NCBI RefSeq assembly: GCF_030849025.1
Contig: NZ_CP118224.1
Coordinates: 232,001-296,000, forward strand
Direction of reading: 5' to 3'
From: Oceanimonas pelagia
GTDB lineage: Bacteria > Pseudomonadota > Gammaproteobacteria > Enterobacterales > Aeromonadaceae
Length of the DNA: 64,000 bases
The number at the start of each line of letters is the position of its first letter. Position 1 is the first letter of the stretch. Below are positions 1 to 64,000 of this stretch, piece after piece. The translations under genes were made by a program, and so were the position numbers. The notes below the pieces were generated by a model. That model was not told the DNA's origin. It did not search any database and saw nothing but the letters and a program-made list of their open reading frames with translations.

Positions 1-2
1 GA

Positions 3-1673
3 GAGGCGCACTGGCATGGCATGGCCGAGTGGGGGAGTGAGCTGTGCTACGCAGGGGAAAGCCTGCCCAGCCTGGTGATCCGCAGCCGCCTCGACAGCCT
101 GTTGCACGGCTCCTGCCGCAAGCCCCACCATGCCGCTCCCGATGGCCTGGTGGCGGCGGATAACTGGCTTGCTGAGCGCCATGAGCAGGCCTCCCGGCGC
201 CCGGCGCTGCTGATGCTGAGTGGCGATCAGATCTACGCCGACGACGTGGCCGGCCCCATGCTCACCGCCATACACCAGCTGATCCGCGAGCTGGGACTTT
301 ATGACGAACAGCTGGAAGGCGCCCGGGTGGCCGACAGCGCCGAGCTGTTTGCCAGTCCGCTCAACTACTACCGGCGCCATGAGCTGTTACCCGACACGCG
401 GGCCAACCTCCCCCTGCAGAAGCGCTTTTTTGAAGGGGTGCGCAAGCCCATCTTTACCACCAGCAGTGCCGCCAACCACCTGATCACCCTGGCCGAGGTG
501 CTGGCCATGTATCTGCTGGTGTGGTCGCCGGTGCCCTGGCGGCTGCTGCCCGATGACCGGCCGCGGCTCGACGGCAAGCTGGCCGAGCGTTACCAGCGCG
601 AGCGGCAGCGGCTGGCGGCTTTTGTGGGCGGGTTGCCGGCGGTACGCCGGCTGCTGGCGCACTTGCCCACTCTGATGATCTTTGACGATCACGATGTCAC
701 CGACGACTGGAACCTGACCGCCGCCTGGGAAGAAAGCGCCTATGGCCACCCGTTCTCCCGGCGGATCATCGGTAATGCCCTGACCGCCTATATGATCTGT
801 CAGGGCTGGGGCAATGATCCCGATGCCTTTGCCGGCGATCCCATGGATCGGTTGCAGGCCTGGAGCGAGCAGCCCGTCAGTGAGCAGCAGGATCGGCTGA
901 TCGACACTCTGCTGAAGTTTGATGGCTGGCAATACCGGCTCGACACAAAGCCCCGGCTGCTGGTGCTCGACACCCGCACAAGGCGCTGGCGTTCCGAGTC
1001 CAATTTTAACCGGCCCTCGGGGCTGATGGACTGGGAAGCGCTCACCGAACTGCAGGGGGAGATGCTGAATCAGGAATCGGTGGTGGTGGTCTCGCCCACG
1101 CCGGTGTTCGGGGTCAAGCTTATCGAGGTGATCCAGAAGATCTTTACCTGGCTGGGCAAGCCGTTGCTGGTGGATGCGGAGAACTGGATGGCCCACAAGG
1201 GCACCGCCAACGTGATCGTCAATATCTTCCGTCATGCCCGTACCCCGGCCAACTATGTGATCCTCTCCGGCGATGTGCATTACTCCTTTATGTATGACAT
1301 TCGTCTGCGTCACCGGAGCGGTGAGCCCCACATCTGGCAGATCACCAGCAGCGGTATCAAGAACGAGTTTCCTCACCGGTTGCTGGACGTGCTCGACCGG
1401 CTCAACCGCTGGCTTTATGCGCCGCGTTCGCCGCTGAACTGGTTTACCCGCCGGCGCAAACTGCGCATTACTCCCCATTCACCGGTGGGAGCCTCAAGGG
1501 GAGAGCGGCTGCTGAACCGGGCCGGCATCGGCTATGTACGCTTCAACGAGGCGGGCGAGCCGGTGTGCGTGCAGCAGATCACCGCCGAGGGGGAGGTGGA
1601 CTTTATTGAGACTGCGACTGAGTCTGTGCCGGCGATGGCCCGGCAGCCGGACCCAGGGGCTGACCGAAGCTGA
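3..1673 (+). CDS. PhoD-like metallophosphatase (5' end outside window)
   Basis: Predicted alkaline phosphatase D-type metallophosphoesterase, hydrolysing phosphate mono- or diesters with a bound metal centre. The frame is open from the first bases of the window, so the true start lies upstream; counting from the first ATG at position 21, 550 residues are visible. Metal-binding motifs are GDQIYADD near residues 68-75, FDDHDVTDDW near 223 and SGDVHYSF near 418, in the PhoD family order. No signal peptide can be judged because the N-terminus is missing. The last 71 bases overlap the convergent VOC gene, so both C-terminal ends are encoded on opposite strands of the same DNA. The substrate is not predictable from sequence. 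Family assignment is firm, physiological role is not. Confidence 0.85.
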   Translation, partial: EAHWHGMAEWGSELCYAGESLPSLVIRSRLDSLLHGSCRKPHHAAPDGLVAADNWLAERHEQASRRPALLMLSGDQIYADDVAGPMLTAIHQLIRELGLYDEQLEGARVADSAELFASPLNYYRRHELLPDTRANLPLQKRFFEGVRKPIFTTSSAANHLITLAEVLAMYLLVWSPVPWRLLPDDRPRLDGKLAERYQRERQRLAAFVGGLPAVRRLLAHLPTLMIFDDHDVTDDWNLTAAWEESAYGHPFSRRIIGNALTAYMICQGWGNDPDAFAGDPMDRLQAWSEQPVSEQQDRLIDTLLKFDGWQYRLDTKPRLLVLDTRTRRWRSESNFNRPSGLMDWEALTELQGEMLNQESVVVVSPTPVFGVKLIEVIQKIFTWLGKPLLVDAENWMAHKGTANVIVNIFRHARTPANYVILSGDVHYSFMYDIRLRHRSGEPHIWQITSSGIKNEFPHRLLDVLDRLNRWLYAPRSPLNWFTRRRKLRITPHSPVGASRGERLLNRAGIGYVRFNEAGEPVCVQQITAEGEVDFIETATESVPAMARQPDPGADRS

Positions 1674-2055
1674 ACTCCACCTGATTGCCGTTCGGGTCTT
1701 TCACACCGCAGTAATAGCCCACCGGAAAGGGCTCGTTCCGGGGTGGCCACAGCAGGCAGCCCGCCTGCCCGGCCCGCTCGGCGAGGGCGTCCACCGCGGC
1801 ACGGCTTTGCAGGGCAAAACCGAAGTGGCGGTAGTCCCGCTCTCCCAGGTGCAGATCCTCGCCACCGTTCATCAGCACAAACACAAAATCCCGCTCCCGG
1901 CCCGGCTCCGCCAGCCAGACGATGGTCTGGGGGCCGCTTTGCCGCCGGTGGGTTTCTTTCATGCCGCAGAAATCATGGTAAAACCGCAGGCAGGCGTCGA
2001 GATCCCGCACATGCAGGGCCAGGTGAGTGAGGCGGGGGTAGTGAATGTGGGCCAT
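1603..2055 (-). CDS. VOC (glyoxalase/dioxygenase) family protein
   Basis: A 150-residue vicinal oxygen chelate protein, the fold shared by glyoxalase I, fosfomycin-resistance enzymes and extradiol dioxygenases. The N-terminal LTHLALHVRDLDACLRFYHD segment and the C-terminal GVKDPNGNQVEFSFG segment are the usual VOC beta-alpha modules; H in LALHV and E in QVEFS are the probable metal ligands. The frame extends 24 codons further upstream, but the ATG at 2055 has a GGGAG box about 7 bases ahead and matches the family N-terminus, so it is preferred. The C-terminus is a low-complexity Pro/Ala/Gln/Ser tail lying in the overlap with the convergent phosphatase gene. Reaction unknown. Confidence 0.82.
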   Translation of the reverse strand: MAHIHYPRLTHLALHVRDLDACLRFYHDFCGMKETHRRQSGPQTIVWLAEPGRERDFVFVLMNGGEDLHLGERDYRHFGFALQSRAAVDALAERAGQAGCLLWPPRNEPFPVGYYCGVKDPNGNQVEFSFGQPLGPAAGPSPAQTQSQSQ

Positions 2056-2127
2056 GGCATGCTCCCGGATGGCTTGCGCATGGAACTGAGTATGGAAGCG
2101 GGGGCAGGACCGTGCCACGGCGGGCAA

Positions 2128-2158
2128 TAAAAAAGCAGAGGGGGTCCTCTGCCTTTTT
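2128..2158 (-). terminator. Rho-independent terminator of the BCCT operon
   Basis: A 7-bp stem (GCAGAGG/CCTCTGC) with a GGGT loop is flanked by an A-run and a T-run, so it could serve both strands. It lies 22 bases beyond the BCCT stop codon and just upstream of the VOC gene, so its main use is probably ending the four-gene minus-strand operon. Confidence 0.85.
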
Positions 2159-2180
2159 AAGTCATGTCGTCAGCCCGTTA

Positions 2181-3758
2181 TCAGTCGGCCGGCACCGCTG
2201 CCACTATCGGTTGCTCCGCCAGGGGAGCTGGCTCGCCCACGGTTTCCCGGCCATTGAGCCAGCGGAAGAAGCCGTACAGCATGATGAAGATTACCACCAT
2301 CAGCGGCAGCGAAGTGACGATGGCCAGGGTCTGCACCGTGCTCAGGGGCGCATCGATAAACATCATCGCCAGGGGCACCGCCGCCAGGATCAGACACCAG
2401 AACAGCCGCAGCGCCGTGGGTGGGTTGGCGTTTTCATCCAGCTGGTTGGCCGCGGTGGCCGCCAGGGTAAAGGAGGCCGAGTCCAGGGTGGTGGCCAGGA
2501 ACAGAATGGACATGACCGCGAACACCACGATGAACAGGGCGCTGAACGGCAGGGTCTTCAGCACTTCCACTACCGTGGCCGAGCCACCGATGCTGTTGAG
2601 GGACTCAGTCACGTTCACCAGCTCGTTGAGATGGGTGCTCATGCTGTAGCTGCCCAGCACCCCGAAGAAGATAAAGCAGCCGGCGCTGCCGCCCAGCACC
2701 ATGCTGAGGATCACTTCCTTCAGGGTACGGCCGGCGGACACCTTGGTGACGAACAGTGCCATAAAGGGTACATAGGTCATCCAGTAGGCCCAGTAGAACA
2801 CGGTCCAGGAAGTGGGGAAGGAGCCGCCTTCCACCGGATCGGTCCACAGGCTCATGCGAATGAAGTTCTGCAGCATCAGGCCATAGCCGTTCACCGACTG
2901 GTCGATGATAAAGGTGGTCGGGCCCAGCACCAGAATGGCCAGCACAAACAGCACCGCCAGCTTGGTGTTCATGTCACTCAGCTTGGCCATGCCCTTTTCA
3001 ATGCCCACGTAGGAGCTGATGGTAAACAGGGCGGTGATGCCCAGCATCAGAGCCAGGTTCATGCCAAAGCTGCTTTCGGTGCCCAGCAGTTCGGCGATGC
3101 CCTCGGTGACCATGGGCACGCTCAGGCCCAGGGTAATGCCCATGGCGCCCACACAGCTGAAGATGAAGATGGTGTCGATGGTCTTGCCCACGGCGGCGTT
3201 GTAGAACCGGCCCATGATGCTTTCACACACGGCGGAGAGCTTGAGCTGCGGGTTCTTGCGCACGTGAAAGGAGTAAGCCACCGGCAGCGAGGCGATGCAG
3301 TACAGCGACCAGGCCGAAATGCCCCAGTGGAACATGTTGTAGCTGGTGGCCCATTCCGCCGCCTGGGTGGAGTTGGCCTCAATGTTGTAGGGCGGGCTCA
3401 TGTAGTAATAGCCCCACTCCAGAAAGGCCCAGTACACGGTGGCCGAGCCCAGTCCGGCGCAGATCATCATTGCCAGGTAGGTAAACAGGCTGTACTGGGG
3501 CTTGTTGTCGCCCAGGCGAATGTTGCCGTGCTTGCCAAAGGCGATGCAGGCCAGGGCGATCACGCTGAAAAAGCCGAACAGCAGATACACGGAGCCGAAC
3601 TGCTCGGTGAGTACGTTGAACAGCTGTTTGGCCATGGCGTTGCCCTGTTCGGGAAACAGTGACAGGCCGGCCACGATAAAGAAGATGGTGGTCAAACTGA
3701 CCAGCATCAGCGGTTTGTCTACGGTATTTCTCTGTTGTTTCATGTCGAATGATTCCAT
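2181..3758 (-). CDS. BCCT-family transporter
   Basis: A 525-residue inner-membrane carrier of the betaine/carnitine/choline transporter family, with about 12 hydrophobic segments. The conserved FHWGISAW segment is at 143-150 and the family signature SWTVFYWAYW at 317-326, followed by SAGRT near 341-345. The glycine-rich unwound helix that contacts substrate reads AGLGSATVYW (101-110), unlike the GxGxG of well-studied sodium-coupled betaine carriers, so substrate and coupling ion may differ. It is the last gene of a minus-strand operon, 8 bases after the enolase-superfamily gene. An alternative ATG at 3743 is equally plausible; neither has a strong ribosome site. The context suggests it imports whatever the three enzymes upstream degrade. 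Confidence 0.9.
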   Translation of the reverse strand: MESFDMKQQRNTVDKPLMLVSLTTIFFIVAGLSLFPEQGNAMAKQLFNVLTEQFGSVYLLFGFFSVIALACIAFGKHGNIRLGDNKPQYSLFTYLAMMICAGLGSATVYWAFLEWGYYYMSPPYNIEANSTQAAEWATSYNMFHWGISAWSLYCIASLPVAYSFHVRKNPQLKLSAVCESIMGRFYNAAVGKTIDTIFIFSCVGAMGITLGLSVPMVTEGIAELLGTESSFGMNLALMLGITALFTISSYVGIEKGMAKLSDMNTKLAVLFVLAILVLGPTTFIIDQSVNGYGLMLQNFIRMSLWTDPVEGGSFPTSWTVFYWAYWMTYVPFMALFVTKVSAGRTLKEVILSMVLGGSAGCFIFFGVLGSYSMSTHLNELVNVTESLNSIGGSATVVEVLKTLPFSALFIVVFAVMSILFLATTLDSASFTLAATAANQLDENANPPTALRLFWCLILAAVPLAMMFIDAPLSTVQTLAIVTSLPLMVVIFIMLYGFFRWLNGRETVGEPAPLAEQPIVAAVPAD

Positions 3759-3766
3759 TTCATTGA

Positions 3767-4882
3767 TTACACGCGGTACCGACCGATGATGTCTTCGTTT
3801 AGTTCGACACCCAGTCCGGGTGCGTCCGGAACCGGCACATGGCCATCTGTAAAGGGCAGACGGTTGCTCACCAAATCGGTGAACAGGGGGCTTCGGCTCT
3901 GGGAGTATTCCATCAGGGTGCCGTGTTCGCTGGCCGCGAGGAAGTGCACCGAGGCGGCCAGCAAAATGCCGGTGCTGAAGCCGTGGGGCACCAGTTGCAC
4001 GCCGTGCAGCTGGGCCAGATCGTAGATCTTCTTCATTTCGGTGATGCCGCCGCAGCGGGTGATGTCCGGCTGCACGATATCGACCCCGGAATGCTCCAGA
4101 AAATGTTTGAACTCGTAACGGGTGGTGAGCGACTCACCGCCGGCCAGTCTGGCCTTGAGCTTGCCCGCCAGCTTGCTGTAGCCGGCCAGATCGTCGGCCA
4201 GCACCGGCTCTTCAATCCAGTTCAGGTTAAAGGGCGCCAGCCGCTCGGCCATAAAGGCGGCATGGCCGGAGGTGCGCCACTTGGAAGCCAGATCGATCTG
4301 TACTTCAATCTGATCGCCCACCGCTTCACGTACCGCCTTGACGATGCGGTAGTCGGTGTCGGGATCGTCGCCGAACACGCCGCCGCCAAACTTGAGGCTG
4401 GTAAAGCCCTGGGCCACCAGGCCGGCGGCAATGGCGCCGTTGGCCTCGGGGTTGGCGTCGGGAATAAAGGTGCCGTAGGCCTTGATACGGTCGCGGTATT
4501 TTCCCCCCAGCAGGGTGTGCAGCGGCACCTGGTAAAACTGGCCGGCGATGTCCCACAGCGCGATGTCGATGGCGCTGATGGCATGAATGCCGGCGCCGCG
4601 GCGGCCCACGTAGTTGGAGGCCCAGTACATCTTGTTCCACAGCCGCTCGATTTCCAGCGGGTTTTCGCCGATCAGCAGCGAGCGCAGGCCGTGGCAATAG
4701 AGGTTGGACTGGGGTGTTTCAATACAGGCCTTGATCACCGCCGGGGAGCTGTCGGCTTCGCCCACACCGATGAGGCCGGCGTCGGTGTGCACCCGCACCA
4801 CCACAGCATCTTCGCCCCATTCGCATTCCTGATCCGCCGCGGGCACCCGCAGGCAGATCACTTCCACATCGGTAATACGCAT
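3767..4882 (-). CDS. Mandelate racemase/enolase-superfamily enzyme (acid dehydratase or epimerase)
   Basis: A 371-residue enolase-superfamily protein of the mandelate-racemase type, catalysing proton abstraction next to a carboxylate. The N-terminal capping domain is followed by the barrel with metal ligands D197 (QIDLAS), E224 (WIEEP) and E250 (GGES). The general base pair H300 (LVPHGF) and D273 (QPDITRCGG) is intact, and K164 (SLKFGG) sits at the end of strand 2; the usual KxK is reduced to one lysine, as in some sugar-acid dehydratases of the His/Asp type. E325 (MEYSQS) is the likely final acid. The gene starts 10 bases after the UxaA-family gene and is clearly co-transcribed. Annotation pipelines would probably say galactonate dehydratase-like, but the substrate cannot be named from sequence. 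Confidence 0.87.
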   Translation of the reverse strand: MRITDVEVICLRVPAADQECEWGEDAVVVRVHTDAGLIGVGEADSSPAVIKACIETPQSNLYCHGLRSLLIGENPLEIERLWNKMYWASNYVGRRGAGIHAISAIDIALWDIAGQFYQVPLHTLLGGKYRDRIKAYGTFIPDANPEANGAIAAGLVAQGFTSLKFGGGVFGDDPDTDYRIVKAVREAVGDQIEVQIDLASKWRTSGHAAFMAERLAPFNLNWIEEPVLADDLAGYSKLAGKLKARLAGGESLTTRYEFKHFLEHSGVDIVQPDITRCGGITEMKKIYDLAQLHGVQLVPHGFSTGILLAASVHFLAASEHGTLMEYSQSRSPLFTDLVSNRLPFTDGHVPVPDAPGLGVELNEDIIGRYRV

Positions 4883-4892
4883 ACGAATTCTC

Positions 4893-6071
4893 TTAAACCG
4901 GTTGGGAATGGATCAGTGTCTCCAGACGCTGATCCTTCTGATAAAGCGAGCAGTAGGCAAAGCCCACTTCCTCGATGGCGGTTTGTTCGCCGTCGATCAC
5001 GCGATCCAGGCAGTCGAGCACCTGATCGGCGGCCTGATCCACGCTCTGGGTGGCGGCCATGATGCCGCTCACGTCCACGTCGATGTCTTCGGTGATCAGT
5101 GACGCATTGCCGCTGACCCGGATCACCGGCACGATGGGGTTGCTGAAGCCGGCACCGCCGGTGGTCCACAAAATCACCTGGGCCCCCAAGGCGGCGAAGT
5201 GCATGCCCGAGGCGCCGCACAGGTGGCTGGTTTCGGACAGATACATGCCCGGCGCCTGGGGTTGTTCAATGCCTTGCGGGGTAATGCGCAGCACGTCCTG
5301 AATGGGCCGGGTGCCGGTCTTGTGCAGGGCGCCCAGGGCCTTTTCTTCCAGGGTGGTGAGGCCGCCGACGCTGTTGCCGATGCTCATGGTTTCCACCTCG
5401 GTGCCGGGCACGTGCCAGCGCCGCTCTTCGTCCAGGATCAGCCGTTCCAGCTTGTCGGCCACCGCCGGGGTCACCGCGCGCTGGCGCAGAATGTCTTCGC
5501 AGCCAATCAGCTCAATCAGCTCGCCGGCCACACAGCTGGCGCCGGCGTCCACCAGGGCATCCACCGCCCGGCCCACCGCCGGGTTGGAGGCAATGCCGGA
5601 GCTGGTGTCGGAGCCGCCGCATTTCACTCCCACCAGCAGCTCGCTGATGGACACCGGCTCCACCGGCACCTCTGCCGCCTGTGCCACCAGCTCCTGTGCC
5701 AGTTCAATGCCCTGGCGAATGGTCTGGCGGGTGCCGTTGTTCTTGATGATCGACAGCCGCCGTACCGGCTTGCCGGCCTGCTCCAGCGGCGCGGCGATCA
5801 GCGCCGGATCGATGCTGCCGCAGCCCATGTTGAGGATCAGCGCGCCCGCCACGTTGGGGTTGAGGCCGGCGCCGATCATGATGTTGACCAGCTCCTCGTT
5901 GCCGCCATACATGCAGGTGTAGTGGTTGGTCACGATGACGCAGTCGCTCACCTTCTGGCGAATGGCCTGGGCAATGCCTTCGGCGCATTCATCAATGGCA
6001 AGGATCAAAATATGATTGCGGATCCCGGCCTGGCCGTTGGCGCGCCGGTAACCCTGAAAATGTTGTTTCAT
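4893..6071 (-). CDS. UxaA-family dehydratase/lyase, large subunit
   Basis: A 392-residue protein matching the catalytic C-terminal part of altronate/galactarate dehydratases. Visible hallmarks are the GYRRANGQAGIRNH start, C29 and the H50/C53 pair as possible metal ligands, CGGSDTSSGIASNPAVG at 151-167, and the ASGMHFAALGAQVILWTTGG block. In UxaA and GarD the SAF domain is fused to this part; here it is a separate gene overlapping by 4 bases upstream. The split arrangement is also that of SuyAB, the (2R)-sulfolactate sulfo-lyase, so sugar-acid dehydration and C-S bond cleavage are both possible. Expected to act in the cytoplasm as a complex with the small subunit. Substrate unassigned. Confidence 0.86.
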   Translation of the reverse strand: MKQHFQGYRRANGQAGIRNHILILAIDECAEGIAQAIRQKVSDCVIVTNHYTCMYGGNEELVNIMIGAGLNPNVAGALILNMGCGSIDPALIAAPLEQAGKPVRRLSIIKNNGTRQTIRQGIELAQELVAQAAEVPVEPVSISELLVGVKCGGSDTSSGIASNPAVGRAVDALVDAGASCVAGELIELIGCEDILRQRAVTPAVADKLERLILDEERRWHVPGTEVETMSIGNSVGGLTTLEEKALGALHKTGTRPIQDVLRITPQGIEQPQAPGMYLSETSHLCGASGMHFAALGAQVILWTTGGAGFSNPIVPVIRVSGNASLITEDIDVDVSGIMAATQSVDQAADQVLDCLDRVIDGEQTAIEEVGFAYCSLYQKDQRLETLIHSQPV

Positions 6072-6406
6072 TCGGTCTCGATCCGCATTTGTTGAATGAT
6101 CTGCTCGATGATGTTGTCCGGAATATCGACCCGGCTGCTGCGCACGTTTTGCACATGCACCAGCTCGCCGGCGGGAATGGCCCTGATCGCCCGTCCGATG
6201 TCATAGCCGGCCTTGCGGATGGGCTGCTCGGCGGCAATGGCGTGCAGCGCCATCTTGTTGCCGAAGGGAATGGCCTGCAGCGTCTGGAAGCTGCCCACCC
6301 GCTGGTTTTGATCGTCGATGACCTCCACTGTCTGATGCTTGCTTGCATCACTCAGCAGGGTGGCGACATTGTCTTGTTGGTCTAACCGAATGGCTTTGAC
6401 TGTCAT
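6068..6406 (-). CDS. SAF-domain small subunit of UxaA-family lyase
   Basis: A 112-residue SAF-domain protein corresponding to the N-terminal domain of altronate/galactarate dehydratase or to SuyA. It has the typical AIRLDQQDNVATLL start, IPFGNKMALHAI core and ELVHVQN end; the last motif is usually VHxHN, so one of the two histidines is Q here. Its stop overlaps the start of the large subunit (ATGA), implying translational coupling. The frame continues 19 codons upstream, but the ATG at 6406 has AGGTG just ahead and matches the family N-terminus. This is the first gene of the operon, 207 bases from the divergent GntR regulator. Confidence 0.85.
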   Translation of the reverse strand: MTVKAIRLDQQDNVATLLSDASKHQTVEVIDDQNQRVGSFQTLQAIPFGNKMALHAIAAEQPIRKAGYDIGRAIRAIPAGELVHVQNVRSSRVDIPDNIIEQIIQQMRIETE

Positions 6407-6427
6407 GTTCACCTGATCCTTTTTGCT

Positions 6428-6442
6428 GATTGTCCTACAATC
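6428..6442. promoter_or_regulatory. Probable operator for the FCD-type GntR regulator
   Basis: A perfect palindrome, GATTGT-CCT-ACAATC, lies 22 bases upstream of the SAF-subunit start codon. Its core TTGTCCTACAA fits the tnGTnnnACna consensus described for FadR-subfamily GntR proteins, and the adjacent divergent gene encodes such a protein. Its place near the probable transcription start suggests repression relieved by a substrate or intermediate. Binding is inferred. Confidence 0.6.
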
Positions 6443-6454
6443 TACGGTCGGCGA

Positions 6455-6472
6455 TTTTGACACAGGTCAAAA
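6455..6472. promoter_or_regulatory. Second inverted repeat in the operon promoter region
   Basis: TTTTGAC-ACAG-GTCAAAA is a perfect 7+4+7 inverted repeat 12 bases from the GntR-type palindrome. The TTGAC/GTCAA halves with a 4-base spacer resemble, but do not match, CRP/FNR-class sites. On the minus strand it also contains a possible -35 (TTGACC). Whether it binds a regulator or is part of the promoter is open. Confidence 0.4.
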
Positions 6473-6613
6473 CCGAGGAACAGGGGTAAATGTGTCTGTT
6501 TTGTTGATAGTCTGAAGCAAAACTTTGTAGAGCGGTTGCCGGGTGTAACATCGCCTGGCGATGCAGATCCTGTACAATGGCCCTGCTGGATTCACCCTGA
6601 CGATTGATATGTA

Positions 6614-7300
6614 ATGAAAAAAATCATTAAAAGCAGTCTGGAAGAACAAGCCGCCGATTACCTGCGGGAGCTGATCCTGAGCGGCCATTACCAGATGGGA
6701 CAAAAGCTGGTGGAAAGTGCCCTGGCCCGGGAGCTGGAGCTGTCGCGCAGCACCATTCGCATGGCGCTGAACACCCTGGCCCACGAGGGTATAGTGGTAC
6801 AGACCCCTTATGTGGGCTGGCAGGTGATCGATCTGAACGAGCACGATCTGTGGGAGATCTTTCATCTTCGCGTGGCGCTGGAGCCCAGATCCGCCTGGCT
6901 GGCGGCCGAGCGCCTGAGTGACGAGGGCCGCCGGCGCCTGCAGGAGATGATGGCGCTGTTTCTGGAAAAGGCCGCTACCCCGGGCGTGGACAGCCAGGAG
7001 CTGAGCCGCATGGAGCTGCAGTTGCACAGCCTGATCGTGGAGCTGAGTGAAAACCAGCGGCTGTACAGCATCTACCAGAACGTGGCCAATCAGATGCTGA
7101 TTTATTTCAACATCGATCTGGTGACCTACGAGCCGGAAGAGATCGCCGGCAGCCACCAGCCGCTGGTGGACGCTATCTGCGCCGGCGACGCCGAGCTGGC
7201 GGCCCGGCTGGCGGAAGAAAACATCACTACCTTCAGCGAGATAGGCGAGAAGTTCAAGGCCCACTGCGAGCAGTCCCGCAAGCGGGCAGCCGGGCGCTGA
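6614..7300 (+). CDS. GntR-family (FadR/FCD subfamily) transcriptional regulator
   Basis: A 228-residue regulator with a winged helix-turn-helix at about residues 8-75 (EQAADYLRELILSGHYQMG, then ELELSRSTIRMALNTLAHEG) and an all-helical FCD ligand domain from about 85 to 210. FCD proteins usually sense carboxylic acids, often through a metal held by histidines in this domain. It is divergent from the SAF/UxaA/enolase/BCCT operon with a 207-base shared region holding a FadR-type palindrome, so it is the obvious local regulator. The probable -10 (TACAAT) is near 6574. No strong ribosome site is visible before the ATG. Confidence 0.88.
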   Translation: MKKIIKSSLEEQAADYLRELILSGHYQMGQKLVESALARELELSRSTIRMALNTLAHEGIVVQTPYVGWQVIDLNEHDLWEIFHLRVALEPRSAWLAAERLSDEGRRRLQEMMALFLEKAATPGVDSQELSRMELQLHSLIVELSENQRLYSIYQNVANQMLIYFNIDLVTYEPEEIAGSHQPLVDAICAGDAELAARLAEENITTFSEIGEKFKAHCEQSRKRAAGR

Positions 7301-7370
7301 CCCGGCTCCGGGACGCCCGTGCCGGTGGCTGGTAGAATGGTGCTCATAACATAACGACACAGAAGCAAGC

Positions 7371-8189
7371 ATGAGCAACCTTACCGGAACCCTGATCAAG
7401 ATGCCGGCCAGCCTGGCTGGCCCCGTGGCCTACCAGCTGGCGCTGGGCGAGCACCGCATTGACCTGAACGCCCGTCTGGGCCAGCCCCTGACGCTGACCT
7501 TTACCGGCAACATTTACTGCGATGCCTGTGGCCGCAAAACCAAAAAAAGCTACTCTCAGGGCCACTGTTTTCCCTGCATGAAAAAACTGGCGCGCTGCGA
7601 CATGTGCGTGATGAAGCCGGAAACCTGCCACTATTTTGAAGGCACCTGCCGCGAGCCCGAGTGGGGCGATCGCAACTGCATGGTGCAGCACATCGTGTAT
7701 CTGGCCAACACCTCCGGCCTCAAGGTGGGCATTACCCGCCATACCCAGGTACCCACCCGCTGGATTGATCAGGGCGCCACCCAGGCACTGCCGCTGCTCA
7801 GGGTGGCCACCCGCCAGCTCTCCGGTTTTGTGGAAGTGGCCCTGGCCGATATGGTGGCCGACAAAACCAACTGGCGCGCCATGCTCAAGGGCGACGAGGC
7901 ACCTTTGAATCTCAAGGCCGAAGCCGAACGCCTGCTGCCGGAAATAAAGGAAAAACTGGCCGAGCTCACCCTTAAATACGGCGACGACGCTATTACCGTG
8001 CTCGATGAGCCGGTGGTCGAGCTCAGTTACCCGGTGCTGGAATATCCGAAAAAAATCACCAGCCACAACTTCGACAAGAACCCGGAAGTGGCCGGCACCC
8101 TGCTTGGCATCAAGGGCCAGTATCTGATTTTCGACACCGGGGTGATTAACCTGCGCAAGTTCACCGGCTACGAGGTGACCCTGGACTGA
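7371..8189 (+). CDS. DUF2797 cysteine-rich protein
   Basis: A 272-residue protein matching the DUF2797 family, whose function is unknown. The centre is a dense cysteine region: C50/C53, C66/C69, C76/C79, C86, C93 and C103, most in CxxC pairs, probably binding two zinc ions or an iron-sulfur cluster. Immediately after it comes HIVYLANTSGLKVGITR (107-123) and then RWIDQGA (130-136), a pattern resembling the start of GIY-YIG-type domains; that resemblance is my reading. The gene stands alone, with an extended -10 (TGG then TAGAAT, 7333-7338) upstream and a terminator 17 bases after the stop. Confidence 0.8.
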   Translation: MSNLTGTLIKMPASLAGPVAYQLALGEHRIDLNARLGQPLTLTFTGNIYCDACGRKTKKSYSQGHCFPCMKKLARCDMCVMKPETCHYFEGTCREPEWGDRNCMVQHIVYLANTSGLKVGITRHTQVPTRWIDQGATQALPLLRVATRQLSGFVEVALADMVADKTNWRAMLKGDEAPLNLKAEAERLLPEIKEKLAELTLKYGDDAITVLDEPVVELSYPVLEYPKKITSHNFDKNPEVAGTLLGIKGQYLIFDTGVINLRKFTGYEVTLD

Positions 8190-8205
8190 GGTTGCCAGAC
8201 AACAA

Positions 8206-8230
8206 AAAGCCGGCCCACAAGGCCGGCTTT
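8206..8230. terminator. Bidirectional terminator
   Basis: AAAGCCGGCC and GGCCGGCTTT pair perfectly around a 5-base loop. It sits between the convergent DUF2797 and CstA-family genes and has A and T tracts suited to both directions. Confidence 0.88.
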
Positions 8231-8250
8231 GGCATATCTGGCGTGAGCAA

Positions 8251-9687
8251 TCAGGCTTCGTCGGCCAGCATGCCCTCGTTGCGGCCCTTGATGCGGGTAA
8301 TGAGCATGGCGGTGATCACCAGGGTGAGTACCAGGCCGGTGACGGTGGACAGGGTCATCGGCAGGCCGGCGCCCAGGGTGGCGGAGTTCAGCAAAAAGCT
8401 GATAACGACCGTGGTCATAAACATGGCCGGCACGGTGGCAATCCAGTGCAGCTTGTTGTGGCGCAGCAGGTAGGCCGAGGCGGTCCACAGCATCATCACC
8501 GCGGTGGCCTGGTTGGCCACGCCGAAGTAGCGCCAGATAATGCCGAAATCCACCTGGGTCAGCACGGCGCCAATCACGAACAGCGGAATGGCCAGCAGCA
8601 AACGCTTGGGCAGGCGGTTTTGCGGCATATTGAAATACTCGGCCAGGATCAGGCGGGCGGAGCGGAAGGCGGTGTCGCCGGAGGTGATGGGCAGCACAAT
8701 CACGCCCAGTACCGCCATAAAGCCGCCCACGGCGCCCAGCAGGCCGGTGGAGGCCTCATACACCAGATTGGCCGGGTTGCCGCCCATGCCGGTGTTCAGG
8801 CCTTCCACGCCCCCGAAGAACGACAGGGCAATGGCGCACCAGATAAGGGCGATAATGCCTTCGCCGATCATGGCGCCGTAAAACACAAAGCGGCCATTGC
8901 TTTCATTTTCCACGCAACGGGCCATCAGCGGCGACTGAGTGGCGTGAAAGCCGGACACGGCGCCACAGGCGATGGTGATAAACAGTGCCGGCCACAGCGG
9001 CATGTCGTTGGGGTTCAGGTTCTGGAAGAAGTCGCCCACTTCAAAGCCCGGCAGCATGGTGTGCTCGCTTGAAGCCACCAGCGCCACGGTGAGGCCCACC
9101 GACATAAAGATCAGCAGGGCACCAAAGAAGGGATACAGGCGACCGATGATCTTGTCTACCGGCACTATGGTGGCCAGCAGGTAATACACGAAGATCACGC
9201 CCACAAACACCGACACGCTCACGCCGGTGATCTTGGCCAGCAGGCCGGCGGGGGCGGAGATAAACACCACGCCCACCAGCAGCAGCAGCACAATGGCGAA
9301 CACGTTCATAAAGTTTTTGGCGCCCCGGCCCAGGTATTTACCCGCCAGGTTGGGCACCGACTGACCGCCGTTACGCACCGACAGCATGCCCGAGAAGTAG
9401 TCGTGCACCGCGCCGGCGAAAATGCAGCCCAGCACAATCCACAGCATGGCGGCGGGGCCATAGAGCGCACCCAGAATGGGGCCGAAGATGGGGCCGACAC
9501 CGGCGATGTTGAGCAGCTGAATGAGGTAGACCTTGCCTTTGGACATGGGCACATAGTCCACGCCGTCGCCCTGGGCAAACGCCGGGGTCTGGCGTTGTGG
9601 CTTGATGCCGAATACCTTTTCGACAAAGGTGCCGTAGATGAAATAGCCGCCGAGCAGCAGGCCGACGCAGAGCAAAAACCAGGTCAT
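8251..9687 (-). CDS. cstA: CstA/BtsT-family transporter (probable pyruvate uptake)
   Basis: A 478-residue polytopic membrane protein of the carbon-starvation CstA family, shorter than E. coli CstA and BtsT (about 700 residues) but of the size common for the short members. Recognisable family segments include NIAGVGPIFGPILGALYGPAAMLW, GAVHDYFSGMLSVRNGG and GAVSGFHATQSPLMARC. The longest frame starts at 9813, but the ATG at 9687, preceded by AGAGGG and beginning with a hydrophobic helix, is clearly better. The gene follows btsS-btsR on the same strand and has a BtsR-type tandem operator 71 bases upstream of its start. In E. coli BtsSR senses pyruvate and activates the pyruvate carrier BtsT, so pyruvate uptake is the best inference; peptide uptake is the alternative in this family. 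Confidence 0.88.
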   Translation of the reverse strand: MTWFLLCVGLLLGGYFIYGTFVEKVFGIKPQRQTPAFAQGDGVDYVPMSKGKVYLIQLLNIAGVGPIFGPILGALYGPAAMLWIVLGCIFAGAVHDYFSGMLSVRNGGQSVPNLAGKYLGRGAKNFMNVFAIVLLLLVGVVFISAPAGLLAKITGVSVSVFVGVIFVYYLLATIVPVDKIIGRLYPFFGALLIFMSVGLTVALVASSEHTMLPGFEVGDFFQNLNPNDMPLWPALFITIACGAVSGFHATQSPLMARCVENESNGRFVFYGAMIGEGIIALIWCAIALSFFGGVEGLNTGMGGNPANLVYEASTGLLGAVGGFMAVLGVIVLPITSGDTAFRSARLILAEYFNMPQNRLPKRLLLAIPLFVIGAVLTQVDFGIIWRYFGVANQATAVMMLWTASAYLLRHNKLHWIATVPAMFMTTVVISFLLNSATLGAGLPMTLSTVTGLVLTLVITAMLITRIKGRNEGMLADEA

Positions 9688-9757
9688 AACATCATCCCTC
9701 TTGTAGAAATTGGCGCCAGTGTAGGCAGTAAACAAGACGGGAAAAGTGCTACCTGGG

Positions 9758-9786
9758 TGAGCGGTTGAATGGGCGGGGTAAGCGGT
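9758..9786 (-). promoter_or_regulatory. BtsR-type tandem operator upstream of the CstA/BtsT gene
   Basis: On the minus strand the sequence reads ACCGCTTA-N13-ACCGCTCA. This matches the direct repeat I recall for E. coli BtsR/YehT, ACC(G/A)CT(C/T)A with a 13-base spacer. The 21-base period is two helical turns, as expected for a LytTR dimer. It ends 12 bases upstream of a weak -35 (CTTTTC, 9741-9746), with a -10 (TACACT, 9718-9723) after a 17-base spacer, consistent with activation. Confidence 0.8.
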
Positions 9787-9820
9787 CGCCAGCGGGACTG
9801 AACGATCGCTCACTTTGCTG

Positions 9821-10531
9821 CTAGTGAAAGCCGAACAACTGCTTCAGCGGCTTGAGGTAGCGGCGCGACACCGGCACCCGGGCGCCGGCGCGGGTGGTGA
9901 GTTCGGCGCCGGCCTCCAGCACCTCGATTTCGGCAATGGCGCCGGGGGCTACCAGGTATTGCCGGTGGCAGCGTACCAGCGGGGTTTTTTCCTCTATGAC
10001 CTTCAGGGTCATGTGGGTGTGCACTTGTTCGCCGGCGGTGGCCACGTGCACGCCGGAGAGATCGCTGAACACGTATTCCACCTCCTTCACCGCCACCACC
10101 TTCAGTTTCTGACCGCTGTAGCAGGGCAGGTGCTCCAGCCGGCTGGGGGCCAGCGCCGTTACTGCCTGCGGGCGTAGATCCCGGCGCACTTTTTCCAGGG
10201 TTTGTTGCAGCCGCTGCTCGTCCACCGGCTTGAGTAAATAGTCAAAGGCGTGGCGGTCAAAGGCCTGCACCGCAAACTCGTCGAAGGCGGTGACGAACAC
10301 CACCCGGGGCATGGTGGCCGGATCCAGCATGGCGATCAGCTCCATGCCGCTGATGCGGGGCATCTGAATATCCAGAAACACCAGATCGGGCTGTAGCCGG
10401 GTAATGGCCTGCATGGCCTCAATGGCGTTGCCGCACTGACCCACTATCTCGATGTCGGGGGCCTCGGCCAGCTGGGTGGCCAGCTCGTCCCGGGCAAAGG
10501 GTTCGTCGTCGATAATCAGGCAGGTGATCAT
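9821..10531 (-). CDS. btsR: LytTR-type response regulator BtsR
   Basis: A 236-residue response regulator: a receiver domain at about 1-120 with phosphoacceptor D54 (LVFLDIQMP) and acidic residues D8/D9, and a C-terminal LytTR DNA-binding domain from about 135 (SGQKLKVVAVKEVEYVFSDLSGVHVATAG). Its start overlaps the stop of the sensor kinase gene by 4 bases, implying coupling. The local target is evident: a direct repeat of the BtsR type upstream of the CstA-family gene that follows. YpdB is the close paralogue, but the YpdB site as recalled (GGCATTTCAT repeats) is not what is present here. Confidence 0.9.
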   Translation of the reverse strand: MITCLIIDDEPFARDELATQLAEAPDIEIVGQCGNAIEAMQAITRLQPDLVFLDIQMPRISGMELIAMLDPATMPRVVFVTAFDEFAVQAFDRHAFDYLLKPVDEQRLQQTLEKVRRDLRPQAVTALAPSRLEHLPCYSGQKLKVVAVKEVEYVFSDLSGVHVATAGEQVHTHMTLKVIEEKTPLVRCHRQYLVAPGAIAEIEVLEAGAELTTRAGARVPVSRRYLKPLKQLFGFH

Positions 10532-12204
10532 GCTGAGGGCTCCGTCACGGGCAGGCGAATTTCCACTTGCGTAAAGTCACCGGGCTCATACTCCACGGTC
10601 AGGCCGTAGTCGGGCCCGAACAGGTTCTGAATGCGTTTGTGCACCAGGTTCATGCCCAGGCCATCCGAGTCTTTTTTGGGCTGATACAGGCCGGCGTTGT
10701 CGGTGACCGTCAGTAATAATACACCCTCGCCGATACTGGCGGTGACCCGAATATGGCCGGTGTCCAGCAGGTGGGAGGTGCCGTGCTTGACCGCGTTCTC
10801 GATAATGGGCTGCAGGGTAAAGGCCGGCACCCGAACGCCGTGCAGCGATGCGGGAATGTCGATGTCTACTTGCAGCTTGTCGATAAATCGGGCCTTCTCG
10901 ATGGTCAGGTAGGCGTGAATGTGCTCCAGCTCGTCGCCCAGGGTGACCAGGCCGGTGGTGCGCTTGAGGTTGATGCGCAGAAACTGGCTGAGCTGCTGCA
11001 ACAGCTGGCGCGCCTTGTTGGGATCCCGGCGGGTGATGGCCCCTATGGTGCTTAATGCATTAAACAGAAAGTGCGGATTGACCTGGGCCTGCAGCAGCTT
11101 CAGCTCCGCCTGGGTCAGCAGGCTTTGCTGCTGCACAAAGCGGCCAAACAGGATCTGGCTCGACAGCAGGCGGGCAATACCTTCCCCCAGGGTACGGTTG
11201 ATATTGAGAAACAGCTTGTTCTTGGGCTCGTACAGCTTGATGGCGCCCACCACTTCGTTGTCGCTGTGCAGCGGGATCACCAGGCTGGAGCCAAGGGTAC
11301 AGTGCGGCGACATGGAGCAGGCGTAGGGGGTTTCCACCCCGTCGGCAAACATCACCTTGTTTTGCTGCATGGCGTCCAGGGTCATCTGTGAAGAGATGGG
11401 TGCGCCGGGCAGATGATGATCGGCGCCGATACCGATAAAGGCCAGCAGCTTCTCTCTGTCGGTAATGGCCACGGCGCCGACTTTGGTTTCTTCGATTAAT
11501 ATGCGCGCCACCTGGGCGCTGGTTTCCTCGTTAAAGCCCTTGCTGAGCAGGCCCACACTGCGCTCGGCAATTTTCAGCGCCTTGGTGGAAAAGGCCGACG
11601 ACTGCTTGTCGAACATGGTTTTCTGATCCCGAATCATGCTCATGAACAGGGCGGCCCCCACCGAATTGACCAGCAGCATGGACGGCGCAATCTGCAGCAC
11701 CAGTGCCAGGGCATCGTCAAAGGGGCGGGCCAGCAGCAGAATAATGGCCATCTGCATCAGCTCGGCAAACAGGGTCAGCAGGCAGACCCGCAGCGGATTG
11801 AACACCTGCTCGCTGCGGCCGGTGCGGCGCAGATACAGGCTGACCAGACCGGCACTCAGCCCCTCAAGGGTAGTGGACACGGCGCAGGCCAGATCGGTAA
11901 AGCCGCCCAGGCTGTAGCGGTGCAGCCCGCCGGTGAGACCCACCAGAGTGCCGGTCACCGGGCCGCCGAGCAGGCCGCCCAGCACGGCGCCCATGGCGCG
12001 GGTATTGGCGATGGCGCCGTGGGTCTGCTCGCCAAAATAGGTGGCCATGATGCAGAAACCGGAAAATACCAGATAAATGAATATCTTGTGGGGTAACCGG
12101 GTGGAGGCTTCGGTAAACAGCTTGAACAGCGGCGTGCGGCTTACCAGGTACACGATGACCAGATAGAGCGACATCTGCTGAGTCAGCAGCAGGATAAGCG
12201 ACAT
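10528..12204 (-). CDS. btsS: LytS/BtsS-type sensor histidine kinase
   Basis: A 558-residue membrane sensor kinase. Residues 1-190 hold several transmembrane helices of the 5TMR-LYT type, including the glycine-rich GAVLGGLLGGPVTGTLVGLTGGLHRY. A GAF-like region follows at about 215-355, then a His_kinase module with phosphoacceptor H378 (QAQVNPHFLFNALSTI) and a C-terminal ATPase domain with N in PIIENAVKHG. In E. coli BtsS is the high-affinity extracellular pyruvate sensor. The ATG at 12204 is preceded by AAGGAG. It is first in the btsS-btsR-cstA group on the minus strand. Confidence 0.9.
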   Translation of the reverse strand: MSLILLLTQQMSLYLVIVYLVSRTPLFKLFTEASTRLPHKIFIYLVFSGFCIMATYFGEQTHGAIANTRAMGAVLGGLLGGPVTGTLVGLTGGLHRYSLGGFTDLACAVSTTLEGLSAGLVSLYLRRTGRSEQVFNPLRVCLLTLFAELMQMAIILLLARPFDDALALVLQIAPSMLLVNSVGAALFMSMIRDQKTMFDKQSSAFSTKALKIAERSVGLLSKGFNEETSAQVARILIEETKVGAVAITDREKLLAFIGIGADHHLPGAPISSQMTLDAMQQNKVMFADGVETPYACSMSPHCTLGSSLVIPLHSDNEVVGAIKLYEPKNKLFLNINRTLGEGIARLLSSQILFGRFVQQQSLLTQAELKLLQAQVNPHFLFNALSTIGAITRRDPNKARQLLQQLSQFLRINLKRTTGLVTLGDELEHIHAYLTIEKARFIDKLQVDIDIPASLHGVRVPAFTLQPIIENAVKHGTSHLLDTGHIRVTASIGEGVLLLTVTDNAGLYQPKKDSDGLGMNLVHKRIQNLFGPDYGLTVEYEPGDFTQVEIRLPVTEPSA

Positions 12205-12310
12205 GGCGGCTCCTTGAGGGCGGGCGCTGATCCCGATTTTATAATAGTCCCGCTGCGATCGGCTATCGGGGTCATCGTTGGCCCTTGTGAGGCCCGCAGA
12301 ATACCGTTAT

Positions 12311-13207
12311 TCAGCGGGATGTTCCGTTATGGATTCCGGCTCGGGGACCGGAATGATCGCTGCTGTCGGTGGATGGCTTGCGGGAGGCCAGCCCGTTGAG
12401 GGTGGCCTGCAACAACGGGGTGATGGGTGCATTCAGCTTCAGACTGAGCAGCTCATCGGCGCGGGTTTTGCCAAGGGTAAGGGCGGCAATGGGCTTGTTC
12501 CACTCCTGTGCCTTGCGGCAGAAGCGAAAGCCGGAATACACCATCAGCGACGAGCCGATCACCAGCAGGCCGTCGGCCGCTTCAAGCGCATTCAGTGAGT
12601 CCAGCACCCTTTGCCTGGGCACATTGTCGCCAAAGAACACCACATCGGGTTTGAGAATGCCGCCGCACCGGTGGCACTCGGGAATACGAAAACGGCTGAA
12701 GTCCACGTCCAGATCCGCATCGCCATCCGGGGCGGTGGCGGCGGTGTAGTGAATGAAATCCGGGTTCAGCTCGGCGCTGCGCCGGTGGGTTTCTTCCCGG
12801 CTGCAACGGTAATGACAGCTCATGCATATCACTTGATCGGAGCGCCCGTGCAGATCCACCACCTTTTCGCTGCCGGCGCGCTGATGCAGGCCGTCCACGT
12901 TCTGGGTGACCAGCAGGCTGACATGGCCCAGCTGCTCCAGTTGTGCCAGAGCCGAGTGGGCCAGGTTGGGCCGGGCATCGCGCATCACCGGCCAGCCCAC
13001 CAGGCTGCGGCCCCAGTAGCGTTTACGGGTATGCTCGCAACCCATAAAGTCCGGGTGCTGCACCGGCTGCCGGCGCTTCCACTGCCCCTGATGATCCCGG
13101 TAGTCGGGAATACCGGAGTCGGTACTGATGCCGGCTCCGGTCAGCACCAGCAGGCGAGGGTGGGCCTGAATGAATTCAATCAGGCCGGAATGGGGCTTTT
13201 GCATCAT
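12311..13207 (-). CDS. SIR2-family NAD-dependent protein deacylase (SIRT4-like, class II)
   Basis: A 298-residue sirtuin that removes acyl groups from lysines using NAD. The NAD-binding GAGISTDSGIPDYRD lies near residues 24-38, TQNVDGLH and the catalytic H in VDLHGRS follow, and the zinc module has two CxxC pairs (CMSC and CHRC). The FFGDNVP segment and GISTDSGIPDYR form resemble class II, mitochondrial SIRT4-like sirtuins rather than CobB. The ATG at 13207 has GGGAG 7 bases ahead and is chosen over the longer frame. The last dozen residues are encoded by a REP-like palindrome (12329-12356), so the C-terminus appears to have been altered by the repeat. The gene stands alone. Confidence 0.88.
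   Translation of the reverse strand: MMQKPHSGLIEFIQAHPRLLVLTGAGISTDSGIPDYRDHQGQWKRRQPVQHPDFMGCEHTRKRYWGRSLVGWPVMRDARPNLAHSALAQLEQLGHVSLLVTQNVDGLHQRAGSEKVVDLHGRSDQVICMSCHYRCSREETHRRSAELNPDFIHYTAATAPDGDADLDVDFSRFRIPECHRCGGILKPDVVFFGDNVPRQRVLDSLNALEAADGLLVIGSSLMVYSGFRFCRKAQEWNKPIAALTLGKTRADELLSLKLNAPITPLLQATLNGLASRKPSTDSSDHSGPRAGIHNGTSR
12329..12356. repeat. REP-like palindrome inside the sirtuin 3' end
   Basis: ATTCCGG and CCGGAAT arms around an 8-base centre, flanked by ATGG and GA. The same sequence in reverse orientation occurs at 26641-26669, marking a dispersed repeat family. This copy supplies the codons just before the sirtuin stop codon. Confidence 0.75.
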
Positions 13208-13513
13208 GGCGCGGCTCCCGAAGGTAGATGAATGGCATAGAGGATGGCTGCCTGGCACAACCGGGCACCTTCGTTTTATTATGCCCTATGGCCAGCGCCT
13301 GTATAGCTGCGGGAGCCCGGCTGGAAGGAACGGGCGGCAGTTGCACTGATCACTGTTTGGGATGGATAATGCCGCCGGGCTTTCTGAACGGTCGTGTCCG
13401 GCGGTGAGGAATGGTTCAGAATTAAAGCCTTTTTTGTCAAGATCATGGCATGATCGCCCGCATTCCCCTCTGCTTTCATTTTTTGCTAACTCCCCTTCCT
13501 TAGAGAAACTGGT
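13208..13513. other. 306-base intergenic region, divergent promoters
   Basis: This separates the sirtuin gene (minus) from the GGDEF/EAL gene (plus). A CATAAT element near 13280 could be the sirtuin -10. No convincing open frame, RNA gene or dispersed repeat was seen. The one notable element is the inverted repeat at 13441-13455. Confidence 0.5.
13441..13455. promoter_or_regulatory. Inverted repeat upstream of the GGDEF/EAL gene
   Basis: GATCAT-GGC-ATGATC is a perfect 6+3+6 inverted repeat about 60 bases before the start codon, next to a TTGTCA hexamer. It is probably an operator; no cognate regulator is recognised. Confidence 0.4.
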
Positions 13514-16081
13514 ATGAACCTGGCGCACAAGGCACTTGCCATTCAGCAAGGCATTCAGGACCAAATCGCCCGGCACGCGCCGTTTGACGATATCCTGACC
13601 AACATTATCGACATGGTCGCCCAGCAGCTGCCTGACGCCCGGGTATCCCTGATGATGCTGGACGAAAAAGAGGGCACGCTGAGCCTGGTTGCCGCCCGGG
13701 GATTGTCCGATGCCTATTGCCGGGCGGCTCAGCAGTTGCCCGTGGGCCCGGCCATGGCCGCCTGCGGTGTGAGCGCGTACAGCCGCAATGTGGTGATCAC
13801 CGACAATATTGCACAGGATGCCAACTGGCGGCCGTTTCTTGAATATACCCGTGCTGAAGGACTGGCTGCCTGCTGGTCTGCCCCTGTGGTGACCGCCGAT
13901 GAGAAATTGCTGGGGACCTTTGCCATTTATCATCACTACCCGAAATCCCCGAACGACGCGGAGCGCAACCTGCTGCTGCAGGCGGCCGCCCTGCTGGCCC
14001 TGACCATTGAGCGCCAGCGGGACCGGCAGGCGCTGCAATTGCACGAACAACGTTTTCGCTCATTGTTCACCCATCATCCGGATGCAGTATTCGAGTTTGA
14101 TCTGGAGGGGCGCTTTCTATCCGGCAATCAGGCCCTGACGCGCATGACCGGGTTTTCGCAGCAGCAGCTCAGGGGCTTTCCTTGCGAGCAGTTTGTGGCG
14201 AAAGCAGACAGGGCACGGGCGCGCAAAGCGTTTCGGCAAAGTTGCCGGGGCCTGCCCCAGCACTACGAACTGACCGCCTATAATGCGCGGGGCGAGAGCT
14301 ATCGTATGGACGTTACCAACCTGCCCATCGTCATTAATGGTGATGTGGTCGGGGTTTACGGCATAGGGCGGGATGTGACCCGGCAGCGCAGCCAGGAAGC
14401 CGAGCTGCATTTGCTCAAGCGCGGAATTGAGGCCACACCCAACGGCATTGTCATGGCGGATGCCACGGCACCGGACTTGCCCCTGGTTTACGTTAATGCG
14501 GCTTTTCTCAGCATCACGGGGTACCGGCGCGAAGAAGTGCTGGGCCGCAACTGCCGTTTGCTGCAGGGAGAAAACACCGATCCCCGGGCCGTGGCCGCCA
14601 TCCGCGCCGCCATTGCCGACCGCCGTGAACATGAAGTCACCCTGCTGAATTACCGCAAGGACGGCACTCCCTTCTGGAATCAGTGCATACTGGCGCCGGT
14701 ATTTGACGCGCAGGGGCAATGTACCCATTACATTGGCATTCAGCAGGATGTGACCCGGCAACGCGAAAACGAAGAGACGCTGCGCTTTCAGCGTTCACAC
14801 GATCTGCTGACCGGCCTGCCCAACCGCATGGCCTTTCAGGCCCGGCTGGCAGAGCACTGCCGGCTGTTTGGTCATCAGGCCCGTTCGCTGGCGGTGCTGG
14901 CTGTCAACCTGGACGGTTTCAAAATCGTCAATGACGGTCTGGGGCACCAGGTGGGCGACAGCCTGCTCAGGGCGGTGGCGCAACGGCTGACGGGCTGGCT
15001 GAAACCGGGGGATTTGCTTGCCCGCCTGGGCGGAGATGACTTCGGCCTGTTGCTGCCAAACCGGCAGCAGCAAGACATGATTGAGGCGGCGGAAAGTCTG
15101 CTGGAGTTGTTGTGCCGGCCGTTTGATATTGGCGAGCATCCGCTGCACCTGAGTGCCAGTATCGGCATTGTGGCTGCCGGGGAGCCGCTGCACGACGGTG
15201 GTGAGCTGCTTCAGCATGCCAACCTGGCCATGCGTGAAGCCAAACGGCAGGGGCGTAATACCTGGCAGTGGTACAGCGGTGGCATCAACACGCATATTCA
15301 TCACCACATTACCCTGCGCCGGGAAATTCAGGAGGCGCTGGAAAATGACCAGTTTACGGTATATTACCAGCCGCTGGTGGATGCCCGCAGTGGTGAAATA
15401 CGCAGCCTGGAAGCCCTGATCCGATGGCAGCATCCGCAGCGGGGCATGGTGCCGCCGGGAGATTTTATTCCACTGGCCGAGCAGACCGGCCAGATCATCG
15501 GCATCGGCCGCTGGGTGTTGCGGCGGGCCTGCCAGGATGCCGCCCGGATCAATGCCCGCCGGTCCGCGCCCTTGCGGGTGGCGGTGAATGTGTCGCCGCT
15601 GAGTTTTCAGCGTGGTCAGTTTCTGCTGGACGTCAAACAGATACTGCAGGAGACCGGAACGGCGCCTTGCCTGCTCAAGCTGGAGCTGACCGAAGGGGTG
15701 TTGATGTCGGGAGCCGACCATGCCATTGAGAACCTGCGGGCCATACGCGAGCTGGGCGTCAAGGTGGCCATTGATGACTTTGGCACCGGCTTTTCCAGCC
15801 TCAGTTATTTGCGTCAGTTGCCGGTTAATCAGCTCAAGCTGGATCGCAGTTTCATTCACGACATTACCAGCAACAAGGACAGTGCGGCCATTGTGCAGGG
15901 GGTGATCACCATGGCGCATCACCTGGGCCTGCAGGTGGTGGCCGAGGGAGTGGAAACCCGCGCCCAGCAGGACGATTTGATTATGCGGGGCTGCGACCTG
16001 CTGCAGGGATTTCGTTTTTCCCCTCCGCTGCCCCTGAACGAGGTGTTGCAGCTGCCCGCCAGGCTGCCAGCAGCCCAATAA
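13514..16081 (+). CDS. GAF-PAS-PAS-GGDEF-EAL cyclic-di-GMP protein
   Basis: An 855-residue soluble protein without transmembrane helices. Order: GAF (about 10-165), PAS (about 175-295), PAS/PAC (about 300-425), GGDEF (about 430-585), EAL (about 600-850). The cyclase signature is GGDDF (506-510), a departure from GG[D/E]EF, and the RxxD inhibitory site is KPGD, so cyclase activity is doubtful. The phosphodiesterase domain looks intact: EALIRW at 633-638, and DDFGTGFSSLSYL and the LKLDRSFI stretch downstream. It is therefore most likely a phosphodiesterase controlled by its sensory modules. The second PAS (ITGYRREEVLGRNCRLLQGENT) resembles LOV domains but has NCRLLQG as in flavin-binding LOV proteins, so light or redox sensing is worth considering. 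Confidence 0.88.
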   Translation: MNLAHKALAIQQGIQDQIARHAPFDDILTNIIDMVAQQLPDARVSLMMLDEKEGTLSLVAARGLSDAYCRAAQQLPVGPAMAACGVSAYSRNVVITDNIAQDANWRPFLEYTRAEGLAACWSAPVVTADEKLLGTFAIYHHYPKSPNDAERNLLLQAAALLALTIERQRDRQALQLHEQRFRSLFTHHPDAVFEFDLEGRFLSGNQALTRMTGFSQQQLRGFPCEQFVAKADRARARKAFRQSCRGLPQHYELTAYNARGESYRMDVTNLPIVINGDVVGVYGIGRDVTRQRSQEAELHLLKRGIEATPNGIVMADATAPDLPLVYVNAAFLSITGYRREEVLGRNCRLLQGENTDPRAVAAIRAAIADRREHEVTLLNYRKDGTPFWNQCILAPVFDAQGQCTHYIGIQQDVTRQRENEETLRFQRSHDLLTGLPNRMAFQARLAEHCRLFGHQARSLAVLAVNLDGFKIVNDGLGHQVGDSLLRAVAQRLTGWLKPGDLLARLGGDDFGLLLPNRQQQDMIEAAESLLELLCRPFDIGEHPLHLSASIGIVAAGEPLHDGGELLQHANLAMREAKRQGRNTWQWYSGGINTHIHHHITLRREIQEALENDQFTVYYQPLVDARSGEIRSLEALIRWQHPQRGMVPPGDFIPLAEQTGQIIGIGRWVLRRACQDAARINARRSAPLRVAVNVSPLSFQRGQFLLDVKQILQETGTAPCLLKLELTEGVLMSGADHAIENLRAIRELGVKVAIDDFGTGFSSLSYLRQLPVNQLKLDRSFIHDITSNKDSAAIVQGVITMAHHLGLQVVAEGVETRAQQDDLIMRGCDLLQGFRFSPPLPLNEVLQLPARLPAAQ

Positions 16082-16107
16082 TTCCAGCCGCCATTGATTC
16101 GGTGTAG

Positions 16108-17208
16108 ATGATGACCTGTTTAATGCCCAAGTCCTGTCGCAACGATAACGCACAAGCCCAACGTCTTGCCGCGCTGGCCGCTTACGAGATCCTGGATACT
16201 CCGCCGGAGGCGGCGTTTGACGAGATCACCGAGTTGGCGGCGCTGATTTGTGATGTGCCGGCCGCCGTGATTAATTTTATCGATCGCGATCGGCAATGGT
16301 TCAAGTCGGAGCGGGGCCTGGGGATCAGAGAAACGCCTCTGGATATCTCTATTTGCGCACACGTCATTCTGCAGTCGGAATTATTTGTGGTGCCCGACAT
16401 TCGGCTGGATCCCCGGTTTGCCCATTTTCCACTGGTAACAGGCGAACCGCACCTGCGCTTTTATGCCGGTGCCTTGCTGAAAAGTCCGGACGGCATCCCC
16501 ATTGGCACCCTGTGTGTGCTTGATTATCAGCCCAGAGAGCTGTCGCAGAAACAGCGTACCGCTCTCATCACCTTGGCCAACCAGGTGATGGCCAACCTTG
16601 AGCTGATGCGGGCGCACCGGGCTCAGGCTACGTTAATTCAGGAACTGCAGTCGGCTCAAAAGGAGCTGATGCACCTGGCCTCGACCGATCCGCTGACCGG
16701 GCTGTTTAATCGCCGGGCAATGGAAGAACGTCTGAACCAGGCAAGAGCACCCGGCTGGCAGCGCGGAACGCCGGCCACGCTGATGCTGATGGATCTGGAT
16801 CATTTTAAGGCGATCAATGACGAATTCGGTCATGAAACCGGCGACAGGGTCATTGCGCATTTTGCCGGTATTTGTAAGAAGGTGTTTCGTCAGTCCGATG
16901 TGATCGGGCGCTGGGGCGGCGAAGAGTTTATTGTGCTGCTGCCCGATACCACGGAAGACGAGGCCCGGCAGGCCGCAGCGCGTTTGCATCGGTCACTGCG
17001 GCGGAGCCCGCTTGCATGTGATGATTATCGTTCCCTGTACATTACCGTAAGTGCAGGCCTTTGCGGCCTGAGCAGCGACAGGGAGCTGGAACATACCCTG
17101 CGCCTTGCCGATCGGCTGCTGTATCAGGCCAAGCGCAGCGGCAGAAACCGTACCGTATATGAATCGCAACAGGACGGGCAGCATTCGGCACACACCGGTA
17201 TTCCCTGA
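16108..17208 (+). CDS. GAF-GGDEF diguanylate cyclase
   Basis: A 366-residue cytoplasmic protein with an N-terminal GAF domain (about 25-170, including ICAHVILQSELFVVPDIRLDPRF and GTLCVLDYQPR) and a C-terminal GGDEF domain. The active-site signature GGEEF is intact at 270-274, and an RxxD product-inhibition site (RQSD) lies five residues before it, so an active, feedback-inhibited diguanylate cyclase is expected. It follows the GGDEF/EAL gene by 26 bases on the same strand, so the two probably share a transcript and set opposing activities. The N-terminus could start at ATG 16108 or 16111. Confidence 0.9.
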   Translation: MMTCLMPKSCRNDNAQAQRLAALAAYEILDTPPEAAFDEITELAALICDVPAAVINFIDRDRQWFKSERGLGIRETPLDISICAHVILQSELFVVPDIRLDPRFAHFPLVTGEPHLRFYAGALLKSPDGIPIGTLCVLDYQPRELSQKQRTALITLANQVMANLELMRAHRAQATLIQELQSAQKELMHLASTDPLTGLFNRRAMEERLNQARAPGWQRGTPATLMLMDLDHFKAINDEFGHETGDRVIAHFAGICKKVFRQSDVIGRWGGEEFIVLLPDTTEDEARQAAARLHRSLRRSPLACDDYRSLYITVSAGLCGLSSDRELEHTLRLADRLLYQAKRSGRNRTVYESQQDGQHSAHTGIP

Positions 17209-17250
17209 AATGGCGGGGTAATGTAGCCGAGGCACACCAAATGGCACAAA

Positions 17251-17280
17251 AAAAGCCGGCGCATGAATGCGCCGGCTTTT
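17251..17280 (+). terminator. Rho-independent terminator after the diguanylate cyclase
   Basis: A perfect 13-bp stem with TGAA loop (arms 17251-17263 and 17268-17280) bounded by A-run and T-run. It also lies just past the 3' end of the tRNA gene on the other strand and could terminate both. Confidence 0.9.
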
Positions 17281-17291
17281 CCGTATTTGCA

Positions 17292-17368
17292 TGGTGGCCC
17301 CTGCCCGACTTGAACGGGCGACCAATCGATTATGAGTCGACTGCTCTAACCAACTGAGCTAAGGGGCC
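17292..17368 (-). tRNA. tRNA-Ile2 (anticodon CAU, lysidine-type)
   Basis: A 77-base cloverleaf with encoded CCA. Acceptor GGCCCCT pairs with AGGGGCC; the D-arm TAGCTCAG and T-loop GTTCAAGTC are standard. The anticodon is CAT, but acceptor and stem sequences match the ileX/ileY type of tRNA-Ile rather than elongator or initiator tRNA-Met, so C34 is expected to be converted to lysidine by TilS to read AUA codons. It lies downstream of rpoD on the same strand, behind rpoD's own terminator. Confidence 0.92.
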
Positions 17369-17464
17369 AAAAGTGGGCTGATTATAGGGGAAGGGGCGGG
17401 GGCCTGTCCACCTGTGGCGGCGGCTTAGGCGTTTGATTTTTAAGCGGTTGGTGGGTGTGCAAGC

Positions 17465-17492
17465 AAAGAAAAAGGGCGCCGGAGCGCCCTTT
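17465..17492 (-). terminator. rpoD terminator
   Basis: Arms AAAGGGCGC and GCGCCCTTT with a 4-base loop, followed on the minus strand by a U-rich tract. It lies 22 bases beyond the rpoD stop and closes the macromolecular synthesis operon before the tRNA gene. Confidence 0.9.
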
Positions 17493-17514
17493 GGACCTGG
17501 TGTTGCTGCTTGGC

Positions 17515-19359
17515 TTATTCGTCGAGGAAGCTGCGCAGCACTTCGGAGCGGCTGGGGTGACGCAGCTTGCGCAGGGCCTTGGCTTCAATCTGGCGAATAC
17601 GCTCGCGGGTAACGTCGAACTGTTTGCCCACTTCCTCAAGGGTGTGGTCGGTGTTCATGTCGATACCAAAGCGCATGCGCAGCACCTTGGCTTCCCGGGC
17701 GGTCAGGCCGGCCAGTACGTCCTTGGTGGCGTTGCGCAGGCTCTCGCTGGTGGCGGAGTCCGCCGGCAGCGACAGAGTGGTGTCCTCGATAAAATCGCCC
17801 AGATGGGAGTCTTCGTCATCACCGATGGGGGTCTCCATCGAGATCGGCTCCTTGGCGATTTTCAGCACCTTGCGGATCTTGTCTTCCGGCATCGCCATGC
17901 GATGGGCCAGCTCTTCCGGGGTGGGCTCGCGGCCCATTTCCTGCAGCATCTGGCGGGAAATCCGGTTGAGCTTGTTGATGGTCTCGATCATGTGCACCGG
18001 AATCCGGATGGTGCGGGCCTGATCCGCAATGGAGCGGGTAATGGCCTGACGGATCCACCAGGTGGCATAGGTCGAGAACTTGTAGCCGCGACGGTATTCG
18101 AACTTGTCGACCGCCTTCATCAGGCCGATGTTGCCTTCCTGGATCAGATCCAGGAACTGCAGGCCGCGGTTGGTGTACTTCTTGGCAATGGAGATCACCA
18201 GACGCAGGTTGGCTTCCACCATTTCCTTCTTGGCGCGGCGGGCCTTGGCCTCACCAATGCTCATGCGGCGGTTGATGTCTTTGATCTGGGAAATGGTCAG
18301 ACCGGTTTCTTCTTCCACTACCTTGAGCTTGCCAATGGCGCGCAGCACGTCTTCGGAGACGTCCTGCAGCCGGGCAGACCAGGTCTTGCCGGCGGCCAGC
18401 TGGGCGTTGAACCAGGCCTGCTCGCTTTCGTGATGGGCAAAGGCCTGCACGAAGGTTTTCTTGGGCATCTTGCACTGCTCAACGCACAGCTTCATGATGA
18501 TGCGTTCCTGCACCCGCACCCGCTCCATCATGTCGCGCATGCTGTTCACCAGGCGGTCGAACTGCTTGGGCACCAGGCGGAACTGGCGGAACAGGTCGGC
18601 GAGGGCGGTGATCTGCTCGGCGGCTTCGTCCGAGGTACGGCCCTTGGCGGCAATGGCGTCTCTTACGGCTTCGTACTGGCTGCGCAACTGGCTGAATTTT
18701 TCACGGGCCACTTCCGGATCCGGGCCGTTGTCGGAATCGGAGTCCTCGTCTTCGTCCTCGTCTTCATCCTCGTCGTCGTCTTCGTCGTCGAGGTCCTTGT
18801 CGCTCAGCTCGGAGCCGATGTGAGTGGCGGTGGGGGCCACGTCGTCGGCTTCATCCAGATCCACAAAGCCGGAAATAATGTCACTCAGCTTGATGTCGCC
18901 GGCTTCAAAGCGGTCGAACTGATCCAGCAGATAGGTGATGGCTTCCGGGTACTCGGACACCGAGCTCTGCACCTGGTTGATGCCGTCTTCAATGCGCTTG
19001 GCGATGTCGATTTCGCCTTCGCGGGTGAGCAGCTCCACGGTGCCCATTTCGCGCATATACATGCGCACCGGGTCGGTGGTGCGGCCAATTTCGGATTCAA
19101 CAGACGCCAGTGCCTGGGCGGCGGCCTCGGCGGCGTCTTCGTCGGCGGTGGTTTCCGACATCATCAGATCATCGGCGTCGGGGGCGTTTTCCACCACCTG
19201 AATGCCCATGTCGTTGATCATCTGGATAATGTCTTCGATCTGATCGGAGTCGACAATATCCTGAGGAAGATGATCATTTACCTCGGCATAGGTCAGGTAG
19301 CCCTGTTCTTTACCTTTGGCAACGAGAAGCTTAAGCTGTGACTGCGGGGTTTGCTCCAT
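17515..19359 (-). CDS. rpoD: RNA polymerase primary sigma factor RpoD (sigma-70)
   Basis: A 614-residue primary sigma factor. Region 1.1 begins [20 protein letters not shown]; region 1.2 is [22 protein letters not shown]; the non-conserved region carries a run of Asp and Glu residues near 195-215. Region 2 contains [27 protein letters not shown] and [15 protein letters not shown], region 4 ends with the helix-turn-helix [24 protein letters not shown]. The longest frame starts 16 codons earlier, but the ATG at 19359 with GGACGAG ahead gives the family N-terminus. It is the last gene of rpsU-yqeY-dnaG-rpoD and has an extra internal promoter of its own. Confidence 0.98.
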
Positions 19360-19431
19360 AGAACTCGTCCGGTTAGATGTTGCAAGAGGGTGTGGGTACT
19401 GGGGCACTCATTTCTGGCGCGCAAGTAGCCG

Positions 19432-19440
19432 ATTATATCA
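19432..19440 (-). promoter_or_regulatory. Extended -10 promoter upstream of rpoD
   Basis: On the minus strand TGA-TATAAT forms an extended -10 element, about 73 bases before the rpoD start, with no good -35. An inverted repeat (ACCAGT/ACTGGT, 19448-19466) covers the -35 position. This would let sigma-70 be made separately from the ribosomal operon promoter, as is known for E. coli rpoD. Confidence 0.6.
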
Positions 19441-19581
19441 AAAATCAACCAGTCTGGCTAACTGGTCCGAGCTTGCCAACACCTCGCCCTTGAGCCGAGC
19501 GTGCTGCAGCGTTCAATGGTTTCTCTTCTACCCGTGTTCGGGCCTTCACTACAATGTTGGGGCAGTTCGCCCGTTTTTCAA

Positions 19582-21360
19582 TTATAAGACCGCGCCGCCC
19601 TTGCTTTCTGTCAGCAGCAGCAGTAATTCCTGTTTTTCCGATGGCGTCAGTCCGTCGCGGCTGCGGCTTTTTTGCTGCAGCAGCTCAATGCGCCGGGCCA
19701 GATATTCATTGATGAGCACCACGAAGATGTCCTGCAGCTCCTGCTCGATATGGTCGCCGGCAAAGGCGCTTTCGGCCATGGCCAGCCGCGACAGGGCCGG
19801 CTCTGAAGGATGTCCCCGCCAATGCTCCAGCAGCTGCGCGGTATTCATGCCAGGGCGCTCGCGTACCTGGGCCAGCAGTGCCAGCAGCAGCTCCATGCCC
19901 GGCATCGACAGCTCTTCCAGCGCCGGCATTTCCGGCAGCCGGGCCGCGGCAGCCGGATATTGTAGCACAAGGGCGATGGCCCGTCGAAGCGGGGTCAGCT
20001 TGAGTTTTTGTGCCGGGCGCGCCGGTGTTTTTTCCTGGCCGTCGGCGGGCTTCAGCCGCGCAAACAGCTCCTTTACCCGGCGCTCGTTTTCCCCCCAGTT
20101 GAGCTGGCGCGACAGCCGGGTGACCAGGCCTTCCCGGGTAAAGCCCTCGGGTACCCGCATAATGGCTTCGGCGGCCTTGTGGGCCAGTTCGTGCTGGCCG
20201 GCGTCGCCGTCCATGCTGTCTTGCGCCAGGCGTTCAAACAGAAAATCGCCAAAGTCCTGGGCGTTATTCAGGAGCCGTTCAAAGGCTTGCTGGCCTTGAG
20301 TGCGCACCAGGCTGTCGGGGTCTTCGCCGTCGGGCAAAAACACAAAGCGCAGGCTGCGGCCGTCCTGCATCAGCGGCAGGGCGTTTTCCAGCGCCCGCCA
20401 GGCGGCCTCGCGGCCGGCGCGGTCGCCGTCGTAGCAGCAGATCACCTCGCGGGTGGTGCGATAGAGCAGCTGCAACTGATCGGAAGTGGTAGAGGTGCCG
20501 AGGCTGGCCACCGCATAGTCGATGCCGAACTGGGCCAGGGCCACCACGTCCATGTAGCCTTCCACCACCAGCACTCGCTCCGGGTTGCGGTGGGCCTGGC
20601 GCACTTCATACAGGCCGTACAGCTCCCGGCCCTTGTGAAACACCGGGGTCTCCGGCGAGTTCAGGTATTTGGGCGTGCCGTCGCCCAGCACCCGGCCGCC
20701 AAAGCCGATGGTGCGGCCGCGTCTGTCCCGAATGGGAAACATGATGCGATCGCGAAAGCGGTCATAAACCCGGCCGTTGTCGTTTTGCAGCAACATGCCG
20801 CCGTCGATCAGCTGACGCTCGCTGTCGCGGCTTTTTCCAAAGTGCCGTTTGACACTGTCCCATTGGTCCGGCACATAGCCGATGCCAAAGCGCTTCACCA
20901 CTTTGCCGCTTAAGCCTCGGCCCTTGAGATAGTCAATGGCTGCCGGCGCCCCGCGCAACTGCTGCTGGTAAAAGTGGCTGATGTCGTTCAGCAGACCGTA
21001 GAGATCCTGGCGCTCGGCCCGCGCCGCCGCCTGTTGCTGGGACGAGCCGCTGCCGGTGTTTTCCCGGGGCACGGTCAGGCCGTGCAGCGCCGCGAGTTCG
21101 TCGATGGCGTCGAGAAATTCCAGTCCGTCGTATTCCATCAAAAAGCCAAGGGCGGTGCCGTGGGCGCCACAGCCGAAGCAGTGATAGAACTGTTTGTCGG
21201 GACTGACCGTAAAGGACGGGCTTTTTTCGTTATGAAAGGGGCAGCAGGCCTGATAGTTCTTGCCGGCCTTTTTCAGCCGTACCCGCTGGTCGATGAGATC
21301 GACAATGTCGGTACGGGCGAGGAGATCATCAATAAATTGTTGGGGGATTCTGCCAGCCAT
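19582..21360 (-). CDS. dnaG: DNA primase DnaG
   Basis: A 592-residue primase that lays RNA primers for replication. The N-terminal CHC2 zinc site is C39/H42 (CCPFHNEKSPSF) with C61/C64 (YHCFGCGAHG). The catalytic TOPRIM domain contains VLVVEGYMDVVAL and CCYDGDRAGREAAWRAL, and the C-terminal domain that binds DnaB helicase follows. It is the third gene of the macromolecular synthesis operon, after a terminator-like hairpin that should lower its expression relative to rpsU and yqeY, and 222 bases before rpoD. Confidence 0.97.
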   Translation of the reverse strand: MAGRIPQQFIDDLLARTDIVDLIDQRVRLKKAGKNYQACCPFHNEKSPSFTVSPDKQFYHCFGCGAHGTALGFLMEYDGLEFLDAIDELAALHGLTVPRENTGSGSSQQQAAARAERQDLYGLLNDISHFYQQQLRGAPAAIDYLKGRGLSGKVVKRFGIGYVPDQWDSVKRHFGKSRDSERQLIDGGMLLQNDNGRVYDRFRDRIMFPIRDRRGRTIGFGGRVLGDGTPKYLNSPETPVFHKGRELYGLYEVRQAHRNPERVLVVEGYMDVVALAQFGIDYAVASLGTSTTSDQLQLLYRTTREVICCYDGDRAGREAAWRALENALPLMQDGRSLRFVFLPDGEDPDSLVRTQGQQAFERLLNNAQDFGDFLFERLAQDSMDGDAGQHELAHKAAEAIMRVPEGFTREGLVTRLSRQLNWGENERRVKELFARLKPADGQEKTPARPAQKLKLTPLRRAIALVLQYPAAAARLPEMPALEELSMPGMELLLALLAQVRERPGMNTAQLLEHWRGHPSEPALSRLAMAESAFAGDHIEQELQDIFVVLINEYLARRIELLQQKSRSRDGLTPSEKQELLLLLTESKGGAVL

Positions 21361-21370
21361 GATTCACCGT

Positions 21371-21410
21371 AAAGCAAAAAACAAAGCCGTGCATTCTCGC
21401 GAAGCACGGC
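21371..21410 (-). terminator. Internal attenuating terminator between yqeY and dnaG
   Basis: GCCGTGC and GCACGGC arms around an 11-base loop, followed on the minus strand by a U-rich tract. E. coli has a partial terminator between rpsU and dnaG; this hairpin occupies the same functional place with yqeY moved upstream of it. Confidence 0.7.
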
Positions 21411-21434
21411 CCGTTGGCAGCTCAGCGGCGGTTA

Positions 21435-21878
21435 TCAGGCCAGTTTGGCCTTGATGGTGGCGCTGACCTTGCCCATGTCTGCACGGCCCTGGATCTGCGG
21501 CTTGAGCGCCGTCATCACCTTGCCCATGTCCTGCATGCCGGTGGCGCCGGTGTCGGCGATGGCCTGCGTGAGCAAAGTGTCCAGCTCGTCTTCGGTCAGG
21601 GGTTGCGGCAGGAATTCCTGCAGCACCGCAATTTCCTGGCGTTCACCGTCGGCCAGTTCCTGACGACCGGCCTGTTCGAACTGGCTGGCGGCATCCTTGC
21701 GCTGTTTCACCATTTTGGTGATCACCGCGATGATGCCGTCATCGTCCAGGGTTTCGCGGCTGTCGATCTCTTTTTGCTTGATCTCGGCCATCAGCATGCG
21801 CAGGGTGCCCAGGCGTGCCTTGTCTTTGGCGCGCATGGCATCTTTCTGCTGGGCTGACAGCTGGTCTTTCAAAGACAT
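21435..21878 (-). CDS. GatB/YqeY domain protein
   Basis: A 147-residue YqeY-family protein: MSLKDQLSAQQKDAMRAKDKARLGTLRMLMAEIKQKEID is the typical helical N-terminus, and the C-terminal helical domain resembles the tail of GatB (tRNA-dependent amidotransferase). The family may act on charged tRNA, but no activity is established. It is inserted between rpsU and dnaG, 15 bases after rpsU, an arrangement common outside the Enterobacteriaceae. Confidence 0.92.
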   Translation of the reverse strand: MSLKDQLSAQQKDAMRAKDKARLGTLRMLMAEIKQKEIDSRETLDDDGIIAVITKMVKQRKDAASQFEQAGRQELADGERQEIAVLQEFLPQPLTEDELDTLLTQAIADTGATGMQDMGKVMTALKPQIQGRADMGKVSATIKAKLA

Positions 21879-21893
21879 GAGATCAACAACGCC

Positions 21894-22220
<327 letters not shown>

Positions 22221-22283
22221 TTAAAAAAGCGCGGGCAGGGTAACATGACTGCCTATTTTTCGACAGCGTTATTCATTATACCC

Positions 22284-23306
22284 ATGCGTGTACTAGGCAT
22301 CGAAACTTCCTGCGATGAAACCGGCATCGCCATCTATGACGACCGGCTCGGTATTCTCTCTCATCAGCTTTACAGCCAGGTCAAACTTCATGCGGACTAC
22401 GGCGGCGTGGTGCCCGAGCTGGCCAGCCGGGATCACATTCGCAAGACGATTCCGCTGATCGAAGCGGCGCTGGCGGAGGCCGGTTGCGGCAAGGACGACA
22501 TCGACGGCGTGGCCTACACCGCCGGCCCCGGGCTGATGGGTGCGTTGCTGGTGGGAGCCACCATAGGTCGCAGCCTGGCCTTTGCCTGGGGCAAGCCGGC
22601 GGTGGCGGTGCACCATATGGAAGGGCACCTGCTGGCGCCCATGCTGGAAGAGCGCATGCCGGCCTTTCCCTTTGTGGCGCTGCTGGTGTCCGGCGGCCAC
22701 ACCCTGCTGGTGCGGGTGGACGGCATCGGCCGCTATGAGATCCTCGGCGAGTCCATCGACGATGCCGCCGGCGAGGCCTTTGACAAAACCGCCAAGCTGA
22801 TGGGGCTCGACTACCCGGGCGGTCCGCGCCTGGCGAAGCTGGCGGAGCGGGGCGTGTCCGGCCGCTTCAAATTCCCCCGGCCCATGACCGACAGACCCGG
22901 GCTGGACTTCAGTTTCTCCGGGCTTAAAACCGCCACCGCCACCACCATTGCCGCCGAAGGCGACGACGACCAGACCCGGGCCGATATTGCCCACGCCTTT
23001 CAGCAGGCGGTGGTCGATACCCTGGCCATCAAGTGCAAACGGGCGCTGGAACAGACCGGACTCAACCGGCTGGTGGTGGCCGGCGGCGTCAGCGCCAATG
23101 TGTCGCTGCGGAAGCAGCTGGAAGCGTTAATGAAAGGGCTGAGCGGTGAGGTGTTTTATCCGCGCAATGAATACTGCACCGACAATGGCGCCATGATCGC
23201 TTTTGCCGGTCTGCAACGGCTCAGGGCCGGTCAGATCGAGCCGCTGCTGGTTCGTGCCCGGCCACGCTGGCCGCTGGATGAGCTACCGCCCGTCGGTGAG
23301 GGGTAA
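22284..23306 (+). CDS. tsaD: tRNA t6A threonylcarbamoyltransferase TsaD
   Basis: A 340-residue enzyme that transfers threonylcarbamoyl to A37 of ANN-decoding tRNAs, working with TsaB, TsaC and Tsa[21 protein letters not shown] is the family N-terminus, fixing the start at 22284 although the frame is open 13 codons earlier. The metal-binding HMEGH motif and ATPase segments VSGGHTLLV and [13 protein letters not shown] are present. The last two codons and the TAA stop are embedded in heptamer repeats shared with the convergent plsY end. No Shine-Dalgarno sequence is visible. Confidence 0.97.
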
Positions 23307-23369
23307 GGAGTGAGGGGGGAGGTGAGAGGCGCGTGGTGGACTCCTCACCCTTCACCCCTCACTCCTCTC
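23296..23369. repeat. Facing heptamer arrays at the tsaD/plsY 3' ends
   Basis: Left array 23296-23330: five consecutive 7-base units of the GTGAGGG/GTAAGGA type on the plus strand. Right array 23342-23369: four units of the same type on the minus strand, in exact 7-base register. Together they form an imperfect inverted repeat with an 11-base centre. The tsaD stop (TAA, 23304-23306) and the plsY stop (TGA on the minus strand, 23359-23361) both lie inside units, so each gene ends within its own array. Confidence 0.85.
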
Positions 23370-23967
23370 GGTTGCGTTTCAACCGGTTGAGGATGGGCGT
23401 TTCCTCGTTGTGATACAGCCGGCTGATGTTGCGGTGGTGGCGAATAATAATAAGGCAGGACAACAGCGCCACCGCCAGGGTGTATTCGGGCTTGATAAAG
23501 TACACGAACAGGGGCGCGAACAGAGCGGTGATCAGCGACGCCAGCGACGAATAGCCGAACAGCCCCAGGCTGACCAGCCAGGTGAGCAGCAGCAGGCCGG
23601 CCATGTCCATGCCCAGGGGCAGCAGGGCACCCAGCGCCGTGGCCACGCCCTTGCCGCCGCGAAAGTGAAAGAACAACGGAAACATGTGCCCCAGGCAGGC
23701 GGCCATGGCGATAAAGGCCAGATAAAGCGGGCTGATATCCAGAAACCAGCCCAGATACACGGGCAGGGTGCCCTTGAGAATATCAAGCAGCAGCACCCAC
23801 ACCGCCGCGCTGCGGTTGCCGGTGCGCAGCACATTGGTGGCGCCGGGGTTGCCGGAGCCATGGGTTCGGGGGTCGGGCAGGCGGTACAGACGCGAGATCA
23901 GCACGGCGCTGGACACCGAGCCTCCCAGATAAGCCAGTATGATCATGAACAGCGTTAGGGCGGTCAT
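23359..23967 (-). CDS. plsY: Acyl-phosphate:glycerol-3-phosphate acyltransferase PlsY
   Basis: A 202-residue inner-membrane enzyme that acylates glycerol-3-phosphate from acyl-phosphate, the first step of phospholipid synthesis. Family motifs are [12 protein letters not shown] (37-48), [18 protein letters not shown] and the terminal [21 protein letters not shown]. About five membrane helices. The C-terminal codons NREE and the stop are made by the heptamer repeat. Divergent from folB, as in many gammaproteobacteria. Confidence 0.96.
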
Positions 23968-24070
23968 CTCGCGGTTTATACCCCGGGTTCAATCCGTTAT
24001 GATTGCGCGCTGATATGGCCTCACGGCCTGCTCGCCAAAGACCGCCCCAGCTTAACAGAAGACGAAGACG

Positions 24071-24439
24071 ATGGATAAAGTGTTTGTGCAAGGCCTTGAG
24101 GTGCTGACCACCATAGGCGTTTACGAGTGGGAAAAAGGTATTCGCCAGAAGATCCGGTTCGATCTGGAAATGGGTTACGACAACCGGCCGGCGGCGGCGG
24201 GGGACGACATTGGCTGCGCCCTGGATTACGCCACTCTGTCGCAGAAGGTCACCACCTATGCCGAGCAGAACCATGTGGAGCTGGTGGAAACCATGGCCGA
24301 GCACATCGCGCGACTGATCCTGACCGAGTTTCCGGTGCTGTCGGTCAAGGTGCGGCTCACCAAGCCCGCCGCCGTGCCCAATGCCGCCGGGGTGGGAGTG
24401 GAAATCGAGCGGTTCGCCAGCCGCAATCTTCAGGGTTAA
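24071..24439 (+). CDS. folB: Dihydroneopterin aldolase FolB
   Basis: A 122-residue folate-pathway enzyme converting 7,8-dihydroneopterin to 6-hydroxymethyl-dihydropterin and glycolaldehyde. It has the family features: IGVYEWEKGIRQKIRFDLEM near the start, CALDYATLSQKV, the catalytic E in LVETMAEHIA and K in VRLTKPAAVPNA. Divergent from plsY, followed 63 bases later by uppP on the same strand. Confidence 0.96.
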   Translation: MDKVFVQGLEVLTTIGVYEWEKGIRQKIRFDLEMGYDNRPAAAGDDIGCALDYATLSQKVTTYAEQNHVELVETMAEHIARLILTEFPVLSVKVRLTKPAAVPNAAGVGVEIERFASRNLQG

Positions 24440-24502
24440 CGTCATTCCCTTGTCATTGAGCGCGGTTATACTGAGTTCATCCTTACTTAAGAGAACGGCC
24501 TC

Positions 24503-25303
24503 ATGGAAGTTCATGCCATTCTGCTGGCCCTCATTCAGGGCCTGACCGAGTTTCTTCCCGTTTCCAGCTCAGCCCATCTGGTGTTGCCCTCCGTGTTGCT
24601 GGGCTGGCCCGATCAGGGCATGGCCTTTGATGTGGCCGTGCATCTGGGCAGCCTGCTGGCGGTGCTGTTCTATTTTCGGCGCGAGGTGGTGACCCTGGCG
24701 CTGAGCTGGTGGGTTTCGCTGCGCGGGGGCGGCCACAGTGCCGAGTCGAAACTGGCCTGGGGCATCATACTGGCCACCGTGCCCGCCTGTGTGGCGGGCT
24801 TGTTGCTGGGGGATGTGATTGGCGTCTACCTGCGCTCGGGCTGGGTCATAGCCACCGCCACCATCGTCTTTGGCCTGCTGCTGTGGTGGGCCGACCGCAT
24901 GGCCCGCCAGTGCAAGAATGAATACCAGGCCGGCTGGCGCGGCGCCCTGCTTCTGGGCTGTGCCCAGGCACTGGCGCTGATCCCCGGCACCTCCCGCAGC
25001 GGCATTACCCTCACCGCCGGCCTGATGCTGGGGCTGACCCGGCAGGCGGCGGCGCGGTTTTCCTTTCTGATGTCGATTCCGGTGATCCTGCTGGCGGGCA
25101 GCCATCAGGCCAGCGGCCTGGTGGGCAGCGGCGCCGTCATGCCCTGGCCGGCGGTCTCTCTGGGGGTGCTGGTGTCGTTCGCCAGCGCCCTGGCCTGCAT
25201 TCATCTGTTCCTGAGCCTGCTCAACCGCCTGGGGGTACTGCCCTTTGTGCTGTACCGGCTGGCCCTGGGCGCGGTATTGATTGGCGTGCTGAGTCAGGCC
25301 TGA
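24503..25303 (+). CDS. uppP: Undecaprenyl-diphosphate phosphatase UppP (BacA)
   Basis: A 266-residue membrane phosphatase that recycles undecaprenyl diphosphate for cell-wall synthesis; overexpression gives bacitracin tolerance in other bacteria. The catalytic (E/Q)-rich region [18 protein letters not shown] (13-30) and PGTSRSGIT segment (about 161-169) are both present, with 7-8 hydrophobic segments. Its last 10 bases overlap the convergent cca gene. Confidence 0.96.
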
Positions 25304-26523
25304 AGCAACTGCACCAGCCGCGCCAGCCTTGCCTCACGGATGGCCTCGCCAATGGCGGGGCCTTTCAGCCCCCGAGCCACAAAGGGCCGGGCGGTAATTT
25401 GCTTCAGCTCCTGCAGCCATCGCCATAACCGTTCCCGCTGGGGATAGGGGCGTTGTTCAAAGCCGGTGCGGCCCTGCAGATCGGCCTGAGCGCACAGCAA
25501 CAATTCGGCAAAGCGATCCGGTTTGCGCCAGGCGTCGGTATGATCCAGCAGCTCCAGCACCGTGTGCGCCTGCTGCGGCGCCGGCTCGGCCAGCCGGTGC
25601 AGGCAGATATGCCAGCGGCTCATCAACACTGCCAGTTCTCTGTGCTCGGTGGGCACCTTCAGCCGTTCACTCAACGTCCGAATAGGCGCAATGCCCAGCT
25701 CGCCGTGGTGGTGGTGGCTGGGCCAGTGTTCGGGCGGCGTGAGTGCCTTGCCCAGATCGTGGCACAGGGCGGCAAAGCGGCAGGGCAGGCTGGCGCCCAG
25801 CTCGGCGGTACGTTTGAGCACCATCATGGTGTGCAGGCCGGTGTCGATCTCCGGGTGCCAGTCCCTGGGACCGGGCACACCGAACAGGGCGTTCACTTCC
25901 GGAAACAGCACCGCCAGGGCGCCGCAGTCGCGCAGCACCTCAAAAAATACCTGGGGGTTGTCACAGGCCAGGGCCTTTTCGGTTTCCTTCCATACCCGCT
26001 CGGGGGTGAGAGCGGTGAGCTCGCCGCCGGCGGCCATGTTCTGCATCAGGGCTTGCGTTTCCCGGGCAAGAGTAAAACCCAGGTGGTGAAAGCGGGCGGC
26101 GAAGCGTGCCACCCGCAGCACCCGCAGCGGATCTTCGGTAAAGGCGCCGGACACATGACGCAGCACCCGGGCCTGAATATCGGCCACACCGCCGTAGGGG
26201 TCGATCAGTTCGCCGGTTTCACTCCGGGCAATGGCATTGATGGTGAGGTCCCGCCGGCGCAGATCTTCTTCCAGGGTCACGTCGGGGCCGAAGTCGCAGA
26301 TAAAGCCGGTGTAACCGCTGCCGGCCTTGCGCTCGGTGCGGGCGAGGGCGTATTCCTCCTTGCTGTGGGGGTGCAGAAACACCGGAAAGTCCCTGCCTAC
26401 CTGGGTATAGCCGAGGTCGAGCAGCTGCTTCGGCGTGGCGCCCACCACCATGTAGTCCCGCTCTGTTACCCTCAGGCCCAGCAGCTCGTCTCTGACCGCG
26501 CCCCCCACCAGATAGATTTTCAA
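25294..26523 (-). CDS. cca: CCA tRNA nucleotidyltransferase (multifunctional)
   Basis: A 409-residue class II enzyme that adds or repairs the 3' CCA of tRNAs. The nucleotidyltransferase head has [16 protein letters not shown], then the metal-binding acidic pair in RDYMVVGA and [13 protein letters not shown]-terminal HD domain ([16 protein letters not shown]) is the phosphatase/phosphodiesterase part typical of the gammaproteobacterial form. The encoded CCA in the tRNA gene of this window suggests its main job is repair. Convergent 10-base overlap with uppP. Confidence 0.96.
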
Positions 26524-26571
26524 CGCCGCACTCCCACATGCAAAACCGCCATTATAACGGCTGAATATGAA

Positions 26572-26591
26572 AAAGGCGCTGCAGCGCCTTT
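26572..26591 (-). terminator. Palindromic hairpin upstream of cca, downstream of putA
   Basis: A perfect 20-base palindrome of AAAGGCGCTG and its complement, with a U-rich tract on the minus strand. It is 160 bases beyond the putA stop and 49 bases before the cca start, so it would end putA transcription after the REP pair. Confidence 0.65.
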
Positions 26592-26640
26592 GAGAATTAT
26601 TTTCATTATTTTACTTGGCGAAAATGTCATTTTCATGTGG

Positions 26641-26669
26641 TCATTCCGGCCCGCGAGCCGGAATCCATT
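26641..26669. repeat. REP-like palindrome, copy 2
   Basis: ATTCCGGC and GCCGGAAT arms with a 6-base loop, flanked by TC and CCATT. It is the reverse-oriented relative of the copy at 12329-12356. Confidence 0.75.
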
Positions 26670-26690
26670 CAGCAGGCGCCGGTGCACCCG

Positions 26691-26720
26691 TGATGAACTC
26701 CGGCCCGTGCCGGAGTGACG
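26691..26720. repeat. REP-like palindrome, copy 3 (variant)
   Basis: ACTCCGGC and GCCGGAGT arms with a CCGT loop, followed by GACGAG. It differs from copy 2 by compensating changes in both arms (T to C on one side, A to G on the other), which argues that the hairpin is conserved. Confidence 0.7.
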
Positions 26721-26753
26721 AGTGCAGCATTGGTTTTGCCCGCTTTCAGCCTT

Positions 26754-29700
26754 TTACCCTTCTCCCAATGACAGCAGGGTGGCATTGCCGCCAATGGCGG
26801 TGGTGTTGTTGGTGATGGTTTTTTCGGTGATGAAGCGGGCCAGGTAGTGCGGGCCGCCGGCCTTGGGACCGGTGCCCGACAGGCCCCGGCCGCCAAAGGG
26901 CTGCACACCCACCATGGCGCCAATCTGATCGCGGTTGATATAGACGTTGCCGGCCTCGATCCGGCTGGCCACCTGGGCGGCAAAGGATTCGTTGCGGCTG
27001 TGCACGCCCAGGGTCAGGCCGTAGCCGGTGGCGTTGATGTCGTCGATCACCTTGTCGATGTCCTTCGCCCTGAAGCGTGCCACGTGCAGTATGGGACCGA
27101 ACTGCTCCTTTTCGAGTTCACCGATGCCGCCGATTTCCAGCGCCGTGGGGCGAATATAAAAGCCGTTGGCGCAGGCCTCGGGCATGGGCGCTTCGGCAAT
27201 GATTCGGTGGCCGGCGGCCTTCATCGCATCCAGGTGTTCCTGCAGCCCGCTCTGAGCATCGGCGTCGATCACCGGGCCCACGTCGGTGGACCAGAGCGCC
27301 GGATCCGCCACGCTCAGCTCCTGCATGGCGCCTTCAAGGAGCTCCAGTACCCGGTCGGCGATGTCGTCCTGCAAATACAGCACCCGCAATGCCGAGCAGC
27401 GCTGGCCGGCGCTCTGAAAGGCGGCGCGCAGCACGTCCCGCACTACCTGCTCGGGCAGGGCGGTGGAGTCCACTATCATGGCGTTCTGACCACCGGTTTC
27501 GGCGATCAGCGGCACAATGGCGCCGTCGCGACTTGCCAGGGTCTGGTTGATCAGCCGGGCGGTGTCGGTGGAGCCGGTAAAGCACACGCCGGCAATGCGC
27601 GGATCTGCCGTGAGTGCGGCACCGACGGAGGCGCCGTCGCCGGGCAGCAGCTGCAGCACGTCACCGGGAATGCCCGCCTCATGAGCCAGGGTCACCGCCC
27701 GGTGGGCGATCAGGCTGGTCTGCTCGGCGGGCTTGGCCAGCACGGTATTGCCGGTAATCAGTGCCGCGCTCACCTGGCCGAGAAAGATCGCCAGGGGAAA
27801 ATTCCACGGGCTGATGCACACAAAGGGGCCGCGGCCCTGTGCCTGCAGCAGATTAAGCTCGCCGGTGTAGCCGGGCAGCTTGACGGGCTCGGCCATCAGC
27901 CGGCGGCCTTCATTGGCGTAATAACGGCAGAAGTCCACCGCCTCACGCACCTCGTCGATGCCGTCCTGCAGCAGCTTGCCCGCCTCTCTGGCACACAGGG
28001 AAATAAACTCGGCGCTGTTTGCTTCAAGCAAATCTGCCAGTTTTTCCAGTGCCGCCGCCCGGGTTTCTACCTGTGTATCCCGCCAGCCTTTAAAGGCGTT
28101 TTCGGCATGGGTAATGGCCTGCTCCACCGTGGTCTTGTCGGCAAATACCACTGTGCCCACCTGCTGAGCCGTGTTTTGCGGGCTGAGCACCGGACGCTGT
28201 TCACCGCTCACCGTCTTGCCGGCCACCAGGGGCGCGGCCTGCCATTGCTTGCCGGCGAGCTGCTCCAGTGTGTGAAACAGGGGCGTGCGGGTGGCTGCAA
28301 TGTTCAGGTTGATGCCGGCAGAGTTTTTGCGATCGGCAAAAATGTTGCGGGGCAGTGGAATTCTGTCGTTGGCCAGGCTGCGGCATTCCCGCAGGCTGGT
28401 TACCGGATGGGTGATCAGGGTATCGATGGGGGTGTCCGGATCCACCAGCTTGTGCACAAAGGAGGTGTTGGCACCATTTTCCAGCAGCCGGCGCACCAGA
28501 TAGGGCAGCAGATCCTTGTGGGCACCCACCGGGGCGTAGATGCGGCAGTGCAGACCGGGGTTTTCCGTCAGCACGGCGTCGTAGAGCTCCTCGCCCATGC
28601 CGTGCAGGCGCTGAAATTCAAAGCGTCGCTCGCCGGCCATATTGAGCACCGCCACCACGGTATGCGCGTTGTGAGTGGCAAACTGCGGATAGATGGCCCC
28701 CTCGGTAGCGGCGCTCAGCAGGTAGCGGGCGCACACCAGATAGGCCACATCGGTGCCCGCCTTGCGGGTATAAACCGGGTAGCCGTCGAGCCCGGCCTGC
28801 TGGCTGTGTTTGATCTCGCTGTCCCAGTAGGCGCCCTTGACCAGCCGCAGCGGAATCTCATCGCCCTGCTCCCGGGCTAGGGCGGTCAGCCAGCACAGCA
28901 CCGGCAACGCCCGTTTGGAATAGGCCTGCACCACCAGCCCCAGGCCGCCCCAGCCCTGGTTGACGTCACTGCGATAGAGCTTTTCAAACAGGTCGAGCGA
29001 CAGCTCCAGCCGATCCATTTCTTCCGCATCGATGGTAATGAACACATCCAGTTTGCGGGCGGTTTGCAGCAGTCCTTCCACGGTGGCATACAGCTCGGAC
29101 AGTACCCGCGCACGGTTGGCTTCTTCGTAACGGGGGTGCAATGCCGACAGCTTGATGGAAATGGACGGACGCGGCACCTCGGGGTGGTTGAGCTTTTCAT
29201 TCCCCACGGCGGCAATGGCGCTGGCGTAATCGGCCCGGTATTTCTCGGCGTCGGCGGCGGTCATGGCCGCCTCGCCCAGCATGTCGTAGGAGTGGGTGTA
29301 GCCCTGCTCCCGGGACTTGCGGCTGGCCTTGAGCGCTTCACCGATGGTGCGCCCCAGCACAAACTGCTTGCCCATGATTTTCATGGCGGCATACATGGCC
29401 GAGCGCACCACCGGCTCGCCCAGACGGTTGATCATGCGGCTCAGCACGTTGGCCGGATTGCCGTCGAGCTTCTTGTCCATGCGCACGATGCGCCCGGTGA
29501 GCATCAGTCCCCAGGTGGAAGCGTTGACCAGGGTGGAGTCGCTCTGGCGAAAATGCCTGGCCCAGTCTGCCCCGGACAGCTTGTCCTTGATCAGTTCGTC
29601 GGCGGTATGACTGTCGGGAATGCGCAGCAGGGCTTCGGCCAGGCACATCAGAATGATGCCTTCCTGGGTGTCCAGGCTGTATTGCTGCAAAAAGGCATCG

Positions 29701-29921
29701 ATGCCGTCGCCGCCGTCGCTCTGTTCCCGCACCCGGGTTACCAGCCGGCGGGCCTGGCTTTCCAGGTGTGCCATGTCCGGCCCCGAGGCGGGCAACTGCT
29801 CCAGCAGCCGGGCCAGCCAGGCGTTTTCTTCCACCGCATAGTTGTGCGTGATGTCCTGACGCAGTGCGGCCAGATCGGAAGGGGAGTAATCGGGAGCGAA
29901 AACACGGGCGACGGTAAACAT
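26754..29921 (-). CDS. putA: Bifunctional proline dehydrogenase/P5C dehydrogenase PutA (no DNA-binding domain)
   Basis: A 1055-residue enzyme oxidising proline to glutamate in two steps. The N-terminal proline dehydrogenase barrel (about 90-480) includes SIKLSALHPRYE and LRLVKGAYWDSEIKH; the aldehyde dehydrogenase half (about 540-1030) has NFPLAIFLGQVSAALITGNTV, FTGSTDTARLIN, the active-site glutamate region IAETGGQNAM and nucleophile C842 in SAGQRCSALR. E. coli PutA (about 1320 residues) also has an N-terminal ribbon-helix-helix repressor domain and a C-terminal tail; both are absent, so this form cannot repress its own gene. No putP or separate regulator is adjacent. Confidence 0.96.
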   Translation of the reverse strand: MFTVARVFAPDYSPSDLAALRQDITHNYAVEENAWLARLLEQLPASGPDMAHLESQARRLVTRVREQSDGGDGIDAFLQQYSLDTQEGIILMCLAEALLRIPDSHTADELIKDKLSGADWARHFRQSDSTLVNASTWGLMLTGRIVRMDKKLDGNPANVLSRMINRLGEPVVRSAMYAAMKIMGKQFVLGRTIGEALKASRKSREQGYTHSYDMLGEAAMTAADAEKYRADYASAIAAVGNEKLNHPEVPRPSISIKLSALHPRYEEANRARVLSELYATVEGLLQTARKLDVFITIDAEEMDRLELSLDLFEKLYRSDVNQGWGGLGLVVQAYSKRALPVLCWLTALAREQGDEIPLRLVKGAYWDSEIKHSQQAGLDGYPVYTRKAGTDVAYLVCARYLLSAATEGAIYPQFATHNAHTVVAVLNMAGERRFEFQRLHGMGEELYDAVLTENPGLHCRIYAPVGAHKDLLPYLVRRLLENGANTSFVHKLVDPDTPIDTLITHPVTSLRECRSLANDRIPLPRNIFADRKNSAGINLNIAATRTPLFHTLEQLAGKQWQAAPLVAGKTVSGEQRPVLSPQNTAQQVGTVVFADKTTVEQAITHAENAFKGWRDTQVETRAAALEKLADLLEANSAEFISLCAREAGKLLQDGIDEVREAVDFCRYYANEGRRLMAEPVKLPGYTGELNLLQAQGRGPFVCISPWNFPLAIFLGQVSAALITGNTVLAKPAEQTSLIAHRAVTLAHEAGIPGDVLQLLPGDGASVGAALTADPRIAGVCFTGSTDTARLINQTLASRDGAIVPLIAETGGQNAMIVDSTALPEQVVRDVLRAAFQSAGQRCSALRVLYLQDDIADRVLELLEGAMQELSVADPALWSTDVGPVIDADAQSGLQEHLDAMKAAGHRIIAEAPMPEACANGFYIRPTALEIGGIGELEKEQFGPILHVARFRAKDIDKVIDDINATGYGLTLGVHSRNESFAAQVASRIEAGNVYINRDQIGAMVGVQPFGGRGLSGTGPKAGGPHYLARFITEKTITNNTTAIGGNATLLSLGEG

Positions 29922-30002
29922 GGCGAAAGTCCTGAGGTTGCGAGTGGAAAAACGAAGGCGCCTTGCTGCAATGAATATAGTTCAACCGCCGTGAGCGAGC
30001 CC

Positions 30003-30030
30003 TTGCCTGAGGGTTCACGCCCCCTATAAT
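30003..30030 (+). promoter_or_regulatory. Sigma-70 promoter of the membrane-protein gene
   Basis: TTGCCT (30003-30008) and a perfect TATAAT (30025-30030) are 16 bases apart. The -10 overlaps the ATG at 30029 that begins the longest frame, so translation must begin downstream, most likely at GTG 30062. Confidence 0.7.
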
Positions 30031-30061
30031 GCCCGCTCGTTTTGTTTGTGGGTTTCCGGCT

Positions 30062-31036
30062 GTGCACTATCAACGTCTTCCCAAGGGGCACTTTGCCCTG
30101 TTTGTGATTTATCTGATCACCGGCGCCTCCATTGCCGCCTCCATGGTGTTTTCCCTGCTGTTGTTCCTGTCTCTGGATCAGGGGCCGCTGATGAAGGTGA
30201 TGTTCGGCGGTCTGGCGCTGGTGTTTGAGGTGGGCAAGTTCTACATCTGGTATGAGGTGGGCGAGCGCTTCAACCGGCGGGATCGGCTGGGCGCCGGCAA
30301 GGCGCTGTGCTTCTACGGCATTCTGGCGGCCCTGTCGATCGCCGGCAGCGTGGGCGGTATCAATGCCGCCACCAACACGCTGCTGCAGGCGGACGAGGCC
30401 AGGGCGGCGCTGGTGCAGGGCTATGATGACCGCATTGCCGCCCTGGCGCGGGAAATCGAGATCAATGAGCAGGCGGCTCAGGCCTATATCGAGATGGAGC
30501 GCATTGCCACCGGCATGACCCGTATGCTGCAGCGCAATCAGGCGCTGATGGCACAGCAGGATGAACTGCGCCGGGAGCGGGATCGGGTGGCGGTGGAGAA
30601 TCAGGACTCACTGATGGGGCTGATGACCAGCCTGGCCGACGGCCTGGGCTGGCCGCTGTCCCGGGTGCAGTTTGGCATAGTGGCGGCACTGTCGATGCTG
30701 CTCGACTTCTTTGCCGCCTTTTTCATCTCGCTGCTGGGTGAGGAAATCCGTTTTCGGCGTCACTATCGTCAGCACGGCACTCGGCCAGCCCCGGCACAGC
30801 CCGTGAGCGAGCCGGCTCATGAGCCCGCCGCGGTGACGCCCGTGCAGCGCCCGGATTACTACCACGAGCTGGTGGCGCGGCTGAAGGCGGGTGAACTGCG
30901 CTGTGCCAAGGGGGCAGTCTCGGCGCTGCTGAACAAGTCGCGGGAAGAGGTGGAAGATATTTTTCTGTGGCTGCAGCAGGACGGCGTGGTGTATCGCAAG
31001 CCCAACCGGCACTTCGCACTGAATGACGTGGAGTAA
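30062..31036 (+). CDS. Unrecognised membrane protein with coiled coil and winged-helix-like tail
   Basis: About 324 residues from the in-frame GTG at 30062; the ATG at 30029 is unlikely because it lies in the -10 element. I do not recognise the family. Three hydrophobic segments come first (FALFVIYLITGASIAASMV; GPLMKVMFGGLALVFEV; ALCFYGILAALSIAGSV). Then about 80 charged, heptad-like residues, from ADEARAAL to RDRVAVENQ, probably form a coiled coil. A fourth membrane segment (VQFGIVAALSMLLDFFAAFF) follows, and a Pro-rich linker leads to a cytosolic C-terminal domain (YYHELVARLKAGELRCAKGAVS, then SREEVEDIFLWLQQDGVVYRK) that reads like a small winged helix. A membrane-anchored DNA- or partner-binding protein is a guess. 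Divergent from putA. Confidence 0.75.
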   Translation: MHYQRLPKGHFALFVIYLITGASIAASMVFSLLLFLSLDQGPLMKVMFGGLALVFEVGKFYIWYEVGERFNRRDRLGAGKALCFYGILAALSIAGSVGGINAATNTLLQADEARAALVQGYDDRIAALAREIEINEQAAQAYIEMERIATGMTRMLQRNQALMAQQDELRRERDRVAVENQDSLMGLMTSLADGLGWPLSRVQFGIVAALSMLLDFFAAFFISLLGEEIRFRRHYRQHGTRPAPAQPVSEPAHEPAAVTPVQRPDYYHELVARLKAGELRCAKGAVSALLNKSREEVEDIFLWLQQDGVVYRKPNRHFALNDVE

Positions 31037-31159
31037 CGCTTGTCTCTGAGCGCCTGCCGGCGCTAATGCAGGCGAGCCGCCTGTGCTCCATGGATATGAT
31101 GTTTTCTGGAGCGCGGGCGGCCCGCCCGCAAATTGGCGCGAAGCGGCAACCATCTTTGC

Positions 31160-31204
31160 GGAAAACAAAAAAGTCTGCAGGCACTGTGATGCACCTGCAG
31201 ACTT
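31160..31204 (-). terminator. Terminator of the YgiM-like gene
   Basis: Arms AAGTCTGCAGG (31171-31181) and CCTGCAGACTT (31194-31204) with a 12-base loop, followed on the minus strand by a run of T broken by one G. It directly follows the heptamer array, so the transcript passes through the array and then terminates. Confidence 0.8.
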
Positions 31205-31280
31205 CCTAATCCCTAATCCCTAATCCCTAATCCCTAATCCCTAATCCCTAATCCCTAATCCCTAATCCCTAATCCCTGAT
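31204..31280 (-). repeat. Heptamer array (ATTAGGG) behind the YgiM-like gene
   Basis: Nine perfect CCCTAAT units (31211-31273) with one imperfect unit on each side, 11 in all. Read on the minus strand, as the YgiM-like gene transcript, the unit is ATTAGGG, which contains TAG. The array starts 9 bases after the gene's TAA stop and runs into the terminator. Confidence 0.9.
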
Positions 31281-31289
31281 CCCCGGGGT

Positions 31290-31901
31290 TTAGTTCATCC
31301 ATCTGTCCTGGCGCTTGCGCCGCCGCAGGGGCACCATCGGCAGCACAAAGCCCACCAGGGCGCCGACACCGGCCACCAGACCACCGTGCACCAGCCAGTC
31401 CAGGCGCATCTGGTGCTCCTTGTTGTCCATCAGGCTGGTCAGGCGTTCATTTTCGCTGGACAGCCGCTCATGGCTGCTGCTGAGCTCGTCCAGGCGGGCG
31501 GTCAGGGAGGCCAGCTCCTGCTGCTGGCGCTCGATCAGGCTGACCTTGTCGGCCACGTCCCGGGCGTGACGTTCGTCCACGCCGGCCAGTTGTGCTCGGG
31601 CTTCGCTGAGCGCCTTTTCCAGCTCCGGCAGGCGGGAGCGAAAGCTGGCGTCGGTTTGCAGAAACTGGCCGTCCATCCAGCCGGTACGGCCGTCGGCGTC
31701 CTTTATTTGTACATACTTGGTGGCGGCGTTGCGATCCAGCAGGTCCACCGGCTCACCGGCCTTGATGGAGCCGATAATGCGGTACTGGTTGCTGGGACCG
31801 GCATGCAGAAAAGCATACACGTCATCGGAAATGTAGCGGGTGGCGGCACTGGTCTGGCTCACCCAAAACAGGCTGCACAGCAGCAGAAGTTTTGCTCTCA
31901 C
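31290..31901 (-). CDS. YgiM-like SH3-domain membrane protein (TIGR04211 type)
   Basis: A 203-residue envelope protein. Signal peptide 1-19 ends ...SQTSA before ATRYISDD; a bacterial SH3 domain spans about 20-85 (FLHAGPSNQYRIIGSIKAGEPVDLL, RTGWMDGQFL). A coiled coil follows (about 88-165), then a single membrane helix (LVHGGLVAGVGALVGFVLP) and a basic C-terminus. This is the layout of E. coli YgiM, which neighbours cca and ygiF there; here both are also close by. Function is unknown; SH3b domains often bind peptidoglycan. Confidence 0.88.
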   Translation of the reverse strand: MRAKLLLLCSLFWVSQTSAATRYISDDVYAFLHAGPSNQYRIIGSIKAGEPVDLLDRNAATKYVQIKDADGRTGWMDGQFLQTDASFRSRLPELEKALSEARAQLAGVDERHARDVADKVSLIERQQQELASLTARLDELSSSHERLSSENERLTSLMDNKEHQMRLDWLVHGGLVAGVGALVGFVLPMVPLRRRKRQDRWMN

Positions 31902-31969
31902 CTGAGAATCCTTGGGGCTCTAGTCGTGACGCCATGGTAATGGTGAGAAGCGGGAAGGACAAGAACAAG

Positions 31970-31987
31970 GGGGGGCTCAGGCCCCCC
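31970..31987 (-). terminator. GC-rich hairpin after the Pit gene
   Basis: A 7-bp G/C stem (GGGGGGC/GCCCCCC) with a TCAG loop, 16 bases beyond the Pit stop codon. The U-tract on the minus strand is poor (CTTGTTCTTG), so termination may be weak. Confidence 0.55.
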
Positions 31988-32002
31988 TGTGTTGGTGCGG
32001 GA

Positions 32003-33268
32003 TCAGGTGAACATCCACTGAATGGCGTAGAAGAACACGATGGCCAGCACGGCGCCGGCGGGCAGGGTCACCACCCAGGAAACCACGATATTGCGCAGCA
32101 CGTTCAGGTTCAGGGCGGCAATGCCCCGGGCCAGGCCTACCCCCATCACCGCCCCTACCAGCGTCTGGGTGGTGGAAATGGGCAGGCCGGTACCCGATGC
32201 GATCACCACTGTCGCAGCCGTAGCCAGCTGGGCCGCAAAGCCCCGGCTGGGTGTCAGGTGGGTAATGCCGGTGCCCACCGTGGCCATCACCTTGTGCCCC
32301 AAGGACGCCAGGCCGATGACGATGCCGACCCCGCCCAGCGGCAGGATCCACCAGGCAATGCTGGACTGGGAGGCGATCTGGCCGGCGCTTTCCACCACGC
32401 TGACCACCGCCGACAGCGGACCAATGGCGTTGGCCACGTCGTTGGAGCCGTGGGCAAAGGCCATGGCGCAGGCGGTGACCACCATCAGAATGCCGAATAC
32501 CTTCTCCACGTTGGAGTAGTGCATGTCCTTGTCGTCATTGGGGTTGTAGCTGCGGCCCTTGATGTAAATGCCGCAGAGCACGGCGCTGGCCAGTGATACC
32601 AGCACCGACAGCCCCCAGCTTTGCATGTCGCTCAGCTCCAGCCCCACGTGCTTGAGGCCCTTTTTCAGGGTGACCAGACAGATCACCATGACGGTGAGGA
32701 AGATATAGGCGGGCACGTACTTCTTGGCTGCCGCCAGCGGGCTGTCGGCGTTAAAGATAAGCCGCTGCACGCTGATAAAGGTGAAGTAGGCGAGCAGGCC
32801 CGACAGTGCCGGGGTGACGATCCAGGAGCCGACCACGCCGCCCAGCTTGCCCCAGTGCACGGCCTCGGAACCCAGCGACACCAGTGCGAAGCCGACGATG
32901 GCGCCGATGATGGAGTGGGTGGTGGACACCGGCCAGCCGAAGTAGGATGCCAGCAGCAGCCAGGTGCCGGCGGCCAGCAGCGAGGCGATCATGCCGAACA
33001 CCAGCAGGTCGGGATGGTCGTTAAAGGCGCTGGAGTCGATAATGCCGCTGCGAATGGTGGAGGTGACCTCGCCGCCGGCCAGGTAGGCGCCGGCGAATTC
33101 AAAGATCATGGCGATGATGATCGCCTGCTTGATGGTCAGGGAACGGGTGCCGACGGAGGTGCCCATGGCGTTGGCCACGTCGTTGGCGCCAATGCCCCAG
33201 GCCATGAAGAAGCCGAAGACGGCCGCCACCAGGATCAGCGTGGTGCCGTAGTTAGCAATGATATCCAT
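32003..33268 (-). CDS. Inorganic phosphate transporter, PiT family
   Basis: A 421-residue low-affinity phosphate permease driven by cation symport. The duplicated PiT signature is clear: MAWGIGANDVANAMGTSVGTRSLTIKQA at about 23-50 and AFAHGSNDVANAIGPLSAVV at about 268-287. About ten membrane segments. It follows the DUF47 gene by 21 bases on the same strand, the standard PitA/DUF47 pairing in which the PhoU-like partner is thought to modulate transport. The substrate may be metal-phosphate. Confidence 0.94.
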   Translation of the reverse strand: MDIIANYGTTLILVAAVFGFFMAWGIGANDVANAMGTSVGTRSLTIKQAIIIAMIFEFAGAYLAGGEVTSTIRSGIIDSSAFNDHPDLLVFGMIASLLAAGTWLLLASYFGWPVSTTHSIIGAIVGFALVSLGSEAVHWGKLGGVVGSWIVTPALSGLLAYFTFISVQRLIFNADSPLAAAKKYVPAYIFLTVMVICLVTLKKGLKHVGLELSDMQSWGLSVLVSLASAVLCGIYIKGRSYNPNDDKDMHYSNVEKVFGILMVVTACAMAFAHGSNDVANAIGPLSAVVSVVESAGQIASQSSIAWWILPLGGVGIVIGLASLGHKVMATVGTGITHLTPSRGFAAQLATAATVVIASGTGLPISTTQTLVGAVMGVGLARGIAALNLNVLRNIVVSWVVTLPAGAVLAIVFFYAIQWMFT

Positions 33269-33289
33269 TTATTTACCTTGTCGTTTCGC

Positions 33290-33970
33290 TCAGGAGCGGG
33301 ACAGCATGAGTTCCAGGCGGGAACCCACCCGCTCGGCCTGATCGGCCAGGTCGCCGACCCACTCAAGGATCTTGTACAGGAACATGACGTCGATGGGGTT
33401 GTAGTTTTCTTCAATGGCCTGCAGCTGGCGGCGCAGCTTGGCCTGCATCACGTCGGTGTCGTCTTCAATCAGGTCCAGCTGGTGGATCATGTCGGTGACC
33501 AGATCCATTTCCCGGCCCTTGAAGCCGGTTTCCAGCAGTTCGTCGAGCTCGTCGATGGCCTTGGCCGCCTGAGCGGTGGCATCGATACAGCGGTTGAGGT
33601 AGTCCATGAAGGCGGACTTGAGCTCAACCGGAATGGCCATCTGGCGGCCCACGATGCGGCCGGAGATATCCTTGGCCTTGTTGGCGATCTTGTCCTGTTG
33701 GGTGAGCAGCTCCAGCATGTCGGTGCGTTCCACCGGCATGAACAGGCCGCGGGGGAGTTTGAGGCGGATTTCGCGCTTCAGCGCATCGGCTTCCCGTTCC
33801 AGCTGGGAAATGCGACGCTGGATCCGTTCGGCGCTTTCCCAGTCCTGCTCCCACATGGCGTCGAAGAAGGGAACCAATTGCTGCGCAGCTTCATGGACCT
33901 TCATCACATGCTTCTGCAGGGGCTTGATAGGAGACTTGGCAAAGAGTCCCAAAATAGTATTAACTGGCAT
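33290..33970 (-). CDS. TIGR00153/DUF47 PhoU-like phosphate transport regulator
   Basis: A 226-residue all-helical cytosolic protein (MPVNTILGLFAKSPIKPLQKHVMKVHEAAQQL), with the PhoU-like E/DxxxD-type metal-binding repeats in its helices. Encoded directly upstream of the PiT permease, it is expected to control the transporter. The frame begins at a TTG two codons earlier, but ATG 33970 with AGGG six bases ahead is the better start. Divergent from the CYTH/CHAD triphosphatase gene, which makes a phosphate-themed neighbourhood. Confidence 0.92.
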   Translation of the reverse strand: MPVNTILGLFAKSPIKPLQKHVMKVHEAAQQLVPFFDAMWEQDWESAERIQRRISQLEREADALKREIRLKLPRGLFMPVERTDMLELLTQQDKIANKAKDISGRIVGRQMAIPVELKSAFMDYLNRCIDATAQAAKAIDELDELLETGFKGREMDLVTDMIHQLDLIEDDTDVMQAKLRRQLQAIEENYNPIDVMFLYKILEWVGDLADQAERVGSRLELMLSRS

Positions 33971-34138
33971 AGCCAACCCTGTGTCGGTGAAAAAACACTC
34001 GATACGTCAATGTGGCGCGCATGGTAACGTAACTCCCCAGGCAAGAAAACAGCATTTTTCATAAAACCGTCATGCTACTCTGGTAGCGGTTTTTGCTTTC
34101 GCATTCAAATACAGAAGGTTGGTTTTCCGGACACCCCT

Positions 34139-35650
34139 ATGGATACAGAAATCGAGATCAAGTTTCTTGTCTCACGTGAACTCAGTGACAGCCTGCCCGA
34201 GCTGCTGCCATCCTGCCGAATTCTTGAACACGACCGCCAGCATCTGGCCAACACCTACTTCGACACCGCCGAGCTGGGCCTGCGCCGGCTGGGGGCCGGG
34301 CTGCGCATTCGCAGCCGCAACGGCGCACTGGAGCAGACCGTCAAGCTCGCCGGCAGTCAGGTGGGTGGCCTGCACCAGCGTCCGGAATACAACGTGGCCC
34401 TGAATGTGCACAACCCGGATCTGTCGCTGTTTCCCGCCACCATCTGGCCGGAAGGGGCCGACCCGCAGGCGCTGCAGCGCGGGCTGCAGCCGCTGTTCTG
34501 TACCGACTTTGTCCGCCGGCGCTGGCTGGTGGAATTCAATGGCACCGAGATTGAACTGGCCCTGGACGAGGGCGAGGTGCAGGCCGGTGAACGGCGCGAG
34601 CCCATTCGCGAACTGGAGCTGGAGCTGGTGCGGGGCGACGCCTCGGTGCTGTTTGAGCTGGCCGAGCATCTGGTGCGTCAGGGGGGCCTGCGCCTGGGGG
34701 CGGTGTCCAAGGCCCAGCGCGGCTACCGGCTGGCGGGGCTGAGTTCCATGCCCGAGTTGCAGGTGCTGGAGCCGGTGGCGCTGCAACCGGAGCAGTCCTG
34801 CGAGCAGGCCATGGTCGAGCTGCTGCACCAGGCCCTGGCTCACTGGCAGCATCACGAGGAAGGCTGGCTGGCCCGGCCCGGCATCGACTGGCTGGTGCAG
34901 CTGCGGGAAGGCGCGGCCCTGGTGCACCAGATATTGCTGATGTTCGGCGAGCGGGTGTCGCTGCGGGTCAACAGCGGCTGGGTGGACGATTTATTGTGGC
35001 TGCAACAGCAGTTGTCCTGGCTGGACCGGGCCCAGATGCTGGCTCACCTGACTGCCGACAAGGGACATTACCTGCGCCGGCTCGATTGTCGCAGAAGCCT
35101 GCTCAGGCTGCTGACCGAGCAACAGCTGTGTCTGCCCGACGAACTATACCTGCGCGAGCTGCTGCACAGCCCCCGCTACGGCCGTCTGGTGCTGGGCCTG
35201 ACCCACTGGCTCTACCGGCAGGACTGGCGTGCCGGGCTGACCCGGGAGCAACAGCACCAGTTGCTGGCGCCGGTGGCCAGCCTGGCCGATCCGCTGCTGG
35301 AGGACAGCTGGCAGACTCTGCGCCACAGCGCCCTGGGGGCGGAGCAGCTCAGCGTGGAGCAGTACATTCAGCAAAAGGGCAAGCTGCGCCGCAACCTGAT
35401 GGTGGGACTGTGCTTCAGCCGGCTGTTTCCGGAAGCGGAGCGGCTGGGCTTTCGCATGCCCTGGCTCGATATTCTGCGCGGCATCGAGGATCTGGACATG
35501 CTGTCCCCCCTGCCGGAGCTGGTGGACAGGCTGGAAACAGATGAGGCCGAAGAGCTGGAGCAGTGGCTGGCGCGCAAGCAGGGCTTTCTGCTGGAAGCGC
35601 TGGAGCAGTCCCGCCGTCAGGCGCTGGAGCTGACGCCCTACTGGCGCTGA
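34139..35650 (+). CDS. CYTH-CHAD inorganic triphosphatase (YgiF-like)
   Basis: A 503-residue two-domain protein. The N-terminal CYTH domain (about 1-200) begins with the ExExK signature MDTEIEIKFLV, which binds metal and triphosphate inside a tunnel. The CHAD domain (about 215-500), rich in conserved histidine and arginine, is thought to bind polyphosphate. E. coli YgiF hydrolyses tripolyphosphate and lies just upstream of glnE, as here with a three-gene insertion between. Good terminator 8 bases after the stop. Confidence 0.93.
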   Translation: MDTEIEIKFLVSRELSDSLPELLPSCRILEHDRQHLANTYFDTAELGLRRLGAGLRIRSRNGALEQTVKLAGSQVGGLHQRPEYNVALNVHNPDLSLFPATIWPEGADPQALQRGLQPLFCTDFVRRRWLVEFNGTEIELALDEGEVQAGERREPIRELELELVRGDASVLFELAEHLVRQGGLRLGAVSKAQRGYRLAGLSSMPELQVLEPVALQPEQSCEQAMVELLHQALAHWQHHEEGWLARPGIDWLVQLREGAALVHQILLMFGERVSLRVNSGWVDDLLWLQQQLSWLDRAQMLAHLTADKGHYLRRLDCRRSLLRLLTEQQLCLPDELYLRELLHSPRYGRLVLGLTHWLYRQDWRAGLTREQQHQLLAPVASLADPLLEDSWQTLRHSALGAEQLSVEQYIQQKGKLRRNLMVGLCFSRLFPEAERLGFRMPWLDILRGIEDLDMLSPLPELVDRLETDEAEELEQWLARKQGFLLEALEQSRRQALELTPYWR

Positions 35651-35657
35651 AAGCAAT

Positions 35658-35681
35658 AAAAGGAGTCAAAGGGCTCCTTTT
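35658..35681. terminator. Terminator after the triphosphatase gene
   Basis: GGAGTC and GGCTCC pair (one G-T) around an AAAG loop inside A- and T-runs. It lies between convergent genes and may work both ways. Confidence 0.85.
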
Positions 35682-35695
35682 TTAATATTGCTGTG

Positions 35696-36028
35696 TCAGG
35701 CTCTTTCCTGCTTTTTACTGTATTCCAGCAGCTCGTCCATCACCCGGTGCTTGATTTCCAGCTGTTGCTCCGGTTGCAGACCGTAGCGCTCGGCCAGGTG
35801 CACATAATCCTCCGGACTCAACGATACCGTCAGCCTGGGGCGTTTGGGTTTGGCCGAGGTGGGCAGGCTGAGAATATGACGGATCTGATCCGAGGGGCTC
35901 AGGCCATTGTCCAGTGCCTCGCGGCGAATGCGGTATTGCAGCTTTTCGTCCATGTCAAAGGCCACCTGTACCGCCCGGGCGGCGCGCACCGAGCTCTGCC
36001 ACTTGTCCGGCAGCTTGCGTTGAGTCAT
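35696..36028 (-). CDS. Small hypothetical protein, third gene of a PspA-type operon
   Basis: A 110-residue protein I do not recognise. It starts at ATG 36028 overlapping the stop of the PspA-like gene (ATGA), so it is co-translated with it; the longer frame upstream is a shadow. The middle (SVRAARAVQVAFDMDEKLQYRIRREALDNGLSPSDQIRHIL) and RPRLTVSLSPEDYVHLAERYGL look like two short beta-helix-helix units, suggestive of ribbon-helix-helix folds. No membrane segment or signal peptide. Possible role as a regulator or adaptor of the PspA-like protein, on context only. Confidence 0.75.
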   Translation of the reverse strand: MTQRKLPDKWQSSVRAARAVQVAFDMDEKLQYRIRREALDNGLSPSDQIRHILSLPTSAKPKRPRLTVSLSPEDYVHLAERYGLQPEQQLEIKHRVMDELLEYSKKQERA

Positions 36029-36648
36029 GGGCGGGTATTCCGTTGTTGCCGCAACCGGGCCAGCACCTCGTCGGCGCTGTGCCGGTGCGCCTGGCCGCCG
36101 GCCGGTGCCGGCTCGTCGGGCTGAACCTGTTGCTCCCGGGCGCGAATGTGGGCCAGGGCCTGTTTGGCGTTGATCAGGGTGACCGCCGGATGCTCGCGAA
36201 TGGCGGCCATGGTCTGGCGCACGCAGCGGCTGGCCCGGGCCATGGCCAGTTGCCGGCACAGATCGTGGTAGTGGCGCTCCGCCTCCAGCCAGCGGCGGCG
36301 GTAATAAGCCAGCCGTTTTTCATCATAGGCCCGGCGGACGGCCAGCGCTTCCTGCTCGTTTTCCAGCTCCGCCAGGGCCTGGGCCAGGGCGTGGGCCCGG
36401 CCGGGATCGCCGTCGAGCGCCGCCAGGGCAGCCTGTTCCAGCTCGCCATGGCGTTGCGCCAGCCGTTCCGACTGCTCGCCGGCGCCGGCCAGTTCCGCTT
36501 TGAGCTGGTCGCACTGGCGTGCCAGCCCGGTCATGTGTTGTTCGGCGTGACGGCAGTCCTGCACCAGCTGTACGCATACCCGTTCCGAATCCAGGCTGCC
36601 GTCCTTGGCATCCTGCAGGCTGCGCAGCACGCGACCCAATACGCTCAT
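36025..36648 (-). CDS. PspA/IM30-family protein (YjfJ-like)
   Basis: A 207-residue, almost wholly helical protein of the PspA/IM30 (ESCRT-III-like) family. It begins MSVLGRVLRSLQDAKDGS and continues with long Arg/Glu/Ala-rich coiled coils (AYDEKRLAYYRRRWLEAERHYHDLC). Family members bind and reshape the inner membrane under stress. It sits between a DUF2170/YjfI gene (10 bases upstream) and a small overlapping gene, like the yjfI-yjfJ start of the E. coli yjfIJKLMC cluster. No pspF or sigma-54 promoter was seen. Confidence 0.85.
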   Translation of the reverse strand: MSVLGRVLRSLQDAKDGSLDSERVCVQLVQDCRHAEQHMTGLARQCDQLKAELAGAGEQSERLAQRHGELEQAALAALDGDPGRAHALAQALAELENEQEALAVRRAYDEKRLAYYRRRWLEAERHYHDLCRQLAMARASRCVRQTMAAIREHPAVTLINAKQALAHIRAREQQVQPDEPAPAGGQAHRHSADEVLARLRQQRNTRP

Positions 36649-36658
36649 ACTCGTGCCC

Positions 36659-37072
36659 TCACAACAAGAATTCCGCCATGTCTTCGATCACTTCCAGACA
36701 GTTGTCGCTCAGCACCGCCAGCTCGTGCTCAATGTCGGCCAGGGCGGAGTTGAGCGACAGGGCGCCAAATACCACGTACCAGTCGTCGAGCCGGGCAAAG
36801 GCCGACAGCGGCATGGGAATGTTCATGTCGAGCATGGCCTCCAGCATGGCCTGGCGCCGGGCCGGATCCACCTGGCTTTCGTCCCACAGGTAGCAGATGC
36901 ACAAAATCTGATCGTCGGACACGGAAATAAACAGGGGCAGCTCTTCCCGCCCTTCCACCGTCACCCTGAGCACTTCCACCTCGCCGGGAATGGGGTAGCA
37001 CTGAAAGGCAAAACCTGTGGTCGAGGCCTCGCCCAGCTGCTCCAGGTGGCGGCCGATTACTGAAAGTTCCAT
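36659..37072 (-). CDS. DUF2170 (YjfI-like) protein
   Basis: A 137-residue protein of the DUF2170/YjfI family, function unknown. It begins MELSVIGRHLEQLGE; ATG 37072 with AGGA seven bases ahead is preferred to the TTG two codons earlier. The fold looks like a mixed alpha/beta chaperone-size domain (YPIPGEVEVLRVTVEGREELPLFISVSDDQILC). It is the first gene of a three-gene minus-strand operon with the PspA-like protein, divergent from glnE. Confidence 0.85.
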   Translation of the reverse strand: MELSVIGRHLEQLGEASTTGFAFQCYPIPGEVEVLRVTVEGREELPLFISVSDDQILCICYLWDESQVDPARRQAMLEAMLDMNIPMPLSAFARLDDWYVVFGALSLNSALADIEHELAVLSDNCLEVIEDMAEFLL

Positions 37073-37228
37073 GCACAAATCCTGACATAATAAGTCGGCT
37101 AAAGACTAATTCAGCCGGCCTTGCCAGTGCAAGCACGGCGTGGTGCGCGAGAATTTGCGCCGGGCCCGCTGTGCCGGCCCGGCAAGGGTGGTAGTCTGAA
37201 GGCCATTGTTGAACAGAAGGAACTGCCC

Positions 37229-40102
37229 ATGTCTGCATTGCCCGCCCCGCTCGCCGCTCAGGCCGACAAGCACTGGTCCCATTTTGCCGAACGCGCCGCC
37301 GAGTTGCTGCCCCGACTCGACCACGAGCGCATTGTACGGCTGAAACGGCTGTTTGCCTGCAGCGACTTTGCCGCCGACAGCCTGTGCCGTCAGCCCGAGC
37401 TGGCGCTGGAACTGGAGGATGAGCGGGATTTGTTCAATGCTGACCGGGCCGGGCGTTATCAGCCCGAGCTGGCGGCCATGCTGGCCGAGGTGAGCGACGA
37501 AGCCACCCTGATGCGTGTGCTGCGCCAGTACCGGCGCCGGGAGCTGCTGCTGATCGCCTGGCGGGAAATGCTGCTGGGGGCCGAGGTGGAAGAAAGCTTT
37601 GTGCATATCTCGGCGCTGGCCGACGCCCTGATCGTGGAGTCTTACCGCTGGCTGTACCGGCGCCAGTGCGGCGAGCTGGGCACGCCCACCGATGCCGAGG
37701 GCAACGCCGTGCCCATGCTGATCCTCGGCATGGGCAAGCTGGGGGGCGGCGAGCTCAACTTTTCATCCGACATCGACCTCATCTTCACCTTTCCTCACAA
37801 CGGCGTGACCAGGGGCGGACGGCGGGAGCTGGCCAACCAGCAGTTTTTTATTCGCCTCGGGCAGAAGCTGGTCAACGCCCTCAACCAGACCACCATAGAC
37901 GGTCAGGTGTACCGGGTGGACATGCGCCTGCGGCCCTTTGGCGAGTCGGGTCCGCTGGCGGTGAGCTTTACCGCCATGGAGGACTATTACCAGCATCATG
38001 GCCGCACCTGGGAGCGTTACGCCATGGTCAAGGCGCGTATTCTCAACGACGAGGGCGAATACACCGCCGAGCTGCGCGCCATGCTCAAGCCCTTTGTGTT
38101 CCGCCGCTACATCGACTTTGGCGTCATCGACTCGCTGCGCCAGATGAAGGCCATGATCGCCGCCGAGGTACGCCGCAAGGGGCTGAGGGACAACATCAAG
38201 CTGGGCGCCGGCGGCATTCGCGAGGTGGAATTTATCGCTCAGGTGTTTCAGCTTATTCGCGGCGGCCGGGAGCCGGCACTGCAGGTGCGCCACCTGCCCG
38301 AGGCGCTGGCGGCGGCCTGTGAGGCGGGGGCGCTGGAGCGGGAGGTGACCGAGCAGCTGCACGCCAGCTACCGTTTTTTGCGCAAGGTGGAAAACTACCT
38401 GCAGGCCTTTGCCGATCAGCAGACCCAGACCCTGCCTCAGGACGAGCTCAATCAGGCCCGGCTGGCCTGGCTCACCGGCCACGACAGCTGGGAGGCCTTT
38501 TATGCCACCCTGCACACCGCCATGAGCCGGGTGCACCGCCAGTTTGAGCTGCTCATTGGCGACAGCACCGAAGCCGAGGAAGAAGGCGTGGCCCAGATCT
38601 GGTCCGATATCTGGCAGACCGACTGGGAACAGGAAAGCGAGCTGACGGCCCTGCTGCAGGAGCAGGGCATGGCCGCCGACAAGGCGGCGCGGCTGGCTCA
38701 TGCCCTGAATACCTTCAAGCAGGAATGCCCGCGCCGGGCCATGGGCCCCCAGGGGCGACAGGCGCTGGAAAAACTGATGCCGGTGCTGCTGGAAAAGGTC
38801 AGCCAGTCCGACACGCCGGGCATTTTGTTTGCCCGGCTGCAGAAGCTGCTGCTGCAAATTGCCACCCGCACCGCCTACCTGCAGCTGCTGGTGGAAAACG
38901 CCGGTGCCCTGACCCAGCTGATTCGCCTGTGCGAGGCCAGCTCGCTGGTGGCCGAACAGCTGGCGCGCTTTCCCATTCTGCTGGACGAGCTGCTGGTGCC
39001 CCAGGTGCTGTACAACCCCATTCCGCTGGACGCCTACAAGGACGAACTGCGCCAGTTTCTGCTGCGGGTGCCGGAAGAGGATGTGGAGCAGCAGATGGAG
39101 GCGCTGCGCCAGTTCAAGCAGATCCAGTTGCTGCGCATCGCCGCCGCCGACATTGCCGGCGCCCTGCCGCTGATGAAAGTGAGCGATCACCTGACCTGGC
39201 TGGCGGAAGCCATTGTGGAAGAGGTGGTCAACCAGGCCTGGGCCCAGATCAGCGCCCGTCACGGCGTGCCGGCCCAGCTGGCGGACAGCGGCGACAAGGG
39301 CTTTGGGGTGGTGGCCTATGGCAAGCTGGGGGGCATAGAGCTGGCCTACAGCTCGGATCTGGATCTGGTGTTTGTACATCAGAGTGGCATCAGCGGCCAG
39401 ACCAACGGCGACAAGCCGCTGGACAGCCGCCAGTTCTACCTGCGTCTGGCCCAGCGCATTATTCACCTGTTCAGCACCCGCACCGCCAGCGGCGTGCTCT
39501 ATGAGCTCGACATGCGTCTGCGCCCCAGCGGCAACTCCGGGTTGATGGTGAGTCCGCTTGACGCCTACGGCCATTACCTGGAGCACGAGGCCTGGACCTG
39601 GGAACACCAGGCCCTGGTGCGCAGCCGCCTGATCGTGGGCGAGCCGGCGCTGGCCGACGAGTTTGCCCGCCTTCGCGCCGGGGTGCTGAGCAAGGCCCGT
39701 AACCGGGATGAGCTGGCCAAAGAGGTGGTGGCCATGCGTGAAAAGATGCGTGAGCACCTGATCAAGGCTGGCCCGGGGGAGTTTCACCTCAAGCAGTCGG
39801 TAGGGGGACTCGCCGACATCGAGTTTCTGACCCAGTACCTGGTGCTGGCCCACAGCGCCCGGCACCCGGAGCTGACCCGCTGGTCCGACAACATGCGCAT
39901 TCTGGAAACCGCGGTGGAAGTGGATCTGCTCGAGGAAGACGAATCCCTGCGCCTGCGCCAGGCCTATTGCGCCATTCGTGACCGGGGCCATCGCCTCAGC
40001 CTCTCGGATCAACCCGGTCGGGTGTCCGACACCGAGCTCACCCAGGAACGGGAGTGGGTGGTGGCCAGCTGGAAAAAATGGCTGCAAGCCAGTGAGGAGT
40101 GA
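37229..40102 (+). CDS. glnE: Bifunctional glutamine synthetase adenylyltransferase/deadenylase GlnE
   Basis: A 957-residue enzyme that adds and removes AMP on glutamine synthetase under control of PII. The N-terminal deadenylase half has LGMGKLGGGELNFSSDIDLIF and the C-terminal adenylylase half has VAYGKLGGIELAYSSDLDLVF, the duplicated nucleotidyltransferase signature with its two aspartates. The frame opens 36 codons earlier, but ATG 37229 after AGAAGGAA matches the family length (946 in E. coli). Its last codons and TGA stop lie in a heptamer array. Confidence 0.97.
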   Translation: MSALPAPLAAQADKHWSHFAERAAELLPRLDHERIVRLKRLFACSDFAADSLCRQPELALELEDERDLFNADRAGRYQPELAAMLAEVSDEATLMRVLRQYRRRELLLIAWREMLLGAEVEESFVHISALADALIVESYRWLYRRQCGELGTPTDAEGNAVPMLILGMGKLGGGELNFSSDIDLIFTFPHNGVTRGGRRELANQQFFIRLGQKLVNALNQTTIDGQVYRVDMRLRPFGESGPLAVSFTAMEDYYQHHGRTWERYAMVKARILNDEGEYTAELRAMLKPFVFRRYIDFGVIDSLRQMKAMIAAEVRRKGLRDNIKLGAGGIREVEFIAQVFQLIRGGREPALQVRHLPEALAAACEAGALEREVTEQLHASYRFLRKVENYLQAFADQQTQTLPQDELNQARLAWLTGHDSWEAFYATLHTAMSRVHRQFELLIGDSTEAEEEGVAQIWSDIWQTDWEQESELTALLQEQGMAADKAARLAHALNTFKQECPRRAMGPQGRQALEKLMPVLLEKVSQSDTPGILFARLQKLLLQIATRTAYLQLLVENAGALTQLIRLCEASSLVAEQLARFPILLDELLVPQVLYNPIPLDAYKDELRQFLLRVPEEDVEQQMEALRQFKQIQLLRIAAADIAGALPLMKVSDHLTWLAEAIVEEVVNQAWAQISARHGVPAQLADSGDKGFGVVAYGKLGGIELAYSSDLDLVFVHQSGISGQTNGDKPLDSRQFYLRLAQRIIHLFSTRTASGVLYELDMRLRPSGNSGLMVSPLDAYGHYLEHEAWTWEHQALVRSRLIVGEPALADEFARLRAGVLSKARNRDELAKEVVAMREKMREHLIKAGPGEFHLKQSVGGLADIEFLTQYLVLAHSARHPELTRWSDNMRILETAVEVDLLEEDESLRLRQAYCAIRDRGHRLSLSDQPGRVSDTELTQEREWVVASWKKWLQASEE

Positions 40103-40171
40103 AGGGTGAGGAGTGAGGAGAAAAACACCGCCTGCTGCAGTGCTCCTCACCCCTCACGCCTGACCCCTCAC
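40092..40171. repeat. Facing heptamer arrays at the glnE/lpxL 3' ends
   Basis: Left array 40092-40119: four GTGAGGA-type units on the plus strand, the glnE TGA (40100-40102) being inside the second unit. Right array 40144-40171: four units of the same type on the minus strand, starting 4 bases after the lpxL stop. All units are in 7-base register within each arm; the centre is 24 bases. Confidence 0.85.
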
Positions 40172-40175
40172 GACA

Positions 40176-41099
40176 TCAGTACCGGTACGCCACGCCTTCC
40201 GGGGTGGTCTTGAACCGGCGATGCAGCCACATGTACTGCTCCGGGGCGCGGCGAATGGCGGCCTCAATCACCTTGTTGCCGGTGATGGCATCGGTTTCGT
40301 CGTCGCCCACCGGAAAGTTCTCCAGCGGGGCCTGGATCACCAGCCGGTAGCCGTTTTTTTCCCGCAGGGTAAAGCAGGGCAGGGTGACGGTGTTTTTCAC
40401 CCGCGCCAGGGTGGCGGTGCCGGTAATGGTGGCGGCCTTGTCGACGGCGAAAAAGGGCACGAACACGCTGGCGTGGCGGCCGTAGTCGTGATCCGGGGCG
40501 TACCAGAGCGCATCGCCGGCGCGCAGCGCCCTGAGCATGCCCTTGATGTCGAGCCGGTCCACCAGGTACTTGTTGGAGCGGCAGCGGCCGTGCACCTGGG
40601 CGTATTCCAGCACCGGGTTGGTATTGGGCCGGTAGACCCCCACGCCGGGACGATAGAGGCCAAACTGGCGGGCGTTGAGCTCCAGGGTGAGAAAATGCGC
40701 CGACAGCAGCAGCATGCCCTGGCCGCTTTCCACGGCGGCGTCCACATGCTCGGTGCCGTCCAGGGTGGTCAGGGCGCGCATGCGCCAGTGGGGCCAGAAC
40801 CAGGCCATGCCGGTCTCGAAAATGGCGCAGCCCACGCTTTCAAAGTTGGCCTGCAGCATCCGCTCGCGCTCGGCTTTTTCACGTTCCGGCAAGGCCAGCT
40901 CCAGGTTGCGCCGGGCTACCTTCACCCGGGACTTGAGCACCGTCATCGACAGTCGCCCCAGCCCCCGACCCAGTGCCATCTGGGCGCGCCAGGGCAGCAG
41001 GGTCACCAGCAGCCAGAGCACACTCAGCCCCAGCCAGGCGGGCCAGAAGCGCGGGTGCAGCAGGGCTGCGCGAAAAGGGGGAAGCCGGTGGTCTTGCAT
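40176..41099 (-). CDS. lpxL: Lipid A lauroyl/acyl transferase, LpxL (HtrB) family
   Basis: A 307-residue inner-membrane acyltransferase adding a secondary acyl chain to Kdo2-lipid IVA. The HX4E catalytic motif (HFLTLE), the N-terminal membrane helix (WPAWLGLSVLWLLVTLLPW) and YAPDHDYG segment fit the LpxL/HtrB branch. The longest frame begins 25 codons upstream; ATG 41099 (MQDHRLPPFRAALLHPRFWP) is the family start. Divergent from hldE, so two lipopolysaccharide genes share a promoter region. Confidence 0.92.
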   Translation of the reverse strand: MQDHRLPPFRAALLHPRFWPAWLGLSVLWLLVTLLPWRAQMALGRGLGRLSMTVLKSRVKVARRNLELALPEREKAERERMLQANFESVGCAIFETGMAWFWPHWRMRALTTLDGTEHVDAAVESGQGMLLLSAHFLTLELNARQFGLYRPGVGVYRPNTNPVLEYAQVHGRCRSNKYLVDRLDIKGMLRALRAGDALWYAPDHDYGRHASVFVPFFAVDKAATITGTATLARVKNTVTLPCFTLREKNGYRLVIQAPLENFPVGDDETDAITGNKVIEAAIRRAPEQYMWLHRRFKTTPEGVAYRY

Positions 41100-41187
41100 G
41101 GAACGACGCCAGTTTAAGGTGAATGGCCGGATTCTAAATAACTCCGGCGGCAATGACCACCCGTGCGCACTCAAGCCGTTCAGGCTG

Positions 41188-41196
41188 TGATATTAT
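41188..41196 (+). promoter_or_regulatory. hldE: Extended -10 promoter of hldE
   Basis: TGA-TATTAT fits an extended -10 element 34 bases before the hldE start. No good -35 is visible at 17 bases. Expression start near 41203 is inferred. Confidence 0.45.
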
Positions 41197-41229
41197 TCGG
41201 CCTTTCCATGTGTCAAAGAGTCGGAACCT

Positions 41230-42654
41230 ATGAAGATCAAGCTGCCGGAATTTGATGGCGCCAGGGTGCTGGTGGTCGGGGACGTGATGCTGGACCGTTA
41301 CTGGTCGGGCCCAACCGGACGCATCTCGCCCGAGGCCCCGGTGCCTGTGGTCAAGGTTGAGCACAATGAAGAACGTCCGGGAGGCGCCGCCAACGTGGCG
41401 CTGAACGCCGCCGCCCTGGGGGCCGGCGCTCATCTGCTGGGGCTGACCGGCAACGACGAGGCCGCCAACGCCCTGCAGGAACGCATGCAGGCGGTGGGGG
41501 TGGAATGTGATTTCGTGCGTCACGCCACCCATCCCACCATCACCAAGCTCAGGGTGATGAGCCGCAACCAGCAGCTGCTGCGCCTCGACTTTGAAAACGG
41601 CTTTGACGCCGACGATGCCGCCCCGCTGACCGAACGCATGCACGCTGCTCTGAGCGGGGCCGGCGTGGTGGTGCTGTCCGACTACGCCAAGGGAGCGCTG
41701 GCCCGGGTGCAGGAGCTGATTCGGGCCGCCAATCAGGCCGGGGTGCCGGTACTGGTGGATCCCAAGGGCACCGAGTTTGAAAAATACCGCGGCGCCACCC
41801 TGCTCACTCCCAACATGAGCGAGTTTGAGGCCGTGGTGGGCAAGGTGAAGGACGAGCAGGAGCTGGTTGCCCGGGGCCGGGAGCTGGTGGAGCGCTTTGA
41901 GCTGCAGGCGCTGCTGGTGACCCGCTCCGAGCACGGCATGACCCTGATCCGCCGGGAAGAAGACGAGCTGCACCTGCCGGCCCGGGCCCACGAGGTGTAT
42001 GACGTCACCGGCGCCGGTGACACGGTGATCGCCACCCTGGCCACCAGCCTAGCCGCCGGGCTGGCACTGGAAGAAGCCTGCGCCCTGGCCAATGTGGCCG
42101 CCGGCATCGTGGTCGGCAAGCTGGGTACCTCCACCGTGTCCGCCATCGAGCTGGCCAACGAGCTCTATGGCGGCCCCGAGTCGGGCATGGGCGTGGTCAG
42201 CGAGCAGCAGCTGAAGTTTGTGGTGGAAGCGGCCCGCCGCCGGGGCGAGAAAATCGTGATGACCAACGGCTGCTTCGACATTCTCCATGCGGGCCATGTG
42301 TCCTACCTGAACAACGCCCGCAAGCTCGGCGACCGGCTGATCGTGGCGGTGAACACCGACGAGTCGGTACGGGCGCTGAAGGGCGAAGGCCGGCCGGTGA
42401 ATACCGTGGATCGCCGCATGGCGGTGCTGGCGGCGCTGGGCGCGGTGGACTGGGTGGTGCCATTCAGTGAAGACACGCCCCAGCGGCTGATCGCCGGGGT
42501 GCTGCCCGACATTCTGGTCAAGGGCGGCGATTACCAGCCGGAGGAGATCGCCGGTTACGCGGAAGTGACCGCCAACGGCGGCGAGGTGAAAGTGCTCAAC
42601 TTTGAGGACGGCTGCTCCACCACCGCCATTATCGAGGCCATTCGCACCCGCTGA
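41230..42654 (+). CDS. hldE: Bifunctional heptose-7-phosphate kinase/heptose-1-phosphate adenylyltransferase HldE
   Basis: A 474-residue two-domain enzyme of ADP-heptose synthesis for the lipopolysaccharide inner core. The N-terminal ribokinase-type kinase (about 1-320) has [29 protein letters not shown] and the catalytic [13 protein letters not shown]. The C-terminal cytidylyltransferase-fold domain (about 345-474) has [16 protein letters not shown] and [10 protein letters not shown]. Length equals E. coli HldE (477). It stands as a single gene after lpxL and ends before a strong palindromic terminator. Confidence 0.97.
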
Positions 42655-42676
42655 GGGCGTTCCTCGCTCTGCCTTT

Positions 42677-42705
42677 AATGCCGGCCCCGGGGCCGGCATT
42701 GTTTT
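42677..42705. terminator. Terminator between hldE and the binding-protein gene
   Basis: A perfect 24-base palindrome (42677-42700) of AATGCCGGCCCC and its complement, followed by GTTTT on the plus strand. It ends hldE and can also stop transcripts from the convergent gene. Confidence 0.85.
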
Positions 42706-42714
42706 GCCCGCCGT

Positions 42715-43749
42715 TCAGGGCGCCAGCGAGCCGGTCCAGGTACGTATAAAACCCTGCTTGTCGAGGGGATCCAGCGCCGGCAGCAGCGCCGGGGTGAGGG
42801 GAATGGGCGTTACCGGCCCTTCGGGGGTAACGGTCAGCCCGGCGTCGGGGGTCAGCAGCGGCAGCAAGCCGCCCTCGGCCAGCGCGGCCTGGCCGGCGGG
42901 GGAGAGCATAAAGTCGAGCAGCTCCCCCGCCAGCCTGGCGTGCCGGGCATAGCGCGGGATCAGCGCCACGCGCATCAGTATCAGGCTGTAATCCCGCGGA
43001 GCCACCGCCACCAGTTGCGGATGCCTGGCCACGGCGGCGGCCACGTAGGAGCCGAGCAGGTTGTAGCCCAGCACGGCCTGGCCGCTGGCGAGCTCGGTGA
43101 GCATTTGGTTGCTGCTTTCACTCAGGCGTACCGACAGACCGCCAAAGGCTTCCAGCAGCCGGCCGTAGCTTTCACCCTGCAGACTGTCCTGGGTGGCCAG
43201 CAGGTAGCCCACCCCGCTCTGGGTAATGTCGTAGGTGCGAAGGCGGCCGCGAAAGCGCTCCGGATCCCGGCGCAGCAGCGTCAGCAGCTCCTGGCGGCTG
43301 CGGGGCAGGGCATGCTCGCCCAGCCGTTCCCGGTTGAAGACCATTACCACCGGCTCCACGGTAATGGCGAACAGCTCGTGGCGCCAGTGCACGCCGGCGG
43401 GCAGCGCAAGGGTTCGCTCGGAGCGCCAGGGCTGGGCATGGCCGTCGTTAACCAGTTTCAGTTGCAGATCCATGGCCGAGCTCAGCAGCAGATCCGCCGG
43501 CGACGCGGCGCCTTCTTCCAGAAAGCGCTGGTACAGCTGCTGGGAGTTGGCGTCCACAAAGCGAATGGCCACCTGGGGCCGGTGTTGCTGAAAGGCCCGC
43601 AGCAGCGGGGCCATGTGGGCGTAGTCGGTGGCGCTGTAGATCACCAGTTGCTGCTGCGGCTGTTCATGCGCCGGCAACAGCACCGTTTCTTCCGCCCGCA
43701 CCGCCAGCACCCAGAGCAGGGCCAGGCAAGCGCAGCACCACTTTTTCAT
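42715..43749 (-). CDS. Periplasmic ABC-type substrate-binding protein linked to TctDE
   Basis: A 344-residue periplasmic protein of the iron/2-aminoethylphosphonate/AfuA-like binding-protein group. The signal peptide (about 1-19, MKKWCCACLALLWVLAVRA) is followed by LVIYSATDYAHMAPLLRAFQ, DLLLSSAMDLQLKL and a C-terminal lobe ending RTWTGSLAP. No permease or ATPase is nearby. Its start overlaps the kinase stop by 4 bases (ATGA), making it the third gene of a response regulator-kinase-binding protein operon. It may therefore deliver ligand information to the kinase rather than feed a transporter. Confidence 0.87.
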   Translation of the reverse strand: MKKWCCACLALLWVLAVRAEETVLLPAHEQPQQQLVIYSATDYAHMAPLLRAFQQHRPQVAIRFVDANSQQLYQRFLEEGAASPADLLLSSAMDLQLKLVNDGHAQPWRSERTLALPAGVHWRHELFAITVEPVVMVFNRERLGEHALPRSRQELLTLLRRDPERFRGRLRTYDITQSGVGYLLATQDSLQGESYGRLLEAFGGLSVRLSESSNQMLTELASGQAVLGYNLLGSYVAAAVARHPQLVAVAPRDYSLILMRVALIPRYARHARLAGELLDFMLSPAGQAALAEGGLLPLLTPDAGLTVTPEGPVTPIPLTPALLPALDPLDKQGFIRTWTGSLAP

Positions 43750-45146
43750 GTGGCCTCCGTGGCAAACTGAATTTCCACCACCAGGCCGTGGGGCACATTG
43801 TCGCTCAGGCGAATGCGGCCATGATGGTGTTCGGCCACATCCCGGGCGATGGCCATGCCCATGCCGCTGCCGTGATGGCGACTGGCGGGGCCCCGGTAAA
43901 AGCGTTCAAATACCCTGGCTTTTTCCTCGTCGGGAATGCCGGGGCCCGTATCCCGAATGCAAATGCCGCCGTGCCCGGTCACGCTGATTTCCACCTGTCC
44001 GCCCGCCGGACTGTGGGCCACGGCGTTGTCGATCAGGTTGTTAAGCATCTGGGTGAGGGCAAAGGCATCCCCCTGAATATGCTGTTCCTTGGGCGCCGGT
44101 TCAAAGGCCAGCGCGACCCCCCGGTGCAGGGCCTGCACCGCCAGCTCCATGCAGATCTGCCGTACTAGGGCGTTGAGCGCCACCGGCTCCGGCTCACGGC
44201 TGTGAAAGCGGTGATCGAGCATGGCCTGATTGAGCAGGTGGCGCACCGTCAGCGACAACTGATCGCACTGCTCCATCAGCCGGGCCAGCAACTGCTGCCG
44301 GCGGGTTTCATCGGTTTCGTCCCGTGCGTTTTCGCACAGGGCGCGCAGGCTGGCCAGGGGCGTGCGCAACTGGTGGGCGGCCACCGAGGTATAGGACTCC
44401 ACCCGCTCCAGCAGTGTCCGCTGGCGGGCGATAAAGTCGTTGATGGTGTCGAGCAGGGGCAGGGTTTCTTTCGGCACCGGCAGCGCCAGGGGGGTCAGAT
44501 CCCGGGGCGAGCGCCGGGACAGTGCCCGGGCCAGCTGGCGAAACGGACTAAAGGCGTAATAAATGCCCAGCCACAGCAGCCCCAGCGCCACCGCCAGCAC
44601 CGCCAGCATCAGTTCCAGCGCCGGATGCAGCATGGCCTCGGCCATGGCGTTGCGGGCCTGGCGGGTCTGGGCCAGTTCAAACACGATCTCGTCCTGGGGC
44701 AGGCGCTCGGTGTTGAGCCGCACCAGCCGGGCCACCCGCACCGGCTCGCCCCGGTAGGTGAGGTTGAAAAAGTCCGGCCGGGCTTGGGTGAGCGCCCGGC
44801 CCGAGGCCGAGCGGGGCGGCGGCGCGGGCAGATCCGGGTAGCCGGTGAGCACCTCGCCATTCACGCTGATGCGGTAAAACACCCGATCGTGCCGGGCCTG
44901 GGCCAGGGTGGCAAAGGCGGCCACCGGCAGGTCCACGGCGAAGCCCCGGCTGGTGCGGCGCACCGACTGGCTCAGTTGCAGCACGGCACTGCCCAGCATC
45001 ATGTCGTAACTGCGATCGGCGGTACGGCGGGCATAATTGTGCATCAGCACCAGTGCCAGCAGTGCCAGGGCCGCCAGCACGGCGCCGCTGAGGGCCAGCA
45101 ATCGCCGGCGCAGGGCCGGATGATGCAGGCCGTCGGCTCTGGTCAC
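43746..45146 (-). CDS. tctE: TctE-type sensor histidine kinase
   Basis: A 466-residue inner-membrane kinase. TM1 is about 18-36, a periplasmic sensor domain about 37-177, TM2 about 178-200, then a short HAMP-like stretch, the HisKA domain with H258 (VAAHQLRTPLASLR), and HATPase with DNAVAHS and DTGPGIPDEEKARVFERFYRG. This is the TctE/QseC branch. It overlaps the response-regulator gene by 4 bases and the binding-protein gene by 4 bases. The divergent tctCBA transporter is its probable regulatory target. Confidence 0.88.
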   Translation of the reverse strand: MTRADGLHHPALRRRLLALSGAVLAALALLALVLMHNYARRTADRSYDMMLGSAVLQLSQSVRRTSRGFAVDLPVAAFATLAQARHDRVFYRISVNGEVLTGYPDLPAPPPRSASGRALTQARPDFFNLTYRGEPVRVARLVRLNTERLPQDEIVFELAQTRQARNAMAEAMLHPALELMLAVLAVALGLLWLGIYYAFSPFRQLARALSRRSPRDLTPLALPVPKETLPLLDTINDFIARQRTLLERVESYTSVAAHQLRTPLASLRALCENARDETDETRRQQLLARLMEQCDQLSLTVRHLLNQAMLDHRFHSREPEPVALNALVRQICMELAVQALHRGVALAFEPAPKEQHIQGDAFALTQMLNNLIDNAVAHSPAGGQVEISVTGHGGICIRDTGPGIPDEEKARVFERFYRGPASRHHGSGMGMAIARDVAEHHHGRIRLSDNVPHGLVVEIQFATEAT

Positions 45147-45823
45147 GCTTTTTCCTCAAGCTTCACATGGGCCACATAACCCAGGCCGCGCAGGGTCTGA
45201 ATGTGCACCGAGCTGCCCGCCAGTTTCTTGCGCAGCCGGGCCACATAGAGCTCGATGGCGTTGGCGGAGGGGGTTTCGTCGGCGTTGAACAGCTTGTCGG
45301 TGAGCTCTTCCTTGCTCATTACCCGCTCCAGCGCGCCGAGAAAAATCTCCAGCAGCCGGAATTCCCGGTTCACCAGCACGCAGGGTTGCCCCGCAATGGT
45401 GACCGTCTTGGCGGTGCGGTTGAACACCAGGTTGCCGTGTTCGCTCACGTCCGAGGCATAGCCCTGGCGGCGGCGCAGCAGAGCGCGCACCCGGGCTTCC
45501 AGCTCGCCAAAGTCAAAGGGCTTGGCCAGGTAGTCGTCGGCGCCGGAATCCAGCAACTTGATGCGATCGTCAACGCCGTCCCGGGCGGTGAGAATCAGCA
45601 CCGGCGTGGTGTTCCTGCGCTGGCGCAGCTCCGCCAGCAGGGCGTCGCCATTCAGCCCGGGCAGGTTGAGATCGAGAATGATCAGGTCCACCTGCTGATG
45701 GCGCAGCCAGTCGGCAGCCTGGCGGCCGTTGCCAATCAGATCGGTGCCGTGGCCCAGCTTCTGCAGCCGCTCGGCAATGGCCTCGCCCAGCACCACAGTG
45801 TCTTCGATCACAAGAATGCGCAT
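45143..45823 (-). CDS. tctD: OmpR-family response regulator TctD
   Basis: A 226-residue regulator with receiver domain (D7/D8 pocket, phosphoacceptor D51 in LIILDLNLPG, K101 in YLAKPFDFGE) and a C-terminal winged helix (REFRLLEIFLGALERVMSKEELTDKLF and NAIELYVARLRKKL). It is divergent from tctC; in Salmonella TctD with TctE controls tricarboxylate uptake. A direct repeat of the OmpR/PhoB type (45844-45861) lies 21 bases upstream of its start, in the shared region, fitting control of both directions. Confidence 0.9.
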   Translation of the reverse strand: MRILVIEDTVVLGEAIAERLQKLGHGTDLIGNGRQAADWLRHQQVDLIILDLNLPGLNGDALLAELRQRRNTTPVLILTARDGVDDRIKLLDSGADDYLAKPFDFGELEARVRALLRRRQGYASDVSEHGNLVFNRTAKTVTIAGQPCVLVNREFRLLEIFLGALERVMSKEELTDKLFNADETPSANAIELYVARLRKKLAGSSVHIQTLRGLGYVAHVKLEEKA

Positions 45824-45843
45824 TGTGTGAGCTCAACTCCTTC

Positions 45844-45861
45844 ATGACAGCCTGGTGACAG
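45844..45861. promoter_or_regulatory. OmpR/PhoB-type direct repeat between tctD and tctC
   Basis: On the minus strand CTGTCAC-CAGG-CTGTCAT: two 7-base repeats with an 11-base period, the geometry of an OmpR-family dimer and close to a PHO box. On the plus strand it ends 10 bases before TAGCAT (45872-45877), a possible -10, so it replaces the -35 as in activated promoters. TctD is the obvious candidate; PhoB is possible. Confidence 0.6.
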
Positions 45862-45979
45862 CTTGCGCCGTTAGCATAGGCAATTGTAAACCCCTTGTTA
45901 ACAACATTGATGTGAACGCAAGGGGCTGGCTTCAAGTGGCCGAGAGTGTGCCATGGAACCTCAAACAAGGAGAACTGTT

Positions 45980-46966
45980 ATGAAGCTGCATTCCCTGACC
46001 CAGGCCCTGCTGGGCGCCGGCCTGCTGATGATGACCGGTGCCGCCAGCGCCAATTTTACCCCCGACAAGCCCGAGTGCATCGCTCCGGCCAAGCCGGGTG
46101 GCGGCTTTGACCTGACCTGCCGCATTTTGACCGGCGGTCTGGACAAGTCCGGCCTGCTGGAGGAGCCGATGCGGGTCACCTTTATGCCCGGTGGTGTGGG
46201 TGCCGTGGCCTATACCCACATGAACAGCAATCGCCGTGAAGACAACAATGCCGTGGTGGCGTTCAGCTCCGGCTCGTCCCTCAACCTGGCGCTGCACAAG
46301 TTCGGCCGGGATCTGGATGTGGACGATGCCCGCTGGGTGGGGGCCATCGGTACCGACTACGGCGCCATTATCGTCAAGGCCGACGCGCCCTGGCAGAGCC
46401 TGGAAGAGCTGGCCGCAGATCTCAAGGCCAACCCCAACAAGCTGGTGTTTGGCGCCGGTGGCACAGTCGGCAGTCAGGACTGGATGAAGGCGGCCTTCCT
46501 CTATCGCAGCCTGGGGCTGGATCCGCGCACCATGCGCTATGTGGCCTACGAGGGCGGCGGTGATGCCATGGCGGCGGTGCTGGGCAACCACATTCAGGTG
46601 TATCCGGGTGACATGTCCGAGATCAAGGGCCAGCTGGACGCCGGCATAGTGCGGGTGCTGGCGGTGATGGCACCGGAGCGGCTGGACGGCGATTTTGCCG
46701 GCATTCCCACCGCCCGTGAACAGGGTTTTGACATGGAGTGGCCCATCATGCGCGGCTTCTACATGGCACCCGACGTGTCCGACGAGGCCTACGACTACTG
46801 GGTGCAGCAGTTCAACAAGCTGTACCAGACCGAGGAATTTGCTCAGGTGCGCGACCATCAGGGGCTGTTTCCGCTGTCCGTGGCCGGTGCCGAGTATGAA
46901 GCCTACGTAAAGGCGGAAATCGAGAAGTTCCAGGCCCTGTCCCGTGAGATGGGCCTGCTCAGATAA
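45980..46966 (+). CDS. tctC: Tripartite tricarboxylate transporter binding protein TctC
   Basis: A 328-residue periplasmic binding protein of the TctC/Bug family. The signal peptide (MKLHSLTQALLGAGLLMMTGAASA) is followed by CIAPAKPGGGFDLTCRILTGGL, where the two beta-alpha loops that clasp a carboxylate lie, and by VFGAGGTVGSQDWMKAAF. ATG 45980 has AGGAG 7 bases before it; the frame begins 9 codons earlier. First gene of tctC-tctB-tctA-abrB. The substrate is presumably citrate or another di/tricarboxylate. Confidence 0.93.
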   Translation: MKLHSLTQALLGAGLLMMTGAASANFTPDKPECIAPAKPGGGFDLTCRILTGGLDKSGLLEEPMRVTFMPGGVGAVAYTHMNSNRREDNNAVVAFSSGSSLNLALHKFGRDLDVDDARWVGAIGTDYGAIIVKADAPWQSLEELAADLKANPNKLVFGAGGTVGSQDWMKAAFLYRSLGLDPRTMRYVAYEGGGDAMAAVLGNHIQVYPGDMSEIKGQLDAGIVRVLAVMAPERLDGDFAGIPTAREQGFDMEWPIMRGFYMAPDVSDEAYDYWVQQFNKLYQTEEFAQVRDHQGLFPLSVAGAEYEAYVKAEIEKFQALSREMGLLR

Positions 46967-46977
46967 GAGGTAGCGTC

Positions 46978-47412
46978 ATGGCGGATCGTTGTTTTTCGCT
47001 GGCGCTGATGGTGCTGGCGGTGGCCCTGGGGGCCGCCGCCTGGCAACTGGACGTGCCCTTTCAGTATGAGCCGGTCGGACCCAAGGCCATACCCCTGATC
47101 CTGGCGGTGCTGTTATTGGCCACCGCGCTGTGGCTGGCCATTCGGCCCGACCGGCTGAAAGAGGCCTATGGCCGCGGCCTGTTTGTACGCCATCTGGTGG
47201 TGGTGCTGTGCCTGCTGGCCTATGCCTGGAGTTTTGAATTGCTGGGGTTTGTGCTGTCCACCTGGCTGGTCGGCACCCTGTTTGCCCGCCTGTTCGGGCT
47301 GGACTGGGGCCGGGCCCTGGTTTACGCCGCGGCCCTGGGCGGCGTGGGGCACCTGGTGATGAGCTGGCTGCTGGAGCTGAATGTGCCGGTGGGCACTGTG
47401 TTTGGAGGTTAA
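46978..47412 (+). CDS. tctB: Tripartite tricarboxylate transporter small subunit TctB
   Basis: A 144-residue membrane protein with four hydrophobic segments, the small permease subunit of the TTT family. It begins MADRCFSLALMVLAVALGAAAW and contains the typical YEPVGPKAIPLILAVLLL near 31-49. It is 11 bases after tctC and 4 bases before tctA. Confidence 0.93.
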   Translation: MADRCFSLALMVLAVALGAAAWQLDVPFQYEPVGPKAIPLILAVLLLATALWLAIRPDRLKEAYGRGLFVRHLVVVLCLLAYAWSFELLGFVLSTWLVGTLFARLFGLDWGRALVYAAALGGVGHLVMSWLLELNVPVGTVFGG

Positions 47413-47416
47413 TCTC

Positions 47417-48931
47417 ATGGATGTGTTGTCTACCCTGGCCAGCGGCTTTGCCGTGGCCCTGACGCCCATGAACCTGGGGCTGGTGCTGGCCGGCTGCTTC
47501 TTTGGCACCCTGATGGGCGCTCTGCCGGGCATCGGGCCCATCAACGGCATCGCCATTCTGCTGCCCCTGGCCTATTCCATCGGCCTGGAGCCGGCGTCGG
47601 CCATTATTCTGCTGGCCGGTGTCTACTACGGTGCCGAATACGGCGGCCGCATTTCCAGCATTCTGCTGAACGTGCCCGGCGATGCCGGTGCCATCATGAC
47701 CACCCTGGACGGCCATCCCATGGCCAAGCGGGGCGAGGGCGGCCGGGCGCTGGCGCTGTCGGCGGTATCCTCCTTTGCCGGCTCCATGGGCGCGCTGATC
47801 CTGCTGGTGATCTTTACCCCGCTGCTGACCCGGCTGGCGGTGACCTTTGGCCCGGCGGAGTTTGTGGCGCTGATGGTGTTTGCGCTGTGCTGCCTGGCGT
47901 CCATGGTGGGCTCGCGCCCGGTGAAAACCGTGATCGGCGCCCTGATCGGCCTGGCCATGGCCACGGTCGGCGTGGACTCCGGCACCGGCGTGCTGCGCTT
48001 TACCTTTGGCATTACCAGCCTGTTTGACGGCATCGATTTTCTGGTGGTGGTGATCGGCATGTTTGCCATCAGCGAAATTCTGCTGCTGGTGGAGCATCAC
48101 TACGGCGGTGGTGGCCGGCTGGAAAAGGTCAGCAAGTCCTTCGTCAGGGCGGCGGATCTGGTGCAGGTGCGCTGGACCGTGCTGCGCTCCACCCTGGTGG
48201 GCTTTGTGATCGGCGTGCTGCCGGGCACCGGCGCCTCCGTGGCCAGCGCCGTGGCCTACGGCACCGAAAAGCGTCTGGCCGGTGAGCACAACGAGTTCGG
48301 TAACGGCGACGTGCGCGGCCTGGCGGCCCCCGAGGCGGCCAACAACTCGGCGGCGGTGGGCTCCATGGTGCCCATGCTGACCCTGGGCATTCCCGGATCC
48401 GGCACCACCGCCATTCTGCTCGGCGCCCTGCTGCTGTTTGATGTGACCCCGGGTCCGTTGCTGTTCAGTCAGAAGCCGGACATTGCCTGGGGTCTGATCG
48501 CCTCCATGTTCGTGGGTAACATTGCGCTGCTGGTGATGAACCTGCCCCTGGTCGGCATTTTCGTACGCATGCTGAGCGTGCGTCAGGCCTACCTGGTGCC
48601 GGTGATCGTGATGCTGACCTTTGTGGGCATCTACTCCATTCACGGCGCCAGCTTTGATCTGTTCTTCATGATCCTGCTGGGTGTGTTTGGGTTCCTGCTG
48701 CGCAAGCTGGGCTTTTCGCTGGCGCCGGTGATCCTGGGCCTGGTGCTGGGTGAGGTGCTGGAAGACAACCTGCGCCGGGCCCTGTCCATCAGTGCCGGTG
48801 ACTGGAGCATACTGTTCAACAACGGCGTGACCCTGACCCTGTGGGGCCTGAGCGCGCTGGTGCTGGTGCTGCCGCTGGTGATGAAACGTCGCCGCGCGCT
48901 GCGCCGCCGGCAGGCGGCCGCCGAAGCATGA
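47417..48931 (+). CDS. tctA: Tripartite tricarboxylate transporter large subunit TctA
   Basis: A 504-residue permease with about 11 membrane segments. The duplicated family signature is GTLMGALPGIGPINGIAILLP near 28-48, YYGAEYGGRISSILLNVPG near 69-87 and GVLPGTGASVASAVAYGTEKR near 270-290. The start is ATG 47417 (MDVLSTLASGF); the frame extends 12 codons earlier. The stop overlaps the start of the AbrB-family gene. Confidence 0.95.
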   Translation: MDVLSTLASGFAVALTPMNLGLVLAGCFFGTLMGALPGIGPINGIAILLPLAYSIGLEPASAIILLAGVYYGAEYGGRISSILLNVPGDAGAIMTTLDGHPMAKRGEGGRALALSAVSSFAGSMGALILLVIFTPLLTRLAVTFGPAEFVALMVFALCCLASMVGSRPVKTVIGALIGLAMATVGVDSGTGVLRFTFGITSLFDGIDFLVVVIGMFAISEILLLVEHHYGGGGRLEKVSKSFVRAADLVQVRWTVLRSTLVGFVIGVLPGTGASVASAVAYGTEKRLAGEHNEFGNGDVRGLAAPEAANNSAAVGSMVPMLTLGIPGSGTTAILLGALLLFDVTPGPLLFSQKPDIAWGLIASMFVGNIALLVMNLPLVGIFVRMLSVRQAYLVPVIVMLTFVGIYSIHGASFDLFFMILLGVFGFLLRKLGFSLAPVILGLVLGEVLEDNLRRALSISAGDWSILFNNGVTLTLWGLSALVLVLPLVMKRRRALRRRQAAAEA

Positions 48932-49950
48932 TGATCTGGCTGCGTACCGGTGTGCTGGGCGCGGCAGGAGGCGGGCTGGCCCACTGGGCCGGCTTTCCTT
49001 CCGACTGGCTGCTGGGCGCCATGCTGGCGGTCACGGTGGCCGTGCTGCTGGGCCTGAAAGTGGCACTGCCCCGGCGGCTGTTGCCGCCGATACAGGCCTG
49101 TCTGGGCGTGGCCGTGGGGCTGCGGCTGGATGTGCACCTGCCCGGCCCCGCCTCGCTGTTGGTCAGCGTGGCGGGGCTTTTGCTGTGTCTGGCCACCCAG
49201 ATACCCCTTGGCCAATACCTGCTGCACCGGCTCGGCTGGTCCCGGCAGGAAGCGGCCATGGGCGCGTCACCGGGAGCGCTGTCGGTGATGGCGGCGCTGG
49301 CCACGCAGCTGGACAATCCCATTCGCGTGATCCTGTCGCAAACGGTGCGGGTCATTGCCCTGGTGGCCACGGTCAGCACCGCCATGGTGCTGGAATGGGT
49401 GCCGCTGGCGGCCACGCCCGCCAGCCAGACCCTGTCGGCCGTGGCCAGCCTGGTGCTGGTGGCCACGGCCTGGGGAAGTGGCGAGCTGCTGGCCCGGCTC
49501 AGGGTGCCCGCCAGCCATATTCTCTCCGGGGTGTTTGTGGCCGGCGCCTGCGCCGCCTGGCTGGGTGAGCCGGCGCTGCCGGTGGACGGACTGATCCCGG
49601 TGAGCATGGTGCTGCTGGGCGCGCTGGTGGGCAGCCGGTTGCGACCGCTGCCGGCGCGGGAAATGGCCGCCCTGCTGGTGGCAGGGCTGCTGGTGAGTCT
49701 GTCGAGCTCGCTGGTATCCTTGCTGTGGGCGGGGCTGGTGGGCTGGTGGCTGGGTCTGCCGGTGTTTCAGGTGTGGCTGGCCTATGCCCCGGGAGCGGTG
49801 GAAGCCATGATCTACCTGGCCCTGGTCACCGGGCTGGAGCCGTCCTGGGTGATTTTTCACCATGTGCTGCGCATTGTGTTGCTGGGCGTGACCGCCGGCT
49901 GGTTGATGCGCCGGGCCGGCGTTGATGCTCCCGAAACGAAAACGGGCTGA
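48928..49950 (+). CDS. AbrB-family (AmoA-like) membrane protein
   Basis: A 340-residue membrane protein of the family wrongly called ammonia monooxygenase (PF05145) with the duplicated AbrB module: two similar halves each containing GAxxGxLL-type helices (FPSDWLLGAMLAVTVAVLLG; VPASHILSGVFVAGACAAWLG) and SPGALSVMAAL / APGAVEAMIYLAL segments. About nine membrane helices. ATG 48928 overlaps the tctA stop (ATGATGA), so it is co-translated with the TctABC transporter. This linkage suggests a role in the same transport process. The name AbrB is unrelated to the Bacillus regulator. Confidence 0.88.
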   Translation: MMIWLRTGVLGAAGGGLAHWAGFPSDWLLGAMLAVTVAVLLGLKVALPRRLLPPIQACLGVAVGLRLDVHLPGPASLLVSVAGLLLCLATQIPLGQYLLHRLGWSRQEAAMGASPGALSVMAALATQLDNPIRVILSQTVRVIALVATVSTAMVLEWVPLAATPASQTLSAVASLVLVATAWGSGELLARLRVPASHILSGVFVAGACAAWLGEPALPVDGLIPVSMVLLGALVGSRLRPLPAREMAALLVAGLLVSLSSSLVSLLWAGLVGWWLGLPVFQVWLAYAPGAVEAMIYLALVTGLEPSWVIFHHVLRIVLLGVTAGWLMRRAGVDAPETKTG

Positions 49951-49956
49951 GGGTGA

Positions 49957-50430
49957 TCAGTTGATCCTGAACAGCTCCACCTCAAAGATCAGCACGGATC
50001 CCGGCGGGATTTTGCCCACGGCGCGGTTGCCGTAGGCCAGCCTGGCGGGAATGAAGAAGCGGGTCTTCTCGCCTTCCACCATCAGCTGCAGGCCCTCGGT
50101 CCAGCCCTTGATCACCTGATTGAGGCCAAACTGTATGGTCTCACCCCGCTCTACCGAGCTGTCGAACACGCTGCCGTCGAGCAGGGTGCCATGGTAGTGC
50201 ACCGTGACCTTGTCGCTGGCCTTGGGGTGTACCGTGCCGGTGCCTGCTTTCAGCACCTGATACTGCAGACCGGACTCTGTGGTCTGCACCCCTTCCTTTT
50301 GCTGGTTGTCGGCCAGAAAGGCCTCCCCGGCCCGAATGTTTTCGGCCGCCGCCTGCTTGTTGCCCTGGGAGCGGTAAATAAACAGCACCACCAGTGCCAC
50401 CAGAATGATACCCAGAATGATTTTAACCAC
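49957..50430 (-). CDS. Membrane-anchored FKBP-type peptidyl-prolyl isomerase
   Basis: A 157-residue protein with an uncleaved N-terminal helix (IILGIILVALVVLFIY) and an FKBP domain from about 55: DKVTVHYHGTLLDGSVFDSS, GLNQVIKGWTEGLQLM, IPARLAYGN and PPGSVLIFEVELF, all binding-pocket residues of the fold. It should act as a folding helper at the periplasmic face. It converges with the AbrB gene with 6 bases between, and follows tolC on the same strand only distantly (upstream hairpin at 50461). Confidence 0.93.
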   Translation of the reverse strand: MVKIILGIILVALVVLFIYRSQGNKQAAAENIRAGEAFLADNQQKEGVQTTESGLQYQVLKAGTGTVHPKASDKVTVHYHGTLLDGSVFDSSVERGETIQFGLNQVIKGWTEGLQLMVEGEKTRFFIPARLAYGNRAVGKIPPGSVLIFEVELFRIN

Positions 50431-50458
50431 GCGAATTCCTCATTTTCCCGGTAAATAC

Positions 50459-50480
50459 AAGGGAAGGCACATGCCTTCCC
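50459..50480 (-). terminator. Hairpin after tolC
   Basis: GGGAAGGCA and TGCCTTCCC arms with a 2-base gap; on the minus strand followed by TTGTATTT. It directly follows three heptamer units behind tolC. Confidence 0.75.
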
Positions 50481-50498
50481 CTACGTCTTGCGTCTCAC
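50478..50498 (-). repeat. Short heptamer array behind tolC
   Basis: On the minus strand three units in register: GTGAGAC, GCAAGAC, GTAGGGG. The first begins one base after the tolC TAA stop. The first unit is identical to the unit found 11 times at 62176-62252. Confidence 0.7.
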
Positions 50499-50499
50499 G

Positions 50500-51801
50500 T
50501 TACCGCTGCAGACCGTTATTGATATCGATCAGGTCCTGCTCGGTCAGGTTACCGGCGGCCTGCTTCAGTTGCAGCTGGCTGACGATGTAGTCGTAACGGG
50601 CAGAAGACAGTTGTTGCCGGGCATTATAGAGCTGGCGGGTAGCGTTGAGCACATCCACTATGGTACGGGTGCCCACCTCGTAACCGGCCTCGGTGGCGCT
50701 GAGGGCACTTTCGGCCGAGATGACCAGCTGTTCAAAAGCACGAATGGAGCCCAGTGCCGCGGTCACGTCGTTATAGGAGGAATACACATTGCTCTGCACC
50801 GCGCGAAAGCTCTTTTCCAGCAGCTCACTTTCCGCCACATAGTTGTATTGCGCCTGGCTCACTTGCGAGCGGGTGGCGCCGCCGGAATAGAGCGGCAATT
50901 TAAAGGAAACGCCTATGCTGCCTTCGTTCAGGGTACCGTCATTCGGGCTGTCGTTCTTGAAGTCGCTGTGGGTGCTGTTGAGCCCGGCGTTCAGATCCAG
51001 GGTGGGCAGGTGGCCGGCCCGGGCCAGATCGATCTGCTCACTGGCGATGTCCTTGGCAATGCGCTGGCCGTGCAGGGCCAGGTTTTGCTCCAGGGCGATC
51101 TCCAGCCAGCCATCGGCACGCATGGCCGGCGCCTGGGGGCTGAAGGTCTCGGTATTGAGCGGCGCCAGCCGGTCGTAGTGCATGCCGGTGAGCTCGCGCA
51201 GGGCTTCCTTGCTGTTGTCGAGGGCGTTGCGGGCCAGAATTTCGTCTGCCAGCGCCTGGTCGTACTGGGCCTGGGCCTCGTGCACGTCGGTCATGGCGCT
51301 TAAGCCCACTTCAAAGCGCTGTTTGGTTTGCTCCAGCTGGCGGCTCACCGCCTCCTTGTTGGCCTGCACAAAGCTCAGGGCGTCTTCGGCGTTGAGCACG
51401 TTGAAATAGGCCTGGGTGGCGCGCACGATCAGGGCCTGCTGTTCCTGCTTGTAGCCGACTTCGCGCTGGGCGGCCTGCTTTTCGGTGATGTCGAGGCTGA
51501 CCCAGCTCGACTTGCGGTACAGCGCCTGGCTCAGGTTGACACCGGCGGTGCTGGTGGAACCGGTACGCAAATCGTTCTGGCCGGTCTGGGCATAATTCAG
51601 ACCGGCACTCAGGTCTACCTGGGGCAGCAGGGAAGCGCGGGATTCGTTGATTTTTTCAAAGGCGGCGTCGCGCCGGGCCTTGGCTTCCCGTACCTGAGGG
51701 TCGTTCTGGGTGGCCTGCTGATAGATTTCCAGCAGGTTTTCGGCCTGGGCCTGGCCCGCCGCGCACAGCAGCACCAGGGTCGACAACAGTGTTTTTTTCA
51801 T
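50500..51801 (-). CDS. tolC: Outer-membrane efflux channel TolC
   Basis: A 433-residue outer-membrane channel for multidrug pumps and type I secretion. The signal peptide MKKTLLSTLVLLCAAGQAQA precedes the mature ENLLEIYQQATQNDPQV; two OEP repeats follow, with coiled-coil helices (QAQYDQALADEILARNALDNSKEALRELTG) and RPGTRTIV-like VGTRTIVDVLNATRQLYNAR near the end. The frame runs 56 codons further upstream, but ATG 51801 gives the signal peptide. Divergent from nudF around a TetR-type palindrome, as tolC and nudF are in E. coli. Confidence 0.95.
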   Translation of the reverse strand: MKKTLLSTLVLLCAAGQAQAENLLEIYQQATQNDPQVREAKARRDAAFEKINESRASLLPQVDLSAGLNYAQTGQNDLRTGSTSTAGVNLSQALYRKSSWVSLDITEKQAAQREVGYKQEQQALIVRATQAYFNVLNAEDALSFVQANKEAVSRQLEQTKQRFEVGLSAMTDVHEAQAQYDQALADEILARNALDNSKEALRELTGMHYDRLAPLNTETFSPQAPAMRADGWLEIALEQNLALHGQRIAKDIASEQIDLARAGHLPTLDLNAGLNSTHSDFKNDSPNDGTLNEGSIGVSFKLPLYSGGATRSQVSQAQYNYVAESELLEKSFRAVQSNVYSSYNDVTAALGSIRAFEQLVISAESALSATEAGYEVGTRTIVDVLNATRQLYNARQQLSSARYDYIVSQLQLKQAAGNLTEQDLIDINNGLQR

Positions 51802-51955
51802 GGGTTGGCCTTGTATAACGGATGATGCCATGATCGCCGTGCCCAAGCAGGCAGTCGGTTTTCGTCTGTTCAGTATAACGGTAACATAAGCCGTGTTTGC
51901 CGGGGCCGGCGGCGGTGTGAGTGAACCGGCGCGGCCATGGCAAGTTAGTGCAAGA

Positions 51956-51971
51956 GAATGAACGTTCATTC
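51956..51971. promoter_or_regulatory. TetR-type operator in the tolC/nudF intergenic region
   Basis: GAATGAACGTTCATTC is a perfect 16-base palindrome. From memory its core equals that of the operator used by the TetR-family repressor BM3R1. It is 155 bases upstream of tolC and 56 bases upstream of nudF; a tolC -10 (TATACT, 51872-51877 on the minus strand) and a nudF -10 (TAGATT, 51990-51995) flank it. The cognate regulator is not in the window. Confidence 0.6.
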
Positions 51972-52026
51972 ATTCGAGGGTTTTCAGTCTAGATTTTGTC
52001 GCCGGAATGTCAAGCAAGGAGCCGAC

Positions 52027-52644
52027 ATGCGCAACAAAAATGATGCCCGTTTCGGGCGCCAGGACATGCAGGTGGTGGCCGAGGAAACCGGATACCAGGG
52101 TTTTTTCCGGCTGCTGAAGGTGCGCCTGCGCCATCGGCTGTTTGCCGGCGGCTGGGGGCCGGTGCTGACCCGGGAGTTGTTTGACCGGGGCCACGCGGCG
52201 GCGGTGCTGCCCTACGATCCGGTGCGCGATGAGGTGGTGCTGGTGGAGCAGTTTCGCGTGGGTGCCATTCATCACCACGACTCTCCCTGGTTGCTGGAAA
52301 TTGTGGCCGGCATCGTCGAGCCCGGTGAATCGGAAGAGGCGGTGGTGCGCCGGGAAGCGCAAGAAGAAGCCGGACTTACCCTGGGACGGCTGACCCGGGC
52401 GCTGGGTTATTTTTCCAGCCCGGGCGGTTGCAGCGAACGCATTACCGTGTTTGTGGGCGAGGTGGATGCGACCCAGGCTGCAACTCATGCGGGGCTGAGT
52501 GAAGAAGGAGAAGACATTCGCGTGCACCGGCTGCCCAGAGAGCAGGCGATGCAATGGCTGGCGGATGGTAGAATAGATAACGCCGCCAGCGTGATCGCCC
52601 TGCAATGGCTGGCATTGCATCGTGAGACCGGACTCTGGACATAG
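52027..52644 (+). CDS. nudF: ADP-ribose diphosphatase NudF
   Basis: A 205-residue Nudix hydrolase cleaving ADP-ribose to AMP and ribose-5-phosphate. The Nudix box is GIVEPGESEEAVVRREAQEEAGL at about 98-120, with the conserved Gx5Ex7REUxEExGU pattern, followed by SSPGGCSERITVFVG typical of ADPRase. ATG 52027 with AAGGAG five bases ahead is the start; the frame opens 23 codons upstream. First gene of a run with yqiB, cpdA, yqiA, parE and parC, as in E. coli. Confidence 0.95.
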   Translation: MRNKNDARFGRQDMQVVAEETGYQGFFRLLKVRLRHRLFAGGWGPVLTRELFDRGHAAAVLPYDPVRDEVVLVEQFRVGAIHHHDSPWLLEIVAGIVEPGESEEAVVRREAQEEAGLTLGRLTRALGYFSSPGGCSERITVFVGEVDATQAATHAGLSEEGEDIRVHRLPREQAMQWLADGRIDNAASVIALQWLALHRETGLWT

Positions 52645-52673
52645 CCCGGCCCGTACAAGACGAGGAGACACAC

Positions 52674-53114
52674 TTGGTTTTCACTACCACCCGCAAGCAT
52701 GTGCCGGATCTCAAGGGGTTGCAGCGTACCTGCGACACCAACTACATGGCGCTGATGAAACTGCTGCCCAGCGAGGCGCGGGTGGGAGAGAGCCTGTCGG
52801 TGGGCATCAGCGAGCGGGTGCTGTTTGTGCTCAGGGTACTGGAAACGGCGCCCTATACCTGGCATGTGTCCATTGAGCAGTGCACTCCCGGCCTGCCGGT
52901 GTTTATGCGCATGAAGGTGCGGGTGCGGCTCTATCACGATGTACGAATGGCTGAAGTGTGTGCAAGCCAGCAGATTTCCACCCTGCAGCCAAGTTATGAT
53001 TACCCCAATAAAAACATGCATCACCGTAACGAAAAGGAACAGGTCAACTTCTTTCTTGCCGAATGGCTGAGATGTTGCCTGCAACACGGATTCAGCACGG
53101 TTAAACAGCTTTGA
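52674..53114 (+). CDS. DUF1249 (YqiB-like) protein
   Basis: A 146-residue protein of the DUF1249/YqiB family, function unknown. It begins at TTG 52674, six bases after a strong GAGGAG, with no ATG option that keeps the family N-terminus (KHVPDLKGLQRTCDTNYMALMKLLP). A conserved HHRNEKEQVNFFLAEWLRCCL ends the domain. Its stop overlaps the possible TTG start of cpdA, so translation is coupled in the nudF-yqiB-cpdA-yqiA run. Confidence 0.92.
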   Translation: MVFTTTRKHVPDLKGLQRTCDTNYMALMKLLPSEARVGESLSVGISERVLFVLRVLETAPYTWHVSIEQCTPGLPVFMRMKVRVRLYHDVRMAEVCASQQISTLQPSYDYPNKNMHHRNEKEQVNFFLAEWLRCCLQHGFSTVKQL

Positions 53115-53122
53115 GCGAGGCA

Positions 53123-53953
53123 ATGACGCTTTCCACCCTTCCCCTTGGAGCCCATGCCGACAACGGCGTACTTGAGCTTTCCCAGATCACCGATACTCAC
53201 CTGTTTGCCGACAAGAACGGCGATCTGCTGGGGGTGCCCACCTGGCACAGCTGTCGGGCGGTGGTGAATGCCATGAAGGAAGAGCTGGCTGGCTGTGACG
53301 CCATTCTGGCCACCGGTGACCTGTCCCAGGATCAGAGTGCCGAGTCCTATCGCCATTTTGTGGCCATGATGGCCGAGCTGACGCCGCCGGTGTTCTGGCT
53401 GCCCGGCAATCACGACGAGGCGCCGGTGATGCAGGCCGAGCTGGATGCAGCCGGCATCAACCAGGCCAAGCATTTGCTGGGCGAGCACTGGCAGGTGTTG
53501 CTGCTCGACACTCAGGCCGAAGGGGAAACCTGCGGCCGGCTGAGCGAGCACCAGCTGGCGCTGCTGGATGCGGCCATTGATACCTACCCCAACCATCACC
53601 TGCTGCTGGCGGTGCATCACCAGGCGGTGCCGGTGGGCTGCGCCTGGCTGGATCAGCACAATCTGCGCAATGCCGATGCCCTCACGATCCGGCTGGCGCG
53701 CCACCGGGCCAGCAGCGTGGTGTTGTGCGGCCATGTGCACCAGGGCTTTGATGAAGTACGGGGCGGCATTCGCTATCTGGCCAGCCCCTCCACCTGCATT
53801 CAGTTCAAGCCGCTGTCCGACGATTTTGCCCTGGACTATATGGCCCCGGGCTGGCGCCAGCTGTCGCTGTATCCGGATGGCCGGCTCGGCACGCGGGTAT
53901 GGCGGCTGCCGCCCAATGCCTTTGTGCCCGACTTCAGCGCCAGGGGGTACTGA
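53123..53953 (+). CDS. cpdA: 3',5'-cyclic-AMP phosphodiesterase CpdA
   Basis: A 276-residue metallophosphoesterase that hydrolyses cyclic AMP to AMP. The metal motifs are all present: SQITDTHLF (DxH), TGDLSQD (GD), GNHDE (GNHD), VHHQAVP and CGHVHQGFD (GHxH). ATG 53123 aligns with E. coli CpdA; TTG 53111, overlapping the yqiB stop, is an alternative adding four residues. It lies in a conserved run between yqiB and yqiA. Confidence 0.95.
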   Translation: MTLSTLPLGAHADNGVLELSQITDTHLFADKNGDLLGVPTWHSCRAVVNAMKEELAGCDAILATGDLSQDQSAESYRHFVAMMAELTPPVFWLPGNHDEAPVMQAELDAAGINQAKHLLGEHWQVLLLDTQAEGETCGRLSEHQLALLDAAIDTYPNHHLLLAVHHQAVPVGCAWLDQHNLRNADALTIRLARHRASSVVLCGHVHQGFDEVRGGIRYLASPSTCIQFKPLSDDFALDYMAPGWRQLSLYPDGRLGTRVWRLPPNAFVPDFSARGY

Positions 53954-53955
53954 TA

Positions 53956-54525
53956 ATGGCGACCCTGCTTTATCTGCATGGCTTCAACTCGTCTCCCAAT
54001 TCCATCAAGGCCCGGCTGATGCGGGAGCACCTGCAACAGCACAGGCCCGACATTGAACTGATCTGCCCGCAGCTGGCGGCCACGCCGGCTGCGGCCTGGG
54101 AGCAGATTGCGTCCATTTGTGACCAACAGCGTGTTCCCTTCGGTGTGGTGGGGTCGTCCCTGGGTGGCTTCTGGGCCACCCGGGTGGCGGAGCACTACGG
54201 CGTGCGCGCTGTGGTGGTGAACCCGGCGGTGAACCCCCATGTATTACTGGCCGACTGGCTGGGGGAGCAGGTGAATCCCTACACCCACGAGCGCTACACA
54301 TTGACCGAGCGGCATATGGCCGAGCTGGCCGAGCTCAGAGTGAATGATCCGACCTGCCTGGACCGCATCTGGCTGCTGCAACAGCAGGGCGACGAGGTGC
54401 TCGACTACCGGGAGGCCCTTGATTACTACCACTTCGCCCGGGTCTGCATTCAGAAGGGCGGCGATCACGCCTTTATCGGCTTTGAGCACTACTGCGCTCA
54501 GATCATCCGTTTTCTTCAGCTGTAA
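53956..54525 (+). CDS. yqiA: YqiA-type esterase
   Basis: A 189-residue alpha/beta hydrolase of the YqiA/UPF0227 group. MATLLYLHGFNSSPNSIKARLM carries the oxyanion LHGF segment, the nucleophile is S in GSSLGGF, the acid D in QGDEVLDY and the base H in GGDHAFIGFE. E. coli YqiA hydrolyses short acyl esters. It starts 2 bases after the cpdA stop. Confidence 0.93.
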   Translation: MATLLYLHGFNSSPNSIKARLMREHLQQHRPDIELICPQLAATPAAAWEQIASICDQQRVPFGVVGSSLGGFWATRVAEHYGVRAVVVNPAVNPHVLLADWLGEQVNPYTHERYTLTERHMAELAELRVNDPTCLDRIWLLQQQGDEVLDYREALDYYHFARVCIQKGGDHAFIGFEHYCAQIIRFLQL

Positions 54526-54529
54526 GCCA

Positions 54530-54561
54530 CTCTCGTTCCCACGCTCCGCGTGGGAATGCAT
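54530..54561. repeat. REP palindrome, TTCCCACGC type
   Basis: TTCCCACGC and GCGTGGGAA arms with a TCC loop (54536-54556), flanked by CTCTCG and TGCAT. It is a widespread REP type, distinct from the CCGGAAT family elsewhere in the window, and sits just after the yqiA stop. Confidence 0.75.
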
Positions 54562-54706
54562 ATTGTCATTAATCTGGCCCCGCTGTGAAGCGTGTCGGCG
54601 CAGGTAACCCTGCTGATGCTTTACATGGCGCCATTTGCATCCCGCTTCCCGCAATGGGCTTCGAGTAGTAAGATCCGGCAATAACCCCAGATTACCGAAG
54701 GTCAAC

Positions 54707-56602
54707 ATGACATCGAGTCAATATACTGCCGACGCCATTGAGGTGCTCAATGGCCTGGAGCCGGTGCGACGTCGCCCCGGCATGTATACGGACACCGCCC
54801 GCCCCAACCACCTTGGCCAGGAAGTCATCGACAACAGCGTGGACGAAGCCCTGGCCGGTCATGCCCGCAAGGTGGAAGTGATCCTGCATGAGGATCAGTC
54901 CCTGGAGGTGATCGACGACGGTCGCGGCATGCCGGTGGACATTCATCCGGAAGAGGGCATTTCCGGGGTGGAGCTGATCTTCAGCAAACTGCATGCCGGC
55001 GGCAAGTTTTCCAACAAGAACTATCAGTTCTCCGGCGGCCTGCACGGGGTAGGCATTTCCGTGGTCAATGCCCTCAGTTCGCGGGTGGAGGTCACCGTGC
55101 GCCGGGGCGGCCAGGTGTTTGAAATGGCCTTTGAACATGGCAACAAGGTGAGTGAACTCGCGGTCACCGGCACCTGCGGCCAGCGCAATACCGGCACCCG
55201 GGTGCGGTTCTGGCCCGATGGCAGCTACTTCGACTCACCCAGGTTTTCCGCTTCCCGGCTCAGGCACCTGCTGCGGGCCAAGGCGGTGCTGTGCCCCGGG
55301 CTCACCATTCGCTTTGACGACAAGGCCAATAACGAAACCCTGGAGTGGTGCTATGAGGACGGCCTGAAGGACTATCTGGTGGAAGCGGTCAAGGACTCCC
55401 CCTGCCTGCCGGAAGCGCCCTTTACCGGCAGCTTCTCCGCCGAACACTCGGCGGCGGACTGGGCCCTGTGCTGGCTGCCGGAGGGCGGCGAGACCCTGGG
55501 GGAAAGTTACGTCAACCTGATCCCCACCGCCCAGGGCGGCACCCACGTTAATGGCCTGCGCCAGGGCCTGCTGGATGCCATGCGCGAGTTCTGCGAATTC
55601 CGCAACCTGCTGCCCCGGGGCGTCAAGCTGACCCCGGACGACATCTGGGAGCGCTGTGCCTACATTCTGTCGGTGAAAATTCAGGATCCCCAGTTTGCCG
55701 GCCAGACCAAGGAGCGGCTGTCGTCCCGTCAGTGCGCGGCCTTTGTCTCCGGGGTGGTGAAAGACGCCTTCAGCCTGTGGCTGAACCAGCATATCGAGCT
55801 GGCCGAGCAACTGGCCGATCTGTGCATCAGCAGCGCCCAGCGCCGGCTGCGTCAGGCCAAAAAGGTGGTGCGCAAAAAGGTGACCCAGGGGCCGGCGCTG
55901 CCCGGCAAGCTCACCGACTGTGCCTGCTCCGATCCGCTGCAGGGCGAGCTGTTCCTGGTGGAAGGGGACTCCGCCGGCGGCAGCGCCAAGCAGGCCCGGG
56001 ACCGGGAATTTCAGGCCATCATGCCCCTGCGTGGCAAGATCCTGAACACCTGGGAAGTGGAGTCCGGCCAGGTGCTGGCGTCTCAGGAAGTACACGACAT
56101 TTCGGTGGCCATCGGTCTGGATCCGGACTCGGACGATCTGTCCGGCCTGCGCTACGGCAAAATCTGTATTCTCGCCGACGCCGACTCCGACGGCCTGCAC
56201 ATCGCCACCCTGCTGTGCGCCCTGTTCGTGCGTCACTTCCGCCATCTGGTGGCGGCGGGACACGTGTTCGTGGCCATGCCGCCGCTGTACCGCATCGACG
56301 TGGGCAAGGAAGTGTTCTACGCCCTGGATGAAGACGAGCGCGACGGCGTGCTGGAGCGCATTCGCGCCGAGAAGAAAAAGGGCAAGGTGCAGGTTACCCG
56401 CTTCAAGGGCCTGGGCGAGATGAACCCCAAACAGCTGCGGGAAACCACCCTGGATCCCAATACCCGCCGGCTGGTGCAGCTGACCGTGGACGATGCCGAG
56501 GCCACCGAAAAGCTGATGGACATGCTGCTGGCCAAGAAGCGTGCCGGCGATCGCCGGGAATGGCTGGAAACCAAGGGCAATATGGTCGACCCCCTGGCCT
56601 GA
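54707..56602 (+). CDS. parE: DNA topoisomerase IV subunit B ParE
   Basis: A 631-residue ATPase subunit of topoisomerase IV, which unlinks daughter chromosomes. The GHKL ATP site includes [13 protein letters not shown] and [17 protein letters not shown], with the [19 protein letters not shown] lid. The TOPRIM domain has [21 protein letters not shown] and [15 protein letters not shown], and the end is [18 protein letters not shown]. The ATG 54707 after GAAGG is the family start. parC follows after 13 bases. Confidence 0.97.
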
Positions 56603-56615
56603 GGATAACAATACA

Positions 56616-58862
56616 ATGAGCAATCAAGACTTTACCATGGAAGGGGTGGAGCGCCTGCCGCTGCACACCTTTACCGAGCAGGCCTACCTCAACTACTCCA
56701 TGTACGTGATCATGGACCGGGCACTGCCGCACATCGGCGACGGCCTCAAGCCGGTTCAGCGCCGTATTATTTACGCCATGAGCGAGCTGGGGCTGTCGGC
56801 CCTGGCCAAGCACAAGAAATCCGCCCGTACCGTGGGCGACGTGCTGGGTAAATATCACCCCCACGGCGACTCCGCCTGCTACGAAGCCATGGTGCTGATG
56901 GCCCAGCCCTTCTCCTACCGCTACCCGCTGGTGGACGGCCAGGGCAACTGGGGGGCGCCGGACGATCCCAAGTCGTTCGCCGCCATGCGCTATACCGAGG
57001 CGCGGCTGTCGCGCTTCTCCGAGCTGCTGCTGAGTGAACTGGGCCAGGGCACGGTGGAGTGGATCCCCAACTTCGACGGCACCATGAAGGAGCCGCGCAT
57101 GCTGCCGGCCCGGCTGCCGCACATACTGCTGAACGGCGTCACCGGTATTGCCGTGGGCATGGCCACCGACATTCCGCCCCATAACGTGCGCGAGCTGGCC
57201 AGTGCCTGTGTGCATTTGCTGGACAACCCCAAGGCCACGGTCAGCGAGCTGATGGCCCATGTGGCCGGGCCCGATTACCCGACCCGGGCCGAGATCATCA
57301 CTCCCAGGGCCGATATTCAGAAAATCTACGAAACCGGCAAGGGCAGCATCAGAATGCGCGCCGTCTACCATCAGGAGCAGGGGGACATCGTCATTACCGC
57401 GCTGCCCCATCAGGCCAGCGGCGCCAAAATTCTGGAGCAGATCGCCGGTCAGATGCAGGCCAAGAAACTGCCCATGGTGGCGGACCTGCGCGACGAGTCG
57501 GATCACGAGAACCCGACCCGGCTGGTGATCATTCCCAGATCCAACCGGGTGGACGTGGAGCAGCTGATGCAGCACCTGTTCGCCAGCACGGATCTGGAGA
57601 AGACCTACCGGGTCAACCTCAACATGCTGGGGCTGGATAACCGGCCCCAGGTGAAACCCCTTGATCGCATTCTGTCCGAATGGCTGCAGTTCCGCCGGGA
57701 AACCGTGCGCAACCGGCTGCAGCACCGGCTCGACAAGGTCGAAGCACGGCTGCATATTCTGGCCGGTCTGCTGATCGCTTTTCTCAATATCGATGAAGTG
57801 ATTGAGATCATTCGCACCGAGGATGAGCCCAAGCCGGTGCTGATGGCCCGTTTCGGCCTCACCGAAACCCAGGCCGAGGCCATTCTCGAGCTGAAACTGC
57901 GCCACCTGGCCAAACTGGAAGAAATGAAGATCCGCGGCGAGCAGGACGAGCTGGCCGCCGAGCGGGACAAGCTGGCGCAGATTCTGGGATCCGAACGCCG
58001 GCTCAACACCCTGCTGAAAAAGGAAATTCTGGCGGACGCGGAGAAATACGGCGACGAGCGCCGCTCGCCGCTGGTGGAACGGGAAGAGGCGAAGGCCCTG
58101 AGCGAAAAGGAGCTGGTGCCGAGCGAGCCGGTGACCATAGTGCTGTCGGAAAAAGGCTGGATCCGCTCCGCCAAGGGCCATGAGGTGGACGGCGCCGGAC
58201 TCAGCTACAAGGCCGGCGACGGTTTTCTCGATGCCGCCCCCGGGCGCAGCAACCAGATGGCGGTGTTCCTGTCGAACACCGGCCGGGCCTATGGCCTGGA
58301 CGCCCACAGTCTGCCCTCGGCCCGGGGCCAGGGCGAGCCGCTCACCGGCCGCTGCAGCCTGAGCCCGGGGGAGCAGGCCCGCTTTGTGCTGGCCGGCGAG
58401 GAAGACCGGCTCTACCTGCTGGCCTCCGACGCCGGTTACGGCTTTGTCTGCCGCTACGGCGACATGGTCAGCCGCAACAAGAACGGCAAGGCGCTGCTGA
58501 CGGTGCCCGCCGGTGGCGAGGTGCTGAAACCGGTGCCGGTGGCGCAGGTGGACAGCGAGCTGTGCCTGGTGGTGACCAACGAGGGCCGCATGCTGCTGTT
58601 TCCGCTCAAAGACCTGCCCATGCTGGCCAAGGGCAAGGGCAACAAGCTCATCGGCATTACCGGTGCCAAGGTGCAGGCCCGGGAAGACTTTATCAAGCAG
58701 CTGGCGGTGGTGCCGATCGGTGCCAGCGTGACCCTGCACGCCGGCAAGCGCAAGCTGACCCTCAAGCCCGCCGATCTGGCCCACTACCAGGGCGAGCGCG
58801 GCCGCCGCGGCGCCCTGCTGCCCCGCGGCTTGCAACGGGTGGACAGCCTGGAAATTGAATAA
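56616..58862 (+). CDS. parC: DNA topoisomerase IV subunit A ParC
   Basis: A 748-residue DNA-cleaving subunit. The winged-helix domain holds the catalytic Y126 ([14 protein letters not shown]). In the quinolone-resistance region ([12 protein letters not shown]) S86 and E90 are the sensitive-type residues (S80 and E84 in E. coli), so no target resistance is indicated. The C-terminal beta-pinwheel spans about 500-748. Translationally close to parE (13 bases). A heptamer array begins 5 bases after the stop codon. Confidence 0.97.
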
Positions 58863-58867
58863 AAAAC

Positions 58868-58929
58868 GTGAGGGGTGAGGCGAAAGGAGTGAGGTGATTC
58901 CCCCTCACTCCTCACCTTTTACCCCTCAC
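58868..58929. repeat. Facing heptamer arrays at the parC/mutT 3' ends
   Basis: Left array 58868-58895: four GTGAGG-type units on the plus strand just behind the parC stop. Right array 58902-58929: four units of the same type on the minus strand, with the mutT stop (TAA, 58919-58921) inside a GTAAAAG unit and the last two mutT codons in the next. The centre is only 6 bases, giving a long hairpin potential. Confidence 0.85.
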
Positions 58930-59332
58930 ATGCACTCTGCAGCTTTGCCACTATCGGGCGGTTGGCGGCGGGAAAGTCGTAGTGGTGCAGCTCGCTTACC
59001 GGCACCCAGCGGCTGGGCTGGCCCTCGCGGCCGTGGGGCTCGCCGGTAAAGGCGGTGACCCGGTGAATGTCGAGGGTCACTCGCTTGTCGCCGTAGTCGT
59101 GGTCAATGCGCATAAAGGGCGCGCAGGCGGTCACGGCAATGCCGATTTCCTCTTCCAGCTCCCGGGCCAGGGCCTGGGCCACGGTTTCGCCGGCCTCCAC
59201 CTTGCCGCCGGGAAACTCCCATTTAAAGGCCTGGTGCTGGCTTTCGCCCCGGCGGCAGATAAAAATCTCGCCGGCGGCGTTTTCAATCACGCCCACCGCC
59301 ACCAGTACGGATGTTTTAACCTCAGTACTCAT
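58919..59332 (-). CDS. mutT: 8-oxo-dGTP diphosphatase MutT
   Basis: A 137-residue Nudix enzyme that hydrolyses 8-oxo-dGTP to prevent A-to-C mutations. The Nudix box is [24 protein letters not shown] (about 42-65). It begins [22 protein letters not shown] as MutT does. Its start overlaps the yacG stop by 11 bases in a zapD-yacG-mutT run. The final codons (GEG) and stop are inside a heptamer array. Confidence 0.95.
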
Positions 59333-59513
59333 TTTCGCCGTCCTGCTCCGGCAGCCAGGCGGGGTCGCCGGGAATGCGTTTTTCCTCGTCGGCCCATTCC
59401 CCCAGATCGATCAGCTGGCAGCGCTTGCTGCAAAAAGGACGAAAGGGGCTTTGTTCACCCCATTCCACGGACGCGCCGCAGGTGGGGCAGGGGACGGTAG
59501 TGATGTTGCTCAT
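59322..59513 (-). CDS. yacG: DNA gyrase inhibitor YacG
   Basis: A 63-residue zinc-ribbon protein that binds GyrB and inhibits gyrase in E. coli. The four zinc ligands are C9, C12, C28 and C32 (CPTC and CSKRC), followed by the usual [16 protein letters not shown] segment. Overlaps zapD by 4 bases and mutT by 11 bases. Confidence 0.95.
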
Positions 59514-60244
59514 TTGATGTTCGCCAGTTCAAAGTCGATGTTGCCGATATCGGTGTTGCCCACCGGCATAAAACGAATGGTAAAGCGGTACTTGTTGCCG
59601 CTGACCACCGGATAGACCGGCTGCTCGCCGGGCAGGCGCAGCCGGATCATCTCGGTGTGCTCGGCGCTGTCCTGAAAGAAGCCGGCATTGGCCCGCTGAG
59701 TGGTGAACTGGCTGCTCTCCCGCCACAGGGTCAGCAGCAGGCTCAGGCCCTGTTGCAGCAGACCGAGTTGCTCCACCCAGGCGTTCAGATCCTGCTGCTG
59801 GCGCTCTGCCGGCTGGTGCAGCCAGTGGTGCAGCTGGGGCACGTCAAAGGCACAAAGGCCGCCGGGAATGGCAAAGCGGCTGCGCACCGCCGACAGCAGC
59901 CTGTCTTCGCGCAGGGCCTGGCCCAGGCGGGCGCTGCGGGGCAGCTGCTGGCTGATGGACTCGAGTTTCTGGGAAAACTGCTCGAGGGCGGCGGCGTCCA
60001 CTCCGGGTACTCGGGCCCAGGCTTCCAGCCTGCTGTTCTGTTGCTCCAGATCCTTGGCCAGATCGGTGCGCAGATCGCAGCGTTCCAGCAACTCCAGGGC
60101 GTCGAGCAGGGCCTTGAACAGGGCGGTGGCCTGGCCGGGAGCATTCAGCCCCCGGCACTGGTCAATCTGTTTCAGCAGCTCGCTCAGCCGCAGGTAGTTG
60201 CGGCATTTTTCGTTGAGGGGAAATTCGTAAACCAGTGATGACAT
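59510..60244 (-). CDS. zapD: Cell-division protein ZapD
   Basis: A 244-residue FtsZ-associated protein that bundles FtsZ filaments at the division site. The family start is [27 protein letters not shown] at ATG 60244; the frame opens 18 codons earlier. The middle is helical and the C-terminus has [25 protein letters not shown]. Upstream gene of yacG in a minus-strand run. Confidence 0.94.
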
Positions 60245-60294
60245 AACACGTTTGGCCTGTGGTTCGAGGCGATAATGGGGCCAGTGTACCCGCT

Positions 60295-61440
60295 TCACTC
60301 CTCAAGAAACAAATCGAGCAACCGGTTGAGAAAGCGCCGGCCCAGGGGCGTAACCTGCCAGTGTGTACCGGTATCCTGCAGTAATTCCAGCCGCTGTGCC
60401 TCGGCCAGCGGGGCCTGCAACTGCGCCAGGGGCTGACCGGTGAGGGCGGTGAATTCCTGCTCGGGAATGGGCTCGAACAGCCGCAGCCGGTTCATGAAGT
60501 ATTCCAGCGACAGATCCTGTGGTGCTATGTGCCAGTGCTGATCCAGATAAGGCCGTGACGGCTCCAGATAGCCCCTGGGGTGCTTGACCTTGACGGTGCG
60601 CAGAATGCGCCCCTGCAACGGCAGGGTGATTTTGCCGTGGGCACCGCAGCCAATGCCCAGATAGTCGCCAAAGCGCCAGTAATTGAGGTTGTGTCTGGCC
60701 TCGAAGCCGGGCCTGGCGTAGGCGGAGACTTCGTATTGCCGATAACCGTGGGCCAGCAGCAGCTCGTGACCGCGCTCATAAATCTCCGCCAGGGTGTCGT
60801 CTTCCGGCAGCGCCGGTGGGCGCGAGGCAAAGGGGGTGTTGGGCTCGATGGTGAGCTGGTACCAGGACAGATGCGGCGGCGCCAGGGCCAGGGCCTGCTC
60901 GAGGTCAAACAGGGCGTCTTCCGGACGCTGCCCGGGCAGGCCGTGCATCAGATCGATGTTGAAGCTGTTGAGCCCCACGCCGGCGGCTTCTTTGGCGGCA
61001 AAGCGGGCCTGCTCGGGGTCGTGAATGCGGCCCAGGCCTTCGAGCTTGTCGGCCTGAAAGCTTTGCACGCCGATGGAAATGCGGTTGATGCCGGCTTTTT
61101 TAAAGCCGCCAAAGCGGCCCGCTTCCACCGTGCCCGGGTTGGCCTCCAGGGTGATTTCAATGTCGTGCTCAAAGGGCAGGCGCTCGCGCACCCCGGTCAG
61201 CAGCCGGCCGATGGCCTCCGGGCTCAGCAGGCTGGGGGTGCCGCCGCCGATAAAAATGCTGTGCAGTTTGCGGCCCTGGGCAAAATGCAGATCGGCATCC
61301 AGATCCGCCAGCAGGGCATCCACGTATTCCCGCTCGGGAATGTCGGCCTTCAGGGCATGGGAATTGAAGTCGCAGTAGGGGCACTTCTGCACGCACCAGG
61401 GAATGTGGATATACAGGCTCAGGGGCGGCAGCGTCAGCAT
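60295..61440 (-). CDS. hemW: Radical SAM heme chaperone HemW
   Basis: A 381-residue protein related to coproporphyrinogen dehydrogenase HemN but acting as a heme-trafficking chaperone. The iron-sulfur CxxxCxxC is C16/C20/C23 (WCVQKCPYCDF), followed by FIGGGTPSLLS, EANPGT and SIGVQSFQ. The HemN C-terminal domain is present. It overlaps rdgB by 1 base, as is common. Confidence 0.95.
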   Translation of the reverse strand: MLTLPPLSLYIHIPWCVQKCPYCDFNSHALKADIPEREYVDALLADLDADLHFAQGRKLHSIFIGGGTPSLLSPEAIGRLLTGVRERLPFEHDIEITLEANPGTVEAGRFGGFKKAGINRISIGVQSFQADKLEGLGRIHDPEQARFAAKEAAGVGLNSFNIDLMHGLPGQRPEDALFDLEQALALAPPHLSWYQLTIEPNTPFASRPPALPEDDTLAEIYERGHELLLAHGYRQYEVSAYARPGFEARHNLNYWRFGDYLGIGCGAHGKITLPLQGRILRTVKVKHPRGYLEPSRPYLDQHWHIAPQDLSLEYFMNRLRLFEPIPEQEFTALTGQPLAQLQAPLAEAQRLELLQDTGTHWQVTPLGRRFLNRLLDLFLEE

Positions 61441-62039
61441 CAGATTTCTTCTCGCAGCAGCTGCTGCAACTGGTGCAGGGCGCTGGCGCGGTGGCTGTGG
61501 CGGTTTTTCTCGGCCGGGGTCAGCTCGGCGGAAGTCTTGCCCGCTTCCGGCACCAGGAACACGGGGTCGTAGCCAAAGCCGTGTTCACCCCGGGGGGCGG
61601 TGGTGATCTCGCCCTGCCAGCGGCCGGTGCAGATCAGCGGCGTGGGATCATCGGCGTGGCGCATGTACACCAGCACGCACCAGAAGGTGGCCTGGCGCTC
61701 GCCGGCGGGCACGTCCTGCATCTGCTCCAGCAGCAGTTCGAGGTTTTGTTGATCGCTGGCATCCGGGCCGGCAAAGCGGGCGGAGTAAACACCGGGACGG
61801 CCGCCGAGGGCGCTCACCGCCAGGCCGGAGTCGTCGGCAATGGCGGGCAGGCCGGTTACTTGTGCGGCATGGCGGGCCTTGATAATGGCGTTTTCCACGA
61901 AGGTGGTGCCGGTTTCGTCGGCGTCGGTCACGCTCAGCTCGGTCTGGGGCACCACGCTCATGCCCAGTCCGCCCAGCAGGCTTTGCAGTTCGGCTACTTT
62001 TTTGGCGTTGCCGGAGGCCAGTACGATTTTTTGGGTCAC
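61440..62039 (-). CDS. rdgB: Non-canonical purine NTP pyrophosphatase RdgB
   Basis: A 199-residue ITPase/XTPase removing deaminated purine nucleotides. [58 protein letters not shown] and [11 protein letters not shown] are the family motifs. I chose GTG 62039, which has AGGAG 6 bases before it and the family N-terminus; the ATG at 62072 lacks a ribosome site. The gene follows a 211-base region of heptamer repeats after the DUF4426 gene. Confidence 0.94.
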
Positions 62040-62089
62040 CTTTCGCTCCTGTGGATTACCGCGTGCGGGCATGATACCACCACAGAAAC

Positions 62090-62253
62090 GTAAGAGGTAA
62101 AGGGGAGCCGTAAGAGGAAAAATGAAATGGAAATGTAAGACGTAAAAGGGAAGACGTAAGACGAGGAGATCCATTACGTCTCACGTCTCACGTCTCACGT
62201 CTCACGTCTCACGTCTCACGTCTCACGTCTCACGTCTCACGTCTCACGTCTCA
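62090..62253. repeat. Heptamer arrays between rdgB and the DUF4426 gene
   Basis: Right array 62176-62252: 11 perfect tandem ACGTCTC units, read as GTGAGAC on the minus strand behind the DUF4426 gene, whose TGA stop (62251-62253) is at the array edge. Left array 62090-62162: GTAAGAG, GTAAAGG, GTAAGAC and related units on the plus strand, degenerate in the middle and out of register by one base. Around 62163-62175 the arrays face each other and can pair as a hairpin. Confidence 0.9.
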
Positions 62254-62664
62254 CTCGGTATAGAAGGTATGGCGAAAGCTCAGCTCGCCGCCCTGTTTGG
62301 GGCCGCGAATGTCGATGGTGAACAGCACATTGTCTTCGTTGCGGTAGGGGTACTGGGCAATGTAGTAGAGTGCCTCCCCTTCGCGAATGGTCTGAAACTC
62401 CAGCCGGCGCACGTTGCCCAGCAGGTTCTTGCCTTCACCGCTCAGAACCACCTGCACCGGCTTGCCGTCGGCGTCGAGCACGGCGATGTTGAGCAGGCCG
62501 TTGTAGCGGCTGCGTTCAATGTTGTTGCTCTGGGCCACTTCCGGGGACAGGAAGGTGGAAGGGAAGGCGCTGTAGTGCACCGTCCAGTCGCCGATGCGGG
62601 TTTCCTCGGCGAAAGCCTGAGAGGTAAACAGCAGGGCCAGAGCGGCGATCATTGCTTTGAACAT
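62251..62664 (-). CDS. DUF4426 periplasmic protein
   Basis: A 137-residue secreted protein of the DUF4426 family, function unknown. The signal peptide (MFKAMIAALALLFTSQAFA) precedes ETRIGDWTVHYSAFPSTFLSPEVAQ; conserved VLSGEGKNLLGNVRRLEF and RHTFYTE follow. It is part of the yggT-yggU-DUF4426-rdgB-hemW minus-strand run, and its stop codon is at the edge of a GTGAGAC array. Confidence 0.9.
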   Translation of the reverse strand: MFKAMIAALALLFTSQAFAEETRIGDWTVHYSAFPSTFLSPEVAQSNNIERSRYNGLLNIAVLDADGKPVQVVLSGEGKNLLGNVRRLEFQTIREGEALYYIAQYPYRNEDNVLFTIDIRGPKQGGELSFRHTFYTE

Positions 62665-62702
62665 AACGATTCCTTAATTACCAGTAGCAGTTAGTGATCA
62701 GT

Positions 62703-63017
62703 TTAGGACGCCAGGCCGAGGAGTTCCGCCAACTCGGGCGGAATTAGAGCCGGGTGGTCAATCACCACCTTTTTGTGGCGGCTGCCATGGCCGGCCACCA
62801 GTTCCGCCCGGGATTTGGCCACGCCGCATTGCCTGGCCAGCCATTTCAGCAGGTGGGCATTGGCCTTGCCGTCCACCGGCGGGGCGGTAATGGCCACCCT
62901 GAGTTCATCGCCGTGCAGGCCGAGAAAGGCGTCCCGGCTGGATCTGGGCTGCAGGTAAAGACGGAGGTGCAGTTGCTGCTCATGCAGCCGCACCGCACCG
63001 GTTACAGTTGCCACCAC
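62703..63017 (-). CDS. DUF167 (YggU-like) protein
   Basis: A 104-residue protein of the DUF167/YggU family, function unknown. The core LYLQPRSSRDAFLGLHGDELRVAITAPPVDGKANAHLLKWLA is diagnostic. It appears to start at GTG 63017, overlapping the yggT stop by 16 bases; a GTG at 62993 is an alternative and neither has a clear ribosome site. Confidence 0.9.
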   Translation of the reverse strand: MVATVTGAVRLHEQQLHLRLYLQPRSSRDAFLGLHGDELRVAITAPPVDGKANAHLLKWLARQCGVAKSRAELVAGHGSRHKKVVIDHPALIPPELAELLGLAS

Positions 63018-63553
63018 AGCGGACCGAACAGATCGCCCATCAGCCAGTTCAGTGCCTGCAGGGCGATAAAGGCCACCAGTATGCTCAGATCCAGCCCGCC
63101 CATGGGCGGAATGATGCGGCGCAGCGGGGCCAGCAGGGGCTCGGTGAGCTGGTACATGACGTATTCGATCTGGCTGCGGCCCTGGCTGACCCAGCTCAGC
63201 AGGGCGCGAATGATCAGAATCCAGAACAGCATGACCCCGGCCTTTTTCAGCACGGTGATAAGCCCCACCAGCACCACGGTACTCCAGTCGGCATAGAGCA
63301 GGTTCATGGCCTTGAACAGGGCCAGCTTCACCGTGGCCACAATCAGGGCCAGCAGCACCGCCGCCATGTCGATGCCGAAAAAGCCGGGGATCACCCGGCG
63401 CAGGGGTTTGAGCACCGGATTGGTGGCCTTGACCACGAACTGGCTGAAGGGGTTGTAGAAGTCGGCACGCACCAGTTGCAGCCAGATGCGCAGCAGCACC
63501 ACCATCAGGTAGAGGTCGAAAACCGTGTTGATCAGGTAATAAGCGGTGTTCAT
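63002..63553 (-). CDS. YggT-family membrane protein
   Basis: A 183-residue inner-membrane protein with two YggT repeats, each with a pair of hydrophobic helices and an arginine-containing LLRIWLQLVRADFYNPFSQFV / LIIRALLSWVSQGRS segment. The family neighbours proC and is proposed to affect membrane organisation or osmotic stress; function is not settled. It starts 10 bases after the proC stop. Confidence 0.92.
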   Translation of the reverse strand: MNTAYYLINTVFDLYLMVVLLRIWLQLVRADFYNPFSQFVVKATNPVLKPLRRVIPGFFGIDMAAVLLALIVATVKLALFKAMNLLYADWSTVVLVGLITVLKKAGVMLFWILIIRALLSWVSQGRSQIEYVMYQLTEPLLAPLRRIIPPMGGLDLSILVAFIALQALNWLMGDLFGPLWWQL

Positions 63554-63562
63554 GGTGCGTCC

Positions 63563-64000
63563 TTAAAGCTGGCGTTCCAGTTCCCGGGCCCGGGCCACGG
63601 CGGCGGCCATGGCATCCGCCACCAGGCGGTCGAGGCCGTTGTCGTTAAAGCGGCGAATGGCCTCGGCGGTGGTGCCGCCTTTTGAGGTAACCTGCTCGCG
63701 TAACTGGCTCAGCGACAGTTGCGGGTTGGCGGCCACCATGTTGGCAGCGCCCAGCGCGGTCTGCTGCACCAGCAGGCGGGCGTCATCGGCGGAAAAGCCG
63801 CTTTGCTCGGCCTGTCTGGCCATGGCTTCCATAAACAGAAAGAAATAGGCGGGGGCGCTGCCGGCGGCGGCAATCACCTGATTGATGCCGTCTTCCTCGT
63901 CCACCCACAGCGTCTTGCCCACCGCCTCCATCATGTGCTGGCAGTAGGCCCGATCGGCCTCGGCCACATGCGGCCGTGCATACAGGCCGGTCATGCCCAG
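63563..64000 (-). CDS. proC: Pyrroline-5-carboxylate reductase ProC (5' end outside window)
   Basis: The C-terminal 145 or so residues of ProC, which reduces pyrroline-5-carboxylate to proline. WVDEEDGINQVIAAAGSAPAYFFLFMEAM and the family signature GGTTAEAIRRFNDNGLDRLVADAM are present. The frame runs out of the window, so the NAD(P)H-binding N-terminus is not seen. With putA 33 kb away the window has both proline synthesis and degradation genes. Confidence 0.93.
   Translation of the reverse strand: MGMTGLYARPHVAEADRAYCQHMMEAVGKTLWVDEEDGINQVIAAAGSAPAYFFLFMEAMARQAEQSGFSADDARLLVQQTALGAANMVAANPQLSLSQLREQVTSKGGTTAEAIRRFNDNGLDRLVADAMAAAVARARELERQL

Follow-up and report, generated by a model that had tools for sequence, protein, structure and literature searches.

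Stop-codon-associated 7-base tandem repeats with diverse units in the genus of Oceanimonas pelagia

In the genus of Oceanimonas pelagia, tandem heptads of many different words are found at or over stop codons, most often between convergent genes. The constant feature of these arrays is the period of seven bases; the unit sequence is not constant. A good part of them also has a second arm in inverted orientation, which would let transcripts arriving from either side fold as one long stem.

RESULTS

Six heptad loci in the window.

The window, meaning the whole stretch of DNA analyzed, comprises 64,000 nt of O. pelagia (assembly GCF_030849025.1, contig NZ_CP118224.1, positions 232,001 to 296,000 of the forward strand). 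An earlier note on this DNA had placed heptad arrays at six loci, and all six were found to hold the arrays described. Overlapping two-unit matches to RTDAGRV, the consensus proposed there, numbered 25 in the window, versus a mean of 0.12 and a maximum of 1 in 100 first-order Markov sequences; for three units, there were 18 overlapping matches versus 0 in such sequences. The nine genes said to end at the arrays were confirmed as well, and Pfam backed their identities as tsaD, plsY, an SH3-domain (ygiM-like) gene, glnE, a lipid A acyltransferase and, for the remaining ends, OEP/tolC-type, type II topoisomerase A subunit (parC), NUDIX, and DUF4426 genes. The stop codon lies within the array in five of the nine (tsaD, plsY, glnE, mutT, and DUF4426) and just 5′ of it in four (ygiM-like, lpxL, tolC, and parC). 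An Rfam search of the window gave no match above the gathering score at the arrays, its sole match being a tRNA at 17295-17368.

Four loci (23296, 40092, 58868, and 62090) carry a second heptad arm that is inverted relative to the first, in the order purine arm, loop, pyrimidine arm. Three of these two-armed elements, to which no strand is assigned, separate convergent genes: a GTGAGGG-type element at 23296..23369, with the stop codons of both tsaD and plsY in its arms; one at 40092..40171, between glnE and the lpxL-type gene and containing the glnE stop codon; and one at 58868..58929, between parC and the NUDIX gene (mutT) and containing the mutT stop. On the minus strand, GTTTTTTATTC lies 3′ of the last stem. 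At the fourth locus, a GTGAGAC array of 11 units with 100% matches (62176..62254, minus strand), whose last unit holds the DUF4426 stop codon, is paired with a degenerate GTAAGAC-type arm (62090..62175, plus strand); as this element is also upstream of a Ham1/rdgB-type gene starting at about 62039, it lies between co-directional genes. The other two arrays run into hairpin and T-run terminators. A single arm of 11 ATTAGGG units (31204..31283, minus strand) sits 3′ of the ygiM-like gene and 5′ of a canonical hairpin with a T-run, AAGTCTGCAGG..CCTGCAGACTTTTTTG (31165..31203, minus strand), which was recognized by reading. Two heptads, GTGAGAC GCAAGAC (50468..50499, minus strand), directly follow the tolC-type stop and precede a hairpin and T-rich terminator; this locus (50478-50498) is weak by itself, and congener G002 has GTGAGAC four times at the orthologous place. 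Each of the nine 3′ ends was observed to read into the same purine-rich strand, as claimed, but the two-armed loci, with inverted arms forming stems, account for most of this shared orientation by their symmetry.

The period is constant and the words are not.

We then considered 1.64 Mb of DNA from 16 congeneric genomes, half of it selected by synteny with the window. Its intergenic loci included 23 of period 7 (one an N run) and at most 6 of any other period from 4 to 16; in the 40 random stretches of this set, taken at round coordinates, the numbers were 8 and at most 3. One reversed-pattern control was useless because the reversed unit recurs within the same arrays, and a cleaner version gave 7 matches, against 59 for the pattern itself in the O. 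pelagia genome. Among gene-end arrays, 29/37 have sense units with at least 5/7 purines. The words interchange between relatives: at one orthologous 3′ end, the unit is ATTAGGG, GTAAGGC, or GTGAGGC, depending on the congener. The tsaD stop lies inside an array in 5 of 23 congeners. Units without a sense stop (ACTGGGG, AAGCCGG, CCGGCTT, AAGCTGG, AGCGCCC, and AGCTATC) occupy equivalent places. Word replacement at orthologous ends, together with the placement described below, supported the view that the arrays form one family by place and behavior, although RTDAGRV does not define it.

Arrays lie near stop codons.

In the 1.64 Mb, 36/43 intergenic period-7 loci were within 30 nt of a stop codon and 1/43 within that distance of a start (9/15 and 1/15 in the random stretches alone), so that the arrays are far from being equally common at gene starts. 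Heptads were present at 26 of 133 convergent, 15 of 499 co-directional, and 1 of 156 divergent junctions; in the random stretches, they occurred at 5/57 convergent junctions and at 5/305 others (P = 0.011).

At first, the sequence appeared private to the genus (20/23 members versus 0/38 other genomes), a view overturned by a wider search, in which it was present in 26 of 369 gammaproteobacterial genomes, O. pelagia included, and in 24 of 272 genera. Placement outside the genus is looser, with 13/47 period-7 loci at most 30 nt from a stop and 7/47 from a start, in a sample of 20 stretches from six genomes that were picked around array places and had genes called from little training DNA; identical placement was not seen in these other genera. 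Several period-7 loci of this sample fall inside called genes.

Inverted arms and folding.

An inverted partner matching at 11/14 bases or more accompanies 14 of 37 arrays, against 2.4 expected from random gene ends. Across loci, both arms share the unit type (P = 5e-5), and locus-by-locus matching within one unit type was not found (P = 0.20, the test omitting L146, an array within a long gene). Individual coevolution of arms was not supported within a unit type, as an arm's own partner was the best match in 2/55 cases and among the best five in 9/55. Changes on both sides are rare (tsaD, 0/17 pairs; DUF4426, 2/20; parC, 2/31; glnE, 2/20). The folding z scores of array regions had a median of −3.0 and fell below −3 in 28/56, which is not far from array-free convergent junctions (3/9 below −3). 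Like Rho-independent terminators, the arrays place a stable G+C-rich stem 3′ of the stop codon.

Stop triplets.

It had also been claimed that nearly every unit contains a stop and that an array stops all three frames. The former holds for RTDAGRV units, but by construction, since the pattern imposes TAA, TGA, or TTAG on each unit so picked; when chosen blind to the unit, 10 of 37 gene-end arrays have no sense stop. The 27 that do exceed the 15.2 expected by letter permutation (P = 9e-6, ignoring shared ancestry), and distinct units show the same (15/21 versus 9.3 expected). However, antisense stop triplets occur in 9/37 gene-end arrays versus 4.7 expected, an equal relative excess, so the excess is not strand specific and selection for stops on the sense strand was discarded. 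Arrays overlapping the stop codon carry a sense stop in 13/16 cases and nonoverlapping ones in 14/21. Given the antisense proportion, the arrays without a sense stop, and the four window genes that stop before their array, the all-frame stop role was not supported.

Heptads and canonical terminators.

There was a tendency, in syntenic blocks and in the O. pelagia genome itself, for heptads to occupy the places of canonical terminators in other genomes. Of the gene ends at which any genome has heptads, 12/13 bear a canonical terminator in at least one genome, compared with 14/30 other ends (P = 0.006), and heptads are found at 1/17 genes whose ends never bear a terminator, versus 12/26. Cell by cell, heptad and terminator had an odds ratio of 0.37 (P = 0.018). 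At convergent junctions of O. pelagia, terminators accompany 5/25 with heptads and 7/9 without (P = 0.004; P = 0.06 minus the window); the corresponding values for the 1.64 Mb are 10/26 and 71/99 (P = 0.0025). When this exclusion was retested, it was seen neither at convergent junctions of the random stretches (4/5 with heptads, 33/47 without) nor in spacers of 100 to 350 bases (8/11 and 34/46). A U-tract after the stem (5 or more T residues among 8 bases) was found in 1/44 regions on the printed strand and 6/44 on the other, counts that include some stems in neighboring coding or insertion sequence (IS) DNA. A heptad stem with a U-tract is thus not the general form, the exception being the mutT side of the parC/mutT element.

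Mobile elements and quadruplexes.

Period-7 DNA was found in the flanks of 24/30 copies of an IS3-family element, regardless of the unit; the arrays are thus IS targets, as REP/BIME sequences are. No conserved palindrome of the REP/BIME kind was found, the unit words varying between loci and genomes. Of the 23 genus members, 18 have Y1_Tnp matches, and O. pelagia has a single partial one containing a stop. In the five members without Y1_Tnp (G007, G009, G012, G017, and G022), GTRAGRV-triplet matches number no more than 4 per genome, while 10/18 with it hold at least 50 (one-sided chance, about 0.04) and 8/18 have 0 to 19 array matches. Four GGG tracts with loops of 1 to 7, taken as the quadruplex motif, are present in 9/56 array regions of O. 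pelagia, and quadruplex formation was dropped as the common principle; GTGAGAC, GTAAGGC, AGCGCCC, and AAGCTGG lack GGG. One GGGGAAT array was found.

DISCUSSION

Multicopy tandem heptanucleotides are also known as the STRR heptanucleotides of cyanobacteria, for which, as far as described, there are no inverted arms or gene-end rule, unlike here. The earlier note knew of no description of such arrays as one family, a statement that is wrong in part: in Xanthomonas, Rehm et al. 2015 (PMC4692102) reported heptamers of the unit GGGAATC that lie close to stops or over them, often as inverted pairs, and GGGGA(C/T)T in Nostoc. According to that account, the Xanthomonas heptamers are intergenic and variable in copy number, lie at most 50 bp from stops or over them on the sense strand, are rare between divergent genes (16% are between convergent ones), and include inverted pairs, 70 in one genome and 75 in another; no function was found, and among gammaproteobacteria they were reported from Xanthomonas and not from others. 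It also mentions an earlier noted excess of bacterial heptamer repeats, without function. As far as that description goes, this is the closest known system: our arrays likewise are tandem 7-base units, intergenic, on the sense strand near or over stops, with inverted pairs at many sites. They differ in having many words, several without GGG, rather than one G-rich unit read as a quadruplex former (GGGNATC with such ability is not their unit), and in a stronger convergent bias, word replacement at orthologous ends, and an adjoining IS.

Other systems share less. The TAACTGA repeats of Beggiatoaceae and others (MacGregor 2015, PMC4679880) are intergenic heptamers with stops in three frames, but are described as one fixed sequence, mostly 5′ of start codons and in direct orientation with one exception; both unit and place differ from ours. 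REP/BIME elements (Tobes and Pareja 2006, PMC1525189), as portrayed there, are similarly extragenic, hairpin forming, and targeted by IS3-family elements, whereas the arms here are tandem heptads of many words with no fixed palindrome, in a genome where no intact RAYT was found. With Rho-independent terminators, the arrays share a strong stem soon after the stop, both kinds occurring at orthologous ends, but they mostly lack a U-tract and have repeat-built arms and long stems. Ribosome termination structures (Chemla et al. 2020, PMC7518266) are stable mRNA structures just 3′ of stops too, though not repeat built, and periodicity is absent from their description. The four-fold heptanucleotide elements of Geobacter metallireducens (PMC2700814) are multicopy tandem heptanucleotides, located within and between genes, with no inverted arms or gene-end rule in the account given.

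We tentatively regard the arrays as slippage-grown period-7 elements that are tolerated, and perhaps used as stem-loops, at the ends of transcription units, a reading to which we give a little less than an even chance. Slippage would create and lengthen arrays, which may be tolerated at gene tails, where a stop-bearing unit would end any frame entering the array. The two-armed stem may then form an mRNA 3′-end structure, as a barrier to exonucleases or an aid to termination; it would work in both directions at convergent pairs and may share or assume the work of the canonical terminator. Nearly as likely in our view is neutral slippage, in which heptad microsatellites expand in weakly constrained DNA and survive past stops with no function, inverted arms arising via template switching in hairpins. 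Free turnover of words between congeners, single arms, arrays adjoining intact terminators, looser placement in other genera, and individual arms unmatched within a unit type all fit it, and earlier work, as cited in PMC4692102, proposed slippage by polymerase as the source of the excess of heptamers. It fits poorly with inverted partners in 14/37 arrays versus 2.4 expected, with the shunning of gene ends that never bear a terminator (1/17 versus 12/26), and with an IS3-family element that tracks heptads.

That the arrays serve at gene ends as all-frame translation stops, as the earlier note had it, appears improbable: the sense excess in arrays and distinct units and the stops within arrays (five window genes, and tsaD in 5/23 congeners) speak for it, but the proportionally equal antisense excess, the 10/37 arrays without a sense stop, and the slight effect of stop-codon overlap do not, and one survey, as far as it goes, did not find fail-safe stops to be under selection in eubacteria (PMC6764699). 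Overall, the interpretation in that note was partly supported. That a DNA-level structure of the purine-rich strand, such as a G-quadruplex or R-loop, is the working form seems very improbable with the motif in 9/56 regions and several units devoid of GGG, for all the purine richness of 29/37 sense units and the quadruplexes reported in vitro for Xanthomonas heptamers (PMC4692102). We give equally little credence to the arrays being REP-like palindromes that a RAYT (Y1_Tnp) transposase has spread, a view that the multicopy extragenic hairpins, their use as IS targets, and the scarcity of arrays in the five Y1_Tnp-less members next to 10/18 array-rich carriers would suit; the array-rich O. pelagia has just a partial match with an internal stop, 8/18 carriers are poor in arrays, and the loci have no element sequence in common, their words differing.

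Taken together, the same gene end within one genus may bear different heptad words, a canonical terminator, or neither. This variation, along with the adjoining transposon, brings two long-standing problems within reach of testing, namely the reason for a period of seven and the possible influence of such repeats on mRNA 3′ ends. It is conceivable, though rather unlikely, that the arrays form an element class defined by periodicity alone, whose words are freely replaced and which an IS3-family transposase recognizes whatever the sequence. If so, the seven-base period, or its multiregister hairpin, would be a signal for both a cell process and a transposon.

Results

The window belongs to the single contig of the 3.59-Mb Oceanimonas pelagia genome, whose TsaD shares, among named matches, 91% identity with proteins of Oceanisphaera, Oceanimonas, and Zobellella and 82 to 83% with those of Aeromonas, identities that place the organism in Aeromonadaceae close to these marine genera. 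The six loci of 7-base tandem repeats (heptads) were present as the earlier note described them, and Pfam matches supported the identities of the nine genes ending there (tsaD, plsY, ygiM-like, glnE, lpxL, tolC, parC, mutT, and DUF4426). Two-unit matches to its consensus, RTDAGRV, numbered 25 in the window against 0.12 expected, and 5 of the 9 genes have their stop codon within the array. The sole Rfam match above the gathering score in the window is a tRNA gene (17295-17368, minus strand).

Because selection by RTDAGRV is circular, lag-7 repeats of any sequence were counted in 1.64 Mb of DNA from 16 congeneric genomes, comprising blocks chosen for synteny with the window and 40 stretches at round coordinates. 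Intergenic loci with period 7 numbered 23, including one run of Ns, whereas no other period in the range 4 to 16 exceeded 6; the round-coordinate stretches alone gave 8 and at most 3, respectively. At a slightly looser threshold, the whole set contained 46 period-7 loci, 43 of them intergenic; of these 43, 36 lay no more than 30 nt from a stop and 1 equally close to a start, and heptads occupied 26/133 convergent, 15/499 co-directional, and 1/156 divergent junctions. In the round-coordinate stretches alone, 9/15 loci were near stops and 1/15 near starts, and heptads occurred in 5/57 convergent junctions versus 5/305 others (p = 0.011). Further period-7 families were seen at congener gene ends (GTAAGCC, GAAGCTA, AAGCCGG, AGCGCCC, and AGCTATC; fetched stretches L265 of genome G019, L249-L251 of G020, L258-L263 of G005 and G010, and others), often adjoined by canonical terminators (hairpin plus T-run).

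Window loci 23296, 40092, 58868, and 62090 each comprise a purine heptad arm, a loop, and an inverted pyrimidine heptad arm, in that order. The claim that every gene reads into the purine strand is true of the nine ends but adds little beyond this symmetry, since a two-armed element has the same appearance in either direction. The single-arm array at 31204 leads into an ordinary terminator, and that in L168 points away from the preceding gene. For the whole genome, we took the surroundings of 81 listed places and of the first 100 of 126 in a second list, which ends near 2.99 Mb, so that two-unit arrays beyond that point are absent unless they have three units; together with the window, 48 fetched stretches provided 56 array regions. 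In 44/56 regions, the longest unbranched stem predicted had at least 14 pairs, but in several of these (e.g., L123, L127, L139, L146, L156, and L163) it falls within adjacent coding or insertion sequence. Folding z was below -3 in 28/56 (median, -3.0) and in 3/9 convergent junctions without called arrays. Among the regions listed by called genes, the only divergent place is L149, with a two-armed GTGAGGG element at 2983-3084.

Unit variants do interconvert between orthologous loci, which the earlier note had named as a check on its family. Downstream of the ygiM-like gene (14 genomes), ATTAGGG was found in three genomes, GTAAGGC in one, and GTGAGGC in one, and 7 of the remaining 9 carry a canonical terminator only; downstream of glnE (13 genomes), GTGAGGR, GGGACTA, and GAAGCTA units occur, along with weaker AGCRCCN-like or GTAAGC-like runs judged by eye. 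Both arms of a locus share a unit type when compared across loci (p = 5e-5), and finer arm-to-arm matching inside one unit type was not seen (p = 0.20). In ortholog alignments, pairs changed on both sides numbered 0/17 for tsaD, 2/20 for DUF4426, 2/31 for parC, and 2/20 for glnE; the support from covariation is weak.

The proposal that the units supply stop codons held in part. Of 37 arrays lying no farther than 60 nt from a stop, 27 carry a sense-strand stop triplet in their unit, versus 15.2 expected from letter permutation (P = 9e-6, computed without ancestry correction), as do 15 of 21 distinct units versus 9.3 expected. However, antisense units show an equal relative excess (9 versus 4.7), so the strand contrast is largely due to purine-rich composition, and six unit words lack a sense stop (ACTGGGG, AAGCCGG, CCGGCTT, AAGCTGG, AGCGCCC, and AGCTATC).

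In an ortholog test of 43 gene ends, each found in at least 6 genomes, a canonical terminator occurred in some genome at 12/13 ends bearing a heptad somewhere versus 14/30 others (p = 0.006); 11/13 remained when terminators were counted only where heptads are absent (p = 0.04). The gene-by-genome cells of the 13 heptad genes, which are not independent, comprised 9 with both, 50 with heptad only, 38 with terminator only, and 79 with neither (odds ratio, 0.37; p = 0.018; stratified, 0.28). Convergent gaps of 30 to 350 bases in the O. pelagia genome contained a terminator in 5/25 cases with heptads versus 7/9 without (p = 0.004), a contrast falling to p = 0.06 once the window is excluded. Convergent junctions of the 1.64-Mb set gave 10/26 versus 71/99 (p = 0.0025), with no contrast at spacers of at least 100 bases (8/11 versus 34/46) or in the round-coordinate stretches alone (4/5 versus 33/47). 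U-tracts seldom follow heptad stems.

An IS3-family element (NF033516) of about 1.25 kb, exemplified by L163:3030-4290, adjoins the arrays. A whole-genome search for its left end (up to 3 mismatches) found seven copies in O. pelagia, each having a heptad array no more than 60 bases away from that end, with GGGGAAT units in one case; an eighth, cut copy has the array at the opposite end. Six genomes including this one yielded 37 matches, and among the 30 fetched, flanks of 24 reached lag-7 identity of at least 10 of 14 (lags 5, 6, 8, 9, and 10 gave 0 to 2), the exceptions being L327, L331, L339, L343, L348, and L349. In three of the six genomes, this level was reached by 14/148, 15/136, and 23/127 ordinary gene ends and by 11/56, 11/42, and 12/38 convergent ends. 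The association is independent of unit sequence, since flanking units include GTGAGAC, GTGAGGG, ATTAGGG, GGGGAAT, ACCTACT, ACTCAAC, and CCGCTGA, and in L344 the element is inserted within a CCTAATC array.

In the family and order sample, none of 38 genomes representing 28 other genera contained three consecutive GTRAGRV units; across the class, 26/369 genomes did, O. pelagia included, with a patchy and in places dense distribution (170 and 99 matches). Stretches from six array-bearing genomes outside the genus showed several period-7 families with looser placement. GTGAGGR/GTAAGGC units are likewise dense but patchy in unrelated gammaproteobacterial genera (G392, G386, G296, G300, G144, G100, and G187). 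The five congeners that lack a Y1_Tnp (RAYT-like) match contain no more than 4 GTRAGRV-triplet matches each, whereas 50 or more occur in 10 of the 18 that have such a match; Y1_Tnp presence is weakly associated with triplet abundance among congeners.

Discussion

The closest prior system is that of Rehm et al. 2015 (PMC4692102), which describes heptamers at stops and in inverted pairs, with no function found, and cites slippage as a proposed cause. Other papers report TAACTGA repeats carrying all-frame stops (MacGregor 2015; PMC4679880), four-fold heptanucleotide elements in Geobacter (PMC2700814), and IS3-family elements targeting REP sequences (PMC1525189). A search of open-access papers for the unit strings returned only unrelated work, and open-access searches revealed no description of an insertion sequence targeting period-7 arrays of varied sequence.

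For the stop triplets, a permissive role is plausible, in which an array with a stop-bearing unit can creep into a gene tail. This is illustrated by tsaD, whose frame enters the array and ends there in 5/23 congeners, with the termini Gly-Glu-Gly or Gly-Glu-Ala. As for the elements themselves, we consider a 3'-end stem-loop role the most probable function, with neutral slippage just behind.
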